Source of the DNA: Chloranthus sessilifolius
Lineage: Eukaryota > Streptophyta > Magnoliopsida > Chloranthales > Chloranthaceae
DNA length: 64,000 nucleotides
NCBI GenBank assembly: GCA_021018995.1
Contig: CM037593.1
Span: forward strand, 39,445,810 to 39,509,809
Direction: 5' to 3'
Part shown: one piece after another, positions 1 to 64,000 of the stretch
Layout of the letters: the number at the start of each line of letters is the position of its first letter
Numbering within the stretch: position 1 is the first letter of the stretch
Program-made: the position numbers and the translations under genes
Notes under the pieces: model-generated
Seen by the model: only the letters and a program-made list of their open reading frames with translations
The model's database searches: none
Told to the model about the DNA's origin: nothing

Positions 1-1740
1 GTGTGAGGGGGGAGGTGAGTCAGGGAGAGGTGTATACTCTAGGTTGATGTCTCCTAGGATAGTAGACATCATAGTGGAAAATTCCTCTCTTGAAAATGGC
101 TCACTATCATGGGATAAGGGAATGGATTGGTTTACAGGCTCACTAGGGATAGGTATAAAAGGTGGGGAAGTCTCAATGGAATAATGTGGGGTTTCAAAGG
201 TGTGAGCTTCAGGTTCATATGGTGTGGGTATCGATTATGGAATGATAGTAGGTGCAGGGATTGGAAGTGTTTGGGTTATATAGGTGGGTTGGGGTGCAGT
301 AGGGGTTTTAAAAGTTTCCCTTTTCTTCTGGTATGGGATCTTGACTGGCGGGCTAGGGTGGGCTGGAAAATAGGTAGGGGGATAGTGGTTATCATGGTTG
401 GTCTTAAGATTGGGGTGGTTAATGTTGTGGTGATTGGGGAGATAGGCTCAGGTAAGGGTATTGTGCTTATGAGGGGTTGTGATTTCTGGATGAAGGGTGG
501 AGGTGGTGGGGCAATTTGTGTAGATAAAGCTGAGAGAGAGGGGGTGTGTGTTGGCAATGAGGTTGGGGGCTGGCTGGCCCAACAGAGGCTGCTGCCTCAA
601 CAGTAGCAGCAGCAGTAGCAACCACTTCCTGATTGGTGGGGGCTGCTTCTCCCAATAATTCCTTCCTCTTCTTCCACTTTCCCATCATTGTGCCACTGAT
701 ACCCCATTGTTTCTTTCCATGATTTTTAGGGTTCAGGGCCACTGTCTCCTCCTCCCTTTTGAAGGGATACTTTCCAAGTTGTAGCAAGGCAATGATCAGC
801 CTACAATAGGGGAGGGCCTAAGGTTTTTCCTTTACCTTCACCTTCACACACAGATCTTTAATTCCCTCAAAAATTAACTTGGCTGCATCCAAGTAGTGGT
901 TTCTGTGAAATGAGAGGAGGGCATCAACTATGGGGTACCTCCTCTCTTGCTCATGACCAGAGCAATATACATTTTTCCTCAACACTGCATCCATGAGCCT
1001 GAGTTTGGGATTTAGGTTTCTCTTTCTCATTGAGTTTCCTGAGGCAGTGATTCCTCCAGTTAATTCTGTTGCAATTTTAGTAATGGAGGCTATCAAGGGG
1101 GAGGGGGGCAAACTGCACTCAGGGTTATACCCAGCTGGTATCCTTAATATTGCTGCAATGTCTGCTTGGTTGAACAGCATCTGAAAGTCATCAATTAAGA
1201 CCAGCAGTGCTGGGTTCCCATCATCACCCATTTTTAACTTCATATTTTGATAGAAAAATCTCACTATCTTTGGGAAAACCAACTGGATTGGGGGCCTCAA
1301 CAGGGGCAGTAGAGATGCATTGGTCAGATACTCAATGGAGGCAGAGGTCTCTGGTAGCTCCTCAAAGTAGGCTTTATCAAAAATGGTTTTAGCCTTCAGC
1401 GGAATTGCCGACACAAACTCAGAAGGGGCCCTGAGGTATTCAGTATTCTCTTCCTCTGCAACCTCAGGGGCCACAGTCTTGCCCTTTATCTATTTCTTCT
1501 TTGAAATTTTAGGGCTCTCAGTAGGTGGGTGCTATCTGGCCCTCTTCTTTGGGGCAGATTTCTTCTTTTCCTTTAAAAATGTGGGGTCAGCATCAGGAGA
1601 GGGCACCGCAGAGGTCTCCATTGTGGAGGCCTCTGCAATCCTTGTGGATTTCCTAGTGGCCACAGGGCAGCCACTAGGAGTAGGGTTTAGCATAGCCACC
1701 AATGTATTGATGAAATTTGCACTCTTGGCCATGGGTGCTC
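1..1740 (-). pseudogene. ORF2 of copy M: plant transposon-protein-like extra ORF
   Basis: The product starts MAKSANFINTLVAMLNP, followed by a basic segment (KKKSAPKKRAR) and a conserved globular region (1474-818) with blocks such as FDKAYFEELPETSASIEYL, LLPLLRPPIQLVFPKIVRFF and MDAVLRKNVYCSGHEQERR. It resembles the putative plant transposon protein domain found as an extra ORF in Athila-group elements. A Pro/Thr/Ala-rich low-complexity tail follows and leaves the window. The X copy (11346-12871) is clearly homologous throughout. The role is unknown: the basic segment suggests nuclear entry or nucleic-acid binding, but that is inference. Broken. Confidence 0.65.
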
Positions 1741-2916
1741 ATAAATTTATTTTTATTTTTTTAAATGAGGGTAAACAAATCTCGAAAAATGCAGAAGGCA
1801 ATGAGTACACACATAAGCACTAAATTTTGGCCCTACTTTTCTCTGAAAATCAAATCAATCACAGAACAGAGAGTAAATGGAGATCGTACCATTTGAGAGA
1901 TAGGGTTCCACCTCAACGTGTTCACAGCGGCTCAAATCCCCTCAAACCTTGTTCAAAGAGATCAGAAGGTGCTAGGGAACAAAATGGTAAGAGGAAAATG
2001 CTTAAGGTGGAGTGGCTTAAGGGGTAGAGAAGAAAGAAAGAACTAGGAGCTCTGGTTGAGTGCACCAAAAACTAGGGCAAACAGATGAAATGAAGAAAAT
2101 GAGGGGTTTCGCTGAGTTTATAGAGCAAATCCCACGGTTCGCGCAGTTGGTAATAGGTGCTCGCGAAGTAGTATTTTTGCACAGTTGGCTTTTAAGTTTG
2201 CGAGATGATCTATGCACTGAAGGGCAAACTGCCTCACATTGAGAATCACGGAGCTGACTCAGTGGTGCTAGTGAGTGAGGCTCTGTGCTACTTCAGAGAG
2301 TTACCTCGCACAACTCTCACACATAACATCACTAAAGCCATGCTTCACATACAGATTTGGTTCGCGGAGCAGAAGTAGCTCCGCGAGGTAATTTTTTTTA
2401 CAGCCTTTGCTCATGCTTTTAGCACGCGAGGAAGCCCAGTGGTGGCTTGTGTAGCAAATTTAAGCTTTCTTCAGCTCAACGAGACAACATAACTTCTCAA
2501 CCTTTACTCAGCTCAGTGCAGCACAGTGGCTAGTACATCAATGCTATTGTGTACCCAACCATTGTGCATGGGCACCAAACCTCATACAGGTAATTCATTT
2601 TAATCATGAAACACATGCCCATTTAAATCAACAAATTCATCAACATTGCAGGATTCTAAAGATAGTTTTTCAGATGAAGTTAATGCAATTATGATGAGAG
2701 CACCTCAACCAATCATCCATAATCATGAACAGCAAATTCCAATGACAAAAATGTACATGTATCTAACTCAAAATTCAACACAAAATTCAAAAACAAATAG
2801 ATAAAATAAGACAAGAAAATCATTGTAACACTAAAAATACCACTGACGGAATTCTATAGAACACAAATCCAAACAGAATTTTCATACATATGGTACATTT
2901 ATTGTCAATATTTGGA
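1741..2916 (-). other. Spacer between gag and ORF2 of M, no pol seen
   Basis: About 1.18 kb where an autonomous Athila element would carry protease, RT, RNase H and integrase. I see none of their motifs on either strand. Parts near 2100-2420 carry CG-containing words (cgcgag, ctccgcgagg) like those in the LTR U3, and the stretch before ORF2 could be its own leader. Copy X has a spacer of matching size. Confidence 0.6.
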
Positions 2917-4449
2917 TCACTGGCCACTTGCCTCCTCCTGAGTAGAGGATGCATCACCAATCATAAATTGACCTTTCGGGTTTGTTAGGGGCTGACTAGG
3001 CAATTTTCCTTCCTCCCTCCTATTCATAGCATTACAAATCTGACCCAGCTGGTCCTCAATCTTCTTGATGCTCTGCCCATGAGAATTGACAGTTTGCACC
3101 AAGCTCCCCAAATTCTGCATTGAAGCCAGCATCTGCTCTTCAAATGAAGAGGATCTGGGCTATTTTGGGGGCAGGGCCAACTTGTTAGACTGTGGGGTAG
3201 GTAACAGAAAATTTTGCCTTGGTGGGTAACCTTGATTAAACTTGTGCTTGGGTTTGTAAGGAGCTACCATTTGCTGCTGCTGGGATTGAGCATAAGAATC
3301 TTGTCCCCACCTCAGATTTGGGTGATCTCTCCAAGAATACCCAACAAGCTGCTACCTAAAAGTTTGAGCAGCATTGGCATGCTCCACAACAAAATCAGAA
3401 AATTGGTTGGCAGATGGACAATCATGAATAGAATGTGTGAGGGATTGGCATATCAGACATGCCTCCACCTGTGCAACCATTCGGGGCTGCATCGCATTCA
3501 TCGATTTGTCAAACTTCAAGCTCAGGTTGTCCACCTTTCTCTTCAGATCACCTTGCACCTTTATTTCATATATTCCACCTCTAGGGGTGGCCTCTTTCAC
3601 CATCTTAGCTAGAATCTGGCTGTCATTGCGTGACAGAGATTCCTGCTGTATGAAATTTTCTCCTATTATGTCAAACAGCTCCCATGCTTCCTCAGCTGTC
3701 TTGTGGAGGTAGCTACCACCACAAGAAGCATCCACCATATCCTTGCTCTTAGCATTAATTCCTTGATAAAATACTTGGACAAGTTGCCACATTGGGATTT
3801 GGCGGTGGGGGCATTATTTTAACATTTCCTGGAATCTTTCCCAAGCTTCAGAAAAATTTTCAGTTGAGGACTGAGTGAATGACAAAATATATATCCTCGT
3901 CTGACTTGTTTTGTTCATGGGAAAGAACTTAGTTAAGAATTTGGTTTGAAGGTTACTCCATGGTTGTATGCTATTGGCTGGGAGCTTTGATAGCCATGTG
4001 CTGGCTTTTTCCTTTAGTGAGAAAGGAAAAAGCCTCAATTTAGTGCCCTCAGGCCCCAAGCCAGCAATGCTGAAGGTAGTGCAAAGTGCTAAAAATTGGT
4101 CTATATGCTTGAAGGGATCTTCTTTACTCAGCCCATGAAATGAAGGCAGCATACTAATGGTGGAGGATTTAATTTCATAGTTCCCCTCAACAAAGGGAAA
4201 CTGAATGCAGAAAGGCGAGGTGTACTCTCCAGGTGCGTTGTATTCTTTTAATGTCCTCTGCCTCTTAGCCATAATAGTTGGTTCAGATTCAATAGCAGAG
4301 CCCTTTGGTGTGTGTCTTGGTCTAAGGATCCTTCCAACCTTTGGATTTGGAAGTTCTAGCTCAGGGTTTAAAGACCTTCTATCAGGCATATACTCACATC
4401 CACAGTAAGTACAAAAAATACTCACAAGCACACACAAAGAATATTTCAA
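2917..4449 (-). pseudogene. gag: gag of copy M
   Basis: Capsid/nucleocapsid polyprotein remnant. The first block (4449-3814) holds the retrotransposon gag core (SMLPSFHGLSKEDPFKHID, then LRLFPFSLKEKASTWLSKLP and a WSNLQTKFLTKFFP-like stretch), typical of Athila/Tat gag. A later block (3792-3352) has a clean zinc knuckle CLICQSLTHSIHDC (CX2CX4HX4C) near 3420-3462. The C-terminal part (to 2917) ends NRREEGKLPSQPLTNPKGQF and so on; the same C-terminus appears in copy X at 7417-7557. Upstream, 4450-4708 is an untranslated leader behind the primer site. The reading frame is not intact overall. It would package element RNA in cytoplasmic particles if functional. Confidence 0.85.
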
Positions 4450-4708
4450 ACAAAAATTAATAGCTACTCAGATTTATACTAAACAAACACAGGGAAGTAA
4501 GCATAAATAGACTGAGATTTAAGGGGAAGGAAGTGCAAATAGAGCTAGCTACACTCCAGCTGCAACTTTAGCTTCTCCCTTCTTCTGTTGTCCATTTTTG
4601 CAAAATTCCACAGAATCAATAGTACTTTTATTCTAGATTAGTCACAGCTACAAAGAATTGGTTAGTCTAAATTATAATACAACTCAGGTCTACTAAAAAG
4701 ATCAATAT

Positions 4709-4726
4709 TCCCCGGCAACAGTGCCA
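4709..4726 (-). other. Primer binding site, tRNA-Asp type
   Basis: The minus strand reads TGGCACTGTTGCCGGGGA, 6 bases inside the LTR end. It matches the complement of the plant tRNA-Asp 3' end at 16 of 18 positions, the primer usual for Athila-type elements. Confidence 0.85.
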
Positions 4727-6342
4727 AAAACTTGTTGGTCGCATTTGGACTGCTACTGCTATTTTATTAGAAATCAATGGAGAGAATAAATCAAGAGTGG
4801 AGATGGGGAGATGAGTCATTACAGCAAGTCTGAAACACACATAGTCTTATAAGATACAGGGTCCATTGTAGAAAGTTTTGATAAGTAAGAGTTTGTCCCA
4901 CAGGGAAATTGATCAAGAACCCAAAATGGGCTATAATAGTAGGCATCCAAATCTAGCTACAGATCTGAGAATCCTAAAGAAAGGGAGTTGGGTGTCACAA
5001 CTATACTAAATTAATCCTAAGAGCAGAGAAATAAAATGTAGCCCTATCCTAAAGAAAGGGTTAAGAGGAAGATGGTGGTACTGTGTGCCAAAATAAAATA
5101 CAAAAATTATGAGAAGTAAGCAGGTTAAGCTAGAGTTAAAGCAGTGATGTAACTTAGATTTAGTCTGTCTCTGCAGTGTTCTTTGCTGAGATGCTATTAA
5201 ATGCCTCAATAAGGTAAAAATATCTGATTTAACCCATGCCATTTGGGGCGCTCTTAGGGCTATACTCTGTCCACTTTAATGGTCACAGGGTATCCGATAG
5301 AGTTTGTCAAATCTCATTAGTTAAAATAGGCTTTGCCAATCTTACCCATAGGAGTGGACTGATCATTCCCCCAGTCACTGGGCCAGATCCAATCATGAAT
5401 ACTATTACAGTACTATATAATGTCAGTGCTATAAGCTCTCCAGATCTGCGCACAGACCTGGCTGACATCCATAGGTATTCCAACTCATAAGATCCTAAGT
5501 GCTTTGCTAAGGCTAACTGCTCACTAGTGCCCACAAAAAGGACCATGCAACAGGTTTAATAAGGCTTTAGATTCAGCTGGTCATTGTTATAAATGGCCTA
5601 CAATGACTCAACCTCCAGTTGCAATTACTACAAAGAGATCAGATCTAACATCTGATGTCGGCTAGGTAAAATAGAAGGGAGCCAGTTCCTGTACAAACCT
5701 CCTCACAAGGCTCTAGAAGCTCATGTGCAGGGGAGAAGAATCCTTCTCAAACATGTGAATGGACACAATCTTACGGCTATACTCTGTCTACTTGAATGGT
5801 CACAGGATATCCCATTAGTCTGTCCAAACAACAGACGCCTGAGAAAGAACATTAAAATTGCTGCAACCACCATTTCCACAGGCCTCCGAGCTCCCTGGAT
5901 CTCACTATAGATCCAGCACTGCTTTCCATGGGGCTATCAAACTAAGGAAAATCAGATGGTAAATAATAGATCTACTAGAAACTGAATGGGTTAGTCTCAA
6001 ATACATGGATCCTATAGACATCTAAAGAAACAATAAGATCTTTAGATTCAATTAGGCATTAAAACGGCAATCCATTGATGAACACAAAACTTACAATGAA
6101 CTGTCTCCAGGTTGCAACCTGTATACAACTACTCATCCACAATCCCAATGTATACCAAAAACCTATTACAAACTGAAATAAAACTAAACCTAGCTGCTTA
6201 CAGGGGGGTTAGTCAGCAAGTGCTGGGCTAAGAGAAAAGAAAAATAAAAAAAAGAGATGATCAAACCCTAACCCTAGCCTGCTAGAGTTCTCAGCCGATA
6301 GAGGATGAAGGAAAGATGTTAATAATAAACTCTAAGTACAGC

Positions 6343-6349
6343 TTATATA
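6343..6349 (-). promoter_or_regulatory. TATA box of the M LTR
   Basis: TATATAA on the minus strand, about 1060 bp from the LTR start. The same position carries TATATAA in the solo LTR and in the 3' LTR of X, so this is the likely U3/R promoter of the family. Confidence 0.65.
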
Positions 6350-6599
6350 CTCTGTCCATAAGGCTTTTCCTCTGAAGAGATTAACCCTAATTTTTCTAAT
6401 AGATGTGGCACTGTTTCAACCCTTGGATGGCTGGAGATATACACCTCAAAATTTGTGCCTTGGGAAGTGTGCCCTAGGCTTGGAAAATTCCTAAAAAGTC
6501 CTTTAGTTAAAAGTGAGAAGTGGAGATCCGAGCTTTGCGGGGCTGGCATCTGCATTAGTTCATTCACACAGTTGCAGAGCCATCATAGAGTAGCCTTTA

Positions 6600-7085
6600 G
6601 TTGGTGAGAAGTGCTTACTCGTACAGTCAATCTTCGATTCATCGCATAGTTCATTTGCGCTGCCTTGCTGTCACGGAGATGATCTGGAGCGCCAGGACTC
6701 TTCGCGTAGATAGAGCATCAGAAGCTCTCTCTCTTGCTGAGTGCTTGCGCAATAAGGTGTCTACGCTCTCATAGTACTGATTAGGCTCAGGGTGCTCAAG
6801 AGCTGTGCGAGAGAAATTCTGGGCGTCTCTCTCTTCTTTGGCTACACAAGAACTCCGCGAGGTGATAGATTGTTCTTTGTGCGTATGAATTCGCTATGTT
6901 CTGCACGCAGCTACTTTGGGCTCAATCTTCTCGGGGAAAAATTCTGAGAGTTTTAAACCGTGAGATCTTTGCGATGTCTTTTTTGTTCTCCTCTTGACTA
7001 CGTGGCCGATCTGTGCGAGGGCAACTTTCACTGCATCATTAGCTTTGCGAGGGGGATCCTCAACTCTGCGAGATGATTCTTTTTT
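6600..7085 (-). promoter_or_regulatory. U3 cluster of GCGAG-type motifs (copy M)
   Basis: A run of short degenerate repeats with a CG core (variants of ctCGCGAGg, tgCGCGAGt, ctCGCAGAG) at irregular spacing, about 320-810 bp from the LTR start and upstream of the TATA box. The solo LTR and the X LTR have equivalent clusters at the same offset. The function is inferred only: U3 enhancer or protein-binding array. Confidence 0.5.
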
Positions 7086-7416
7086 CACTCTGATGCATTG
7101 CATTTGCTACTGTTGCAGCCTCCTCCATTCTCAGCTAACTTCTTTCATCTACTAGGCTTTTGGACAATGATGACCAGCAATTGAATCACCATGGTGACCA
7201 CTATCAGGGTGTTCCATTAGACTTTTGCTCGGCTGTCACCTTTACATGTATTCCCTCTCTTCTTTTAACCAATAAGCATGGATTTTGTATTAAGATGCAC
7301 AGATTATTACTAACTGTAAAACAAACTTAAAACATGATTATTAGTGAGCTTTAAGGTCCAGCAAAGGCTAGGTTAAGAGGTGAAGAGTGGTACTTTTTAG
7401 TGAATAACAACCAAGT

Positions 7417-7557
7417 AGGTCGAATTTGTAATGCTTTGAATAGGAGAGAAGAGGGTAAACTGCTTAGTCAACCATTAGCCAACCTGAAAGGGCTTTACAT
7501 GATTGGAGATGCATCCTCTACCCATGTGGAGGATAATTTAGTAGGTCAAGGCAACTG
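7417..7557 (+). pseudogene. gag: gag C-terminal remnant of copy X
   Basis: The translation carries CNALNRREEGKLLSQPLANL and GDASSTHVED, matching the C-terminus of M gag (CNAMNRREEGKLPSQPLTNP, GDASSTQEE). The match begins immediately beside the outer end of the M LTR, which shows that M landed in this gag. Fossil fragment. Confidence 0.85.
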
Positions 7558-8168
7558 AGGAGGTCACTGAGAATAAACTTGAGATGAAGGTGAGTTGTGA
7601 AGAACCAAAGATGAAGGTGAGTTGTGAAGAACCAAAGAATGTATGTACCATATGTATTAATTATGTGTTTTGCTTTGTGTTGCTTAGAAAATTTTCATTT
7701 ACGACTTTCAGGATGTGATTTGCTTGTGTGTTTGATTTTATTTTGTTTTGTTTTGTTTGGAGTGTAAGTTCATATTTGTCATCTGAATTTTGATACTCAT
7801 ATCTGTTGGTAATGATTAAGATACTCTCACATTACATTTCATGAATTTGATCTGAATGATTATCTTTGGAATTCTGAAAGTGTGATATTTCAATATTGAT
7901 AAAGGGTAACTTAACTGTCATGATGAAATGGAGTACACGTCTTCAAATGGTGCTGGTGCATACTGAATTGGTGCATGATCTTATACATGCACAGGCCAGG
8001 GCATTAGCCCAAAGAAAAGTTTAACTGTAGCTCTCTCGCGAGGCTATATAGCCTAAATTTCAAGCTCACGAGCCACCTGAAGCTTTCTCGCAGAGTTTTG
8101 ATGGATATTTTGTAGTGTACGAGAACTTCGCGAGCACAAGGACATATGCTGCAGCCTGATAATGAGCC
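7558..8168 (+). other. gag-ORF2 spacer of X (left half), with a 27-bp tandem duplication
   Basis: No coding capacity is recognised. Two exact 27-bp copies lie side by side at 7583-7609 and 7610-7636 (unit gatgaaggtgagttgtgaag plus 7 more). From about 8015 the sequence has CG-core words (ctcgcgagg, cttcgcgagc) like the family U3. The spacer continues at 10852 after the solo LTR. Confidence 0.6.
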
Positions 8169-8499
8169 TGTTATACACTGAAAAGTACTATTTTTCACCT
8201 CTTAACCTAGCCTTTGATGGACCTTAAAGCCCACTAATAATTATTTGTTAAGTATATTTTATAGGTAGTAATAAAATATGTAGCTTAATATAAAATCCTA
8301 GCTTTTTGGCCTAAGGAAGAGAGAGAATACAAGCAAAGATGACAGCTGAGCCAAACCCTAATGGAACACCTTGGTAGTGCTCACCATGGTGACTTACTGT
8401 TGCTGATCATCATTGACCTAAAGTCTAGCAGATGACTAAAGTCAAATGAGAAGGAAGGATGCTACAACAGCAGCAAGTGTAGTGCAGCAGAGTGTTAAG

Positions 8500-9060
8500 A
8501 AACAGACCTCGCAGAGTTGAGGAGCCTCCTCGTGAAGCTAAAAATGTAGTGGAAGAAGCTCTCGCATAGATAGGCTGGCAGTCAAGAGGAGAGCTATAAA
8601 GACATCGTGAAGATCTCGCGGTGTAAAACCTTCAAAATTCATGGTCGCGAAGCTCTCGCAGAGATCAAGCCTCAAAGCAACCGTGCGAGGAACACAGCGA
8701 GCCCATATGTATAGAGAACAAATAGTCACCTCGCAGAGTTCTCGCATGGCCCTAGAAGAGAGACGCCCAAAATTCCCCTTGTACAAATCTCGCGCACTCT
8801 GGAGCCTTACAAGTTACTACGCGAGCACAAGAACCCACCTGCGCGAGTACTTAGCAATAGAGAGCTCCTAAAGCTCTACTGTGCGAAACACCCTGGCTCT
8901 CCAGATCATCTTCGTAATAGCACTACGACATGAAGCAACTGCGCTATTCACTAAAGGTTTACTGTGCAAATGAGCCCTTCCCATTAGCCAAAGGCAACTC
9001 TGCGAAATCAAAGCAACTGCGCGAGTAAACTAAAATAGCTGCCAGCCTCACAAAGCGCAG
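8500..9060 (+). promoter_or_regulatory. U3 cluster of GCGAG-type motifs (solo LTR)
   Basis: Many spaced copies of short CG words (ctcgcagag, ctcgcgcac, tacgcgagc, ctgcgcgag) about 330-890 bp from the LTR start, upstream of the TATA box. The offset and character match the M and X LTRs. Inferred regulatory array. Confidence 0.5.
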
Positions 9061-9239
9061 ACTCTCCACTTCTCAGTTTTAACTTAGGAACATTTTGGGA
9101 ATTTCCCAAGGCTAGGGCACACTTCCTGAGGTGTGGATTTTAAAGCGCACATCTTGAGACATTCAAGGGTTGTAACAGTGCCACATCTGCTGGAAAAATT
9201 AGGGTTAATCTCTTTAGAGCTAAGGCCATTTTGACAGAG

Positions 9240-9246
9240 TATATAA
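9240..9246 (+). promoter_or_regulatory. TATA box of the solo LTR
   Basis: TATATAA about 1070 bp from the LTR start, in the context acagagtatataagctatac. The M LTR has the same box at the equivalent place. Confidence 0.65.
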
Positions 9247-10851
9247 GCTATACTTAGAGTTTGTTATTTTCATCTTTCCTTCATCCTCTGCTGGCTGAGA
9301 ACTATAGCAGGCTGGGGTTAGGGTTTGATCACCTCTTTTTCCTATATTTCTTCTCTCTTAGCTCAGCACTTGTTGGCTAATCCTCCTGTAAGCAGCTAGG
9401 TTTAGTTTTATTCCAGTCTTGTAATAGATTTTGGTATACATTGGGATTCAGATGAGCAGTTGTATACAGGCTGTAGCCTAGAGACACTCAATTGTAAGTT
9501 TTGTGTTCATCAATGGATTGCCGTTTTAATGCTTAATTGAATCTAAAGATCTTATGATTTCTTTAGATGTCTATAGGATCCATGTATTTAGGACTAACCT
9601 ATTCAGTTTCTAGTAGATCTATTACTTGCCATGCGATTTCCCTTGGTTTGATAGCCCCATGGAAAGCAATGCTAGATCTGTAGTGAGAACCAGGGAGCTC
9701 GGAGGCCTGTGGACCATGGTGGCTATAGCAGCTTTCATGTTCTTTCTCAGGCCTCTATGGAATGGACAGACCAATGGGATACCCTGTGACCATTCAAGTG
9801 GATAGAGTATAGTCCTAAGGTTGTGTCCATTCACATGTTTGAGAAAGATTCTTCTCCTCTACACATGAGCTTCTAGAGCCTTGTGAGGAAGTTTGTACAG
9901 GAACTGGCTCCCCTCTATTTTACCAAGCCGACATCAGATGTTAGATCTGGTCTCTTTGTAGTAATTATAGCTTCAGGCTAAATCATTGCAGGCCATTTGT
10001 AGCAATGACCAATTGAACCTATTGCATGGTCCTTTTTGTTGGCACTAGTGAGCAATTAGCCTTAGCAAAGCACGTAGGATCTTATGGGTTGGAATACCTA
10101 TGGATGTCAGCCAAGTTTGTGCGTAGATCTGGAGAGCTTCTAGCATTGGCATTACATAGTACTGTAATAGTATTCATGGCTAGAGCTGGTCCAGTGGCTG
10201 TGGAAATGATCGATCCACTCTTCTGGATTAGACTAGCAAATTTCTGATTTAACTAATGGGATTTGACAGACTCTATCGGATACCCTGTGACCATTGGAGT
10301 GGACAGAGTATAGCTCTAAGAGCGCCCCAAATGACATGGGTTAAACTGAGAACTTATACCTTGTTGAGGCTTTTAATAGCATCTCAGTAAGGAGCACTGT
10401 AGAGACAGATTAAATCTAAGTTACATTACTGTATCATCAACTCTAGCTCTACCTGCTTACTTCTCATAATTTTTATATTTTATTTTGGCACACACTACCA
10501 CCATCCTCCTCTTAACCCCTTTCTTTAGGATAGGGCTACATTTTATTTCACTACTTTTAGGATTAATTTAGTGTAGTCGTGACACCCAACTCCCTTTCTT
10601 TAGGATTGTCAGATCTGTATCCAGATCTGGAAGCCTACTATTATAGCCCATTTTGGGTTCTAGATCAATTTCTCTATGGGACAAACTCTTACTTATCAAA
10701 ACTTACTACAATGGACCCTGTATCTTGCGGGACTGTGTGTATTTCAGACTTGTTGTGCTGACCAATCTCCAATTCCCCACTCTTGATTTATTCTCTCCAC
10801 TGTTCTTAATAAAACATGCAGTAAGAGTCTCAAAAGACCGACAACAGAGCC

Positions 10852-11345
10852 CCATGAGGTGCTTGAGACTCACATTTTAATGCTTGCGAGGCTTCGCTCC
10901 TCCAGCTGTACGAGGAATGTACTCCACGAGAACCTAGCCACAGTTGCGCGAAGCACGGGTTTAGCCCTAAAAACCCTACGAATGTCTCCATTTTCTTCAT
11001 TCTATCTTTTTGCCCTAACTTTTCCTGCGCACTTTCGAGCTCTCCCTTTTTCTTCTTTCTTCTATACTACCCTTTCCACTAAACCGCAGCTAGTTTCCTC
11101 ATAAATTTTTACTCCCCATCACCTCCTGGTCACTTTAAGATAGGTTTGGGGGAATTTGAACATCTGTGCAATGTGTGAAGTGAAACCCTAGCGATCATTT
11201 GGTAAGATTTCTCACTCCCCCTCATTCGCTTTAAGTGGACATTAATTCAGTGCAAATAGTGAGCAATTGGGAGTCTATTTTATTTGTGAAGAGTGCATTA
11301 CAATTGCTGGTATTTTGAAACCTAATTTGGAGAAATTAAATAGTT
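10852..11345 (+). other. gag-ORF2 spacer of X (right half)
   Basis: Non-coding, continuing from 8168 across the solo LTR. It holds a few CG-core words (gcttgcgagg, tgcgcgaagc) and then a pyrimidine-rich stretch ahead of the ORF2 start. It may act as a leader or promoter for ORF2; that is inference only. Confidence 0.5.
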
Positions 11346-12871
11346 ATGGACACGGGGTCAAAATTCTCAAACACCTTGTCTGCTTTGGTAAACCCACCAC
11401 CTGGTGGCAGCCCTGTGGCCACGAGAAAATCTACAAGGATTGCTGAAGCCTCCACATTGGACACCTTTGAGGTGTCTCCACTTGACGTTGAGCCCCAGAT
11501 TCTACAAACCAAAAAGAAATCTGCCCCAAAGAAGAGGGCCAGAGAGCACCCACTTGCTAAGAGCCCTGAGAAATCAAAGAAGAAACAGAAAATGGGAAAG
11601 GAAGTAGCCCCTGAGGTCCTTGAGGATGCAGAGGAAGAAGAAAATGAATACCTCAGGGTCCCATTTGATTTTGTTGCAACAATTCAACTAGAGGCTGAGA
11701 CAATATTTGATCAAGTTTATTTTGAGGAGCTGCTTGAGACCTCTTCCACCATTGAATACCTGACCAAGGCAAAGCTACTGCCCTTGTTGAGGCCCCCATT
11801 GTAATTAGTCTTCCCTAGACTAGTGCAGCTGTTTTATGAAAATATCAGAGTTAAGACTGGAGATGATGGGAACCCAACATTGTTGGTGTTGATTGATAAA
11901 TTTGAGATGCTATTCAATCAGGCAACCATTGCTAAATTACTTAGGATACCTGCCAAGTACAACCCAGAGTGTAGCTTGGCGCCCCCTTTGACAGCCACCA
12001 TCTCTAAGATTGCCAAGGAATTAACTGGAGGAGTCATAGTGTCAGGAGACTCAATCAGGAAGAGAGATCTGCACCCAAACCTCAGATTCATGGATGGAGT
12101 GTTGAGAAAGAATGTTTATTGCTCTGGTCATGAGCAGGAGAGGAGGTCCCCTATAGCTGATACCCTCTTCTTATTTCACAAGAACCACTACTTGGATGCT
12201 GCCAAGTTAATTTTTGAAGGGACGAAGGACATCCATGAGAGGTGAAGACTAAGAAGAAACCCCATTCCCTGCCCTATTGCAGGCTTATTACAGCCTTGCT
12301 GAAGCTTGGCAAATACCCATTTAAGATGGAAGAGGAGACCCACTCTTTGAACCCCAAACAATGTGGAAAGAAGTAATGGGGTATTAGTGGAACTATGATT
12401 GCCAAGGAGAAATAAATGGAGTTACAAAGAGAAGTAGCCCCCACAATTGCAGAAGCTGTTGTTGCTGCTGCAGCACCCTCTTCTAGGTCAGCCATTCCCT
12501 CTACTTCCACACCTGCCACAATCATAGCCACCTCTACCTTACCCTCACCTTTAGCAACCATAACTACCACACCTTTCCCTACACCTGTGACTATCTTCCC
12601 AACCCACCCAAGCCCACCTGTAATAACCCCATACCATAAGAAAAGAAAAGTTGCCAAAACCACCACTGAGCCCCAACCCACCTATATTTCCCAAACCATC
12701 CCAATTCCTGAAACCACAACTATGCCAAACCCCACTCCCAAAAGAAAAATCACTGCCAAGCCAAGAAAAACTACTTCACAAAGACTGTAGTCCAAGGCTG
12801 CTGCTTCGAAGCATGCCAAAGGCAAAGGAATCCAGGAACCACCTGATGTAGGAGAAGATTCTGATGATTAA
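11346..12871 (+). pseudogene. ORF2 of copy X: plant transposon-protein-like extra ORF
   Basis: Homologous to ORF2 of M. The N-terminus is MDTGSKFSNTLSALVNPPPG, then the shared VATRKSTRIAEAST block, a lysine/arginine-rich patch (KKKSAPKKRAREHPLAKSPE, 11506-11600), an acidic stretch (EDAEEEENEYLR), and the conserved globular part (to 12245) with GDDGNPTLLVLIDKFEMLFN and MDGVLRKNVYCSGHEQERR. The C-terminal third (12416-12871) is Thr/Pro/Ala-rich with small basic clusters (KKRKVAK, KRKITAKPRK) and ends DDV-GEDSDD-like. This gives a basic N-terminus, a globular middle and a disordered tail. Compatible with a nuclear nucleic-acid-binding protein; unproven. Broken in a few places. Confidence 0.65.
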
Positions 12872-14778
12872 ATTTGTGCACATATAATTAGTTAGGCTTT
12901 TGAATACAAACTTCCATTGTCCAAATTTTTGTGTCTACATGAAATTTCTTTTTGTTTAGTTTACTATCTGTCTTTGTTTCTATTTGATTATTTTTGTGTT
13001 GTGTGTTTTATTTACTATTGTACTTCATTTTCTCTTTTGTGTCTGTTTTTACCCTGCTGCACATGCCCTTTATCTTAGAGATAGTGAGGACACTGCTTCT
13101 CATAGGTTTGGGGGTGTGACAAGGTTTGCCAATGATGCAGTTAACCTAAGTGCAGTAGAATCAAGTGAGTAAGATAGAAATGGAGCTATGTTCACCTAAG
13201 AGACATTAACAAATGAGAAATTTAAAGATTTTGCAGACCTTTAGGCATTACAAACTTTTAAACTCTAGCATTTCCATGAGGTGAACACCAAGAAAACTCA
13301 TTTATATTAGTACTTAGTGAACCATTAAAGAGAGAAAAAGGTAAGGACATGCTTAAGAGTTCAATGGAAGATCATAACTAGTGAGATTTGGGCTTACAAA
13401 AAAATTTCCTTTCTTTGAGGAGTGACTGAGGCAATTCTTTTTGCTCTAAGGACTGGCTGAGTCAAGGCCCTCACTAGAAGTTAGGCATCTCTAAGTTGAA
13501 ACAACTGACAGCACTTGTGAAATTCAGGAAAGGATCAAGGCCTTCTCTTGAACAGTTTGAGCTTAAACAGACCAAACCCTAATCAACTGCCCTTGTGCAT
13601 ATACCCCTGGAGCCTTAATTTCCAATTTTCTTCAAAATACACCTGAGTACTTGTACCTGAACTTATGGACCTGATTCAAACCTATCCTCACTCTGAGAAT
13701 TTAGAAGATAAAGGGGAAGGAGTTGAAGATAGACAAGCTAGGGTCAACATTGGGAAGATGGAGAAGAAACACCAAAAAGGGGAGAGCAGAGTAGTAGCTA
13801 AGGAAAGAGGTGGCAATAAAAAAAAAAAACCCAAAAACAAAAAGAAAAATGTATCAAAAAGAAAGAAAAATAATAATGAAAAGCAATAGAGAGGAGTTAA
13901 GAGAAAATTTCATTGGAAAAATCATAAAAATAAGAGGAGAAGCTGGCCACTTCAAGTCTGAAAATTTTCAAAGAAGATGAAAGGTGCTGAACTAAAAGAG
14001 GTGAAGTCATGAATCACTTCCTTCACCTGTTGGTTTCTTAATTTTGTATCCCTTTTCACCCTTCCATTCTTTATAACCTACACCCATAAGCCACATTACA
14101 ACCCAGTTAAAGACCTTGTGATCCTAAGCTGAATGAGCTGTTATATAGAGATGAGGAGTTGTCCAATCTATGGTGAGGATTAGCCAATGATGTCAGAATT
14201 TAGTAGCTTTGCCTATGTTTATACTTACAGACCCATTTGGGGTCTGTAATTGCTCTTGATCTTATGATAAAATGAAAATCCTCAAAGTTCTTTATGAGAG
14301 ATTGCCCTAGTGAGCATTGGGTCTGATATTGAATGTGTTGGGCATGGCCTAAAACCTCATATTTTTTTAATTAATGTTGAGCTCAGTACTGACATACAAG
14401 TGTTGTATTTCCCTTGTTATGAACTAATTAGAAATGATGTGCATATATGTAAAAGTTGTGATGATTAAATGTCTGTGCATATCATGTGTTCAAATTTCTC
14501 ACACTTTCGATCAAGGGTGGACTAATGCTCTGTTTATTGACTGTTGACTTGACAATTTACGCTTTTGTTAACTATTTCATTGAGAAGTTTGTGGGCACCT
14601 TCACTGAAAACCCTCAGGAGACTTCACTCCTCCACTAGGGATCACCTAGGGGTTTTAAAGGCTTGATGCATAAGCTAAATGCATCAGTGCTCCCTATGAA
14701 AGTGGCATTTTACATTCTTAGAATAGCTGTTTAAGTTTTGCTTTGCTCAGGGACTAGCAAAGAATAGGTTTGGGGGTA
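12872..14778 (+). other. 3' untranslated tail of X, ending in a structured RNA motif and polypurine tract
   Basis: No protein domain is seen. Around 13665-13890 it is A-rich and purine-rich. The block 14591-14710 is conserved with copy Z and with the Athila-like elements at 57 and 59 kb, and folds into three hairpins: AGGAG (14616-14620)/CTCCT (14627-14631), CTAGG (14635-14639)/CCTAG (14645-14649) and GATGCAT (14665-14671)/ATGCATC (14679-14685). The polypurine tract aggtttgggggta ends against the 3' LTR. Confidence 0.7.
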
Positions 14779-17051
14779 CGTTATTCACTAAAATATACCA
14801 CTTTTCACCTCTTAACCTAGCCTTTGCTAGACCATGAAGCTGACTAATAACTCCTTTTTAGTTTGTTTTGTAGTTAGTAATAAAATGTATAGCTTAACAT
14901 AAAGTCCATGCATTTGGTGACAAGAAGAGAGAGAATTCAAGCAAAAGATGACAGCTGAACTTGAAAGTGATGGAACACCATGGTGGTACACACTTTGGTG
15001 ACTATTTTGCATGTCACAAGGCAACCAAGGAAGTCCAACAGATGAATAAGGTATAGGTGAGAGTGGAGGAAGATGCAACAAAAGCATGTGCATAGCAGCA
15101 GAGGAGCCAATGATTTTTCTCGCACAGTTAAGGTGCTGCCTCTCGCTGTTCATTTCACTGGCAGAGCTCCCTTATGTAGCTAAGACATGTAGCATATTTG
15201 AGCTCGCAAAGAAGTCGCATAGCTCAATGAGGGAGTTACTACAAAGAAGCCCCTCACACAGTAGTCGCGTACTTCCGCTACCATCTACATGTGAAAAAAC
15301 TCGTGAAGTTCACGTGAGGATCAAGCCTTAATGCAGCCACACACGCTACCTCGCGATACCATTTGGTGTGAACAATAGCAAAGACTTCATGAAGTTCTCA
15401 CATGACTCTGGAAGAGAGAGACACCCAGAAGTTCCCTCACGCAGCTCTCGCACAGCTCTTGCATGCCTAAAAGCCTAACCTACACCAAGCGAGATGTGAA
15501 AGCATCTGCACGAGTACCTCATGACAGGAGTTTCTGAAGCTCTTCTGTGCGAGTGCATTCAAAGCTACATTAGCTACGCGATCATCCAAAGTCTTTCTGT
15601 GTGAGACAGCGACATTCAAAGCTAAATTCTACCCCACGAGGACTCTACAAGCTACGCGATAGAAGTAATGCCCAGAAGCCAACCTCGCGAAGCTCGGGCT
15701 CTCCACTTCTCAACCTTAGCTCAAGGACCTTTTGGGGATTTCTCCAGGTCTAGAGCACACATCCCGAGGCATAGATTCTGATGCATGCATTCCAAAGCAT
15801 CCAAGGGTTGTAACAGTGCCACATCTGCTTTAAAGAATTAGGGTTTTACTCTTCTCTTAGCCACAACATGAGGACTAAGTATATAAGTTGTGCTTATAAC
15901 TTAGAAATTATCAATCACTCTATCCTTCAACCTCTGTCGACGGAGAGCTCAAGCAGACTAGGGTTAGGGTTTTGATCACTTCTTTTTTCATTTTTCTTCT
16001 TTCTTAGCCCAGCACTTGCTGGCTAAACCTTTGGTAAGCTATTAGGTGTAATTTCTTTTTAGTTTTGTAATAGATCATTTAAACACTGGGATTTGGTGTT
16101 GAGATGTTGTGCACAAGGCTGCTGTCTTGAGGAATTCCATTGATGGTTATTTTGATCAATGAGATTTGTACTTTTAATGTGTATTAAATCTATTATTTAC
16201 CTATTTTTCCCGTAGTTCTGATCAGGCTATAGCATGCATTTAGGATTTGAGCTTATTGAAAGGCCCATGGAAGCATGAGCTTGTAGCCCTGAGACCATGG
16301 TGGCAGTAGCAGTTTTCATGTTCTATCTCATCATTTGTGGGTAAGGGAGCCTCTGTGGATAGCCTGTGACCATTAGAGTGGACAGACTATAACCCTAGGG
16401 CAATCTTGGTCACAAATCTGAGATGGATTCTTTTTCTCTGCACTTATGCTTGTAGCCTAGTGAGAGATTGTGCAGCAACAGGCTCCCCTCTATTTTACTT
16501 GACCGCTATGGCCATTTGAGTGGAAAGACTATAGCCTTAAGAGCGCCCCAAATGGCATGGGTTGAGTTAGATTCTTCTACTTTGCTGGGGTTATTGATAG
16601 CACTTTAGTATGGATTTGCTGCAAAGAGAGCCCTAAATCTGAGTTACCTAACTGAATGAACTTTTGCCTAAACTGCTTACTTCTCATCCTTTTATCTTTA
16701 TTTTAGCACACCATTACCCCCTTCTTCATAACCCTTTCTTAGGATACGATTGCACCTTATTTCTTTTCTTTTTAAGTAGGAAATTTAGTGTAGTTATGAC
16801 ACCCAACTCCCTTTCTTTAGGATTGTCATATCTGTAGCCGGATCTGGGGGCCTACTATTATAGCCCATTTTGGGTTCTAGATAAATTTCTCTGTGGGACA
16901 AACTCTTACTTATCAAAACTTACTACAATAGCCCTGTATCTTGCAGGCTTAGGATTATTTCAGTTGTGTTGTTTTCATCTTTTATTTTACTTTACTTTTA
17001 TTTTGCTTTTATCATTACACAATAACTAGCACACTGGTAAATCTGACAACA
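14779..17051 (+). repeat. 3' LTR of copy X (2273 bp)
   Basis: Starts CGTTATTCAC directly after the polypurine tract and ends CTGACAACA. It belongs to the same family as the M and solo LTRs but is about 400 bp shorter, and the two internal gaccatt-gagtgga motifs are only about 140 bp apart (near 16,362 and 16,505) instead of about 510. It has its own U3 CG-motif cluster (about 15,115-15,700) and TATATAA at 15881-15887. Confidence 0.85.
15881..15887 (+). promoter_or_regulatory. TATA box of the X LTR
   Basis: TATATAA in the context gactaagtatataagttg, about 1100 bp from the LTR start and equivalent to 9240 in the solo LTR. Confidence 0.6.
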
Positions 17052-17964
17052 CAGTCCTATTTGAGGGCTATAACTGCTCTTGAGCTGTTTGAAATGATAC
17101 ACCCTTCTATTCTATTTTGAGTGAAAGCCCTGGTGAGCTTTTGGTATGAAATTAGGTTTGTTGGGGCCATTATCAAAACATAATTCTCAACTTAATGGTA
17201 TGCTTTTCATTAATTTTCATACAAAATGTCTTGACATGAGCTAATTAATTGTGAAGGAATTATAATAGAATTTTGGTTTTAAACTGATGTTTTTATGTTA
17301 AAAAAAAAAATCCTCTAGAAATTGAATGAACAAGGCGTGGAATGAATTTTATTTTGCTTGAATTTTGTTTTAACATGTTGTGTTGATATTAATTGAGTCA
17401 TTGGAAAAGTTTGTGGGCACCTTCACTGAAAACCATCAGGAGACTTCACTCCTCCACTAGAGATCACCTAGGGGTTTAAAAGCCTTTATGCATATGCTAA
17501 ATGCATCTGTGCTCCTTACAAAAGTGGCATTTTTCATTTCCAATAATTGTTTTTACTTTTTCCTTTGCTCAGGAACTAGCAAAGCTTAGGTTTGGGGGCG
17601 TATTAAATAGTGAAAAATATCATTTTTCACCTCCTAACCTAACCTCTGATGGACCCTTGAGCTGACTAATAAGGTGTTTTAAGTATGTTTTGTAGATAAG
17701 CAATAAATTGAGGCCTTAGTGCAGACATCCATCTAAAAAGGCCAAAGAAGCAACCTACTGCTCAACATGTGCTCAAACAACCCAACGGCCAGCCAATCAA
17801 ATGATCCACATAGCTTTAGAAGTCCATGAGAAGGTCAAGGGCCCAACTGGGTATGCTTGGGACCAAGTGCAGTTGCAAGGAATGAAGATGGCCCATCAAG
17901 AGACTACTATGTGCTGACAAATGAAAGAATAACACACCAAAGATGTGTGCCAACTGTGAAAACT

Positions 17965-18690
17965 CAAGGCAGAACATCTCGAGAGGTTCGTAGTACCTGT
18001 CGAGAAGTTCTGGAGACAAAAGTTTAACTTGTCGAGAGGTTCCATGAACCTATCGAGAGGATTAGAGAGTATACTCCAACCTGTTGAGAAGTTAGAAGGG
18101 AAAGGAACCAACATGTCAAGAGGATCTGAGGAAAAAGAGTGAAGAGCTTGAGAGGATGACAGATCCTCTCGAGAGGTTGGAAGAGCAGTGCAAGGCAACC
18201 TATCGACAGCTTACCTGAAGCCATGCCCATTCTCGCGAGGATTGAAGCAACATGTCGGGCGCTATTTCCATCCCGTCGAAAGCTCAACGGGAGCTTTACA
18301 AAGATGTCGATAGGATTTTCTATAACCTATCGAGAGGATGTAATGAGACTGAACAAAAGGTGAAAAACTGGGCTCCAATCTTGTCGACTAAGCAACGGAA
18401 CCTCTCAAGGAGTCTCCAATCCTGTCGAGAAGCAGACCAACCTGTCGAAAGCTCAGCTGGAGCTTTACAAAGAGGTCGACAGGATTTTGTATAACTTTTC
18501 AAGTGGATTGAAGGAGCCTAGATAGAAGGTGAGAATTCCTATCATCCTGTCGAGAATTAAAGCTAACCTATCAAGAAGTCACAGATCCTATCGAGAGCTT
18601 CATAGAACCTATCAAAATACACAACAAAGCTGACTCAGAACCTATCGACTAGTCAACTTAACCTCTCGACAGTCGAATTGGGAACTTCCT
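17965..18690 (+). promoter_or_regulatory. U3 array of TCGAGAGG-type motifs (copy Z)
   Basis: Roughly two dozen variants of cctgTCGAGAGGtt (for example cttgtcgagaggttc, cctatcgagaggatg, cctgtcgagaagc) at irregular spacing of about 20-40 bp, in both orientations. The offset from the LTR start is about 365-1090 bp, as for the GCGAG clusters of the sister LTRs. The flanks between motifs are not repeated, so this is not a simple tandem satellite. Confidence 0.6.
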
Positions 18691-18942
18691 AGTTCACAGC
18701 AGCTGCCAACTTTAGAATTCTATGCACGAGTTCCAAGGCATGTTAATGACCCTTAGGGGTATTTTTGGTACATAACTAGGCACAAATGGGAACCCTAACT
18801 GCCTCACATATACTCACCAGTTGTGGACCAATAGGAGAGGAGCTTCTAGAAGAGAAATCAGCCACATCAGCAACCCAAAATAATTGAATTATTCCCTTGA
18901 GCTCTGATCAGCTGAAACAATTCTGAGGACAGAGGAGAAGAG

Positions 18943-18949
18943 TATAAAA
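18943..18949 (+). promoter_or_regulatory. TATA box of the Z LTR
   Basis: TATAAAA in the context gaagagtataaaagcctga, downstream of the motif array. Confidence 0.6.
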
Positions 18950-19924
18950 GCCTGAAGAATTTACAGAGCTAGACATCCAGAAATTGAGAGAACCTGAGCA
19001 AAATCTGAGCTCCATTTTCCCTCTAAAAATTCCCTCTCTTTCTTCTTCCTTCATTCTCTCTTTAGCCAATTATGGTTGGGTAAACCCCTTTCAGTAGCTA
19101 GGGTGAGGTTGAGAGCTGTAAATTGAGAGTTTTAGAGGTTGTATAGATGGATTGTATGTTGCCTAGATTGCAAATCTAAGCACAATAGGATTGTAAGTTG
19201 TATTATTACAATGTAATTGTGGTTTCTAAAGGTGATTCTAATTTATATTTCACATTTTCGTATTTGATTTCCATGGATTGGATATTCCTATGGATGCTTG
19301 AGCTTGTAGCTTGGTACCCACAACATTTGTAATAGCTTACCTGTTCCAATTAAGATCCTTGAATTGGAACAATCTCTGGGATGATCTGTTACCATTTGAG
19401 TGGACGGATCATAGCCTTAGGATTGCGTCAATTCTCTGATTGAGAGTGGATTCTTATACCTTGCCTCTGAGCTTGTAGCCAGATGAAGGATTGCTACAAA
19501 TCTGTCCTATACACTGCCATTGATTCAATTGATTTTCAGTAAAGACCAAAATCCCTAGCTACTGCTCTCCACCTTTTGATTTTAATCTTTTCATCTTTCT
19601 TTAACTCTGTGTTTAATCAAGTCTAAATCAATTGCATTTAATTTTATAGTTTTTAGTAAAGTGACAAATCTTAGAAACCTCTCCTCTTTCCTATTTTGAT
19701 TTAGTTTAAATTAGGATAGAGTGCCAGATCTGTCATAGATCTAGAGATTTACCATAGATTAATCACATTTCCCTGTGGACATAGCCTAACTTACCTATTA
19801 AAGCTTGCTGCAATAGCCTTGGTTCTTACAGGACTGCTTGCTTGCCTTAGCCCATTTTGCTGTAATTTATTCATTTAATTTGTTGTTTTAATCATTTAAT
19901 AATTGTAAGGCAAACAAGACAACA

Positions 19925-20299
19925 CCTATCCTTTGCTTTCACAGCTAGTACACCTCCTTGAGGTGTTTTCCTTCATCTGTCAGTACATAGTAGCCTCTTG
20001 GTGGGTTCAATCCTCATCAGATGCAGCTAGTCTTGCTCCCATGTGTGCCCATGTGGACACGTGTCATTTCCATAGAGCTCTGAGGCTCTGTGGACTGCTT
20101 GATTGGCTGGCCTTTTAGGCTGTATCAGCACATGTTGAGCAGCAGGTAGCTTCTTTGGCACTTTTAGATGGATGTCTGCACTAAGACTGTAATTTATTAC
20201 TTATCTACAAAAAATACTCAAAACACATTATTATTCAACTCTAAGGTCCATCAAAGGTCAAGTTAGGAGGTGAAAAATGGTATTTTTCACTGATTAACA
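19925..20299 (-). repeat. Fragment W: inverted LTR start, head-to-head with the Z LTR
   Basis: Read on the minus strand it starts TGTTAATCAGTG at 20299 and follows the first about 350 bp of the Z-type LTR (blocks around 17,690-17,950 match 20,230-19,930 in inverse order). It stops exactly where the Z LTR ends. Likely the remains of an older minus-strand relative into which Z inserted. Confidence 0.75.
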
Positions 20300-22100
20300 A
20301 CGCTCTGTGTCCAAAAGTGGCTTCTAATGGCGATATAATCAGAGATGTCATTGTGGTGTGGGGGTGTTGGGATTGAGTGGCGGTATATATCCTTCATTAT
20401 TGTTAGGAGGCGAAGACGACGGGAGGGAAATCCTCCAAATGGATGGAAAGGGTGTTACCCAACCAATCCTCACCTCACTTTTCTATTGCTTCTGATTGGG
20501 CGTTTCGTGCGTCGTTGTTTTGGGCTTTGTATCAGTTTTGGGTTTCATGTTTGTTTTAAGTTATATGTTCAGGTCCTAGGTCTTCGTTTTGGGTTGTATG
20601 TTCAGGAGGTATGCCTTTGGTGACACCTGTATAAATTTTATTATATAAATAAATGGGTGTTTTTACTTATTGTGTTCATTTCATTGAAGTTTGTTCGTGT
20701 TTATTGTTGTCTGTTTCTTGTTTGTCTTGTTTTGGATGTTTTTGGTCCCATGACGGAAAAGCAAGAACTAAAATAAAAAAAAATGCCCCAATTTGGAGTG
20801 TCGGTCTAGTGACCTGAGTATCGCTACCAAGGTGCTAGTGCTCTTAAAAATAATGTCCCAGTTTTAAGTGACAGTGGGACTGTTATCGGTCTCTTAGATA
20901 TCCAGGAGTGTGTTAGTAATGATTTCATATTGGGAAATAGTTTGATTATTTCGACCACATGCTAGGCTCAATTTTGCAAGTGTTGAATGACCATCATGTA
21001 TCATAGTTTTCAACAAGGATGAGGTGAATGATAGATAAAGAGTGATTGCATCACTTGCCATTTGAGAGTTTTGGATTTTATTCCGAAGATATTTTGAAAA
21101 TCATTTGACTCATTGACCAAAAGAGAAATGAAGGGTGAATGAAAGATAAGGTTTATTGATCTAAGTGTAGCTTCTTATTTAACGGAGTTTTGAAATAGTA
21201 GTCAACTACTTTCTTCTTGGGTGGGTAATGCGATGCCATAATTAAACTCTCCATCATGGTCCAGTACCATCAAATCATCAAATTCTATGGTTAGTAGGAG
21301 CTTATCCTCCTCCCGCCACCGTACGACCACATCTAGTAGTTTGAAGATGTCAGGGATGTCCTCACGGCTTGCTTATACTTCCCTAATAAGATTACCAGGA
21401 ATGCTCTCATAATTTGCTTATGCTTCCCTGAATTCATTGACTGTTCATTCGTCGTATTGCTCTCACTCGGTTATGATTATTTTCTATATATTTTTTTTTA
21501 CAACCTACTAACGTAAGAATTATGAAGTTTGGTGAAACCTTGCATTTTCATTTTTTTCTGCTCTAACATCAACTCTAACGGCTAGAAGGGTGTGTGAGAA
21601 TCCAGAGTTTTCTATATTTCAAAAGAGAGTTTTATGATCCACTAGTTCTTTCAATCAACTTGCCTGAATAGGAGGGGTGGTTAATGAGTCAGATGATTCC
21701 CAAAATATTTTTTGAAAATAATGACCTACAACCGGCGAAAGCCTTAGGATGACCGCGGGGATGATACGTATAAGAGTACACCTATTTAGGCTATGAAACA
21801 TGATGATGACTGAATTATGATTCCAAGGGTTAGGAAGTCCTTCCCCTCTGACAAGTTCCTAGGCATGTTGCCGAAATAATGTAGGTACTCCCCTTGTGGG
21901 TTTTGGTTTTCCTCCAGGTGAGGTGATTGTGTAGGCATTGTTACTTAGGCACTATCTCCTCAATTTCGAGTTCTCGGTAGGGTAAGTGTTATGAGTCAGA
22001 AATATTGTTGGGAAAATGATATGTGTATATATATTTTTGTTTTTTTATATATTTTTTTTTATTTTTTTGTGTTATTGTTTTATGATACAACATCAGTTCC
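20300..22100. other. Unassigned stretch, no gene recognised
   Basis: About 1.8 kb with only short ORFs and no protein motif, LTR end or polypurine tract that I can place. There is a T-rich run with (TA)-like sequence at 22,023-22,077. Some wording (tggcgatat, cccaatttggagtg) suggests old repeat-derived DNA. It may be the downstream region of the minus-strand K/P-rich coding-like sequence that follows. Confidence 0.5.
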
Positions 22101-23368
22101 TTAAGAGGAGACTGACTCAGAAAGTCCGCTTGGTGGGACATGTTGGATGGTCGAAGCGACCGTTTGATTAATATTAATTCGGGGTCCTCGATCTCTTTTG
22201 ATATGATCGATCAAGGATGAGTGGGATGTCATTTTTGGGTTTGTGGTTTGGATGATGTGAGATTTTTTGAAATAGATGTGGTGTCGTTTGATTTCTACTT
22301 TCAATAAATCTTTTATGGTTGGAGTTTCCTTGTCAGGGGGGACTTTCTTTAGCCTCGCAATGGAGTGAGGCATTTCATAGAGTTGGAGCGTAGAGTTATT
22401 AGAGAGTTTTTCATAATTATTTATGGGTTGTAGAAAAGTTATCGGTAGGTGAAGTTGGAGTGGGGCATGTCGAGAGGGATGATAGTGTTGTAAAGGTAAG
22501 GATAGGATGAGCCAAAGGTAAAGCAAGAGGAGGAGACGTGAAGGTGTGGGCTAAGGTGGACCTTTCTTCGGCGTGAGCGGATTTAGTATTGTTTGGTTAA
22601 GCATGTTTTGTTTCACGCGTACTTTGGGCTTAATATGAGGTTGTTTTAAAGTTTTGTTTATAATTTTTCGGGGAAGCTCAGTGTCGAGAGTTTGGTGTAG
22701 TAGTTTTGTTGGTTGGGGTTCCGTGAAGGGTTTGATCATGAGGTCTATGGAGATTTGGATCTGGCGATTAGAAGCGATTTTAGTTGTGATGCTGATTTCC
22801 TATTTTGACGGGATTTGAGGATCAGGTGGCATGTTGATTTGGATGTTAATCAGGGTCGTAATATTTATGTCTGGTTTGATTTCGAGAGTGGGAGGTTCCT
22901 TGATAGGTTTGTTGGTTGGCTCGAATGTGAGTGGAATTGGTGTTGCAGAGATGGGTCTGATAATAGGCTCGGGTTCGATGATAAGTTTAGTTTCGATAAT
23001 GGGTTTGTGTTTAATGATGGGTTCAGTTTCGGTGATAGGTTCATGTTCGATGGCAGGTTCAAGTTCGATCATGGGTTTAGGTTCGGTGACAGGTTCATGT
23101 TCGAGGATAGGTTTAGATTCGATAATAGGTTTAGATTCAATAATAGGTTTAGTTTTGATAATAGGTTTAGGTTTGGTGAAAAGTTTAGGTTCGATGATTG
23201 GTTTGAGTTTGATGATAGGCTTATATATGGTGGCATGTTTATGTTCAATGGTGGATTTAGGTTTGGTGACAATGTTTTGGTCTGATAACAGATTTAGGTC
23301 TAATGATAGGTTTAGTGACAAGTTTATGTTCGACAGTAGATTTAGGTTTGGTGACAATGTTGGGTCTG
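22101..23368 (-). other. Lys/Pro/Ile/Glu-rich coding-like sequence with 18-bp repeats (left half)
   Basis: On the minus strand it reads as open blocks: 23368-22800, 22739-22551 and 22526-22101. The first consists largely of hexapeptide repeats of the type KPIIES / EPVTEP / KPMIEL from an 18-bp unit (plus strand gataggtttaggttcgat and variants, about 22,955-23,345). The last block is non-repetitive (LYEMPHSIARLKKVPPD and so on). No family is recognised. The matching other half is at 47010-47960, on the far side of element A, so A split a single locus. It could be an eroded host gene or part of an older repeat. Repeat drift and short open blocks suggest it is not functional now. Confidence 0.45.
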
Positions 23369-23754
23369 TGTAGACACCCAAATTCGGCCTAAGGCCTGAT
23401 CAATCTGTACTTCGGGAGAGATGTACCCCTGCGCTTCCGATGGCACCCCCCTGAACCCTTAGGAACCTACCTAGACTAGTAGGAATCACTCTAAGACCTT
23501 TAGAGCCATTCCCCCAATCCTTAGAAGCCACCCATACACCCTAGAATCCCTTCCCAGACCTAACTAAAACCCTTCTGGCGGTCGATGGGAGGAGAGCTAC
23601 AGAATTTCACACAGACCAGTACCATGGATGAGCCATATACCATTGGAAAGAGGACTTCTTTAGCTTTCCAACAAGCCAAAGATCACCCAATGTGGAGCTA
23701 CGGTTCAAAAGTTATGGCCATTTTAAGTTTCACATAAAATCATGAATTTTACTC

Positions 23755-23971
23755 AGGCGTAGATATTACATACGCCTAGCCATTTTTACCCCAGATTACT
23801 TAGGCGTATATATTATATACGCCTTCCTATTTTGGGGAAAATTTGGCCGGGCATATATAATATATACGCCCAGTATAGGTGGGACCCACCACGAGTTTCA
23901 TCTTCTCAAAACTCCCCTGATTTTGGTGAAAATTACTGTTCCTAAACTGGGCGTATATAATATATACGCCC
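23755..23971. promoter_or_regulatory. Array of four 23-nt palindromes in U3 (5' LTR of A)
   Basis: Copies at 23755-23777, 23802-23824, 23849-23871 and 23949-23971. The consensus arm is (A/G)GGCGTATATA, one central base, then the reverse complement arm. Copies 2 and 4 have perfect 11-bp arms; 1 and 3 have one or two mismatched pairs. Spacing is about 47, 47 and 100 bp. They lie 386-602 bp from the LTR start and about 280 bp or more upstream of the TATA box. The symmetry suggests a dimeric protein site or a DNA/RNA hairpin. Confidence 0.8.
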
Positions 23972-24249
23972 AACTTAGCTACAGTAACTGTCATCAGTAG
24001 CTCGAATTTCCTCCATCTAGTTTGACCCTTTGACCATCCCCTTGGCTGAGTTGGGTGTCTTGAGATTGGTTGCACCCCCTTTGAGCCTATTGCAACCCTT
24101 AAGTCACCCATGGTCTCACCCCATCATCCGCCATTGAAACCAGTTTCCCAAAACCCTAGGACCTTGAAAACCCAAAAAACCTTAGATGGGGGATTACCTA
24201 ATTGCTAAACCAATTAGCTCTTAAGCAAGCCACTAACCCATCCCTTCTC

Positions 24250-24257
24250 TATAAATA
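24250..24257 (+). promoter_or_regulatory. TATA box, 5' LTR of A
   Basis: TATAAATA in ttctctataaatagagagg, preserved in the 3' LTR (46305-46312) and in the LTRs of B and C. Confidence 0.75.
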
Positions 24258-24958
24258 GAGAGGCCTCCGTCTTCCTTAAGGGTTGGAAGAAATTGGAGGT
24301 TAAGGATTTGGAGCCCAAGAGAGAACCCTAGTGAGAGAAAGTGCACTCATTTCCCAGAATTCCAGCAAGCTTAGTTCATCTTTTCCAATCCATTTCCACC
24401 ATTACATCACTCCCTTTAGCTAAAACCTAGCCTCTAGCTTCACTCTACACCCCCTACTTTATTGAATCCTAGCATTAGAACCCATTTTCACACCATTTAA
24501 GCCATCGAAAGCACGCCAAAGCGAAGATCTTCCATGGTGCAACAAGGGCCCGTGAGCTCCGGCTCACCCCTCTCTTCCTCTACCTTCTTGGTGTCTCCTC
24601 CGTCCAAGGATTCAAGCCGTTATGCCGCCAAAATTTTGGTTTGGCTCAAAGCTTGATAGGACCGTATTGCCTTCAGGCAAGGAGAAACTCCGCCTTTTTT
24701 TATTTTTTTGGCCATAGATAGAGACCGCTACGTGCGGGTTGATCGGGTGCCTAAACCCTTCCCGATCGATAACCGAAGCCCCTACCCTAGAGCCTTTGGC
24801 AAAGACCGGTAAATCAGAGTCATATTTAGCACTTCGGTGCTCAAAATATCGATTTGAAGGTTTCCCGGGTCACCAAAAGCTCCAGGTGGCGACTCTACAT
24901 TTTAGCCAAGGCGAGCCCATCGCCGCGACAAGTTCGAGAGGATCCACGGTCGCACAGA

Positions 24959-24976
24959 TGGCGACTCTGCTGGGGA
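24959..24976 (+). other. Primer binding site of A, tRNA-Arg type
   Basis: TGGCGACTCTGCTGGGGA, 2 bases after the LTR end. This is the primer site type known for Ogre elements (tRNA-Arg). Confidence 0.85.
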
Positions 24977-26437
24977 CTTCACCGTAGCGCTTCCCCTCTT
25001 GTTGGCCTTTCCTTTTATTTTGTTATTTTACTAACCATGGCTGTTTTTTGTTCTAATTTGCTGCTATTTTTCGCTATTTTTTGTTATTTTTACTAACGTA
25101 CTCACCCCTACGATTCAGTCCTTTAAGTGCCTTAGCCGTTTGGCGGGCCTACTTGCGCCTTAAATTTCAGTTTTTACGATTCTAGTCATTTAAGCCGCCT
25201 TAGCCGTTTGGCGGGCCCGCTCGCATTTATTTTCACGTCATTTAAATTTCAGTCATTTACAAGCCTTAGCCGTTTGGCGGGCCTACTTGCGCACTTTATT
25301 TCGGTCATCATATTTCACCTTCGAACGCCGGCCCGTTGAGGCGGCACGAGTTTGTCATCCCCGACCCGATTTTGGACTTAATTTCACTCCCCTATAAAAT
25401 TCGTAATTAAACGTGAACCAACAGTATGGGGACATAATTGAATTTATTTTTGCGTTTTTGGGTAGTTTCCGGGGGGTTTAGGCACAGATACAATTTACTC
25501 GGTTCCCAGTAAGGCGGCAGCCCTAGTGGTGATGATCCTGAAAAGAACCACCCCTTCCAGTACCTGAGAAGGCGCTTGCGCCAGAGGTATATCTGTTGGG
25601 TTGCCAATTCCGATCAAGTCGTAAAACTCGCATTGGTGAGAGCGTAGAAAACCCAAATTTCAGCCGTGTATCCCTAGGAAACGGAAAGGAGGGACCCGAT
25701 AACAAACACAGCAGTCCCCGGGAGCATTTCTCCCAAGAAACCAGTTCAAAGACCCACATTTGGGCTTGCTATCCACTGTCAAACAGAACCTTTTGCGGTA
25801 GATATAATATATACCCGGTAGCTCTTGATTTACGTATATAATATAATATACGTGACCAAATCCGGATTTAAGCGGTATATAATATATATACAAATCTGCA
25901 CTTTTTTGGTCGGGCGTGCATAATATATACGCCCAGTATATACTGGGCTGCAGCAACCCGACCTGAGGCCCAATCCACCACCCCAATTCCCCGATTAGCG
26001 GTATTAGTATCCGCGGTAGCCTCCCACATTTTCTAACACCCAATATGCCCCCGCCCAATCAAAAGAAGGCGACTTCTTATTGATTTACTCCGGGGGATCG
26101 GGTCATTTGCGTGGATTCCCTCGCCTTCAATAGAACGAAAGGGTTCCCTTTCGCTTCTTCCGAAGTGTGTCGGATCCCGCCGTGGGACCTACTAAAGGTA
26201 CATATATCGCAAAGCAGGAGTTGACCACAGGCACCAGGTCATCAGTCATCTAAGCAGAGGGGAGTTAATTACAAAAAAAAAGAGAAAGAAAATCCTCATC
26301 TTCAAAAAAAAATCTACCTTCAAAAAAAGAGGAAAAAATCAATCAAAATCAAAAATCAAAAATCACAAAATTGACTTTTCAAAACCAAAAAAAAAAAATC
26401 ATCATTTTCCAAAACACACAAAGAAGAACAATCAAAA
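24977..26437 (+). other. Leader of A with tandem leader repeats
   Basis: Untranslated stretch before ORF1. Three diverged repeats of about 60-70 bp, each with ccttagccgtttggcgggcc, lie at about 25,125-25,300; element B has about four related copies in the same place (61,815-61,990). Palindromes related to the U3 set occur at 25,795-25,948. The end (26,265-26,435) is A-rich. Position just behind the primer site is where packaging or dimerisation signals sit in retro-elements, so the repeats may be such a signal (inference). Confidence 0.65.
25795..25948. promoter_or_regulatory. Palindrome cluster inside the A leader, ahead of ORF1
   Basis: Related to the U3 palindromes: 25912-25934 (GGGCGTGCATA, central base, TATACGCCC arm), preceded by weaker versions near 25,796-25,820, 25,833-25,852 and 25,872-25,891. 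It is followed directly by a perfect 18-nt palindrome GCCCAGTATATACTGGGC (25931-25948). The cluster lies about 0.5 kb before ORF1. Confidence 0.65.
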
Positions 26438-27976
26438 ATGTACCTTGGTGTGACCGGCACTACGGCGATCTCAAACCCGGCCCGTAAGAAAAGAACCAGG
26501 AAGGTATTCGGCCCTTATCCGCGACATCAATACAACACTCGTCGGCGGATCATGTCAAGAGCCGATACATCCCCACCGTCATCCCCATCCCATTCCCGTA
26601 TAGGAGAAGACCCGGTCTCCGACACCTTCACCCAAGCCAGGTTCGATATCACGGGCCCATTTGGAGCGCCCGTGTTCATCTCCACCCCATCCCCTTCCCT
26701 TACATTCCCCCAAAATACCCCCTTTTCATCCCCTACTGAAACCCCTCATTTCCCAACCGATCCTTACATCCCCATCTCCCATCCAAACACCGTTACCGCA
26801 TCCCCATACTTCCAAAGACCCCCCAGGGAGTCCCATCCCCCGCCTACTTCCCACATTCCATCCCTCTTATCACCCATGCCCCCAACATCCTACATCTCAT
26901 CCACCCCATCTCACATACCATCCACATCCCAACATACCCCCATTTACCTGTGTCATGCCCAATTTCTCCCAACCACCATCCTTAAGTAATCCATCACCCC
27001 CAATCCCACACTCGAGTCCGTGCCCTCGATGGAGGACATGAGAACGACGATGTATGCCCCGTGGTGCTTCTCACAACCCTACCTCTCAAACCCCGCATCC
27101 AAATTTCCAAAACCTCCATACCCCATTCCTCCCAACCATGCCCAAGCACCCATCGTCCATACCTCCCGAGAATCCCCCAATTGGACCCAAACCCACACAA
27201 ATCCATGGGCCCCAGCCCAAACACCTCTAGAGACATGGGCCCAGACCCAAAACCCTCAAATCCTATGGGCCCAAGCCCAAGCTTATCAGGCCCAGGCCCC
27301 AGCCCAAACACCTCCAAACCTATGGGCTCAAGCGCAAACCCACCAAGCCCAGGCCCCAGCCCAAACACCTCCAAACCCATGGGCTCAAGCCCAAACCCAC
27401 CAAACCCAGGCCCAGACCCAAGACCCTCAAAACCCCTGGGCCCAAGCCCAAACCCACCAGACCCAGACCCAAGTCCAAGCCCCCCAAGGCCCATGGACCC
27501 AAACCCAGCCCCCTCACGCCCCAGTAGCCCAAACTCAACAAGGCCCATTAGCCCAAAATCATATTAATCACCACACCCCGACCCACGGCCCGCCGATCCG
27601 AGCCTCCCAAGACCAACAAACCCCAATCCCCCAAACACAAGGCCCATCCGCCCACGCTCATCAAGGCCCATTCACTAACCCCATACCCCCCCACCAATAC
27701 CCTTCATTCACTTATACCCCTTACGCCTCCATCCCACCTCCAATGGGAAATCCAATTCCTTCCATTCCTCAAAACCACAACATCCCGCCATCTCAATCAC
27801 ACCCCCATCACCCCCAGAATGTGCCACCAACTCAGCACATCACTTACCCACAAAACGCTCACCCATTCATCCCTTCTCATCCCCTACAAACCATGTGGCC
27901 CCACCAAGTCATCCAACCCATCACCCCCCAAGTCCAAATAGCAGAGCTCGCCCCTCACCAATACCACGACCAATAG
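26438..27976 (+). pseudogene. ORF1-like Pro/Gln-rich region of A
   Basis: Two main open blocks (26438-26989 and 27020-27976). The first begins MYLGVTGTTAISNPARKKRT with a basic patch (RKKRTRK, RHQYNTRRR) and then Pro/Ser/Thr-rich sequence. The second is dominated by repeats of the type QTHQAQAPAQTPPNPWAQAQ, encoded by tandem repeats at 27,180-27,520. Ogre elements carry an ORF of unknown function ahead of gag; this is its positional equivalent. It may instead be a long N-terminal extension of gag. Low-complexity composition makes homology hard to judge. Broken. Confidence 0.55.
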
Positions 27977-28127
27977 TACGAGGAGGATGAGATCCGCAAC
28001 AGTGGAGGAACTGCCAGTTTTAACCCTCCTGGGCCCACCATCATCACACCTAGGGTCGAACCAAATCAAGGGGAAGCGGTCCCCAGACCTCGAGGAACCG
28101 GAGCAAAAAAGAGATAGACAAAATCTG

Positions 28128-30206
28128 ACGGTGATGAAGATGGGAGGAATGGAACTACACTCGACGGACTTTTCAGACTTATATCTGTTCTCTGATGTCC
28201 CCCTACGACCGAAATTCAAGATGCCATCATTTGATAAGTACAACGGCACTGGCAACCCCATCGCCCACTTGAAATCTTACTGCGGGGATATGTGCCAGTA
28301 TGGCCGAGATGAACGACTCCTCGTCAAAGTGTTCCAGAAGAGTTTAACGGGCCCGACACTGAGATGGTTCACATCTCTGGAACCATCCATGATTAAAAAT
28401 TGGAAAGATCTGACACGCTTATTTCAAGAATAATATGTTTATAACATGGACATAGAACCAAGGAAGTTGGACTTGGCCCGATTAAAGGAAAGACATGATG
28501 AAACATTCAGTGCTTACTTAGGGAGGTGGAGGGCCTTAGCCGCTCAGGTAACTCATCGAATTCCCGATGATGAGCAGATTGAATTGATAACCAAGGGAGC
28601 CCTCCCAGTCATCGCTGATTTTTTAGTATATCAGCAGCAGTCAAGTTTTGCTGATCTGGTCCGAAATGCCAACCGTTGCGAAGACGCCATTAGAGAGGGC
28701 AGGTTAGGAAGGAATGCGGCCAACGGGGCCACTGGGGTTCGAAAAGCCGCCGAGCCAAGAATTGAAAGAAGACCAGGGACAGAGGTACAGAACATTGTTT
28801 ACCCCCAGGCCAATACCAACGCCCCCCCGATACAACTCCAGGTTACACAACCGCCCCCGACCCATTTCGAGCAAGTACCAAGGCCAAGCAACGGACCAAG
28901 AGCCCCGTTTACCCCGGAACAGATGAAAGCGCGCTTCGAACGAGTATTCACCCCGTTGGGGCAATCCTTGAGTGTCTTACTGCCGGTGTTACTACAGAAA
29001 GGCCTGGTCAATTTACTCCAACCTCGCCCCCCACCCCACCCAATACCAAGGAATTATGATCCGAATCTGCATTGCAATTTCCACCAGGGACTGGGTCACC
29101 CTATGGACCGGTGCTTCCCGTTAAAGCACGTGGTCCAAGATCTGATAGAGGCGGGAAAGATCATACCCCCGCCACTTCCCCAAGGGCAGAACCAGAATAT
29201 CCATCAAGCCCCTCTACCACCGCACCCAGGAGGCCCCAGGCCTAACATACATTGGATAGAGGAAGAAGAAGAAGAGTTTGACCCTTCAGATTATATTAGC
29301 AATCAGGAGGAATTTTCGCTCCCCAGGTCAAACGAAGATGAACTATTTGTTGGGGTGATCGAGCCACTGTATCTTGCCGATTATTTTCCCACACCAGCTT
29401 GCCAAGAGGAGCCCTTAGATTTAGGGCAGTATTTTTCTACCCCCGCTCCCACCTATCAAATCCAAACGGGCACAGCCCCGCCGCAATCATACGCATATCC
29501 ACCCCACGCCCAATTCATCCCATACACCCCTCCGTCACACATAAATCATCCTATTCCTTACGCAATTCCGCCATCCCCATATTATCCTACCCCATACACG
29601 CCCTCAAGTCCCTCCACCCAATACAATGCTCCGCCATCCTCAAGTTACCCCATGCCATACACGCCTTCAAGTCCCGCCACCCAATTTACCCCATACACCC
29701 CTCCATCACCCCCGAATTACCCCGCTCCATGTGCCACTCCATCATCCTTAATCTATCCCATTTCATCTACCAACCCATCATCATCCCACCATGACACAAA
29801 CCCTTTATATCCCCCCAATCCACCCACTACCCCACCATGTCCCGGTCATCCCGCTCAATGCACAACTCCCTCGCCCCCAATTTACCCCACTTCATCCACA
29901 AACCCGCCACCATCCCATCATACCTCCCCATATACCAATTCTTCATACCCCCATCATCCCGCGCCCACCACACCTCAAACGTCTCCCCATCCCTCCAGCC
30001 CAGTCACACTCCCTCCATCCCTTCGCTATTTTGGCCCTAATCCAACTCCACCACCACCCGGACAAGCAACCCCTCACCCAATCCCCTCATCACCCAATCA
30101 CCACTGGTCCTACCATGCCCAGGTAACACCAGTACAAACCCCCTCCCTGCCCATAACTCCAATTCTGTTAATTTCCCCCACTACCCTTCCACCCCCATTG
30201 AGTTAA
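28128..30206 (+). pseudogene. gag: gag of element A
   Basis: The core begins near 28,150 with SDLYLFSDVPLRPKFKMPSF and YNGTGNPIAHLKSYCGDM, and continues with the Tat-type gag block (LRWFTSLEPSMIKNWKDLTR, then RLKERHDETFSAYLGRWRAL). A nucleocapsid-like motif CNFHQGLGHPMDRC sits near 29,070-29,112; it has the C-H-H-C spacing typical of Tat elements, not the classic knuckle. The C-terminal about 290 residues are Pro/Tyr/Ser/Thr-rich with imperfect PYTPSSP repeats. If functional it would form the capsid. Broken. Confidence 0.85.
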
Positions 30207-30210
30207 CACA

Positions 30211-30885
30211 GTGCGACCCAGAAACCGTATATATCCGGCCCAATCCTCCCCGAAATCCTCATGCACCCCATTTCTCATCCCAAAACCTGCTTATGACCCG
30301 CATCAGGAACCATTGAGCTATGAACAGACGGACATGAATGTCAGGTGCAACCAAGAAGAGGCTGTTGAATTTGTTCCTCGATCGGGCTGGATTTCTGCCC
30401 AGCCACAAGCATCAGGGGCAGTCAGAGGAGAGGAAAAGAAGAAAGAGCAGGCCACAAGAAATCCCTTTGAAAAAATGGCCAGGGAACATATACTGGAGAC
30501 ACAGCTCAAGAGAACGCCCACACATATTACCGTGTGGGATTTATTGATCACGTCTCCACTCCACTTTAAAGCCTTAATGGGAGCGCTCAAGGAGGTGCAT
30601 GTCTCCACCCATGTAACTCCAGATGAAGTAGGGGAAATAATAGGGCAAGTGTTGGCCCCAAACGCCATCTCTTTCACCGATGCGGACCTACCGATCGAGG
30701 GGAATGACCATTCTAAACCCCTGAATATAACAGTGGAAGTAGGGAACTTGGTGGTACCGTTGGTCCTGATTGATAACGGGTCGACACTGAACGTATGCCC
30801 TCTAAGGGCGGCAATCAAAAGTGGGGCGGACCCCGACACCTTCCGGCCATCCATATCAAGCACAAGGGGATTCGACAACACTTGA
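30211..30885 (+). pseudogene. Aspartic protease region of A
   Basis: The segment holds the retropepsin-like block LNITVEVGNLVVPLVLIDNG followed by STLNVCPL. The catalytic motif reads DNGS (30,771-30,782), a form common in Ogre/Tat proteases in place of DTGA. Upstream is a linker containing NPFEKMAREHILETQLKRTP. It would cleave the Gag-Pol polyprotein. Confidence 0.8.
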
Positions 30886-31992
30886 AGGGAAATCATAGGA
30901 GAAGTAGACCTTGACCTGATCCTCGGACCGCAAATCTTCACCACCCCCTTCCAAGTAATGGACATCAAGTCTTGGGCCGGCCGTGGATACATAAGCTCGG
31001 AGCAATACCATCTACCCTACACCAAAAGCTCCGATTCATTTCAGAAGGAAAAATTATCACCATCTTAGGTGAGAGCAGAGAAGACATGGGGAAGAGCGCT
31101 CTGCACATTGAGAATTCGAAAGTGCTGAATATACTGCACACAGCTGAGGACGCCAATCTCCATTGATTTAAGTACGACTTCTCGAATGTTACCCTCGAAC
31201 CAACTGAAAAGACCCCAGATAAAACTGGAGGAGGAATGGATGCAGCTGTGTTCATGGTCCACAGATGGGGCCATCAAAAAGGGAAAGGACTGGGCCCGCG
31301 CCTTCAAGGAAGAAGAGACCCCATCAAGGCCAAGGGGCAATAAACTAAATTCGACTTAGGCTACAGACCCAGAGAAGAGGAAGTCAGAGAAGCCAAGGAG
31401 AAGATGAAAGCCGCAGCAGCCGCCAAGGCCAGAGGAATCATCTTGGAAGAGGAACCTCACGCTCGCCCCCACATCCGTGAAACCTTAGCGCCGGGGTAGT
31501 AAAAATTGATCTGAATGGGGAGACGAGGGTAACCCCACATAAGCCTACTGCAATCCACCCCACCAATCCCTACATCATCCCCCCAGATTTTGAAATGGAC
31601 TTAGCCGCCCTTTGCTTGTTTGAGGAAGAAGTGCCCCGATCCACCCCTCACTTCAGCACCAACCACTTTGGGCCCCTCCTAACCGTAGAGGATAAGGTCC
31701 CGGAGGATCCCTCTATAAATATGTTGGGAGAAGAAATGCAAGAGCCTACCGATGCCGCTCCTGATCAAAGAGGTAAAGGCAGTGAGTAATCGACATCCTT
31801 GCCCCAGCTCTTGAGAGCCGCCAAATGCCATGAAAATGGCACCGACTCTCTAAAAAAAAATAACCTGTAAAAAGTAAGGTTAGCCTCTGGACCACTCTAC
31901 CTTGTATATATAGAGATCCACCTCGCCAGGGGCTGACCTCCGAAAAAATACAAAAGATCATAAAAATAGAAAAAATACCAATTCTAAAAATA
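30886..31992 (+). other. Protease-RT interval of A, site of the family intron
   Basis: Mostly short open blocks. Parts still read like the Tat protease-RT connector (EDPSINMLGEEMQEPTDAAP near 31,700). Ogre elements are known to splice an intron between protease and RT. The last about 200 bp (31,780-31,980) are A/T-richer and non-coding in look, and would be the place to look in RNA reads. Confidence 0.5.
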
Positions 31993-33786
31993 TTGTCCTT
32001 TAAAATTCCTAATAAAGTTAAAATCAATGTCGTGATACCCGTCCCACGTGAAGCCAACCCCTTCCCTGTAGAAATACAAGAAGAGGTAGGAATCAAGAGT
32101 CTGGATGAGGAAGGCCAAACCGACGAGCTCCCCAATGAGCTCCTCAAACAATTTGCCGATTTTGAGCATGGCCTTACCCCGATCGTCGAAGAGACAAAGG
32201 ACGTCAATTTGGGCACCACAGAGGCCCCCAGAATCACCAAAATTGGAACGTCGCTGTCCCCTGAGGAGAGGAAAGGTATGATAGACTTCCTTCGGTCATA
32301 CCAAGACGTCTTCGCATGGTTGTATGAAGACATGCCTGGTTTGAATACTGATCTGGTTGAGCATGAGTTGCCACTCTACCCCGATGTTAAGCTGGTGAAA
32401 CAGAAGCTGAGACGACTCCGACCCGAATGGATGTTGAAGGTGAAGGATGAGGTCATTAAACAGTATGATGCAGGTTTCCTCATGGTATCCAAGTACCCGC
32501 AGTGGCTAGCCAATATCGTCCTCGTACCAAAGAAGGATGGAAAGGTTCGAATGTGTATCGACTTCCGAAATCTCAACAAGGCGAGCCCTAAGGACGATTT
32601 CCCACTGCCACACATCGACATCTTGGTCGATAACACTGCAAAGCACGGGATGCTCTCGTTTATGGATGGATTCTCAGGATACAATCAGATAAAAATGGCA
32701 GAGGTTGATCGCGAGAAGACAGCGTTCATTACTCCCTGGGGAACCTTCTGCTACAAAGTAATGCCATTCGGGCTGAAGAATGCTGGGGTGACCTATCAAA
32801 GAGCAATGATGGCCCTGTTCCATGACATGATGCACCGAGAGATCGAAGTATATGTCGATGACATGATTGCCAAATCACCAGAAAGGGAGGACCACTTGAT
32901 AAACCTACAGAAGCTATTCGAGAGGCTGAGAAAATACAGATTGCGGTTGAATCCCCAGAAATGCGTGTTTAGCGCTATGTCCAGAAAGCTATTGGGCTTT
33001 ATTGTCAGTAGGAGAGGGATCGAGGTCGATCCGACCAAGATCAAGGCCATCACTGAGATGCCACCACCATCTACAAAGAAGGAAGTCAGAGGCTTCTTAG
33101 GCAGGATCCAGTACATCAGCCGATTCATCGCACAGTTAACTCCAATATGTGCACCAATCTTCAAGCTACTGAGAAAGGACTCACCAGTTGAGTGGAATGA
33201 TGACTGTCAGGCTACATTCGACAAGATTAAAGGTTATCTCCTGAAACCTCCAGTATTGGTACCACCCGTACCCGATAGACCCCTGATAATGTACTTGCCC
33301 ACGACTGAGTTTTCCATGGGCTGTGTGTTAGGACAACATGATGAAACGGGAAGAAGAGAGCAGGCCATCTATTACCTAAGCAATAAATTCACTGATTACG
33401 AGACGCACTATTCTCATCTGGAGAAAGCATGCCTGGCGCTCATTTGGGCTACTCAGAGACTTTTACACTACCTGTTATCCCAGGCCGTTCTACTTTTAGC
33501 ACAGATGGATCCGTTGAAGTACCTATTCGAGAAACCTGCTCTCACTGGCCGAACCGCACGTTGGCAACTACTCCTATCCAAGTTTGACATTACTTATGTC
33601 ACCCAGAAGTCGATTATGGGGCAAGCACTCGCCGATCATCTTGCTGAGAACCCTCTGCCGAACTATGAGCCTCTAAGGACCGAATTCCCCGATGAAGACA
33701 TTTTGTTCATGACCGATGAAGATACAGAGGAAACGGAAGAGCCCTGGGTAATGCACTTCGATGGGGCATTGCATGTTGAGGGCTAG
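31993..33786 (+). pseudogene. pol: Reverse transcriptase and first RNase H of A
   Basis: A 597-residue open block. RT motifs run in order: KDGKVRMCIDFRNLNKASPK, FPLPHID, FMDGFSGYNQIKMAEVDREK, TAFITPWGTFCYKVMPFGLK, and the catalytic YVDD at about residues 287-290, then LNPQKCVFS and LLGFIVSRRGIEVDP. The connection/RNase H part follows from about 33,280 (IMYLPTTEFSMGCVLGQHDE, QAIYYLSNKF, YSHLEKACLALIWATQRLLH). This is the best preserved part of A. It would copy element RNA into DNA and remove the RNA strand. Motif wording is typical of Tat/Ogre. Confidence 0.93.
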
Positions 33787-34386
33787 GGAGTTGGCGCCAT
33801 TCTTATCTCACCAAAAGGATCCCATATACCCATCTCAATCAAATTGAACTTCCCATGCACCAACAATATGGTCGAGTATGAGGCCTGTACAGCTGGTTTA
33901 CAGGCGGCTCTTGATCTAAATATAACTCACCTCAGGGTCTTTGGAGATTCACAGTTAATTATATGCCAAACCAACGGGGATTGGAAGACCAAGGATGAGA
34001 AACTGATCCCATACCATGAACATCTGGAGGATCTGATAACCTGCTTTGAGGAGGTCACCTTCTCCTATGTGCCACGAGCAAGAAATCGATTTGCTGACGC
34101 CCTGGCTACCCTGGCCTCTATGGTTGAGATTCCATATGGAGTGGTGATGAAGCCGATCATGATAGAGCAGAGGAGCAAACCGGCTTTCTGTCACCTGATC
34201 GAAGGACCTACGGAGATAGAGGATGAACCACCCTGGTTCTCGGACATCAAGAATTTCCTCGAGACCCGAACTGTCCCGGAAGGAACATCAAAGGTAGACA
34301 AACGCACCATCCAGCGATTGGCAACAAACTATGTCATCTGCGGTGATCTCCTGTATAGACGGTCTCACGACAATATTCTGCTCTGA
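33735..34386 (+). pseudogene. Second (archaeal-type) RNase H of A
   Basis: Begins with WVMHFDGA (33,745 region), then NFPCTNNMVEYEACTAGLQA, HLRVFGDSQLIICQTNGDW and SYVPRARNRFADALATLASM. The D-E-D and NxxAD pattern of a second RNase H after the usual one is the known hallmark of the Tat lineage. It is followed by the linker into integrase. Confidence 0.85.
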
Positions 34387-34416
34387 TGCCTAACCCAGAA
34401 AGAGGCGGTTGAGATC

Positions 34417-35480
34417 ATGAAGGAGATTCATGAGGGGGTCTGCGGAGCCCACGTCAACGGTCACATGCTTGCTAAGAAAATTCTAAGGCAAGGATACTTT
34501 TGGACTACTTTGGAGACCGATTGTTACAGGCACGTACAGAAGTGCTACAAATGCCGAGAGCACTCCAGCTTAATACAAGCTCCGGCCATTGACTTGCACA
34601 GCATGGCTACCCCTTGGCCGTTCGCCACCCGGGGTCTTGACATCGTCGGCAAGGTCAATCCTAAGGCTTCCAATGGACATCAATTAATCCTCGTCGCTGT
34701 GGAATACTTTACAAAATGGGTAGAGGCAGCCTCCTATACGAGCATTAAGGCTAGCCATGTTGAGAAGTTCATCAAGAACAACATCATTTGCAGATTCAGC
34801 GTACCCAAAGATATCATCACTGATAATGGCACTAATTTTGCTAATAGGCGCATCCGGGCCTTGTGTGAGCGGTTCAAGATCAAGCATCATCGTTCATCCC
34901 TGTACAGGCCTCAGACGAATGGAGCAGTAGAAGCAGCCAACAAAACTCTGATCCGCATCCTGGAGAAGATGGTAGTTACTTACAGAAATTGGAGTGAGCA
35001 GTTACCCTTCACACTTTGAGCATATAGAACATCTATCCGCACCGCAACAGGGGCAACACCATTCTCCCTTGTGTATGGGACCGAGGCCGTGCTACCCGTT
35101 GAGGTCGAAGTACCGTCACTCCGTATCCTTTTAGAATCCCATCTACCTGAAGCTGAGAGAGAAAGAGCCCGTTTTGAACAGCTAGACCTAATTGATGAGA
35201 AAAGACTCCTAGCCTTGTGCCACACTCAGGTCTATCAGAGGAGAATTGCACGTGCTTAAAATAAGCGCGTCTGTGGTCGAGACCTGAAGATAGGAGACAC
35301 TGTACTGAAGAAAAAAATTTCGTCTCTCCACGCCGATCAGGGAAGTTTAGGCCAAATTGGGAAGGACCCTACGTCATCCGAGAGGTTCTGCCAGGATACG
35401 CTGTTCGCCTCGCCACCATGGATGGAGATCACTTTCTTGAGCCCATCAACGCTGGATACCTCCGTAAGTTCTACTCGTAG
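34417..35480 (+). pseudogene. Integrase of A
   Basis: Zinc-binding HHCC region first (HEGVCGAHVNGHMLAKKILR, YRHVQKCYKCREH), then the DDE catalytic core (LDIVGKV..., FTKWVEAASYTS, ITDNGTNFANRRI, YRPQTNGAVEAANKTLIRIL) with D, D and E recognisable, then a C-terminal part (ERARFEQLDLIDEKRL, ending LEPINAGYLRKFYS). No chromodomain is seen, as expected for Tat. Broken, but clearly readable. Confidence 0.9.
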
Positions 35481-35570
35481 GGCTTGAGACAAGGTAAGTT
35501 TTGATAAAAGTAGATGTGTGACCGCTTAAGGGCCCCATAAAAGAGGCCATCATTTCAAAGTCAAGTGGCC

Positions 35571-35621
<51 letters not shown>

Positions 35622-36198
35622 TCCCTGAAAACCTTCACCCCTTTTTGCTACACACTTCGGGCCAACAACCATTTCTTTCATATACCCCACCCAAAATTCC
35701 AAAAAAGAAGAAGAGAAGGGAGGAAAAATCCAAACCCAAAAAAAAGAAGGAGAAGGCGCCCCCCAAAAAAAAAAAAGCAACAAAGAAAAAGAGGGGTACC
35801 CCAAAAAAGACAAAAAAAAAAAAAAAAAACCCCAAACAAAAAAATGAATGATGACTGGGGCATAGAAAGTCCCCCAAAAAAAGAAAAAGGAGCCCCCGAA
35901 TCTAGAAATCACTCCTAACTTAGATCCAAATCCCTAGAAAAACCCAACCTATTTGAACCCCAACCACATTACAACCCAAAAGAAAGCCCTCTTTAAGGTC
36001 CACCAGCGGTTATAACATCTACTACATCAGAACAGGCCGAGTTAACAAACCACACAGAACTTCATTCAGCCGGCTATGACGGAATCGACGCCCATGTCGT
36101 GGCTTTCTGGTTCTTAAAAAAAAAAAAGAACAAAAAGGAAAAAAAAGAAGAAAGGAAAAAAGAAGAAAAAAATTAATTTGAGGTCAAAGCAAGACGGA
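35481..36198 (+). other. Start of the 3' region of A: (AT)n and purine-rich stretch
   Basis: No gene. (AT)n at about 35,578-35,617 is followed by strongly A/G-rich sequence (35,700-35,900 and 36,110-36,180) that gives meaningless long ORFs on both strands. Confidence 0.7.
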
Positions 36199-36378
36199 CG
36201 TGGTGAAAACCCGAAAGGGCACCACGGGTAAAAATAGCGAACTCACGCGGACCAGGTGAAACCTGAAAGGGCACCTGAGGTAAGAAAGCGAACCCATGGA
36301 CGTGGTGAAAACCCTAAAGGGCGCTACGGGTAAAAACAGGGATGACAAGCATGGCGAAAACCCATCTTGGGCGCTATG
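36199..36378 (+). ncRNA. Four tandem RNA hairpins with compensatory changes
   Basis: Hairpins at 36199-36226, 36253-36277, 36301-36328 and 36350-36378. Each has an outer stem, an unpaired run of A (AAAA or AAA) and an inner CCC/GGG-type stem closed by a short loop (GAAA, GAAA, TAAA, ATCTT). The outer stems are CGTGGTG/CACCACG, CAGGTG/CACCTG, CGTGGTG/CGCTACG (two G-U pairs) and CATGGCG/CGCTATG (one G-U pair). Sequence differs between copies while pairing is kept. Each is followed by gggtaaaa-like sequence. They lie about 0.7 kb after pol. Inferred to act as RNA on the sense transcript; the function is unknown. Confidence 0.65.
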
Positions 36379-36658
36379 AGTAAAAAATGTCAGGAAAAGA
36401 GAGATTAGGAGAAGATCTATCCTAGCCCGCCTATTTCAGTTTGGATCTCTTAAGCCTCTTCTCCCCTTTGATGGGCCGCTCATGTTGGAAATTGGATCGG
36501 ATCCCAATCAAGTATGTCATCTCTACCGTAGCATCTGACGCATGACCAAAAGGAAAGACAGAGGGCTGAACCAATCCCAGGGCAGCTAACCTTCCCATGT
36601 TTAAAGGAAAAAACCTGTGCCTCACCAACAGGGTTCGACCATGCTCAAAATAGGACCC

Positions 36659-37573
36659 ACTGAAAGAAAATTCCAGAAAAGATAATAGATTTCCCTTTCC
36701 CATAAAAAAATCTCACCCTGTGAGGAAGAAAATTCTAAAAAAGATAATAGATTTTCCTTTCCCATAAAAAGCCTCACCCTATGAGGAAGAAATTTTCAAA
36801 AAAGATAATAGATTTCCCTTTCCCATAAAAAAACCTCACCCTGTGAGGAAGAAAATTCCAAAAAAGATAATAGATTTCCCTTTCCCATAAAAAACCTCAC
36901 CCTATGAGGAAGAAAATTCCAAAAAAGATAATAGATTTCCCTTTCCCATAAAAATCTCACCACAGCGTGAAGAAAAATCAAAAAGATAATAGATTTCCCT
37001 TTCCCATAAAAAACCTCACCCTATGAGGAAGAAAATTCCAAAAAAGATAATAGATTTCCCTTTCCCATAAAAAATCTCACCCTGTGAGGAAGAAAAATCC
37101 AAAAAAGATAATAGATTTTCCTTTCCCATAAAAAACCTCACCCTGTGAGGGAGAAAATTCCAAAAAAGATAATAGATTTCCCTTTCCCATAAAAAACCTC
37201 ACCCTGTGAGGAAGAAAATTCCAAAAAAGATAATAGATTTCTCTTTCCCATAAAAAACCTCACCCTATGAGGAGGAAAATTCCAAAAAAGATAAATGATT
37301 TCCCTTTCCCATAAAAAAACCTCACCCTGCGAGGAAGAAAATTCCAAAAAAAGATAATAGATTTCCCTTTCCCATAAAAAACCTCACCCTGTGAGGAAGA
37401 AAATTCCAAAAAGAAAATAGATTTCCCTTTGAGGAAGAAAATTCCAAAAAAAAATAGATTTCCCTTTTCCATAAAAAGCCTCACACGGCGGAGGAGAAAA
37501 TTTCAAAAAAAAAAGAAAATAGATTTCCCTTTTCCATAAAAAGCCTCACACTGTGGAGGAGAAAATTCCAAAA
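36659..37573. repeat. Tandem array of about 60-bp units, each with a CCTCAC/GTGAGG hairpin
   Basis: Roughly 14-15 copies of aaaaagataatagatttccc, then tttcccataaaaaacctcac, then cctgtgaggaagaaaattcc. Units end with a small inverted repeat (CCTCAC CCT GTGAGG, or CCTCA/TGAGG in variants). Later copies drift (cctcacactgtggagg). On the minus strand this gives repetitive ORFs without meaning. Confidence 0.9.
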
Positions 37574-38051
37574 ACAAAAAAAAAAGGGAGAAACCCCGCC
37601 AGGTGAAAAAAAAAAAAAAAAAAATCCCATAAAAAGTCTTACATTGCAGGATTACAAAAAGAAAAATAATAGCGCATGTATAGATTTCATTCCCTTTCTT
37701 TACAAGTGTTGCCCGCTGAGTGTCACGTCCCAAAAAGATAACGACATGACACACTTCCTATTTTTGCTGCTTTCTTTACAACAAAAAGCAAAACCCAAAA
37801 TGTATATAGCTGTGTATATATGAAAAAAAAAAAAAAAAAAAAAAGAACAGAAAAAGATAACCCAAAAAGGGATCTTTGATAGGGGGCTTCCCCCCCCCCC
37901 GTGTATATGATCTATGATATGTGCAGGAACAGGTCAAGGGCCGAGAGCACGCTTCAAAGCGCTAATCTCTGCAAGCAGGGAGTCCTCGCAGGCATTTCGA
38001 TCAGACATCCACCTACCATGAAGTGGACTGACTCAAAAGACCGGGACCAAG
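37574..38051. other. A-rich and homopolymer stretch, 3' flank of the antisense PMD ORF
   Basis: Long A runs (37,603-37,623; 37,825-37,845), a short C run (near 37,890) and tgtatata words. No gene. On the minus strand it is the downstream side of the ORF ending at 38052 and could hold its poly(A) signals. Confidence 0.5.
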
Positions 38052-39455
38052 TCAAGAACAACCTCGCTCGGTCAGAGTAGCTCTCACCTCTGCAATATCA
38101 GCTCTGACCCTTTCTTTCTCCAAAGTCTCGATCAAAGCCAGCCTCTCTACTGAAAGGGACTCGATCCGGGTCCGAAGCATCGCTTCCTTACATGGCCAGG
38201 GCCCAATCCCTACCACATCTACCGAAGCTGGGCTAGGAGTAGGTAATTCCTCAGATGCCAGCCAACCCTCGTAACCCGGAGAGACAACGCCCCCCGGAAC
38301 CAAGCTACACATATGCGCCGATTGGCGGGTTTCCCAGAGGGCAGCTATGCGATCAAGATCACTAAGAGAACCACGAGAGAATATCAAAGAGCACAGGGGT
38401 GGCCTCGCGGTGCACGACACATGCTGAGTATACCCGAATTGGAGGAGCACCCGAGATGGGAAGTAGTATGTGCTGCCGGTCAGCCCCAAAAGTGTGATGC
38501 CCTCACAATCCCGAGAGCGGGCAATCGGAAAGGTGTTGTCCGTCCAGGGAGGTTGCCAGGTCAGCTCTGCATCAGATAGCCACAGGCTCAGTTCCTCAAC
38601 GCTCCCACCAGGCAGTCTTGAACTCCGGATCAGAAAACCCCGAGCCACATCCCCTCTAATCAAGCAGAATCTCGACAGAGGCCCCATGATAGCCAAATGC
38701 TCTCCTAACCAGATTTGAACAAGAAGCGGGCTCCAACTAAAAATCCCAACCCTGCCCGAGGCCGCAGCATCCAAGCCTCGATACATCTCCACCAGAACCA
38801 AGTGTACCAATGAGCGACCTCCCTCCAGTTCGGTCAAAACATCACATAGCCCGAGGGAAAAGCTCTCACCCCCAGTGAAGAAGAGAACCTCAGACAGCAA
38901 ATAAAGAGCAAAGGCCTTCACATTGAAGGGATCTCGAATAGGCAACTTTCGAAGGCTCGAGTCACCGAAAAGTTCTCTCAGGAATTTCACCGAACACCTG
39001 GTGGGCCCTCCGGCGAAACATTTCTCATATCCACCCTTCTTCAAGCCAAGGACCGCGTGGACCGCCTTTGCATACCCCGGTTTGGGCACTACTTTGGCAA
39101 GGCCTCGATGCATCTTCAAGCCGGTGAGGGAGGCTAACTCTTCCAAAGTTGGGGTCAGCTCCCTAGACCCAAATTTAAAAACATGGGCCCTATGGTCCCA
39201 TGATGCCAAGGCCGCCTGTAGTAGGTTGGGCAACAGAGGAACAGCGAGGAGAGAAGAAAGACGGGACAACCCGAGGCCATTCAGAATAGCAAGCTCGCTC
39301 TCGGCCAAACTATCATGCCATTTTTGCAAAAAGCTGGGCCCCGGGTCCAAACAGGGAAGTATACCGGTCCCCGTATAAAAGCTTGGGCCCCCTTTTGAAG
39401 GCAGGTCCATCGGCGTGCAAAGAGGTTCTTTATCGGTCAATATATGGCGATGGGC
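38052..39455 (-). CDS. Antisense ORF in A: plant mobile domain (PMD)/DUF7745-like protein, large exon
   Basis: A single open block of about 465 codons antisense to A. It contains a PMD-like region: LQKWHDSLAESELAILNGLG, then SWDHRAHVFKFGSRELTPTL, EELASLTGLKMHRGL, LREL-FGDSSLRKLPIRDPFN and LVHLVLVEMYRGLDAAASGR. The end (RIESLSVERLALIETLEKER) is a predicted coiled coil and the last residues are LTERGCS. A good splice acceptor (pyrimidine tract then TAGCAG) sits just upstream at 39456-39470, so this looks like a terminal exon whose start lies further 5'. PMD proteins are known as host genes (MAIN/MAIL) and as passengers in transposons. It stays open over its full length, unlike most of A. Confidence 0.6.
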   Translation of the reverse strand, partial: AHRHILTDKEPLCTPMDLPSKGGPSFYTGTGILPCLDPGPSFLQKWHDSLAESELAILNGLGLSRLSSLLAVPLLPNLLQAALASWDHRAHVFKFGSRELTPTLEELASLTGLKMHRGLAKVVPKPGYAKAVHAVLGLKKGGYEKCFAGGPTRCSVKFLRELFGDSSLRKLPIRDPFNVKAFALYLLSEVLFFTGGESFSLGLCDVLTELEGGRSLVHLVLVEMYRGLDAAASGRVGIFSWSPLLVQIWLGEHLAIMGPLSRFCLIRGDVARGFLIRSSRLPGGSVEELSLWLSDAELTWQPPWTDNTFPIARSRDCEGITLLGLTGSTYYFPSRVLLQFGYTQHVSCTARPPLCSLIFSRGSLSDLDRIAALWETRQSAHMCSLVPGGVVSPGYEGWLASEELPTPSPASVDVVGIGPWPCKEAMLRTRIESLSVERLALIETLEKERVRADIAEVRATLTERGCS

Positions 39456-39899
39456 CTGCTAGAAAAAGAGGGGAGAGAAAGAAAATAAAAGGAGGGGCAA
39501 AACAGCCAAATCAAAGTAAAAGAGGTGCATGATCAACCTCATCATCTTCATTAGCAAGGAAAGAGGAAGGAAACCACCAAAGCAAGGGAATACCCGAATA
39601 AAACATTCATATAAACCATAAAAATTATAAACCATCCAAACAAAAAAAAAATTTGTTGTTATTACATATCCCCAAATAAAGCCAAGTCTAAACTGTTTTA
39701 TTATGTCAGGTGCCAGTTCATTCCGAGCAAGGAAAAGAGGAAGGAAACCACCAAAGCAAGGGAATACCCAAATAAAACATTCATATAAACCATAAAAATT
39801 ATAAACCATCCAAACAAAAAAAAAATTTGTTGTTATTACATATCCCCAAATAAAGCCAAGTCTAAACTGTTTTATTATGTCAAATGTGCAGGAAATAAA
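39456..39899 (-). other. Inter-exon stretch with a 173-bp-period duplication
   Basis: 39553-39707 and 39726-39882 are near-identical copies (start agcaaggaaagaggaagg). Non-coding, between the two antisense PMD blocks; behaves like an intron or intergenic spacer. Confidence 0.75.
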
Positions 39900-42800
39900 C
39901 TAATCCTGGGCAGCCCCCTTCGACTTCTTCCGGCGCCGGCTCGCACTTTGAAAGGTACGGGTCTCCCCCACCCGAGTCCATGCCTGAAAGATACGGCTAA
40001 GCAAGGAGCGCGACTCATTTTCACGAGCTCGCTGCAAAGGCACACCAAAAGCCATCAGATAGAGAAACAGGCAGAAAGTAAACTAGGAAAATGACTAGGT
40101 TGGGCCAGCATTCTCTCACCACTTCGGTCTCCCTAAGCCAAACAAGGTTACGGTAGTACTCGGCCTGACTCACTGCCGACTCATAATCCTGGCCAGTAAG
40201 AAAAAGGAGGTGTTAGTCACACAGGCCATCAGCATAATTCAAAGGGAAAGAGAACAGAGCAGCAAGGTAGAGATTACCCCAGGAATCAGCTCGAGAGGTG
40301 GGACCTGGATAGCTTCAGCAGAAATCTATGCCTTTTCGGCCACGTCGACACACACGCGTGACAGAAAGGCATCATCCAAGCGCTTGAAGGTCCCCTGGAC
40401 CTCGACGGGTGAGCTACTAGAAGCACTGGCACCAGAAGGGTCGGAGGGTCCAACACCTGAAGCCACGCCAGAGGCACCAGCCCCGGAAGGATCGGAAGGT
40501 CCAGCACCTGTTGCATCATAGGGAACGGCCTCCTCTTCCCCCTCATCTGAGTCGCCGCCCTGCTCAAACTGTAGAGAGAAATGTTTTATCATTAAGGGCG
40601 ACAGGTCAATCAAAGTAACCACATGAAAGCTGCTGAATGAAAGAAGAAAAGGGGCATTACCTGAGATCGTGGCCCGCCAAAAGCTAAAAAGTTAGCACCA
40701 GGCACGAAGCGAGGCAGCAAGAAATGATAGGGTAGGGAGTCGTACCAAGACTGATACCCCCCAACCAGGAGAAGGTCATCGATAGGAACCCCATGATGAA
40801 GAAAGTGAGCAGTAAGCTCATCAATGGAGCCCTCTAGGGCCAACACGTCGGCGGGAGGAGCTTGGGGCATGGCAAAGAGAGGGCGATACTGATGAACCGC
40901 TCTCTCCCCTAAATAGTAGGCCCTAGTCCAGGACCCATAGAGAAAGATGATACGACGGTCCAGCAAAAGATGAGAGGGGCCCACTGAGGCCAAATTTCAG
41001 AAGGGGGATCCTATGTAAGGGTCGAGGATGACCTGCAAAAGAAGAAAAAATCAGAAGGGGAGGCGCACATTTCATCAGAACCCTTAGCACATGGAAGCCG
41101 AGCTACCAAATTTACAAAAAGGGAATTGTTTTACCTGCTCTGGGATCAACAGGTCGAACTGAGAGCGCAGTCCTAACTCCAAATGCTTCATACCTACGTC
41201 CCGACGGCGACCCACGTGCCAGTTACTCATGAGGGGGAACGTAGCAATGTCGATCGAAGGAGGGCAAGCTTCAGTGAAAGTGAAGGTACCCCCAGACCTG
41301 AGAAAGCAGCCAGATGAGGACAGGTATGCTATAAAAGAAAATTGAGTAAACTAAAAACAAAAGATAAAATACCTCAATGGCAGGCCAGAAACCCACAATG
41401 GAGCTAGACTCCCCAAGAACGGCCCGCTTTAGGCTGGGCATGAGTACGGCAAAGCCAGCGCCGCCCCAATCGAATCGATGCACGGTCTCCCAGTTCACCA
41501 TCAGGCTGAGTAGGGACAAAGAGACTCGCCCTCCACTGGTGTTGGAGAGGAGAGTCTTGCCCAAGAGGAAACGATAAGAGATGCGGGCAAGATAAGTGCA
41601 GTTCGACTCGATATAAATGTCCATGTCGGGCTGCCCCTGGTCCACCAACTCATTAGGCCCAAACTGATCAACCAACCACGATAGCTTGACCTCCAAGCCC
41701 CGAACGTTCCCTGAGGACGGGTAGGCCCCTAGCAGCTGAATCACCTCCTCCCTACCTAGTGTGTGGGTAGGTACCATGGGCACACCTCCAATACGGACCC
41801 TAGTGATCATAGACCAGTCCGTCGGAGTAAAGGCCATCTCTGCCACGGCCATGTGGAATGTCATCGTCTCGGGGCGAAAACGCTCTATCAGCACTTTTTA
41901 ATAGGCCGTATCAGCTCTTACAGCGGGGAACGAAATGAAGTCCCCAAAACCTGCAGCAGTAAGTAGGTCCTTCACCACTGGGGGAAGGTAAAGCACAAGG
42001 CGCTGGAGGTCAAACCAACCACCTTGGAACATAATGTGCGGCAGGGGCTGCAAGCAAAAGGCATCAATCAGATAGGGGCAGGGAGGTATAATGAGGGCAT
42101 CAAAGGAAAACAAAAGCAGAAAGGAGGAGGGGGTCCATCTGTTTACCTGACCAACGATCCCGAAGTTGGACATATGGGTGTGCTGGCAGTAGAGGAGGCC
42201 GGTGTGGGCTTCCTTGCCTTGCATCTCATACCAAGGCAGGGAGGAGCGCTGAGACACAATGAACTGTTCCCCACGGGGGCCGTAGGCCATTTCCGACCCT
42301 TTTTGTTGATCATGCCCCTCGTCACCAGACATCCTGAAAACATGAGACGCATCGGCATGTGAGGGGTTGCCAACAAAAAAAAGAAGAAAGAGAAAAATAT
42401 GTATATGCACTAATCCAAAGAATAATAACAAAAAAAAACAACCATGTGTGTATGTATACTAATCCAAAACAAAAAAGAGATGTGTGTGTGTGTGTGCTAA
42501 AAAAAAAAACCAAAAAAAAACATGTGTGTATGAATACTAATCCAAAACTAAAAAAAAAGAGAGAGATGTGTGTGTGTGTACTAAACTAAACTAAAAAAAA
42601 AAACAACCATGTGTGTATGTATACTAATCCAAAACAAAAGAGAGATGTGTGTGTGTGTACTAAACTAAAAAAATAACAACATGTGTGTATGTATACTAAT
42701 CCAAAACAAAAAAAAAAGATATGTGTGTGTACTAAAAAACAAAAAAAACTTATGTGTATATACTAATCCGAAAGAAAAGATGTGTGTGTGTGTACTAAAA

Positions 42801-43360
42801 CAAAAAAACAAAAAAATCATGTGTGTGTGGGTACTAATCCAAAAAAGAGATATGTGTGTATAAAAAAAAAAAAAAAAAAAAAACAAAACCATGTACGAGT
42901 GTGCTAATCCAAAAAAATAAGATGCGCTAATCCATCGAAAACAAAAAAAGAAAGAGAAAATAGGATGAGATGAATAAATAATAGATGAAAAAAATAGGCC
43001 TAAGGAAAACAACAAAAAAAATAACAAAACCGAGAGAAAAGGAACATAGGCATCACATATGTTTAAATGGAAATGAAACAAAGAAAAAGCATTTCACCAT
43101 AAAAGAAAAAAAAAGAGAGAAAAAGAAAAACAATAATGTTATCAAAATACAAAGAGAAAGTAAGGGAAGGTAATGGTTACCTTCAATGGGGGAGAAAAAC
43201 GAAGAGCGGCGGAGGATAAGCGCCTTTCGATCCACACTCGCGACCGCCGGTAATGGAATTCAAGCCAAATAAAAAAAAACCCTAAGGGGTTGTCCCGGAC
43301 TCAAGAGGAAAGGAGGGAGGAGGAGAGAATTTGAAAAGGGGGGCCCCTTTTGTGCTCGAA
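39900..43360 (-). pseudogene. Antisense multi-exon plant-mobile-domain gene inside element A
   Basis: Exon-like blocks on the minus strand: a leader ending at 43181, then 42333-42147 (starts MSGDEGHDQQKG), 42047-41373, 41297-41135, 41032-40661, 40568-40278, 40188-40119 and 40031-39900. Each intron edge I checked has a GT donor and an AG acceptor with a pyrimidine tract. The second coding block holds the PMD signature LIERFRPETMTFHMAVAEMA, then FTPTDWSMITRVRIGGVPMV; later blocks include LGLRSQFDLLIPEQ and LLDRRIIFLYGSW. Block 40568-40278 is acidic and Gly/Ser/Pro-rich. The last ends in a basic tail (SRRRKKSKG) that could be a nuclear signal. Introns survive because the gene is antisense to the element transcript. 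The frame has a small number of breaks, so it is called a fossil. Confidence 0.7.
42370..42900. repeat. TG-rich tandem repeats in the first intron of the antisense PMD gene
   Basis: About seven imperfect copies of a 60-75-bp unit combining catgtgtgtatgtatactaa, tccaaaacaaaagagagatg and tgtgtgtgtgtactaaaa with A runs. The remainder of the intron (42,900-43,170) is A/G-rich. ORFs here are artefacts of the repeat. Confidence 0.8.
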
Positions 43361-43392
43361 CGCAGGCGGTTAGAATCGCTGAGATTTTAGAC

Positions 43393-43463
43393 AGGCGTAT
43401 ATAATATATACGCCCGACCATTTTTTGTCAGATTTTAGTCAGGCGTATATATTATATACGCCC
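43393..43463. promoter_or_regulatory. Two U3-type palindromes upstream of the antisense PMD gene
   Basis: 43393-43415 and 43441-43463, both with perfect GGCGTATATA arms around one central base, 48 bp apart (U3 copies are 47 bp apart). They lie about 210-280 bp upstream of the leader-exon donor of the PMD gene, the expected promoter position. Confidence 0.75.
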
Positions 43464-43469
43464 GACCAA

Positions 43470-45424
43470 AAATGGCAGTTTTTAAACTGTCCGACCTCCC
43501 TTTTTCGATTTTAAGGCCCAACGGCCCCCTTGTATGCTATGGACCTCGATCTGAACCCCCTTCGAGGCCCACGTGTCGTCGGCCATGGTGCACGCATCCC
43601 CAAATGACCCTTCGAGTTTCCTTCGATTGGCCCAAAGGGACCGTGTTACAACAAACAGTTCCAGATCCGTAGGCGCCCACCTAATGCACCCACAAAATCA
43701 AAAAAAGAAAAAAAATAAAAGAGAAAGAAAAAAAAATACAACGCTGGTGCCCACAAGGGCGTCGCAACGTCTGTTTGCCCCACCCCGAGAGCCGTGTTAA
43801 ATCAATTCGAAATGATCAGGTTCACCCGAAAGTTCTAGAACCCCGTCTCATGCAGGGACACTTTGTACCTGATCCAGCAAGCCAATGAATTTCATTCATC
43901 ACCGGGAGCATACAGTTAGCCCCAGATCTCCTCCAGCAGAGGTCAAGGCCTGATCCGGCAAGCAAACCAAGAACCCATCACCGGAATGCACACGTCCCTA
44001 AGGTATATCGACATGGCAAGTTGATTCGCCCAAGGATACGTGCAAAAATAAAGGCAGCTTGAGCATGCCCGAAGTCTCAATCAAAACAAAAAAGAAAAAA
44101 AAAGGGAAAGAAAAGGAGAAGAAATGACAACTTGTTGTTGCTTAGTGAAAACCCTGAGTGGGTTGACCCCACCTTCCACGCACTCACCCTGGTCATCCAC
44201 CTTCAGATTGATATTGACCAAGAGTGCCCCCAACTTCAGACCATTCGAAGAGTCTATTGTCAGTCGAAACTGACCCGCCAAAAATGAAATTACAACCAAC
44301 CAAACTATGTGCAAACATACAGACCAAAGGGCTCTTTTCCCTTTGTATTTTCTTTTACACAGGCTTAAAACCTATATAGGCATGGTGTCCCTGTTGAATG
44401 TACGCACTTGCGTCTGGGTATCCGCAGGATGGTCGTTGTCCTCGTAAATTGTATCTTAGGGTCGAGGCTTCTGTTCGCGCCTATTTGCTGCTTACCGCAC
44501 CTGATGGGTGTCTATTTGTGCATAGTTTGTAAGATGTGATTTCATTAGGGATGGAGGCTAGAAATTAGCCATCTCTTTCAAGGGATGTTTGGTTCTAGCT
44601 CGATCTTTAGCTTTGTCTCGAGTTGAGGCACTCCGGTCCGTGTGAATCAGGGGCACCTCACCACTGGAACAAGCGCATCCCCTAGGTGCACCTATCCCTG
44701 GCAGAGCGCACGCATCCTTAAAGCGTATCAATTGACATTTGATCCACTTAAAGAGTTGTGCAAAAATAAAGTTGTCAAAGGTTATCGAGCTCTGCTTAGA
44801 GGCCTCGAAACAAAAGAAAATTCAGAAAATGACACAAAAAAAATTATTATTATTAGGAAAATGGGCATGCATTCCCAAAAGGTGTTGCGACATCAATATT
44901 CGCACCACTCGGGTCAATCATGCTAAAGCAACCTCGACGTTTATGGGTTCGCCCAGAAACTCCGAGCCTTACCTAGGTAAGGGCACCTTTGGCCAACCCA
45001 ATGGAGTTGTCATTATCCCATAGGGTTGGACACAGTTTGAAGGCCTTCGCTTTGTGTGCTTCGCATCAATTCCGAAGCATAGATCGATCATCCCGTTTCA
45101 TGAAGCTGTCTGGTTCAGATTAAGACTCAACATCACAAATCTATAATTTCCCTCAGGAAGTGGACGATATCCCGGCTAGCGGGCTTACACTTTTTATGAT
45201 CATCGCAGTTATGCCCAGTAATGGCGCAATGCGCTTGGGGACTGTTAGCTTTGAGGTATGGACGATATCCCGAAATGAGAGGGCTTACGTACACTCACCA
45301 TCACCATGAATGTTTGAGAATTGAGTTGAACCAGGCGGACCAATCAAGCTTGCCTTGGACCTCTTCGGATGACTCTTGTCTTTGGCATCCGATCATTAGT
45401 GATCGAATACCAAAGAGGGGCATC
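43470..45424 (+). other. 3' untranslated region of A up to the polypurine tract
   Basis: No coding sequence recognised. There are internal partial duplications: a cctgatccggcaagcaaacc-like block near 43,870 and 43,950, and a ggacgatatcccg...gggcttac block near 45,166 and 45,258. The last part (45,190-45,424) is conserved with element C (63,990-63,707 in inverse order), including gagggGcatc just before the LTR. Confidence 0.65.
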
Positions 45425-45810
45425 TGTAGACACCCAAATTCGGCCCAAGGCCCGATCAATCTGTACTTCGGGAGTGATGTTCCCCTGTGCTTCCGATGGC
45501 ACCCCCCTGAATCCTTAGGAACCTACCTAGACCAGTAGGAATCACTCGAAGACCTTTAGAGCCATTCTCCCAATCCTTAGAAGCCACCCTTACACCCTAG
45601 AATCCCTTCCTAGACCTAACTTAAACCCTTCTGGTAGTTGATGGGAGGAGAGATACAGAATTTCACACAGATCAGTACCATGGATGAGCCATATACCATT
45701 GGAAAGAGGACTTCTTTAGCTTTCCAACAAGCCAAAGATCACCTAATATGGAGCTACGGTTCAAAAGTTATGGCCGTTTTAAGTTTCACATAAAATCATG
45801 AATTTTACTC

Positions 45811-46027
45811 AGCCATAGATATTACATACGCCTAGCCATTTTTACCCCAGATTACTCAGGCGTATATATTATATACACCTTCCTATTTTGGAGAAAATTT
45901 GGTCGGGCGTATATAATATATACGCCCAGTATAGGTGGGACCCACCACGGGTTTCATCTTCTCAAAACTCTCCTGATTTTGGTGAAAATTACTGTTCCTA
46001 AACTGGGCGTATATAATATATACGCCC
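45811..46027. promoter_or_regulatory. Palindrome array, 3' LTR of A
   Basis: Copies at 45811-45833, 45858-45880, 45905-45927 and 46005-46027, the same spacing as in the 5' LTR. The last two are perfect 23-nt palindromes with GGGCGTATATA arms. Confidence 0.8.
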
Positions 46028-46304
46028 AAATGCTTAGTGAATCGCCATCGTGAGCTCGAATTTCCTCCATCTAGTTTGACCCTTTGACCATCCCCTTGGC
46101 TGAGGTGGGTGTCTTGAGATTGGTTGCACCCCCTTTGAGCTTATTGGCAACCCTTAAGTCACCCATGGTCTCACCCCATCATCCGCCATTGAAACCAGTT
46201 TCCCAAAACCCTAGGACCTTGAAAACCCAAAAAACCTTAGATGGGGGATTACCTAATTGCTAAACCAATTAGCTCTTAAGTAAGCCCCTAACCCATCCCT
46301 TCTC

Positions 46305-46312
46305 TATAAATA
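46305..46312 (+). promoter_or_regulatory. TATA box, 3' LTR of A
   Basis: TATAAATA, identical in context to 24250-24257. Confidence 0.7.
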
Positions 46313-47009
46313 GAGAGGCCTCCCTCTTCCTTAAGGGTTGGAAGAAATTGGAGGTTAAGGATTTGGAGCCCAAGAGAGAACCCTAGTGAGAGAAAGTGCA
46401 CTCATTTTCCAGAATTCCAGCAAGCTTAGTTCATCTTTTCCAATCCATTTCCACCATTAGATCACTCCCTTTAGCTAAACCTAGCCTCTAGCTTCACTCT
46501 ACACCCCTACTTTATTGAACTTTAGCATTAGAACCCATTTTCACACCATTTAAGCCATCGGAAGCACGCCAAAGCGAAGATCTTCCACGGTGCAACAAGG
46601 GCCCGTGAGCTCCGGCTCACCCCTCTCTTCCTCTACCTTCTTGGTGTCTCCTCCGTCCAAGGATTCAAGCCGTTACGCCGCCGAAATTTCGGTTTGGCTC
46701 AAAGCTTGATAGGACCGTATTGCCTTCGGGCAAGGGGAAACTCCGCCTTTTTTTATTTTTTTGGCCATAGATAGAGACCGCTACGTGCGGGTTGATCGGG
46801 TGCCTAAACCCTTCCTGATCGATAACCGAAGCCCCTACCCTAGAGCCTTTGGCTAAGATCAGTAAATCAGAGTCATATTTAGCACTTCGGTGCTCAAAAT
46901 ATCGATTTGAACATTTCTCGGGTCACCAAAAGCTCCAGTTGGAAACTCTACATTTTAGCCAAGGCGAGCCCATCGCCGCGACGGGTTCGAGAGGATCCAC
47001 GGTCGCACA

Positions 47010-47960
47010 ATCTGATAATAGGTTTAGTTCTAATAATAGGTTTAGTGACAAATTTATGTTCGACAATAGATTTAGGTTCGGTGATAATGTTGGGTCTGAT
47101 AATAGGTTTAGGTTTGAGTGCGATGATTGGCTTAGCTTTGATGATAGGTTTAATTTTTATAATAGGTTTGAGTTTGGGGCTCGGTGAGGGGATAAGTCCG
47201 ATGGTGAGTTCAGGTTTTAAGGTGGGTGTAGAGATTGGTTTGTGAGTTGGTTTTGATATCAGCTCAACGGTTGATTATGAAGTGAGTGAAAAGGGTGGTT
47301 CAGAAGTATATTTGGTAATAGATTCAGTTTCGAGATTTTGTTTTGAAGTTGGTGGGGTGACGAATTCAGTGTTAAGTTTAGGTTTTGAAATGAGTTTGGG
47401 TTCAAGAGCTTGTTCCGAGGTTGGTGGGGTGAAGTGTTTGTTGTTGAGTTCGAGTTTTAATGTCGGTGTAGGAATTGATTTAGGGACTGGTTTTGAGATT
47501 GGTGGGGCAATGTGTTTGGTTTTTGGGGTAAGTTTTGGAGTTGATTTGGAAGCGAGAGGGCTAGTGATTTTGGGGGTACATTGGATTACAGGTTTGGGTT
47601 CAGAGTTTAGTTTTATGATTGGTTTAAGTATGAATGGTGTCGTATAATACCAATTAATTAGTTCGAAAATTACTTCTAGAATCGGCACGTGAGCCTGTTT
47701 GGGGGTAGTTTGCGTCATTAGTTTAGGTGTCTATTTAGGAGGTGTGGGGTTGATTCGTTTGTTGGTAGGTTGTCGGAATCAAGGGTAGGCTGAGTTGGTT
47801 CGGGGATAAGTGCATTGAGCTTGACGATGAGTTTGGTGATGGCTGGAGTTAGTTTAGGGGTGGATTCGGTGATAGTTTGGATCTTAGTGAACTTGGTGAC
47901 TGGTTCAGGGTGAAAGGTGATTTTGCGTTTATAAGTACACGGGACAAGGTTAGTTGGTCG
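47010..47960 (-). other. Lys/Pro/Ile/Thr-rich coding-like sequence (right half)
   Basis: Continues the 18-bp repeat interrupted by A: the plus strand reads taataggtttagttctaata and so on to about 47,175. The longest minus-strand block is 47718-47275, starting MTQTTPKQAHVPILEVIFEL, with repeated KP, EP, TPPTSK and SKPV units. It has the same composition and repeat as 22101-23368. The right edge runs into Athila-like pol at about 47,960, itself a possible junction. Family unknown. Confidence 0.45.
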
Positions 47961-49280
47961 TGAATGTCATTCTGCTCTAAAATATTTATTGTCAAAAAAG
48001 GATGTCAAGCCAAGGCTAATCAGATAGATCGTACTTTTGCAGGAATTTAACTTTGAGATCAAAGATAAGAAGGGAGTTGAAAACATAATGGTTGATCACT
48101 TGTCCTAGATTGAATTGCCAGAAACTATTAGCAAAGAATCCCAGCACAATACCTTTTCGGATGAGCAACTTTTTTCCATCCAAACCGTAGAACCATGGTA
48201 TGCCAATATCGTAAATTATTTGGCGACAGGTAAGGTCCCTCCAACGTGGTCTAAACAAGACAAGTATGTTTTCTTTTCGTGCGTAAAATATTATATATAG
48301 GAAGATCCTGACTTGTTTAAGATATACCCATACCAAATTATTCAGAAATGTGTCCCTGATAGCGACACCCACAATATTTTATAATTTTGTTAGACTTATG
48401 CTTGTGGAGGTCACTTTGGTGGGAAGAAAATGACCTCCAAGGTCCTGCAATCAGGTTTTTATTGGTCGTCATTATTTAAAGATGCCTAGAAATTTTGTCT
48501 AGCCTGTAACCAATGTCAAAGGGCAGGTGCCATGTCCCGAAGGAACATGATGCCTCTCCAACCGATATTGGTCATAGAGCCCTTTGACGTATGGGGTATA
48601 GATTTCATGGGTCCCTTTCCACCTTCCTTTGGATATATGAAAATCCTTGTGGCTATCGACTATGTTCCAAAATGGTTTGAGGCAGCTATCACGAAGACTA
48701 ATGATCATAACGTAGTGATCTGTTTATTAGGGAGAACATCTTCTCGTGATTTGGAACTCCACGAGCCATCATAAGTGATGGGGGAAGCCATTTTTATAAT
48801 AGATATTTCAAGAGCTTACCCAAGAAATATTTTGTTAGTCACAAAATCACCACCCCCCATCATCCACAAACTAGTGGGCAAGTGGAGGTTTCTAATTGGG
48901 AAACCAAGAAGATACTAGAGAGAATTGTTTGCCTCGATAGAAAACATTTGTCCATGAGATTGCATGATGCCTTGTGGGCATATAGAATGGCCTACAAAAC
49001 ACCCATTGGCATGTCTCCCTACTGCTTGGTGTATGGAAGAGCTTGCCACCTACCTATGGAATTAGAGTGCAGAGCTTTATGAGCTTTCAAAGCATTAAAT
49101 TTTGAGTCATCCGCATTTGGTGAATAACGAAAACTCAAACTCAATGAGTTAGAGGAAATTCGTAATGATGCCTATGAGAATGCTCAGATTTATAAGGCCA
49201 AAACAAAAGCATTCCATGATAAACATATCTTAAGAAAGAGTTTTGTGCCTAGCCAACAAGTTTGGATGTTCAATTCGAGG
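47961..49280 (+). pseudogene. pol: Athila-like pol remnant: RNase H end and integrase
   Basis: Starts in the RNase H/connector (HSALKYLLSKKDVKPRLI, then LLQEFNFEIKDKKGVEN), followed by a linker (WYANIVNYLATGKVP), the integrase zinc region ([24 protein letters not shown]) and the catalytic core ([68 protein letters not shown]). The wording is Athila type and differs from the Tat integrase of A. It has lost everything upstream and is broken in several places. It could be the remains of an autonomous partner of the pol-less copy to its right. Confidence 0.85.
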
Positions 49281-49394
49281 TTAAAGTTATTCCCAAGAAA
49301 ACTACAAAGACGATAGGACGGACCCTTCACATCCCCCCTCTGTTTCTTATAAATACACATCTAAACCTCCACCCCTCTCATTCCACCCATTCCA

Positions 49395-49790
49395 TTTTCT
49401 TCCACCACCAACACATGGCAAAACAACAGAGTTGGTCCGAGATTGCCGATGCCTTCGAACGACTCCTCTGGCGCAAGGCAAAGGAAATCTCCACACTCGC
49501 TGGAAGAGCGGGCGTGGATGATCAATGACATTCTCTCCCTCTTCCCTGCTCCAGACCCTCTGATGCGCCACCCACGCCACTGGATTCAACACCACCACCC
49601 CCTCCTCCATTTTCTTAACCCCCACTATTCCCTTTCCCGACTTGCAGTTCCTCTTCCAAGAGCGGCAAGTTGAGGACATCTCGGAGCCAGAGGGAAGATA
49701 ATGTTTTTGGCGAGAAAATTTTGAAGACCACCGAGGACCGATCTTTATCAAACTCATCTTTTCGCCTCAAACGGTCGCTACCAGTGTCGT
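49395..49790 (+). pseudogene. Short post-integrase ORF
   Basis: Starts MAKQQSWSEIADAFERLLWR and continues in broken form through a Pro/His-rich segment. It parallels the ORF at 54994-55560 of the neighbouring element (MAKELNQDDINKRLDRILEI): same start residues, similar position before the tail, and similar end (EDRSL.../EGRSL...). No known family; probably a lineage-specific small ORF. Confidence 0.45.
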
Positions 49791-51662
49791 AGTCAGTCCA
49801 TGTCTAGATTTTTTCTAGGATTTCTTTTTGTAATTAGTTTTACTTTCCATGCACTCTGTAAATATTTCATTCTACATATAAAAATTCCTTTTGTTTCTCT
49901 TATCCTTTCTTATTATTTTTAATTTTTCTCTTTGCTGCCGTTTCAATGTGATTATGCTGAAAGTGACTTCTCCTAAGTTTGGGGGAGGTTTGTGATTCTT
50001 TTTTAAGATTATAAAGCTCAGTACATGCAGTAACTTCGGTAAAAAAATTTGTATCCCCTATTTTGTGAACAATGAGGACATTGTCCTATTTAAGTTTGAG
50101 GGTACACACTCTGTGTATATTTATTTTGTAAAAAAAAAAACAAGCAAACATCTAGTCTTAGTTTTAATTTTATTTTTAAATTTTTAGTTTCAATTGCTTT
50201 ATTTCTTCTTTCCTTTTGGATAACCATTATATGTGAATTATGATAGATATAATACAATTCCAAATGCCTTAACCATCATCTTAGTAGAAGTTCAAACATC
50301 TATGATAGGAAATAGCTATGATTCATGTTGAGATCATGGTACACTGTATTAAAAATTGAATGTTTGAAATTATAGTTTTCTTTAAACTACAATATTTAGA
50401 CTATAGTTTCAAAATCATATAACCAATGAGCATTTGATCCTATTTCCTTTCTTTTGAGAGACACTGTTTGCCTATCCGAATTCTAAATTTCTTGAACTTG
50501 TTGACTATGCTGAAATGAAATCATTATTATTATAATTTGAATCAAATTTTCTATAATTATGTTGAATGTTTTTCTAGAACTATTTATTATATACATCAAA
50601 ACAATAAGACATTCTTGTTAGTAAATCATGAAAATGATTTAAGGTCATCTTTTAATTCGTTTGAGCCAAAAAGTCAATTCCCGAAATATATTTATCCCTT
50701 GAACCCATATTAGAAGCCTGAACTGATTTTTCTTTATACAAAAATCTTATAAACCCTTAACCATATGTACTACCCAAAGCTTTCAGTCTTTTACCCTTGT
50801 AATTCTGAGAATTTAGAACAAAAGAAAAAATAGGAGAGTGGAAGGAGTATGCAAGAACAGATAAGGGGAATGCCAAAAGGGTACAGCTAAAAAAGGAAAA
50901 GTATTCTGAAAAAAAAATATGGGAGTGAAAAAAAAAAAAGCAAAAAGCTTCCAAAAAAAATTCAAGACGATATCTGAAAAGAAAAATTGAGAAAATGGGA
51001 TTTACTGAAGAAAAAAAAAAGTATATGGGAAGAAGTTATCCAACTTTTGGATACTTCCTGAAGAAGAGGAAAAGAAGAAAAAGATTAGGTGAGAGATAAT
51101 CTGAATTCTCAGAACTTTTGAATCTTTTCTACCTTTCTTTGGAACCTTTTTAACCCAAAGCCCCATTACAAGCCGAATAAAGACTTTTCTGATTCACGAT
51201 TTGCAAAATCATGAGCCTAGTAGAGATGTATATAATGAATACTATAGAAAACAAGATGCATAAGAAATAGAATTGATTACCTAATCCATGAGAATTATCT
51301 TTCTGTCAATTATCCTTTGAATTATTCATCATAAACATCATATTGTGAGAACCCAATAATTTCGATATCTTTTTTAGAGTATGCCAACAGTGAGAATTTG
51401 GATGAAAATATTTTCTAAATCTACAGTTTAGAAAAATTTATAATGAATAGATTCTTTCATTGATACGCACACACTCCATACTTTACCTTAATTGAAATTG
51501 TTGAGTATCTGATCAAGGATAACTACTAGGATGAGAAGTCATGGCTATTGGAATCTTATTTTAGAAAATCATAACAACCATGTGATGATTAACTGGTTAG
51601 GTACAAAATTTGTTTAGAGCTTTTAAATTTTTCTTCTTCATAAAAATTTTGAAAAAAATATA

Positions 51663-51712
<50 letters not shown>

Positions 51713-51770
51713 AAGATTGTAAGTAACTTCACTGAAAATCTTTAGGAGGCTATACTCCACCACTAGAGAT
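49791..51770 (+). other. 3' tail of the integrase-bearing copy
   Basis: Non-coding, homologous over most of its length to 55561-57600 (shared blocks ttgggggaggtttgtgattc, gtatcccctattttgtgaac, aagtttgagggtacacac, agtatgccaacagtgagaat). (TA)n lies at about 51,659-51,710. The conserved 3' structured block is partly present (51,725-51,770). Confidence 0.75.
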
Positions 51771-51857
51771 TATTGATCAACCACATTAAGAACAGATAGC
51801 AGAATAATGCCATAAGTGTTAATCTATGTCAAAATAAAATCAAAAGGTAGTAAGAAA

Positions 51858-52069
51858 GACGATTGTACGCAGAGACGATTCCAATCGTATGTAGACACCA
51901 ATCAAAAGAGAAATCATATTCACGATAGTGCAAAACTAAAGAAGAAAAGAAGAAATCGTATTTACAATTCCTCATAATATGCTTGATGGCTGGAGGACAC
52001 AAGCGGAGATACGATCGATCGTGAGTAAAGGAATCGTACTCAAGAAAAATGCAATCGTAATTACGATTG
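51858..52069. promoter_or_regulatory. U3 inverted ATCGTA/TACGAT motifs (LTR1)
   Basis: At least eight half-sites of (A)ATCGTA or its complement. They include the perfect 18-nt palindrome CAATCGTAATTACGATTG (52052-52069), the palindrome ACGATCGATCGT (near 52,011-52,022) and the pair ATCGTATTTACAAT. Equivalent clusters lie at 57,859-58,070 (LTR2) and 59,383-59,580 (LTR3). Confidence 0.6.
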
Positions 52070-52358
52070 TAAAAAAATAGAAGCTCCCGTTGCTGCTGAT
52101 CACGTGAGAACTACACTGCTATGCAAAGAATTAGAAGACCACTTAAATTAAAAGTCTGACAATCCACGAATCCGAGAAGAATGGCAAAATAATCTTACTG
52201 ATCTTTGCTACTGAAAATACGGAGAAAAGACCTGCACACATCTACCATCCAAAGCAAGGAAGGATAGGATTAGAAGTTTTAGTTATTTTAGGAATCTTAT
52301 TTTTTTTAGGAATTTTCTTTTGTTAGAACTCAATAATAAAAACCGACCCCTTATGATC

Positions 52359-52366
52359 TATAAATA
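52359..52366 (+). promoter_or_regulatory. TATA box, LTR1
   Basis: TATAAATA in gatctataaataagagggct, conserved at 58355-58362 and 59859-59866. Confidence 0.7.
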
Positions 52367-53101
52367 AGAGGGCTCAGCATAAGAGGAAAACTTATCGAAG
52401 GAACTCTTAGCATCAATTGACGATTGAGGTTAGGTTTTCTTCTGATCACCTTAGTTTAGAGTAGTTTAGATATCCAAGGTTTCTCGTGAGCAATTGATGA
52501 CTGTGATCAAGAGCTGGAAGATTCGAGTAGAGTATTCGTAATTTCTCATAAGCAATTGATGCCTGTGACTGAGGGATGAAAGGTCTTTTATTTGCTTTCT
52601 AGTGTAGATTTACTACTTTCATTAACTACTTTGTAAATATCTAAAAGTTCTTGATTTTAATTGACGACTAAAGTCTTAAATTTACAGATTAGTGTAACGA
52701 ATTTTATTTTCCTTCAATTTTCTTGAGTCTGATTGACGCCCAAATTTTGGGAAGATTGCTAATTAGTATAAATCTATAATGAGGGAATATTGTTTTTGAT
52801 TGACGCCCAAATTCTAGAGGACTGAGATATAGTGTAACGATATTTTAATTTTATAAGTATCCTGGATTGTGATTGACGACCATAATCTGGAAGTAGGAGG
52901 ATTTACATTTACTTTTTCTATAATTAGTTTAAACAACCATTCTTTTATTCATATTTCTCAACCTTTAAAGACAAATAGAAGTTTTCAGGAGAAATTTTGA
53001 CCTTCCTCGTGGGAACAAACCTATACTAGTGTTACAATTTCCATTGTGCACTTGCAATAGGTTAAGACAGAGTATGCGTAATAGAGCTGTCAACAAGCTT
53101 T

Positions 53102-53119
53102 TGGTGACACTGTCGGGGA
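53102..53119 (+). other. Primer binding site behind LTR1
   Basis: TGGTGACACTGTCGGGGA, 6 bases after the LTR end. Related to the tRNA-Asp-type site of Athila but with several differences. Confidence 0.6.
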
Positions 53120-53368
53120 TTTTTTTTTTTGAAAGCCAATATTTATCATTCTTTATATTTTTACTTTCTTAATCACTTCTTAATCTTCTGCATGTTTGTT
53201 CGGAGCAACAAATAAAAGGTTTCGACACTTCTTCTATAATAGAAGCTAGAGGCTCAGATTTATTTTCTCTCTCTGCTTTTCTAAAATGAAAATAAGATAG
53301 AATTAGAATGAAAAGAAATATATAATAATTGTTCTAGCCAACCCGCCTTATCTTTAATTCAATTCAAT

Positions 53369-54502
53369 ATGATGGGAAAAGACCAAACTGTGACTAGAAC
53401 GTTGGGGGAGTATTATGCATTGGCCCCTCTTACACTTCCCTCGTGCATTTGCTTACCCCTAGTGACCGGTGATGGAACCTTCGAAATCAAATCCCATGTA
53501 CTTCCAATCTTTTATGGGTTTGGGGAGGAGGACCCATATATGCACTTAAGGAGTTTTCTAGAAATCTACACAATCATTAAAATTAAAAACTTGTCTGAAG
53601 AATTCACTATTCTAAGGCTCTGTCCATTTTCCCTCAAAGACAGGGCAAAGTAGTGACTAAACTCTTTGCCGAGAAATTCAATTACTAGTTGAAAAGAATT
53701 GCAAACCAAGTTTATTACAAAGTTCTTCCCAATCAGTAAAACGAATCGAATCTGAAAGATTATCACAACGTTTCATCAATTTTCAGAGGAGTCTTTTCAT
53801 GAATGTTGGAAACTTCTTAACGAGCCTCTAAACAAGTGCCCACATCATGAGGTCCCACGCTGGCAAATAGTGTTTGATTTCTACGTAGGCCTTAATGAAC
53901 GCGCCCGACACATGATTAATGTTGCTTGTGGAGGAATGTTCCGCACATTGGCTACAGAAGATGCTTAGGAACTCCTTGAGATCCTTAGAGAGGAATTGGT
54001 GCAACACCATGCATCGAATGGGACTGATTCAGAACCTTTAAGGAATATGCCTCCTAAGCGGGGAGGATTGTATGAATTAAAACCAATGATGGATTTTCTT
54101 CTAAAGCTTAGGTTGTGGAAAACAAAAATTCAGTCCCTGTTGGGTATAAAATCATACCCAACACCTCAAAGAGGAGAGGCTTGTGGTTCTCACCATGGCT
54201 TGTCTCAAAAAGTGCCTCAGTATCCTGTTGTACCTTTTTACCCCACAAGAATCCAAGACTCTACTGCTGCCATAAAGGACGCCATGCTGCAAACTTGCAA
54301 AAATTGCCAGCCGCATGAGCAGAACGAATTGCAGCCACTCTTCTCTCTTCAGCGATCTATTTTTAAGTTAGAAGCTCGAGTTGAGCAGCTAACTATTTTA
54401 ATTAATAGGAGAGAGAGTAGCTATTCTTCCTCGTGGTCAGTTGACACCCCAAGAGGACATATCTTTATGGGAGACACATCAACTCCCCTTGATCCAAAGT
54501 AA
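53369..54502 (+). pseudogene. gag: gag of the Athila-like copy
   Basis: Open blocks include TRTLGEYYALAPLTLPSCIC, FEIKSHVLPIFYGFGEEDPY, HLRSFLEIYTIIKI and LRLCPFSLKDRAK. These are the Athila gag core (compare STISMLPSFHGLSKEDPFKH and LRLFPFSLKEKA in M). Later blocks have RGGLYELKPMM and a C-terminus with LINRRESSYSSSWSVDTPRG. No clear zinc knuckle survives. Broken. Confidence 0.8.
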
Positions 54503-54993
54503 GTTCCTCATAGACCTGTCGTGCTACTAACTTACATGTAGCAAAACTTTGTATTATATGTGTAGTATTTCTTTTGTTGCTAGTAGGAAATTTTGTTAGA
54601 GAACACTTTACAATCCAAAGTGTGTTGAAACACACTCGATTGTAAAGACTTCTCTTGTGTAACATAATGACTTCTAAACACATGGATTTGCGTTCACTCG
54701 TGAATTCCCGTTGTTGAATTGTGGTGATTACGGTTCACTCGTCTCAGAATTCATTTAAGCGGAGTGATATAACCTAGAATTGTAATGTACAATCCTAGGG
54801 AATAGGCTATTCTAGTGACCAGTTTTATCAATTATTTTGGAATACGAACTCATTTAAATCATTGAAGAAGCAAACAAGCATCGCATTTATGACCGCCAAC
54901 TCCAACCTACCCCACCTACCCGAGCTTTAATGTGTAGCCTTCGAAATTTATTTTGAAGTGAAGTTCAAAGCCCTACCCTTTTCCTATAAAACA
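54503..54993 (+). other. Spacer between gag and the short ORF
   Basis: About 490 bp, no coding motif. Contains a small inverted arrangement (tttacaatccaaagtgtg ... cacactcgattgtaaag, 54,609-54,647), a perfect-looking stem that may be a hairpin. Confidence 0.5.
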
Positions 54994-55560
54994 ATGCCTT
55001 CACAAAGAAAAACCCATCTCTTTCGTCTTCCTCCTTCAAAACCCCTATCCCCTATGGCGAAAGAGCTTAACCAAGATGATATCAATAAAAGACTTGATCG
55101 AATTCTTGAGATACAACGGGCCAAGCTCCTAGCTGCAATAAAGAAAGTAGAAAAACTGAAACATTAGCGACCAATACCAGATGCTAAATCGTCTACCGAA
55201 ACTACCCTTTACTCTAAACCTATCCCAAATCTGAAACCACTTCCCTATGGCCCATCTTCCCCCAACCGTCCCTCGCCACCCCTTTCCATTGTTCATCTCA
55301 GCCACCCTTCCTGAATTTCATTCTCTTGATTCTCTTCATCTTCCCACTCCTCAATTCCCTCCCCTAAGTGCATTGCATTTCTTGCAAGGGAGCAATGTGG
55401 TGTGCTCTGTTTGGGGGAGATATTTGGAAGGCAGTGAGGAGTGTTTCGAGGATGGGAGGACTCTTGTGGATACTCCTTCTAACGGAGAAGAACGAGACTC
55501 TGATTGAAGATGGTTAGAAAATGAGGGCCGATCTTTAGCGAATATCTTCTTGCCTCGAAC
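54994..55560 (+). pseudogene. Short lineage-specific ORF after gag
   Basis: Begins MPSQRKTHLFRLPPSKPLSP then MAKELNQDDINKRLDRILEI and a lysine-rich helix (QRAKLLAAIKKVEKLKH), followed by a Pro-rich part. Homologous in position and partly in sequence to 49395-49790. Function unknown. Broken. Confidence 0.45.
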
Positions 55561-57693
55561 AGTTGCTGTCGATGTCGTAGTTAGTTCGTGTCTAGATTTT
55601 TCCTAAGTTTAATCTTTTATGTAATTAGTTTTCTTTCTTGAAATCCCTTTAAATATTTTCTTTCAATATTAATAGAACTTTATTTTTGTTTTGAATCTTA
55701 CTAATTATTTTCTTTATGGTACTGTTTCTGTGTGATTATGTCGGATGCGATTTCTCCTAATTTCGAGGGAGATTTTTTATTCTTTCCGCATATTATAAGA
55801 CCGGCACACACAACACCAATGGTAAAAAAAAAATTTGAGTATCCCCTGTTTTGAGACAATGAGGGCATTTTCATGTTTAAGTTTGGGGGGGTACACACAC
55901 TCTGTGTATATTACTTTTGCTTTTTGAAAAAAAAAAAATTGTTGTTAATTTATTTTTTTTTGCATTTTCTGATTTGTTTGTAGATTTTTAGAGTAGTTTT
56001 CATTCTTATGTTTAGGATTTCTAGTTGTTATTTTCTGTTAAGCATCACATGTGAGTTACGATAGAAAGATTTATGATTCCATAAACCTTACAATTCATTG
56101 TAGTAGAAGTTCAACCATAAAAATAGAGCAATTATGATTCATGTTTAACCCTCTTGTATACTGTATCATAATTGAATGTTTGAAACTATACTTTGATTTA
56201 AACTGCAACATTTAGATTATATTTTCGAAATCATATAACCAATGAGCTTTTGGGACCTATTTCCTTTCTTTTTGAGAGAGACTGCTATCTATTCGAACTA
56301 AAACCTTTTCTTAAACTTCTGGATTGTATGAAATCTCATATTACTGTAATTTGAATCAAATATTCTATGATTATGATGACTTGTTTTTCTAGAACTGTCT
56401 ATTATATGCATTAAAACAATATGGCATTCATGCGAGTATATTGTGAACATGATTAAAGGCCATCTTTTTATCGCTTGAATCCATATTAGAAGCCTAAATC
56501 GAATTTCTTTGTACCAAAATCTTATAAACCATTAACCATATGTACTACCCAAAGCTTTCAATTTTTAACCCTTAAATTTTGAGAATTTAGAAGAAAAGGA
56601 AGAAGTAGGGAGTGAAAGGAGTATGCAATAACAGCTAAGGGATATGCCAAAAGAGTGTACAACTGAGTAAAAAATTTGAAAAAAAAATATATGAGAAATG
56701 AAGAGAAATTGCACCTACGAATCTACAAAAAGAGAAGCAAAAACCTTCCAAAAACTAAGAAAATCAAGAGGATAGCTGAAAATGAAACAAACAAAGGAAA
56801 AAGGGATTTACAAAACAAAAAAAAGGTATATGGGAAGAACTTATCCAAATTTTTGGATACTTAATGAAGTAGAAATAGTAGAAAAAAAGAAAGAGAAGAA
56901 GAAGAATAGGTGAAAGAAGAGTTGAATTCTCAAAAAAATTTGAATCCTTTCTACCTTTCATTGGAGCCCTTTTTAACCCAAATCCAAATTACAAGTTGAA
57001 TAAAAACCTTTTTGATTCATGATTTGAAAAAGCATGAGACTAGTATAGATGTATGTATAATAAACACTATGGATACACAGGAAAGCATATAAATAGGATT
57101 GATTATTTTTTTCCATGTGATTCATTCTTTTGTTAATTATCCTTTGAATTATTCATCATGCATATCACCAAAAATTTTGATATCATTTTTAGAGTATGTC
57201 AACAGTGAGAGTTTGGATGAAAATATTTTCTAAATTTGCAGTTTAGAGAAATCTATGATCAATAAACTGTTCACTGATACGCACACACTCCATGTCGAAT
57301 ATGAAATGAAATTGTTGAGTTCTGATCAAGGATAACTACGAGAATGGAAAGTCAGGGCTGATGAAGTCATACTTTTTAAAAATTACAACCATGTGATGAT
57401 TAACTAGTTAGTATACAGAATTAGTCTAGAAATTTTAAACTTTTATTTTATTTATTTTTGAAAACCTTGAAAAACCCAAACAAAAAAGGATTTGAAGTTT
57501 GTAGGTAGTAAATTCACTGAAAACTTTTAGGAGACTATAACTCCTCCACTAGGGATCACCTAGGGGTTTAAAGGTTTGTTGCATCGACTAAATGCAATCG
57601 TGCTCCCTTCGAAAGTAGCATTTAAATTTGTAGTTTGAGATTAGTTTATCTTTTCCTTATTTTCTAGGGACTAGCAAAGCTTAAGTTTGGGCG
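55561..57693 (+). other. 3' tail with conserved structured block and polypurine tract
   Basis: Non-coding. The block 57513-57621 repeats the three-hairpin motif of X and Z: AGGAG (57529-57533)/CTCCT (57541-57545), CTAGG (57549-57553)/CCTAG (57559-57563) and TTGCAT (57579-57584)/ATGCAA (57592-57597). In the third stem the base pair differs from X on both sides, so pairing is kept. The polypurine tract ends at 57693. Confidence 0.7.
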
Positions 57694-59091
57694 TATGATC
57701 AGTCAAATAATTTACCATTTTATTACTCTTAACTTAATGATACTATACCCCAGTTTGCTACTAACGAGATGCTAATATACAGATATTAAGAATAGATGGC
57801 AGAATAAAGCCAAAGTGTTAATCTACGCCAAAATGAACTCAAAAGGTAGTAAGAAAGACGATCATATGCAGAGAGGATCCCAATCGTATGTGGACACCAG
57901 TCAAATGAGAAACTGTATTCACGATAGTGCAAAAATGAAAAAGAAAAGAAGAAATTACATTCACTATTCCTCATAATACTCTTGAAAGCTGGAGGACACA
58001 AAGTGGAGATACGATTGATCGTGAGTAAAGGGACCATATTGAAGAAAAATGCAATCATAATTAGGATTGTATAAAAATAAAGCTCCCGCTACTGCTGATC
58101 ACGTGAGAACTACACCGCCATGCACAAAATTATAAGACTAAAATTAGAAGTCTTGCAGTCCATGGATCTGAGAAGAATGGTAAAAGAATCTTATAGATCT
58201 CTGCTACTTAAAATATGGAGAATAGAACTGCGCACATCTACCATCCAAAGCAAGGAAGAATAGGATTAGAAGTTTTAGTTATTTTAGGAATCTTATTGTT
58301 CTTAGGAATTTTCTTTTATTAGAAATCAATAATGTAAATCGACCTCTTATGATCTATAAATAAGAGGGCTCGACATAGGAGGAAAAATTATTGAAGGAAC
58401 TCTCAGCATCAATTGACGACTGAGGTTGGGTTTTCTTCTGATCACCTTAGTTTAGAGTAGTTTAGATATCCAAGGGTTCTCAAGAGCAATTGACGACTGT
58501 GATCGAGAGCTGGAAGATTAGAGTAGAGTATCTGTAATTTCTCAGAAGCAATTGACGCCTATGACTAAGGGATGAAAGATCTTTTATTTGCTTTCAAGTT
58601 TAGATTTACTGCTTTGTAAACATCTAAAAGTTCTTGATTTTAATTGACGACTAAAGTCTTGAATTTGCAGAATAGTATAATGGTTTTTATTTTCCTTATT
58701 CAATTTTTTTTAGTTTGATTGACGCCCAAATTTTGAGAAGATTGATGATTAGTATAAATCTATATTGAGAAAATCTAGTGTTTGATTGACTCCCAAATTT
58801 TAGAGGACTGAGATATAGTGTAACGATATTTTAATTCTGTAAGCATTCAAGGACTAAAGGATTGTGATTGACGACCATAATCTGGAAGTAGGAGGATTTA
58901 GATTTACTTTTTCTGCAGTTAGTTTAAACAATCATTGTTTTATTAATATTTCTCAACCTTTAAAGACAAATAGAAGTTTTTCAGGAGAAATTTTGACCTG
59001 CTTCATGGGAGCGATCCTATACTAGTGCTGCAATTTCCATTGTGCACTTGCAATAGGTTAAGACAAAGTATGCGCAATAGAGTTGTCAATA
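57694..59091 (+). repeat. LTR2 of the Athila-like array (1398 bp)
   Basis: Starts TATGATCAGTCA after the polypurine tract and ends GTTGTCAATA. TATA box at 58355-58362. Homologous to LTR1 and LTR3. It is followed directly by internal tail sequence, not by a primer site. Confidence 0.85.
58355..58362 (+). promoter_or_regulatory. TATA box, LTR2
   Basis: TATAAATA in gatctataaataagaggg, 660 bp from the LTR start. Confidence 0.7.
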
Positions 59092-59223
59092 ATCACCTAG
59101 GGGTTTAAAGGTTTGTTGCATCTTATAAATGCAATCATGCTCCCTACGAAAATGGCATTTAAATTCTTGAATTAGTTTATCTTTCCTTGTTTGCTAGGGA
59201 CTAGTAAAGCTTAAGTTTGGGGG
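59092..59223 (+). other. Internal tail segment between LTR2 and LTR3
   Basis: Homologous to 57556-57693: it begins in the second hairpin of the structured block, keeps the third hairpin TTGCAT (59116-59121)/ATGCAA (59129-59134), and ends with the polypurine tract taagtttgggggtg. So LTR2 and LTR3 flank only this scrap of internal sequence. Confidence 0.8.
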
Positions 59224-60153
59224 TGTGATCAGTCACATAATTTTACCATTTTATCATCCTTAACTTAGTAATGCTTAGTTTGCTACTAATGAGATGCTAA
59301 TGGGCAGATATTAAGAACTGATAGTAGAATAGAGTTAAAGTGGTAATCTTTGCCAAAATAAACTCAAAATGCAGTAAGAATCACGATTGGTCGAAGATAT
59401 GACTCCAATTGTAATTGAAAGCCAGTTGTTAATGAAATCGTAATCATAAGCGAGCGCAATAGGAAGAAAAGAAGAAATCGTATTCACGATTCATCAGAAA
59501 AAGCTCAATACTAAAATAAATGATGAGCGAAGACACGATTGAACCAAAGATAGAATGAAATGTGATCGTAGTTACGATTGTATAATATTGAAGCTTTCGT
59601 TGCTACTGATCACGTGAAAGCCATGCAAAAATAGAAAGACCTCTTAAAATAGAAACCTGCTATTCCACGGATATGAGAAGATTGACGAAAGAATTCTAAG
59701 GATCACTGCTACTGAAATTACAGAGAAAAGTCCTACGCGCATCTACTATCTAAAGCAAGGAAGATTAGGAATAGAAGTTTTATTATTTTAGGAATCTTTT
59801 ATTCTTAGTAGTTTGCTTTTTATAGAACTTGAATGATGTAAACCGACCCCTTATGAGCTATAAATAAGAGGGTTCGGCATAGAGAAAAAATTATCGAAGG
59901 AATTCTCAGCATCAATTGACGACTGAGGTTGGGTTTCCTGAAGATCAACTTAGAGTAGTTTAGTTTAGTTTAGTTTAGTTTAGTTTAGTTTAGTTTAGAT
60001 ATCCAACATTTTTCAAGAGTAATTGATGACTGTGATCGGAGAGTGGAAGATTAGAGTAGACTATCTGTAGTTTCTCAGGAGCAATTGGAGGCCTGTGATT
60101 GAGAGATGAAAGATCTTTTTAGTTGCTTTCTAGTTTAGATTTATTTTTATTAC
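59224..60153 (+). repeat. LTR3 of the Athila-like array, interrupted by element B
   Basis: Starts TGTGATCAGTCA. TATA box TATAAATA at 59859-59866. A (TTTAG)n expansion lies at about 59,952-59,998, where LTR1 and LTR2 have only one or two units. Stops at the start of element B; the remainder should lie beyond B, outside the window. Confidence 0.85.
59859..59866 (+). promoter_or_regulatory. TATA box, LTR3
   Basis: TATAAATA in gagctataaataagaggg, equivalent to the boxes in LTR1 and LTR2. Confidence 0.65.
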
Positions 60154-60514
60154 TGTAGACACCTAAAATTGGCCCAAGGCTCGATTGACCCATACTTCGA
60201 GAGCGGCGTACTCCTAAGCTTTTGAAAGCACCTCCCGAACCCTTTGAACTTAACTCAAACCTTTCGAACCCTTCCCGGACCCTTCGAAATCAACCCTAAC
60301 ACTTAGAACCCTTCCCGACCCTGATTCGAACCAACCAAAATGGCGGATGGAAAGAGGAGTGAAAAGTTTACATAGACATCTACAGGATTTTAAGACTATA
60401 CCATTGGAAAGTAGAGGTTCCTAACTTTTCAATGAGCCAAGAATCGCCTGATTTCGAGTTGTACATCAAAAGTTATGGCGAAATGAAAATTATAGAAATG
60501 TGTAGGAAAATACA

Positions 60515-60694
60515 CATGCGTGCATACTATGAACGCATGAGCAATTTTTTGCAGAAATTGGCCATGCGTACATACTATGTACGTGCAGCCAATTTGGCTT
60601 TTTTCTACAGAATTAAACTCCAGAATGATCTCTAGACTTCTCAATTTTTTTAGGTAACACTGTTCCTAAGGTGTGCATACATACTATGTACGCA
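60515..60694. promoter_or_regulatory. Array of three palindromes in U3 (element B)
   Basis: Centred in 60515-60539, 60565-60585 and 60674-60694. Consensus arm TGCGTACATA, central C, reverse-complement arm TATGTACGCA. Pairing is perfect or nearly so. Offset 361-540 bp from the LTR start, the same zone as in A and C, but the sequence is different. Confidence 0.75.
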
Positions 60695-60913
60695 TAGCTT
60701 AAAATCTCAATTTTGGTCAAAAATGGCAGATTTCAGTTTTGGGGTTTGACTTGTGGATCATTCTAGAGATTGAGGTGTATCTTTTTAGGACTATTTTATG
60801 CCTCCTGACCTTAAGTTCCACCCTTTTTTCATCCAACCCATCACCCTTGATGGGCCATTACCTAATTCCTATGCCCATTAGTGAGTTAATCACTCACTAA
60901 TTGCCCTCAACTC

Positions 60914-60921
60914 TATAAATA
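60914..60921 (+). promoter_or_regulatory. TATA box of the B LTR
   Basis: TATAAATA in caactctataaatagagagc, as in element A. Confidence 0.7.
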
Positions 60922-61666
60922 GAGAGCCACCCCCCCCCCCTCTTGTTTAAGGAATTTTTAAATTCTAAGAAAAAAAACTCTAGAGAATTGCTCCCAAGCC
61001 TTATCCATTCCTAAACTCCTAAAGTTCAACCCTTAGCCCACATTACCCTCACACCATTATACAACCATTTCCATCTTTCCTAAAGCCTTGAAGCCTTAAC
61101 CTAGATCAATCACCATACCATCACTCTTAATCTTCCAAGCCTCCAAACCTTAGCAAGCTAAGACCTTCCCCTTAACCAATTTGCTTTCGAAAGCTCATCA
61201 AAATAGTCATCGACGCAAAGGTCCGACAAACAGTGCTACAAGGGCCCGAGAGCTCCGACTCTCCCATCTATTCCTCTACTTTCTTTTGATTTTCCTCTAT
61301 CCTTGAATTTGAGCCGCTACACTGTCAAAATTTCGGTGATTAAGGGGGGCTCAAATCTGATCGGAGTGCCTTCGGGCAAGGGGAAGTGCCACTCACTTTT
61401 TTTCTCTTTGTTTGCTATTTTATTTTTTACTTAGGCAATAGTAGAGACCGCTTTCGAGTGGGTCAATCAGGTGCCTAACACCTTCCCGATTGATAACCGA
61501 AATCCTTGCCTAGAGACTTTGGCGTTGACCTGTAATTTGAAGTCAAATCTAGCACTTCGGTGCCTTTGATATTGATTTTGGGTATCCCAAGATACCAAAA
61601 GCTCTTGGTGGCGACTCCATTTTGGAGCGTATCATCGCGATACCACGCGATCCACAGTTTCACAGA

Positions 61667-61684
61667 TCACGACTCCACTGGGAT
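61667..61684 (+). other. Primer binding site of B
   Basis: Two bases after the LTR end; reads TCACGACTCCACTGGGAT, a diverged form of the tRNA-Arg-type site of A. Confidence 0.65.
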
Positions 61685-62166
61685 ATTATTTTAGAGATTC
61701 TACTTGAAGTTGACCCCATCGCATGTTCTTTTTTTCTTTTGCTCACATTCTGCTTTCTTGCTACTTACCCCTAAGATTCCACATTTTTTACTTACCCCTA
61801 CGATTTCGTCTTTACACGCCTAAGCCATTTGGCGGGCCTACTTGTGTCATTTACCGCCTTAGCCGTTTGGCAATCTTACTTAATAATTTAGTTAAAATTC
61901 CCATCATTTACCATCTTAGTCATTTGGCGGGCCTACTTGATAGATTAGTTAAATTTCTGTCATTTACATTTCTTTATATTTTCTCGCCTAGTCGCTTGAC
62001 TGGCCCCATCATTTTTCTTACTGCTTGTCATATTCCACTAGTGAGCGCCAGCCCGTAGTGGCAGCACGGGACTCTCACAACCCGGTTTGAATGGTGGCGA
62101 AAGCCCCACTTATGGACTTAAGCAAACTCTCCCCAAATTTGAATGCTAAAATGAACCAAGGGACAT
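61685..62166 (+). other. Leader of B with repeats
   Basis: About four diverged copies of the cttagccgtttggcgggcct-type leader repeat at 61,815-61,995, matching the three copies in A. The downstream stretch parallels 25,330-25,435 of A. Ends at the C insertion point. Confidence 0.7.
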
Positions 62167-62875
62167 TGTGCAACCATGGGCTCTTGCGAGTCCATCGCGA
62201 TGATGTGCACGTTACTACAAATTTAGAGTAGCCACTTGGAGCTTTTGGTGTCCCGGGAAACCTAAATCAATATTAAAAGCACCGAAGTGCAAAAATATGA
62301 CTCTAATTCACAAGTCTAATGTCCAAGGCTCTTAGGTAGGGGCTTTGGTTATCAATCGGGAAGGTGTTAGGCACCTGATCAACCGGCTTGAAAGCGGTCT
62401 CTACTTATGGCCAAAAAATAAAAGTAAAAAAAAATAGCACTTCCTGTTGCCCGAAGGCACTAAGATACTATCAAGCTCTCTGAAAACACCAAAAATTCGG
62501 TGGCGTAGCGGCTTGAATCCTCGGATAAGAGAAAAGTAAAGAAGGTAGAGGAGTAGAGGGGAGAGCCGGAGCTCTCGGGCCCTTGTAGCACAGCTGTGGA
62601 GTTTTGTGTAGGTGCACTTGATGAGCTTCCGATAGCTTGAGGGGTTGGAAGATAGGTTTTAACCTCTAAGGCTTGATAGCTAAGGGCTAGGAGAAGAAGG
62701 CTAGGGGGTAGTGCTCACCTAGGCTAAGGGGATTTTGATGGAAGATGGGGTCTAAGGGATGGTTTTGAATTCTGAAATTTGTATGGGTTTGGTGCACCAA
62801 AGGGGAGAAGGAAATCTCTAATCTTTCTCTCTTTGAAAAATGTTTCAAACCTTTGTAAAGGGAGGGGTGGCGCTG

Positions 62876-62883
62876 TATTTATA
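62876..62883 (-). promoter_or_regulatory. TATA box of the C LTR
   Basis: TATAAATA on the minus strand (ttctataaatacagcgcc), equivalent to A and B. Confidence 0.65.
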
Positions 62884-63157
62884 GAAAAGGAGAGGCTTAG
62901 GAGGGTACTTAAGAGCTAATGTGATTAGCAATTAGGTAATCCAAAATCTAAGGATTTTGGGTTTTTCAAGGTCATGGATAGGTGTGAGAATGGGTTCAAT
63001 GGTAGATGATAGGGTGGGATTTCAAATGACTAGGGAGTTGCAAATAGGTTAGATGGGGTGAAACAGTCCTAAAGAACCCACCCTAAATATGGGAATGGTC
63101 AACAAGTCAAACCCCCAAAGTGAAATTCTGGCAAAAACTCATAGTTACTGTAGCTAA

Positions 63158-63355
63158 GCCTAGCGTGCATATTACACACTAGGCATATGTACAGTACCTA
63201 TGAGAAGTTCAGAGTCTGTTTGGGGCCCATTTGGCTTAGCATGTATATTATACATGCTAGGTCAAATTCCTAAAGAAAATGGCCTAGTGTGTGTATTATA
63301 CACGCTAGGCAAAATTCCTTCAGAAATGACCTAGCATGTATATTATACACGCTAG
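63158..63355. promoter_or_regulatory. Array of four palindromes in U3 (element C)
   Basis: Copies at 63158-63184, 63235-63261, 63283-63309 and 63331-63355. Consensus arm CTAGC(A/G)TGTATA, one central base, reverse-complement arm. The second has a perfect 23-nt core. Offset about 350-550 bp from the LTR start. Spacing of the inner copies is about 48 bp, as in A. Confidence 0.8.
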
Positions 63356-64000
63356 ACAAAATGCCCGAAACTTCGGATCATCATAACTTTTGATGTGTGA
63401 CTCAGATCGGGGTGATTCTTGGCTTGTTGGAAAACTGGGAACCTCTACTTTCCAATGGTATAGGATTCATTTCTAGTAGAGGTCCCAGTGAGCCTTGTCA
63501 CACCTCCTCTCAACTACTGCCCGGAAGGATTTGAAACAAGTTCGAGAGGGGTTTTATAGGTTAGGGTTGATTCCTAAGGGTTGGGATCGGTTTCTAATGG
63601 TTTGGATTAAATTCTAAGGGTTTGGGAAGTGCTATCAAAAGGTCGGGTGTGTGTCTTTCTCAAAGTATATTTCGATCATGTCTTGGGCCAAATTTGGGTG
63701 TCTACAGATGTCCCTCATTGATATTTTCACTAATGATCGAATGCCCAAGAAAAAGACATCCGAAGAGGCCCAAGGCATGCTAACGGGTCTGTCGTATTCA
63801 AAGTGAACCTCAAACATCAAAAAAGGGAATATGGTGAGTATACGGAAGCCCTATATGTCAAGAAAATGTCCGTTCCTCAAGGCTATTGGTCCCCAAGCGC
63901 TTAGCGACATTACTGGGCATGATCGAGATGGTGCAAGTTGTGAAAGCCCAATATGTTGAGAAAAAATGTCCGATCCTCGATATGATTTGATGAGGTGTGA

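Follow-up and report, generated by a model that had tools for sequence, protein, structure and literature searches.

What are the palindromes for that stand in arrays upstream of the promoters of three families of LTR retrotransposons (A, B and C) within the 64-kb stretch of DNA analyzed here (the window), and, if a protein reads them, where might that protein be encoded?

Palindrome arrays upstream of the LTR promoters

Element A measures 23.6 kb, and its two LTRs are 95.1% identical over 1604 aligned columns (which take in the 14 bp preceding the LTR). The LTRs and their arrays are as follows.

23369–24956, plus strand: 5′ LTR of element A, starting with TGTAGACACC at 23369
45425–47009, plus strand: 3′ LTR of element A, starting with TGTAGACACC at 45425
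60154–61664, plus strand: LTR of family B, starting with TGTAGACACC at 60154 (end approximate, set by a PBS-like sequence)
62167–63706, minus strand: LTR of family C, starting with TGTAGACACC at 63706
23755–23971: palindrome array A, 5′ LTR (sites 23755–23777, 23802–23824, 23849–23871 and 23949–23971)
45811–46027: palindrome array A, 3′ LTR (sites 45811–45833, decayed, 45858–45880, 45905–45927 and 46005–46027)
60516–60695: palindrome array B (sites 60516–60538, 60564–60586 and 60673–60695)
63158–63354: palindrome array C (sites 63332–63354, 63285–63307, 63237–63259 and about 63158–63182, the last with a 2-nucleotide deletion)

Since the upstream flank of the family C LTR resembles that of A, it is probably the 3′ LTR of an element running on past the window edge. 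Measured from the LTR start, the arrays lie at 386 to 602 bp in A, 362 to 541 bp in B and 352 to 548 bp in C, which places them 218 to 494 bp upstream of the TATA boxes (CTATAAATA at 24249, 46304, 60913 and, on the minus strand, 62884). In transcription order, the sites are spaced, center to center, by 47, 47 and 100 bp in A, 48 and 109 bp in B, and 47, 48 and 77 bp in C. Outside the array, the U3 regions of the three families are just 59 to 69% alike.

Out of a maximum of 11 pairs, the sites of A form 9, 11, 10 and 11 in the 5′ LTR and 7, 10, 11 and 11 in the 3′ LTR; those of B form 10, 8 and 9, and those of C form 10, 9 and 11, with 8 in the fourth site once it is recentered on account of its deletion. 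From LTR start to TATA box, palindromes forming 9 or more of the 11 pairs were counted against 300 dinucleotide shuffles. The 5′ LTR of A holds four (0.25 in shuffles, none of which reached four), and three each were found in the 3′ LTR of A (0.29), in B (0.26; a count that includes 60878–60900, outside the array, and excludes the middle site, with its 8 pairs) and in C (0.27), a number reached in each case by a single shuffle. Across the entire window, 77 palindromes of 20 to 21 nucleotides with at most one mismatch compare with 5.75 in 20 shuffles; 56 are overlapping matches within a pair of TA runs, and the arrays described here account for 14 of the remaining 21. The arrays noted in a preliminary description of this locus are thus real, lie where it placed them and exceed chance, and its portrayal of the palindromes as near perfect suits A, those of B and C being less so.

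A common skeleton with family-specific letters

A single skeleton, GCGT-R-Y-ATA-N-TAT-R-Y-ACGC, fits all sites, leaving the center and the mirrored arm positions 11, 10, 5 and 4 as family-specific letters. The comparison that gave the skeleton, the covariation measures and the motif identities were drawn up without C site 4 (because of its deletion) and without the sites of the 3′ LTR of A, which are near copies of those in the 5′ LTR. With up to three mismatches allowed, the skeleton (GCGTRYATANTATRYACGC) has 17 matches in the window against 0.02 expected, all within these elements: 14 in the U3 of A, B and C, one in the leader of A and two upstream of an antisense gene of A. The family consensus arms, left and right alike, differ at positions 11, 10 and 4 between A and B and at 11, 10 and 5 between A and C, while B and C differ at 11, 10, 5 and 4, identically on both arms. 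Position 7 was dropped as a family difference; its variation is better read as probable CpG decay, because GCGT turns up in sites of every family, alongside GCAT, ATGC and ACAC. The C consensus was written with GCGT on this reading, and with GCAT instead, position 7 differs too, on both arms. The preliminary description went too far in calling the sequence not conserved, since a common skeleton exists.

The family letters are shared irrespective of position. Different sites within one family have a motif identity of 0.844 (12 pairs; flanks, 0.525), compared with 0.620 for the same site across families (8 pairs; flanks, 0.620) and 0.614 for different sites in different families (25 pairs; flanks, 0.525); if C site 4 is included in its uncorrected register, these motif identities become 0.68, 0.51 and 0.53. 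The clustering of motifs by family was matched by 1 of 5000 label permutations, and site 4 of A and of B shows a mean identity of 0.84 to its family sisters despite the 100 to 109 bp that separate it from the nearest one. Motif identity, in short, tracks family and flank identity tracks U3 position. Concerted change of this kind would follow if a single factor, sequence-specific and probably dimeric, recognized every site within a family. In C, sites 1 to 3 have flanks in common too, so that tandem duplication accounts for part of their likeness.

Sites outside the LTRs and the antisense genes of element A

The preliminary description had placed the arrays in U3, which is confirmed for the LTRs, and had overlooked the three skeleton matches outside them, all in A (within 25795–25950 and 43393–43463). 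The features concerned are the following.

25795–25950: leader array of element A, in which 25912–25934 matches the skeleton with 0 mismatches
31864–35019, plus strand: RT, RNase H, second RNase H and integrase of A
38052–39458, minus strand: antisense gene 2, a 468-codon open frame matching the plant mobile domain (PMD; PF10536, E = 7.5e-14)
41271–43330, minus strand: antisense gene 1, start and first exons, with the PMD at 41897–41271
43393–43463: two A-type palindromes (43393–43415 and 43441–43463) upstream of antisense PMD gene 1

The remaining leader sites (25795–25817, 25832–25853, with an even center, and 25872–25894) are degenerate and were left out of the site comparisons. The pair upstream of gene 1 is 0.83 to 0.96 identical to the U3 sites of A, 0.65 to 0.74 to those of B and 0.61 to 0.70 to C sites 1 to 3. 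It sits in a module homologous to U3 sites 1 and 2 (43380–43463; 80% over 84 columns) that looks copied from there, and in which 41 of 46 palindrome letters are kept relative to the 5′ LTR versus 33 of 53 flank letters (38 of 46 versus 34 of 53 relative to the 3′ LTR). The presence of A's own version of the site before its backwards-facing gene suggests that the element may encode a palindrome-reading protein.

Transcription of gene 1 probably starts at about 43330–43300; the predicted exon 1 ends at 43181, exon 2 would span 42333–42147, with an ATG at 42332, and exon 3, inside which this copy carries an in-frame stop, would begin at 42047. Its PMD match (Pfam, E = 4.6e-14) covers profile positions 23 to 168 of 347, and no PMD match was found by Pfam in three pieces further downstream. 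The PMD is thus found in both antisense frames, and gene 2 also matches DUF7745 (E = 2.7e-06); when six antisense pieces of A were searched with Pfam, none matched Transposase_28 (PF04195). A related palindrome was sought upstream of gene 2 as well, the best candidate in 39460–39560 being unrelated (8 of 11 pairs). Within the window, A is the only PMD-bearing element; if B and C have PMD genes, these must be located beyond its edges.

An AlphaFold2 run on the gene 2 protein without relatives gave no usable fold (mean pLDDT, 37.3), and a PDB sequence search gave no significant match (best E = 0.25). In a C-terminal helix (residues 428 to 464), hydrophobic residues fill 9 of 13 a/d positions in the most favorable of seven registers; this segment might be a coiled coil, but the indication is too slight to build on. 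The gene 2 PMD protein, the RT of A and the A palindrome had no match in viral_contigs, nor had the latter two in genome_contigs; neither is a plant collection, so that absence there is silent about plants.

Candidate readers and known systems

The explanation that we prefer, and to which we would give about an even chance, is that the palindromes are operators of a dimeric regulator, likely the element-encoded PMD protein, whose targets would be the LTR promoter and the gene that encodes it. As operator or enhancer sites, they would be recognized by a DNA-binding regulator, probably a dimer, with a sequence specificity that would have shifted from family to family. The likeliest source of such a regulator would be the element itself, through its antisense PMD gene; bound to the U3 arrays ahead of the LTR promoter as well as to the site pair preceding its own gene, it would activate the genomic transcript and itself or shield them from silencing. 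We consider dimeric binding likely and lean somewhat towards an element-encoded reader; the PMD is our candidate for that reader, and an activating or antisilencing direction is what we presume. Several observations count against this reading: the in-frame stop in gene 1 and the partial coverage of its PMD match, the absence of a related palindrome just upstream of gene 2, the flanks shared by C sites 1 to 3, the equal decay of palindromes and surrounding U3 between the LTRs of A, and a covariation analysis limited to three families in which two of five measures do not rise above shuffles. PMD proteins of Arabidopsis influence transposon silencing and gene expression, and a family-specific palindrome found both at the LTR promoter and before a PMD gene offers a concrete candidate target for the domain.

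Alternatively, one or more dimeric transcription factors of the host might drive the LTR promoter, without any element-encoded reader, the PMD gene merely borrowing the enhancer module. The distance of the arrays from the TATA box is an ordinary one for plant enhancers, and the module apparently copied from U3 would serve any activator. However, every family has its own version throughout its sites, and, in elements so closely related, each of the three specificities built on the shared skeleton would call for a different host factor, which makes this account rather unlikely.

It is more doubtful still that the arrays have no function and arose incidentally as local duplication or gene conversion spread one palindromic seed. 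The 47- to 48-bp spacing, the flanks shared by C sites 1 to 3 and the copied module all speak for such an origin, as does the decay since insertion: the LTRs of A differ from each other at 4 of 92 palindrome positions compared with 42 of 808 in the remaining U3, none of the changes being paired, so that the palindromes are not better preserved than their surroundings. Equal decay without paired changes in other copies of each family had been named in the preliminary description as refuting its proposal and is literally what we find between these two LTRs, in a comparison that reflects postinsertion drift in one copy and therefore does not decide about function. Against this origin, flanks in A and B are unlike within the family (0.525 overall, as for unrelated sites), meaning that conversion tracts would need to end at the palindromes, and symmetry has been kept in three families whose U3 regions have otherwise diverged to the extent given above.

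The preliminary description had left the choice between a family-specific dimeric protein and a cruciform or hairpin. The former is better supported, because the family letters are shared whatever the flanks and because A sites recur before a PMD gene. Pairing does persist where both arms have changed (93.7% of 143 cells are paired, with both-side changes in 19 cells versus 5.5 in shuffles). Least probable of all, nevertheless, is that selection acts on a structure formed by U3, be it a DNA cruciform or an RNA hairpin (for example within the transcript 3′ end or as a small-RNA source), since pairing alone would not give the separate sites of one family identical arms (0.844 versus 0.620 for the same position in other families) and leaves unexplained the same sites upstream of the antisense gene, and since single-base centers would make for tight loops.

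As to the element itself, a candidate PBS (TGGCGACTCTGCTGGGGAC), which we take to fit tRNA-Arg, begins 2 bp past the LTR of A. Its RT/RNase H (31864–33786) is followed by RVT_3 (33787–34386; E = 2.1e-21), a second RNase H, and then by integrase (34387–35019). The accessible parts of PMC6317226 describe a second RNase H in this position for Ogre and Retand and report a PMD, in an extra ORF, for 57% of Ogre elements; A resembles Ogre (Tat lineage of plant Ty3/gypsy) in this placement, in carrying its PMD in extra ORFs (the two antisense frames) and in its very large size. The Ogre PBS is given as complementary to tRNA-Arg in the available text of PMC9289625, and the open-licence literature, as far as accessible, yielded no U3 palindrome arrays in Ogre. 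Retand likewise carries genes in antisense orientation in the stretch from pol to the 3′ LTR, for which DNA binding and a regulatory role were proposed (PMC11963269), but these encode a TRP28 domain, whereas those of A encode a PMD; LTR palindromes were not found for Retand in the accessible part of that paper, where occurrences of "palindrom" include a cited title.

The PMD, called a domain of unknown function (PMC8616336), is also present in MAIN and MAIL1, which the available portions of PMC7156037 and PMC9899485 link, in Arabidopsis, to a promoter motif named DOWN and to transposable-element silencing, with DNA contact put forward as a hypothesis only. These are host genes, whereas the PMD frames described here sit in element A, and a link to the DOWN motif was rejected: CATGCAGTTT, as printed for the MORC1 promoter, has no exact match on either strand of the window.

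The closest parallel is found in the VANDAL (Mutator-like) transposons of Arabidopsis, whose element-encoded VANC binds its motifs in vivo and in vitro, according to the accessible part of PMC5735166. Repeated, short, family-specific motifs in noncoding regions of the element, one mark of a VANC-type system, occur in A, B and C as they do in VANDAL. VANDAL is a DNA transposon, however, and A, B and C are LTR retrotransposons; the copies of the VANC21 motif (YAGTATTAY) in an array all point the same way in the portion of that paper available, and "palindrom" is absent from its main text, whereas the sites described here are palindromic. For VANDAL, binding and demethylation have been demonstrated, whereas A, B and C are known here from their sequence, with the PMD protein as candidate. 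We speculate, rating the chance at somewhat less than even, that the Ogre PMD binds operators in its own LTR and before its antisense gene, forming a self-reinforcing antisilencing circuit in which protein and sites coevolve within each family, a counterpart of VANC in LTR retrotransposons and possibly an ancestral function of MAIN and MAIL1. If true, LTR retrotransposons would run sequence-specific regulators of their own, as VANDAL transposons do.

Elements and U3 palindrome arrays

Three Tat LTR retrotransposon families, A, B and C, carry palindrome arrays in U3:

23369-24956 and 45425-47009: LTRs of element A, an LTR retrotransposon of 23.6 kb
starting at 60154: LTR of family B
63706 to 62167, minus strand: LTR of family C

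The two LTRs of A are 95.1% identical (1604 aligned columns, including 14 bp preceding the LTR). In A, a weak gag match (E 8e-04, under the curated cut-off) is followed in order by RT/RNase H, a second RNase H and integrase; this domain order, together with minus-strand frames for the plant mobile domain (PMD; PF10536), agrees with how excerpts of PMC6317226 describe the Ogre branch of the Tat lineage. About 500 bp separate the end of B's LTR from the start of C's, which probably sits within B's leader. Element A is embedded in an 18-bp minisatellite (22950-23368 and 47005-47194), its flanking GTCTG/ATCTG may represent a target duplication of 5 bp in which one base has changed, and a tandem array (36629-37575; unit about 61-62 bp) lies between its integrase and antisense genes. 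Elsewhere, direct repeats about 6 kb apart (51814-53096 and 57813-59092; 86-94% alike in the blocks listed) are possibly LTRs of another element, with partial third copies near 59584-59968, and large inverted repeats (855-7409 and 8169-12229; 75-93% in the blocks listed) are apparently related elements in facing orientation; a scan of the window for the palindrome skeleton given below found no match in either pair.

The arrays reported in the preliminary description were confirmed at their loci and exceed shuffle expectation, and its odd centres and 47-48-bp spacing were borne out. In every U3, odd-centred sites of 23 nt lie 47-48 bp apart with one extra site 77-109 bp beyond, all 218-494 bp upstream of the TATA box. 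Between LTR start and TATA box, each U3 holds 3-4 palindromes with at least 9/11 pairs, versus about 0.26 in dinucleotide shuffles, a count reached by 0, 1, 1 and 1 of 300 shuffles for the A 5' LTR, A 3' LTR, B and C, respectively (B's three take in one palindrome outside the array and omit the middle site, at 8/11). The leader of A, 3' of its 5' LTR, has four versus 0.56 (reached by 2/300), including the unrelated 26134-26155 and 25929-25950, which overlaps another; the antisense gene promoter of A has two versus 0.15 (3/300). The good leader site overlaps at its end with a perfect even palindrome, GCCCAGTATATACTGGGC, at 25931-25948. All figures come from one window with three families and one PMD-bearing element in view.

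A common skeleton and its family-specific letters

Aligned on the centre, the arms (GGGCGTATATA in A, ATGCGTACATA in B and TAGC(G/A)TGTATA in C) share NNGCGTRYATA-N-TATRYACGCNN. Of the arm divergence proposed earlier, the family-specific letters stand, but to call the sequence unconserved goes too far, since this skeleton fits all three families. With up to 3 mismatches, GCGTRYATANTATRYACGC has 17 matches in 64 kb versus 0.02 expected: 4/4 sites in the A 5' LTR, 3/4 in the A 3' LTR, 3/3 in B and 4/4 in C (one with 3 mismatches), plus, outside the LTRs, 2/2 upstream of A's antisense gene and 1/4 in its leader. Numbering the 11-bp arms outward in mirror image, the G/A variation at position 7 looks like CpG decay; the other family differences fall at positions 11, 10, 5 and 4, mirrored on left and right arms, and the centre letter varies as well.

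With sites matched across families through their U3 flanks, and omitting C site 4, whose raw register is shifted, motif identity was 0.844 for different sites of the same family (12 pairs), 0.620 for the same site across families (8 pairs) and 0.614 for different sites across families (25 pairs), the corresponding flank identities being 0.525, 0.620 and 0.525. With C site 4 added in that register, the motif identities become 0.68, 0.51 and 0.53. The family clustering was equalled in 1 of 5000 label permutations, and site 4 of A and of B is 0.84 identical to its family sisters despite lying 100-109 bp from its neighbour. In C, tandem duplication contributes to the likeness, because the sites also share flanks (C2-C3 upstream, 0.74; C1-C2 downstream, 0.63). 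Judged from these sequences, motif divergence is mirrored and concerted and, given U3 identities outside the array of 0.593 (A-B), 0.653 (A-C) and 0.685 (B-C), proceeds at about the rate of its surroundings.

Covariation and decay

Across 13 sites (143 cells), 93.7% of cells were paired, with G-U scored as a pair, versus a shuffled mean of 82.8; 19 cells versus 5.5 had changed on both sides, and the covariation score was 0.397 versus 0.164, each value being reached by 0/500 shuffles. Not exceptional were the pairs changed on both sides (5 versus 3.5; 70/500) and the pair types (12 versus 10.5; 107/500). Independent events among the 13 sites are few, since only three families supply them.

Between the two LTRs of A, 4/92 palindrome positions differ, as do 42/808 in the remainder of the aligned stretch, and no change is paired; after insertion, the palindromes drift at the same pace as the rest. 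Decay like that of the flanks without paired changes, which the preliminary description had set against its own reading, is exactly what this one copy displays. A dead copy, however, cannot reveal selection on the active lineage. Right behind site 4, at 46028-46050, A's LTRs differ at many positions; the 5' LTR version resembles C here, so the stretch in the 3' LTR may be a replacement.

Sites at an antisense PMD gene and a putative reader

43393-43415 and 43441-43463: two palindromic sites outside the LTR, upstream of antisense gene 1 of A
39458-38052, minus strand: antisense gene 2 of A, open frame of 468 codons

Read on the minus strand, the sequence beyond the two sites runs through a pyrimidine-rich stretch to a likely splice donor (exon end 43181); a long intron comes next, and then an acceptor that has an ATG immediately behind it (42333-42332). 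Exons 2 and 3 of gene 1 share one frame; a stop falls in frame within exon 3, and the PMD match (E 4.6e-14, profile positions 23-168 of 347) lies in frame past it, the Pfam search giving no PMD match in three pieces further downstream. Gene 2 matches PMD at positions 17-294 (E 7.5e-14). At 42430-42883, the likely leader intron of gene 1 is packed with AC/GT-rich repeats at intervals of about 36-40 or 70 bp, and two 149-bp direct repeats, 99% alike, lie upstream of gene 2 (39560-39882). The module around 43393-43463 is homologous to U3 sites 1-2 (80% over 84 columns), retaining 41/46 palindrome and 33/53 flank letters relative to the A 5' LTR and 38/46 and 34/53 relative to the A 3' LTR.

A palindrome with 11-bp arms is a usual footprint of a dimer, and a putative dimeric reader would occupy these sites. 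That sites change in concert throughout a family suggests a single reader for each family, and their presence both at the LTR promoter and before an element gene points to a reader that would be encoded by the element and autoregulating. The candidate is PMD, the product of the gene behind the 43393-43463 sites. Modules of PMD protein and DNA motif are reported to oppose Polycomb silencing. By analogy with VANC, as portrayed in excerpts of PMC5735166 and PMC12844716, the predicted effect would be activation or anti-silencing, not repression; the anti-silencing direction would also parallel the suggestion, in an excerpt of PMC8616336, that TEs may make PMD proteins against silencing.

In an open-licence literature library, including excerpts of PMC11963269, PMC6317226, PMC9289625 and PMC12844716, we found nothing that describes palindrome arrays in the U3 of Ogre/Tat elements or of elements bearing PMD. 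Excerpts of PMC6317226 and PMC11963269 already report PMD in Ogre and antisense genes in Tat elements, and protein-motif co-evolution in VANDAL is known as well; palindromic sites common to the LTR and an antisense PMD gene appear to be new.
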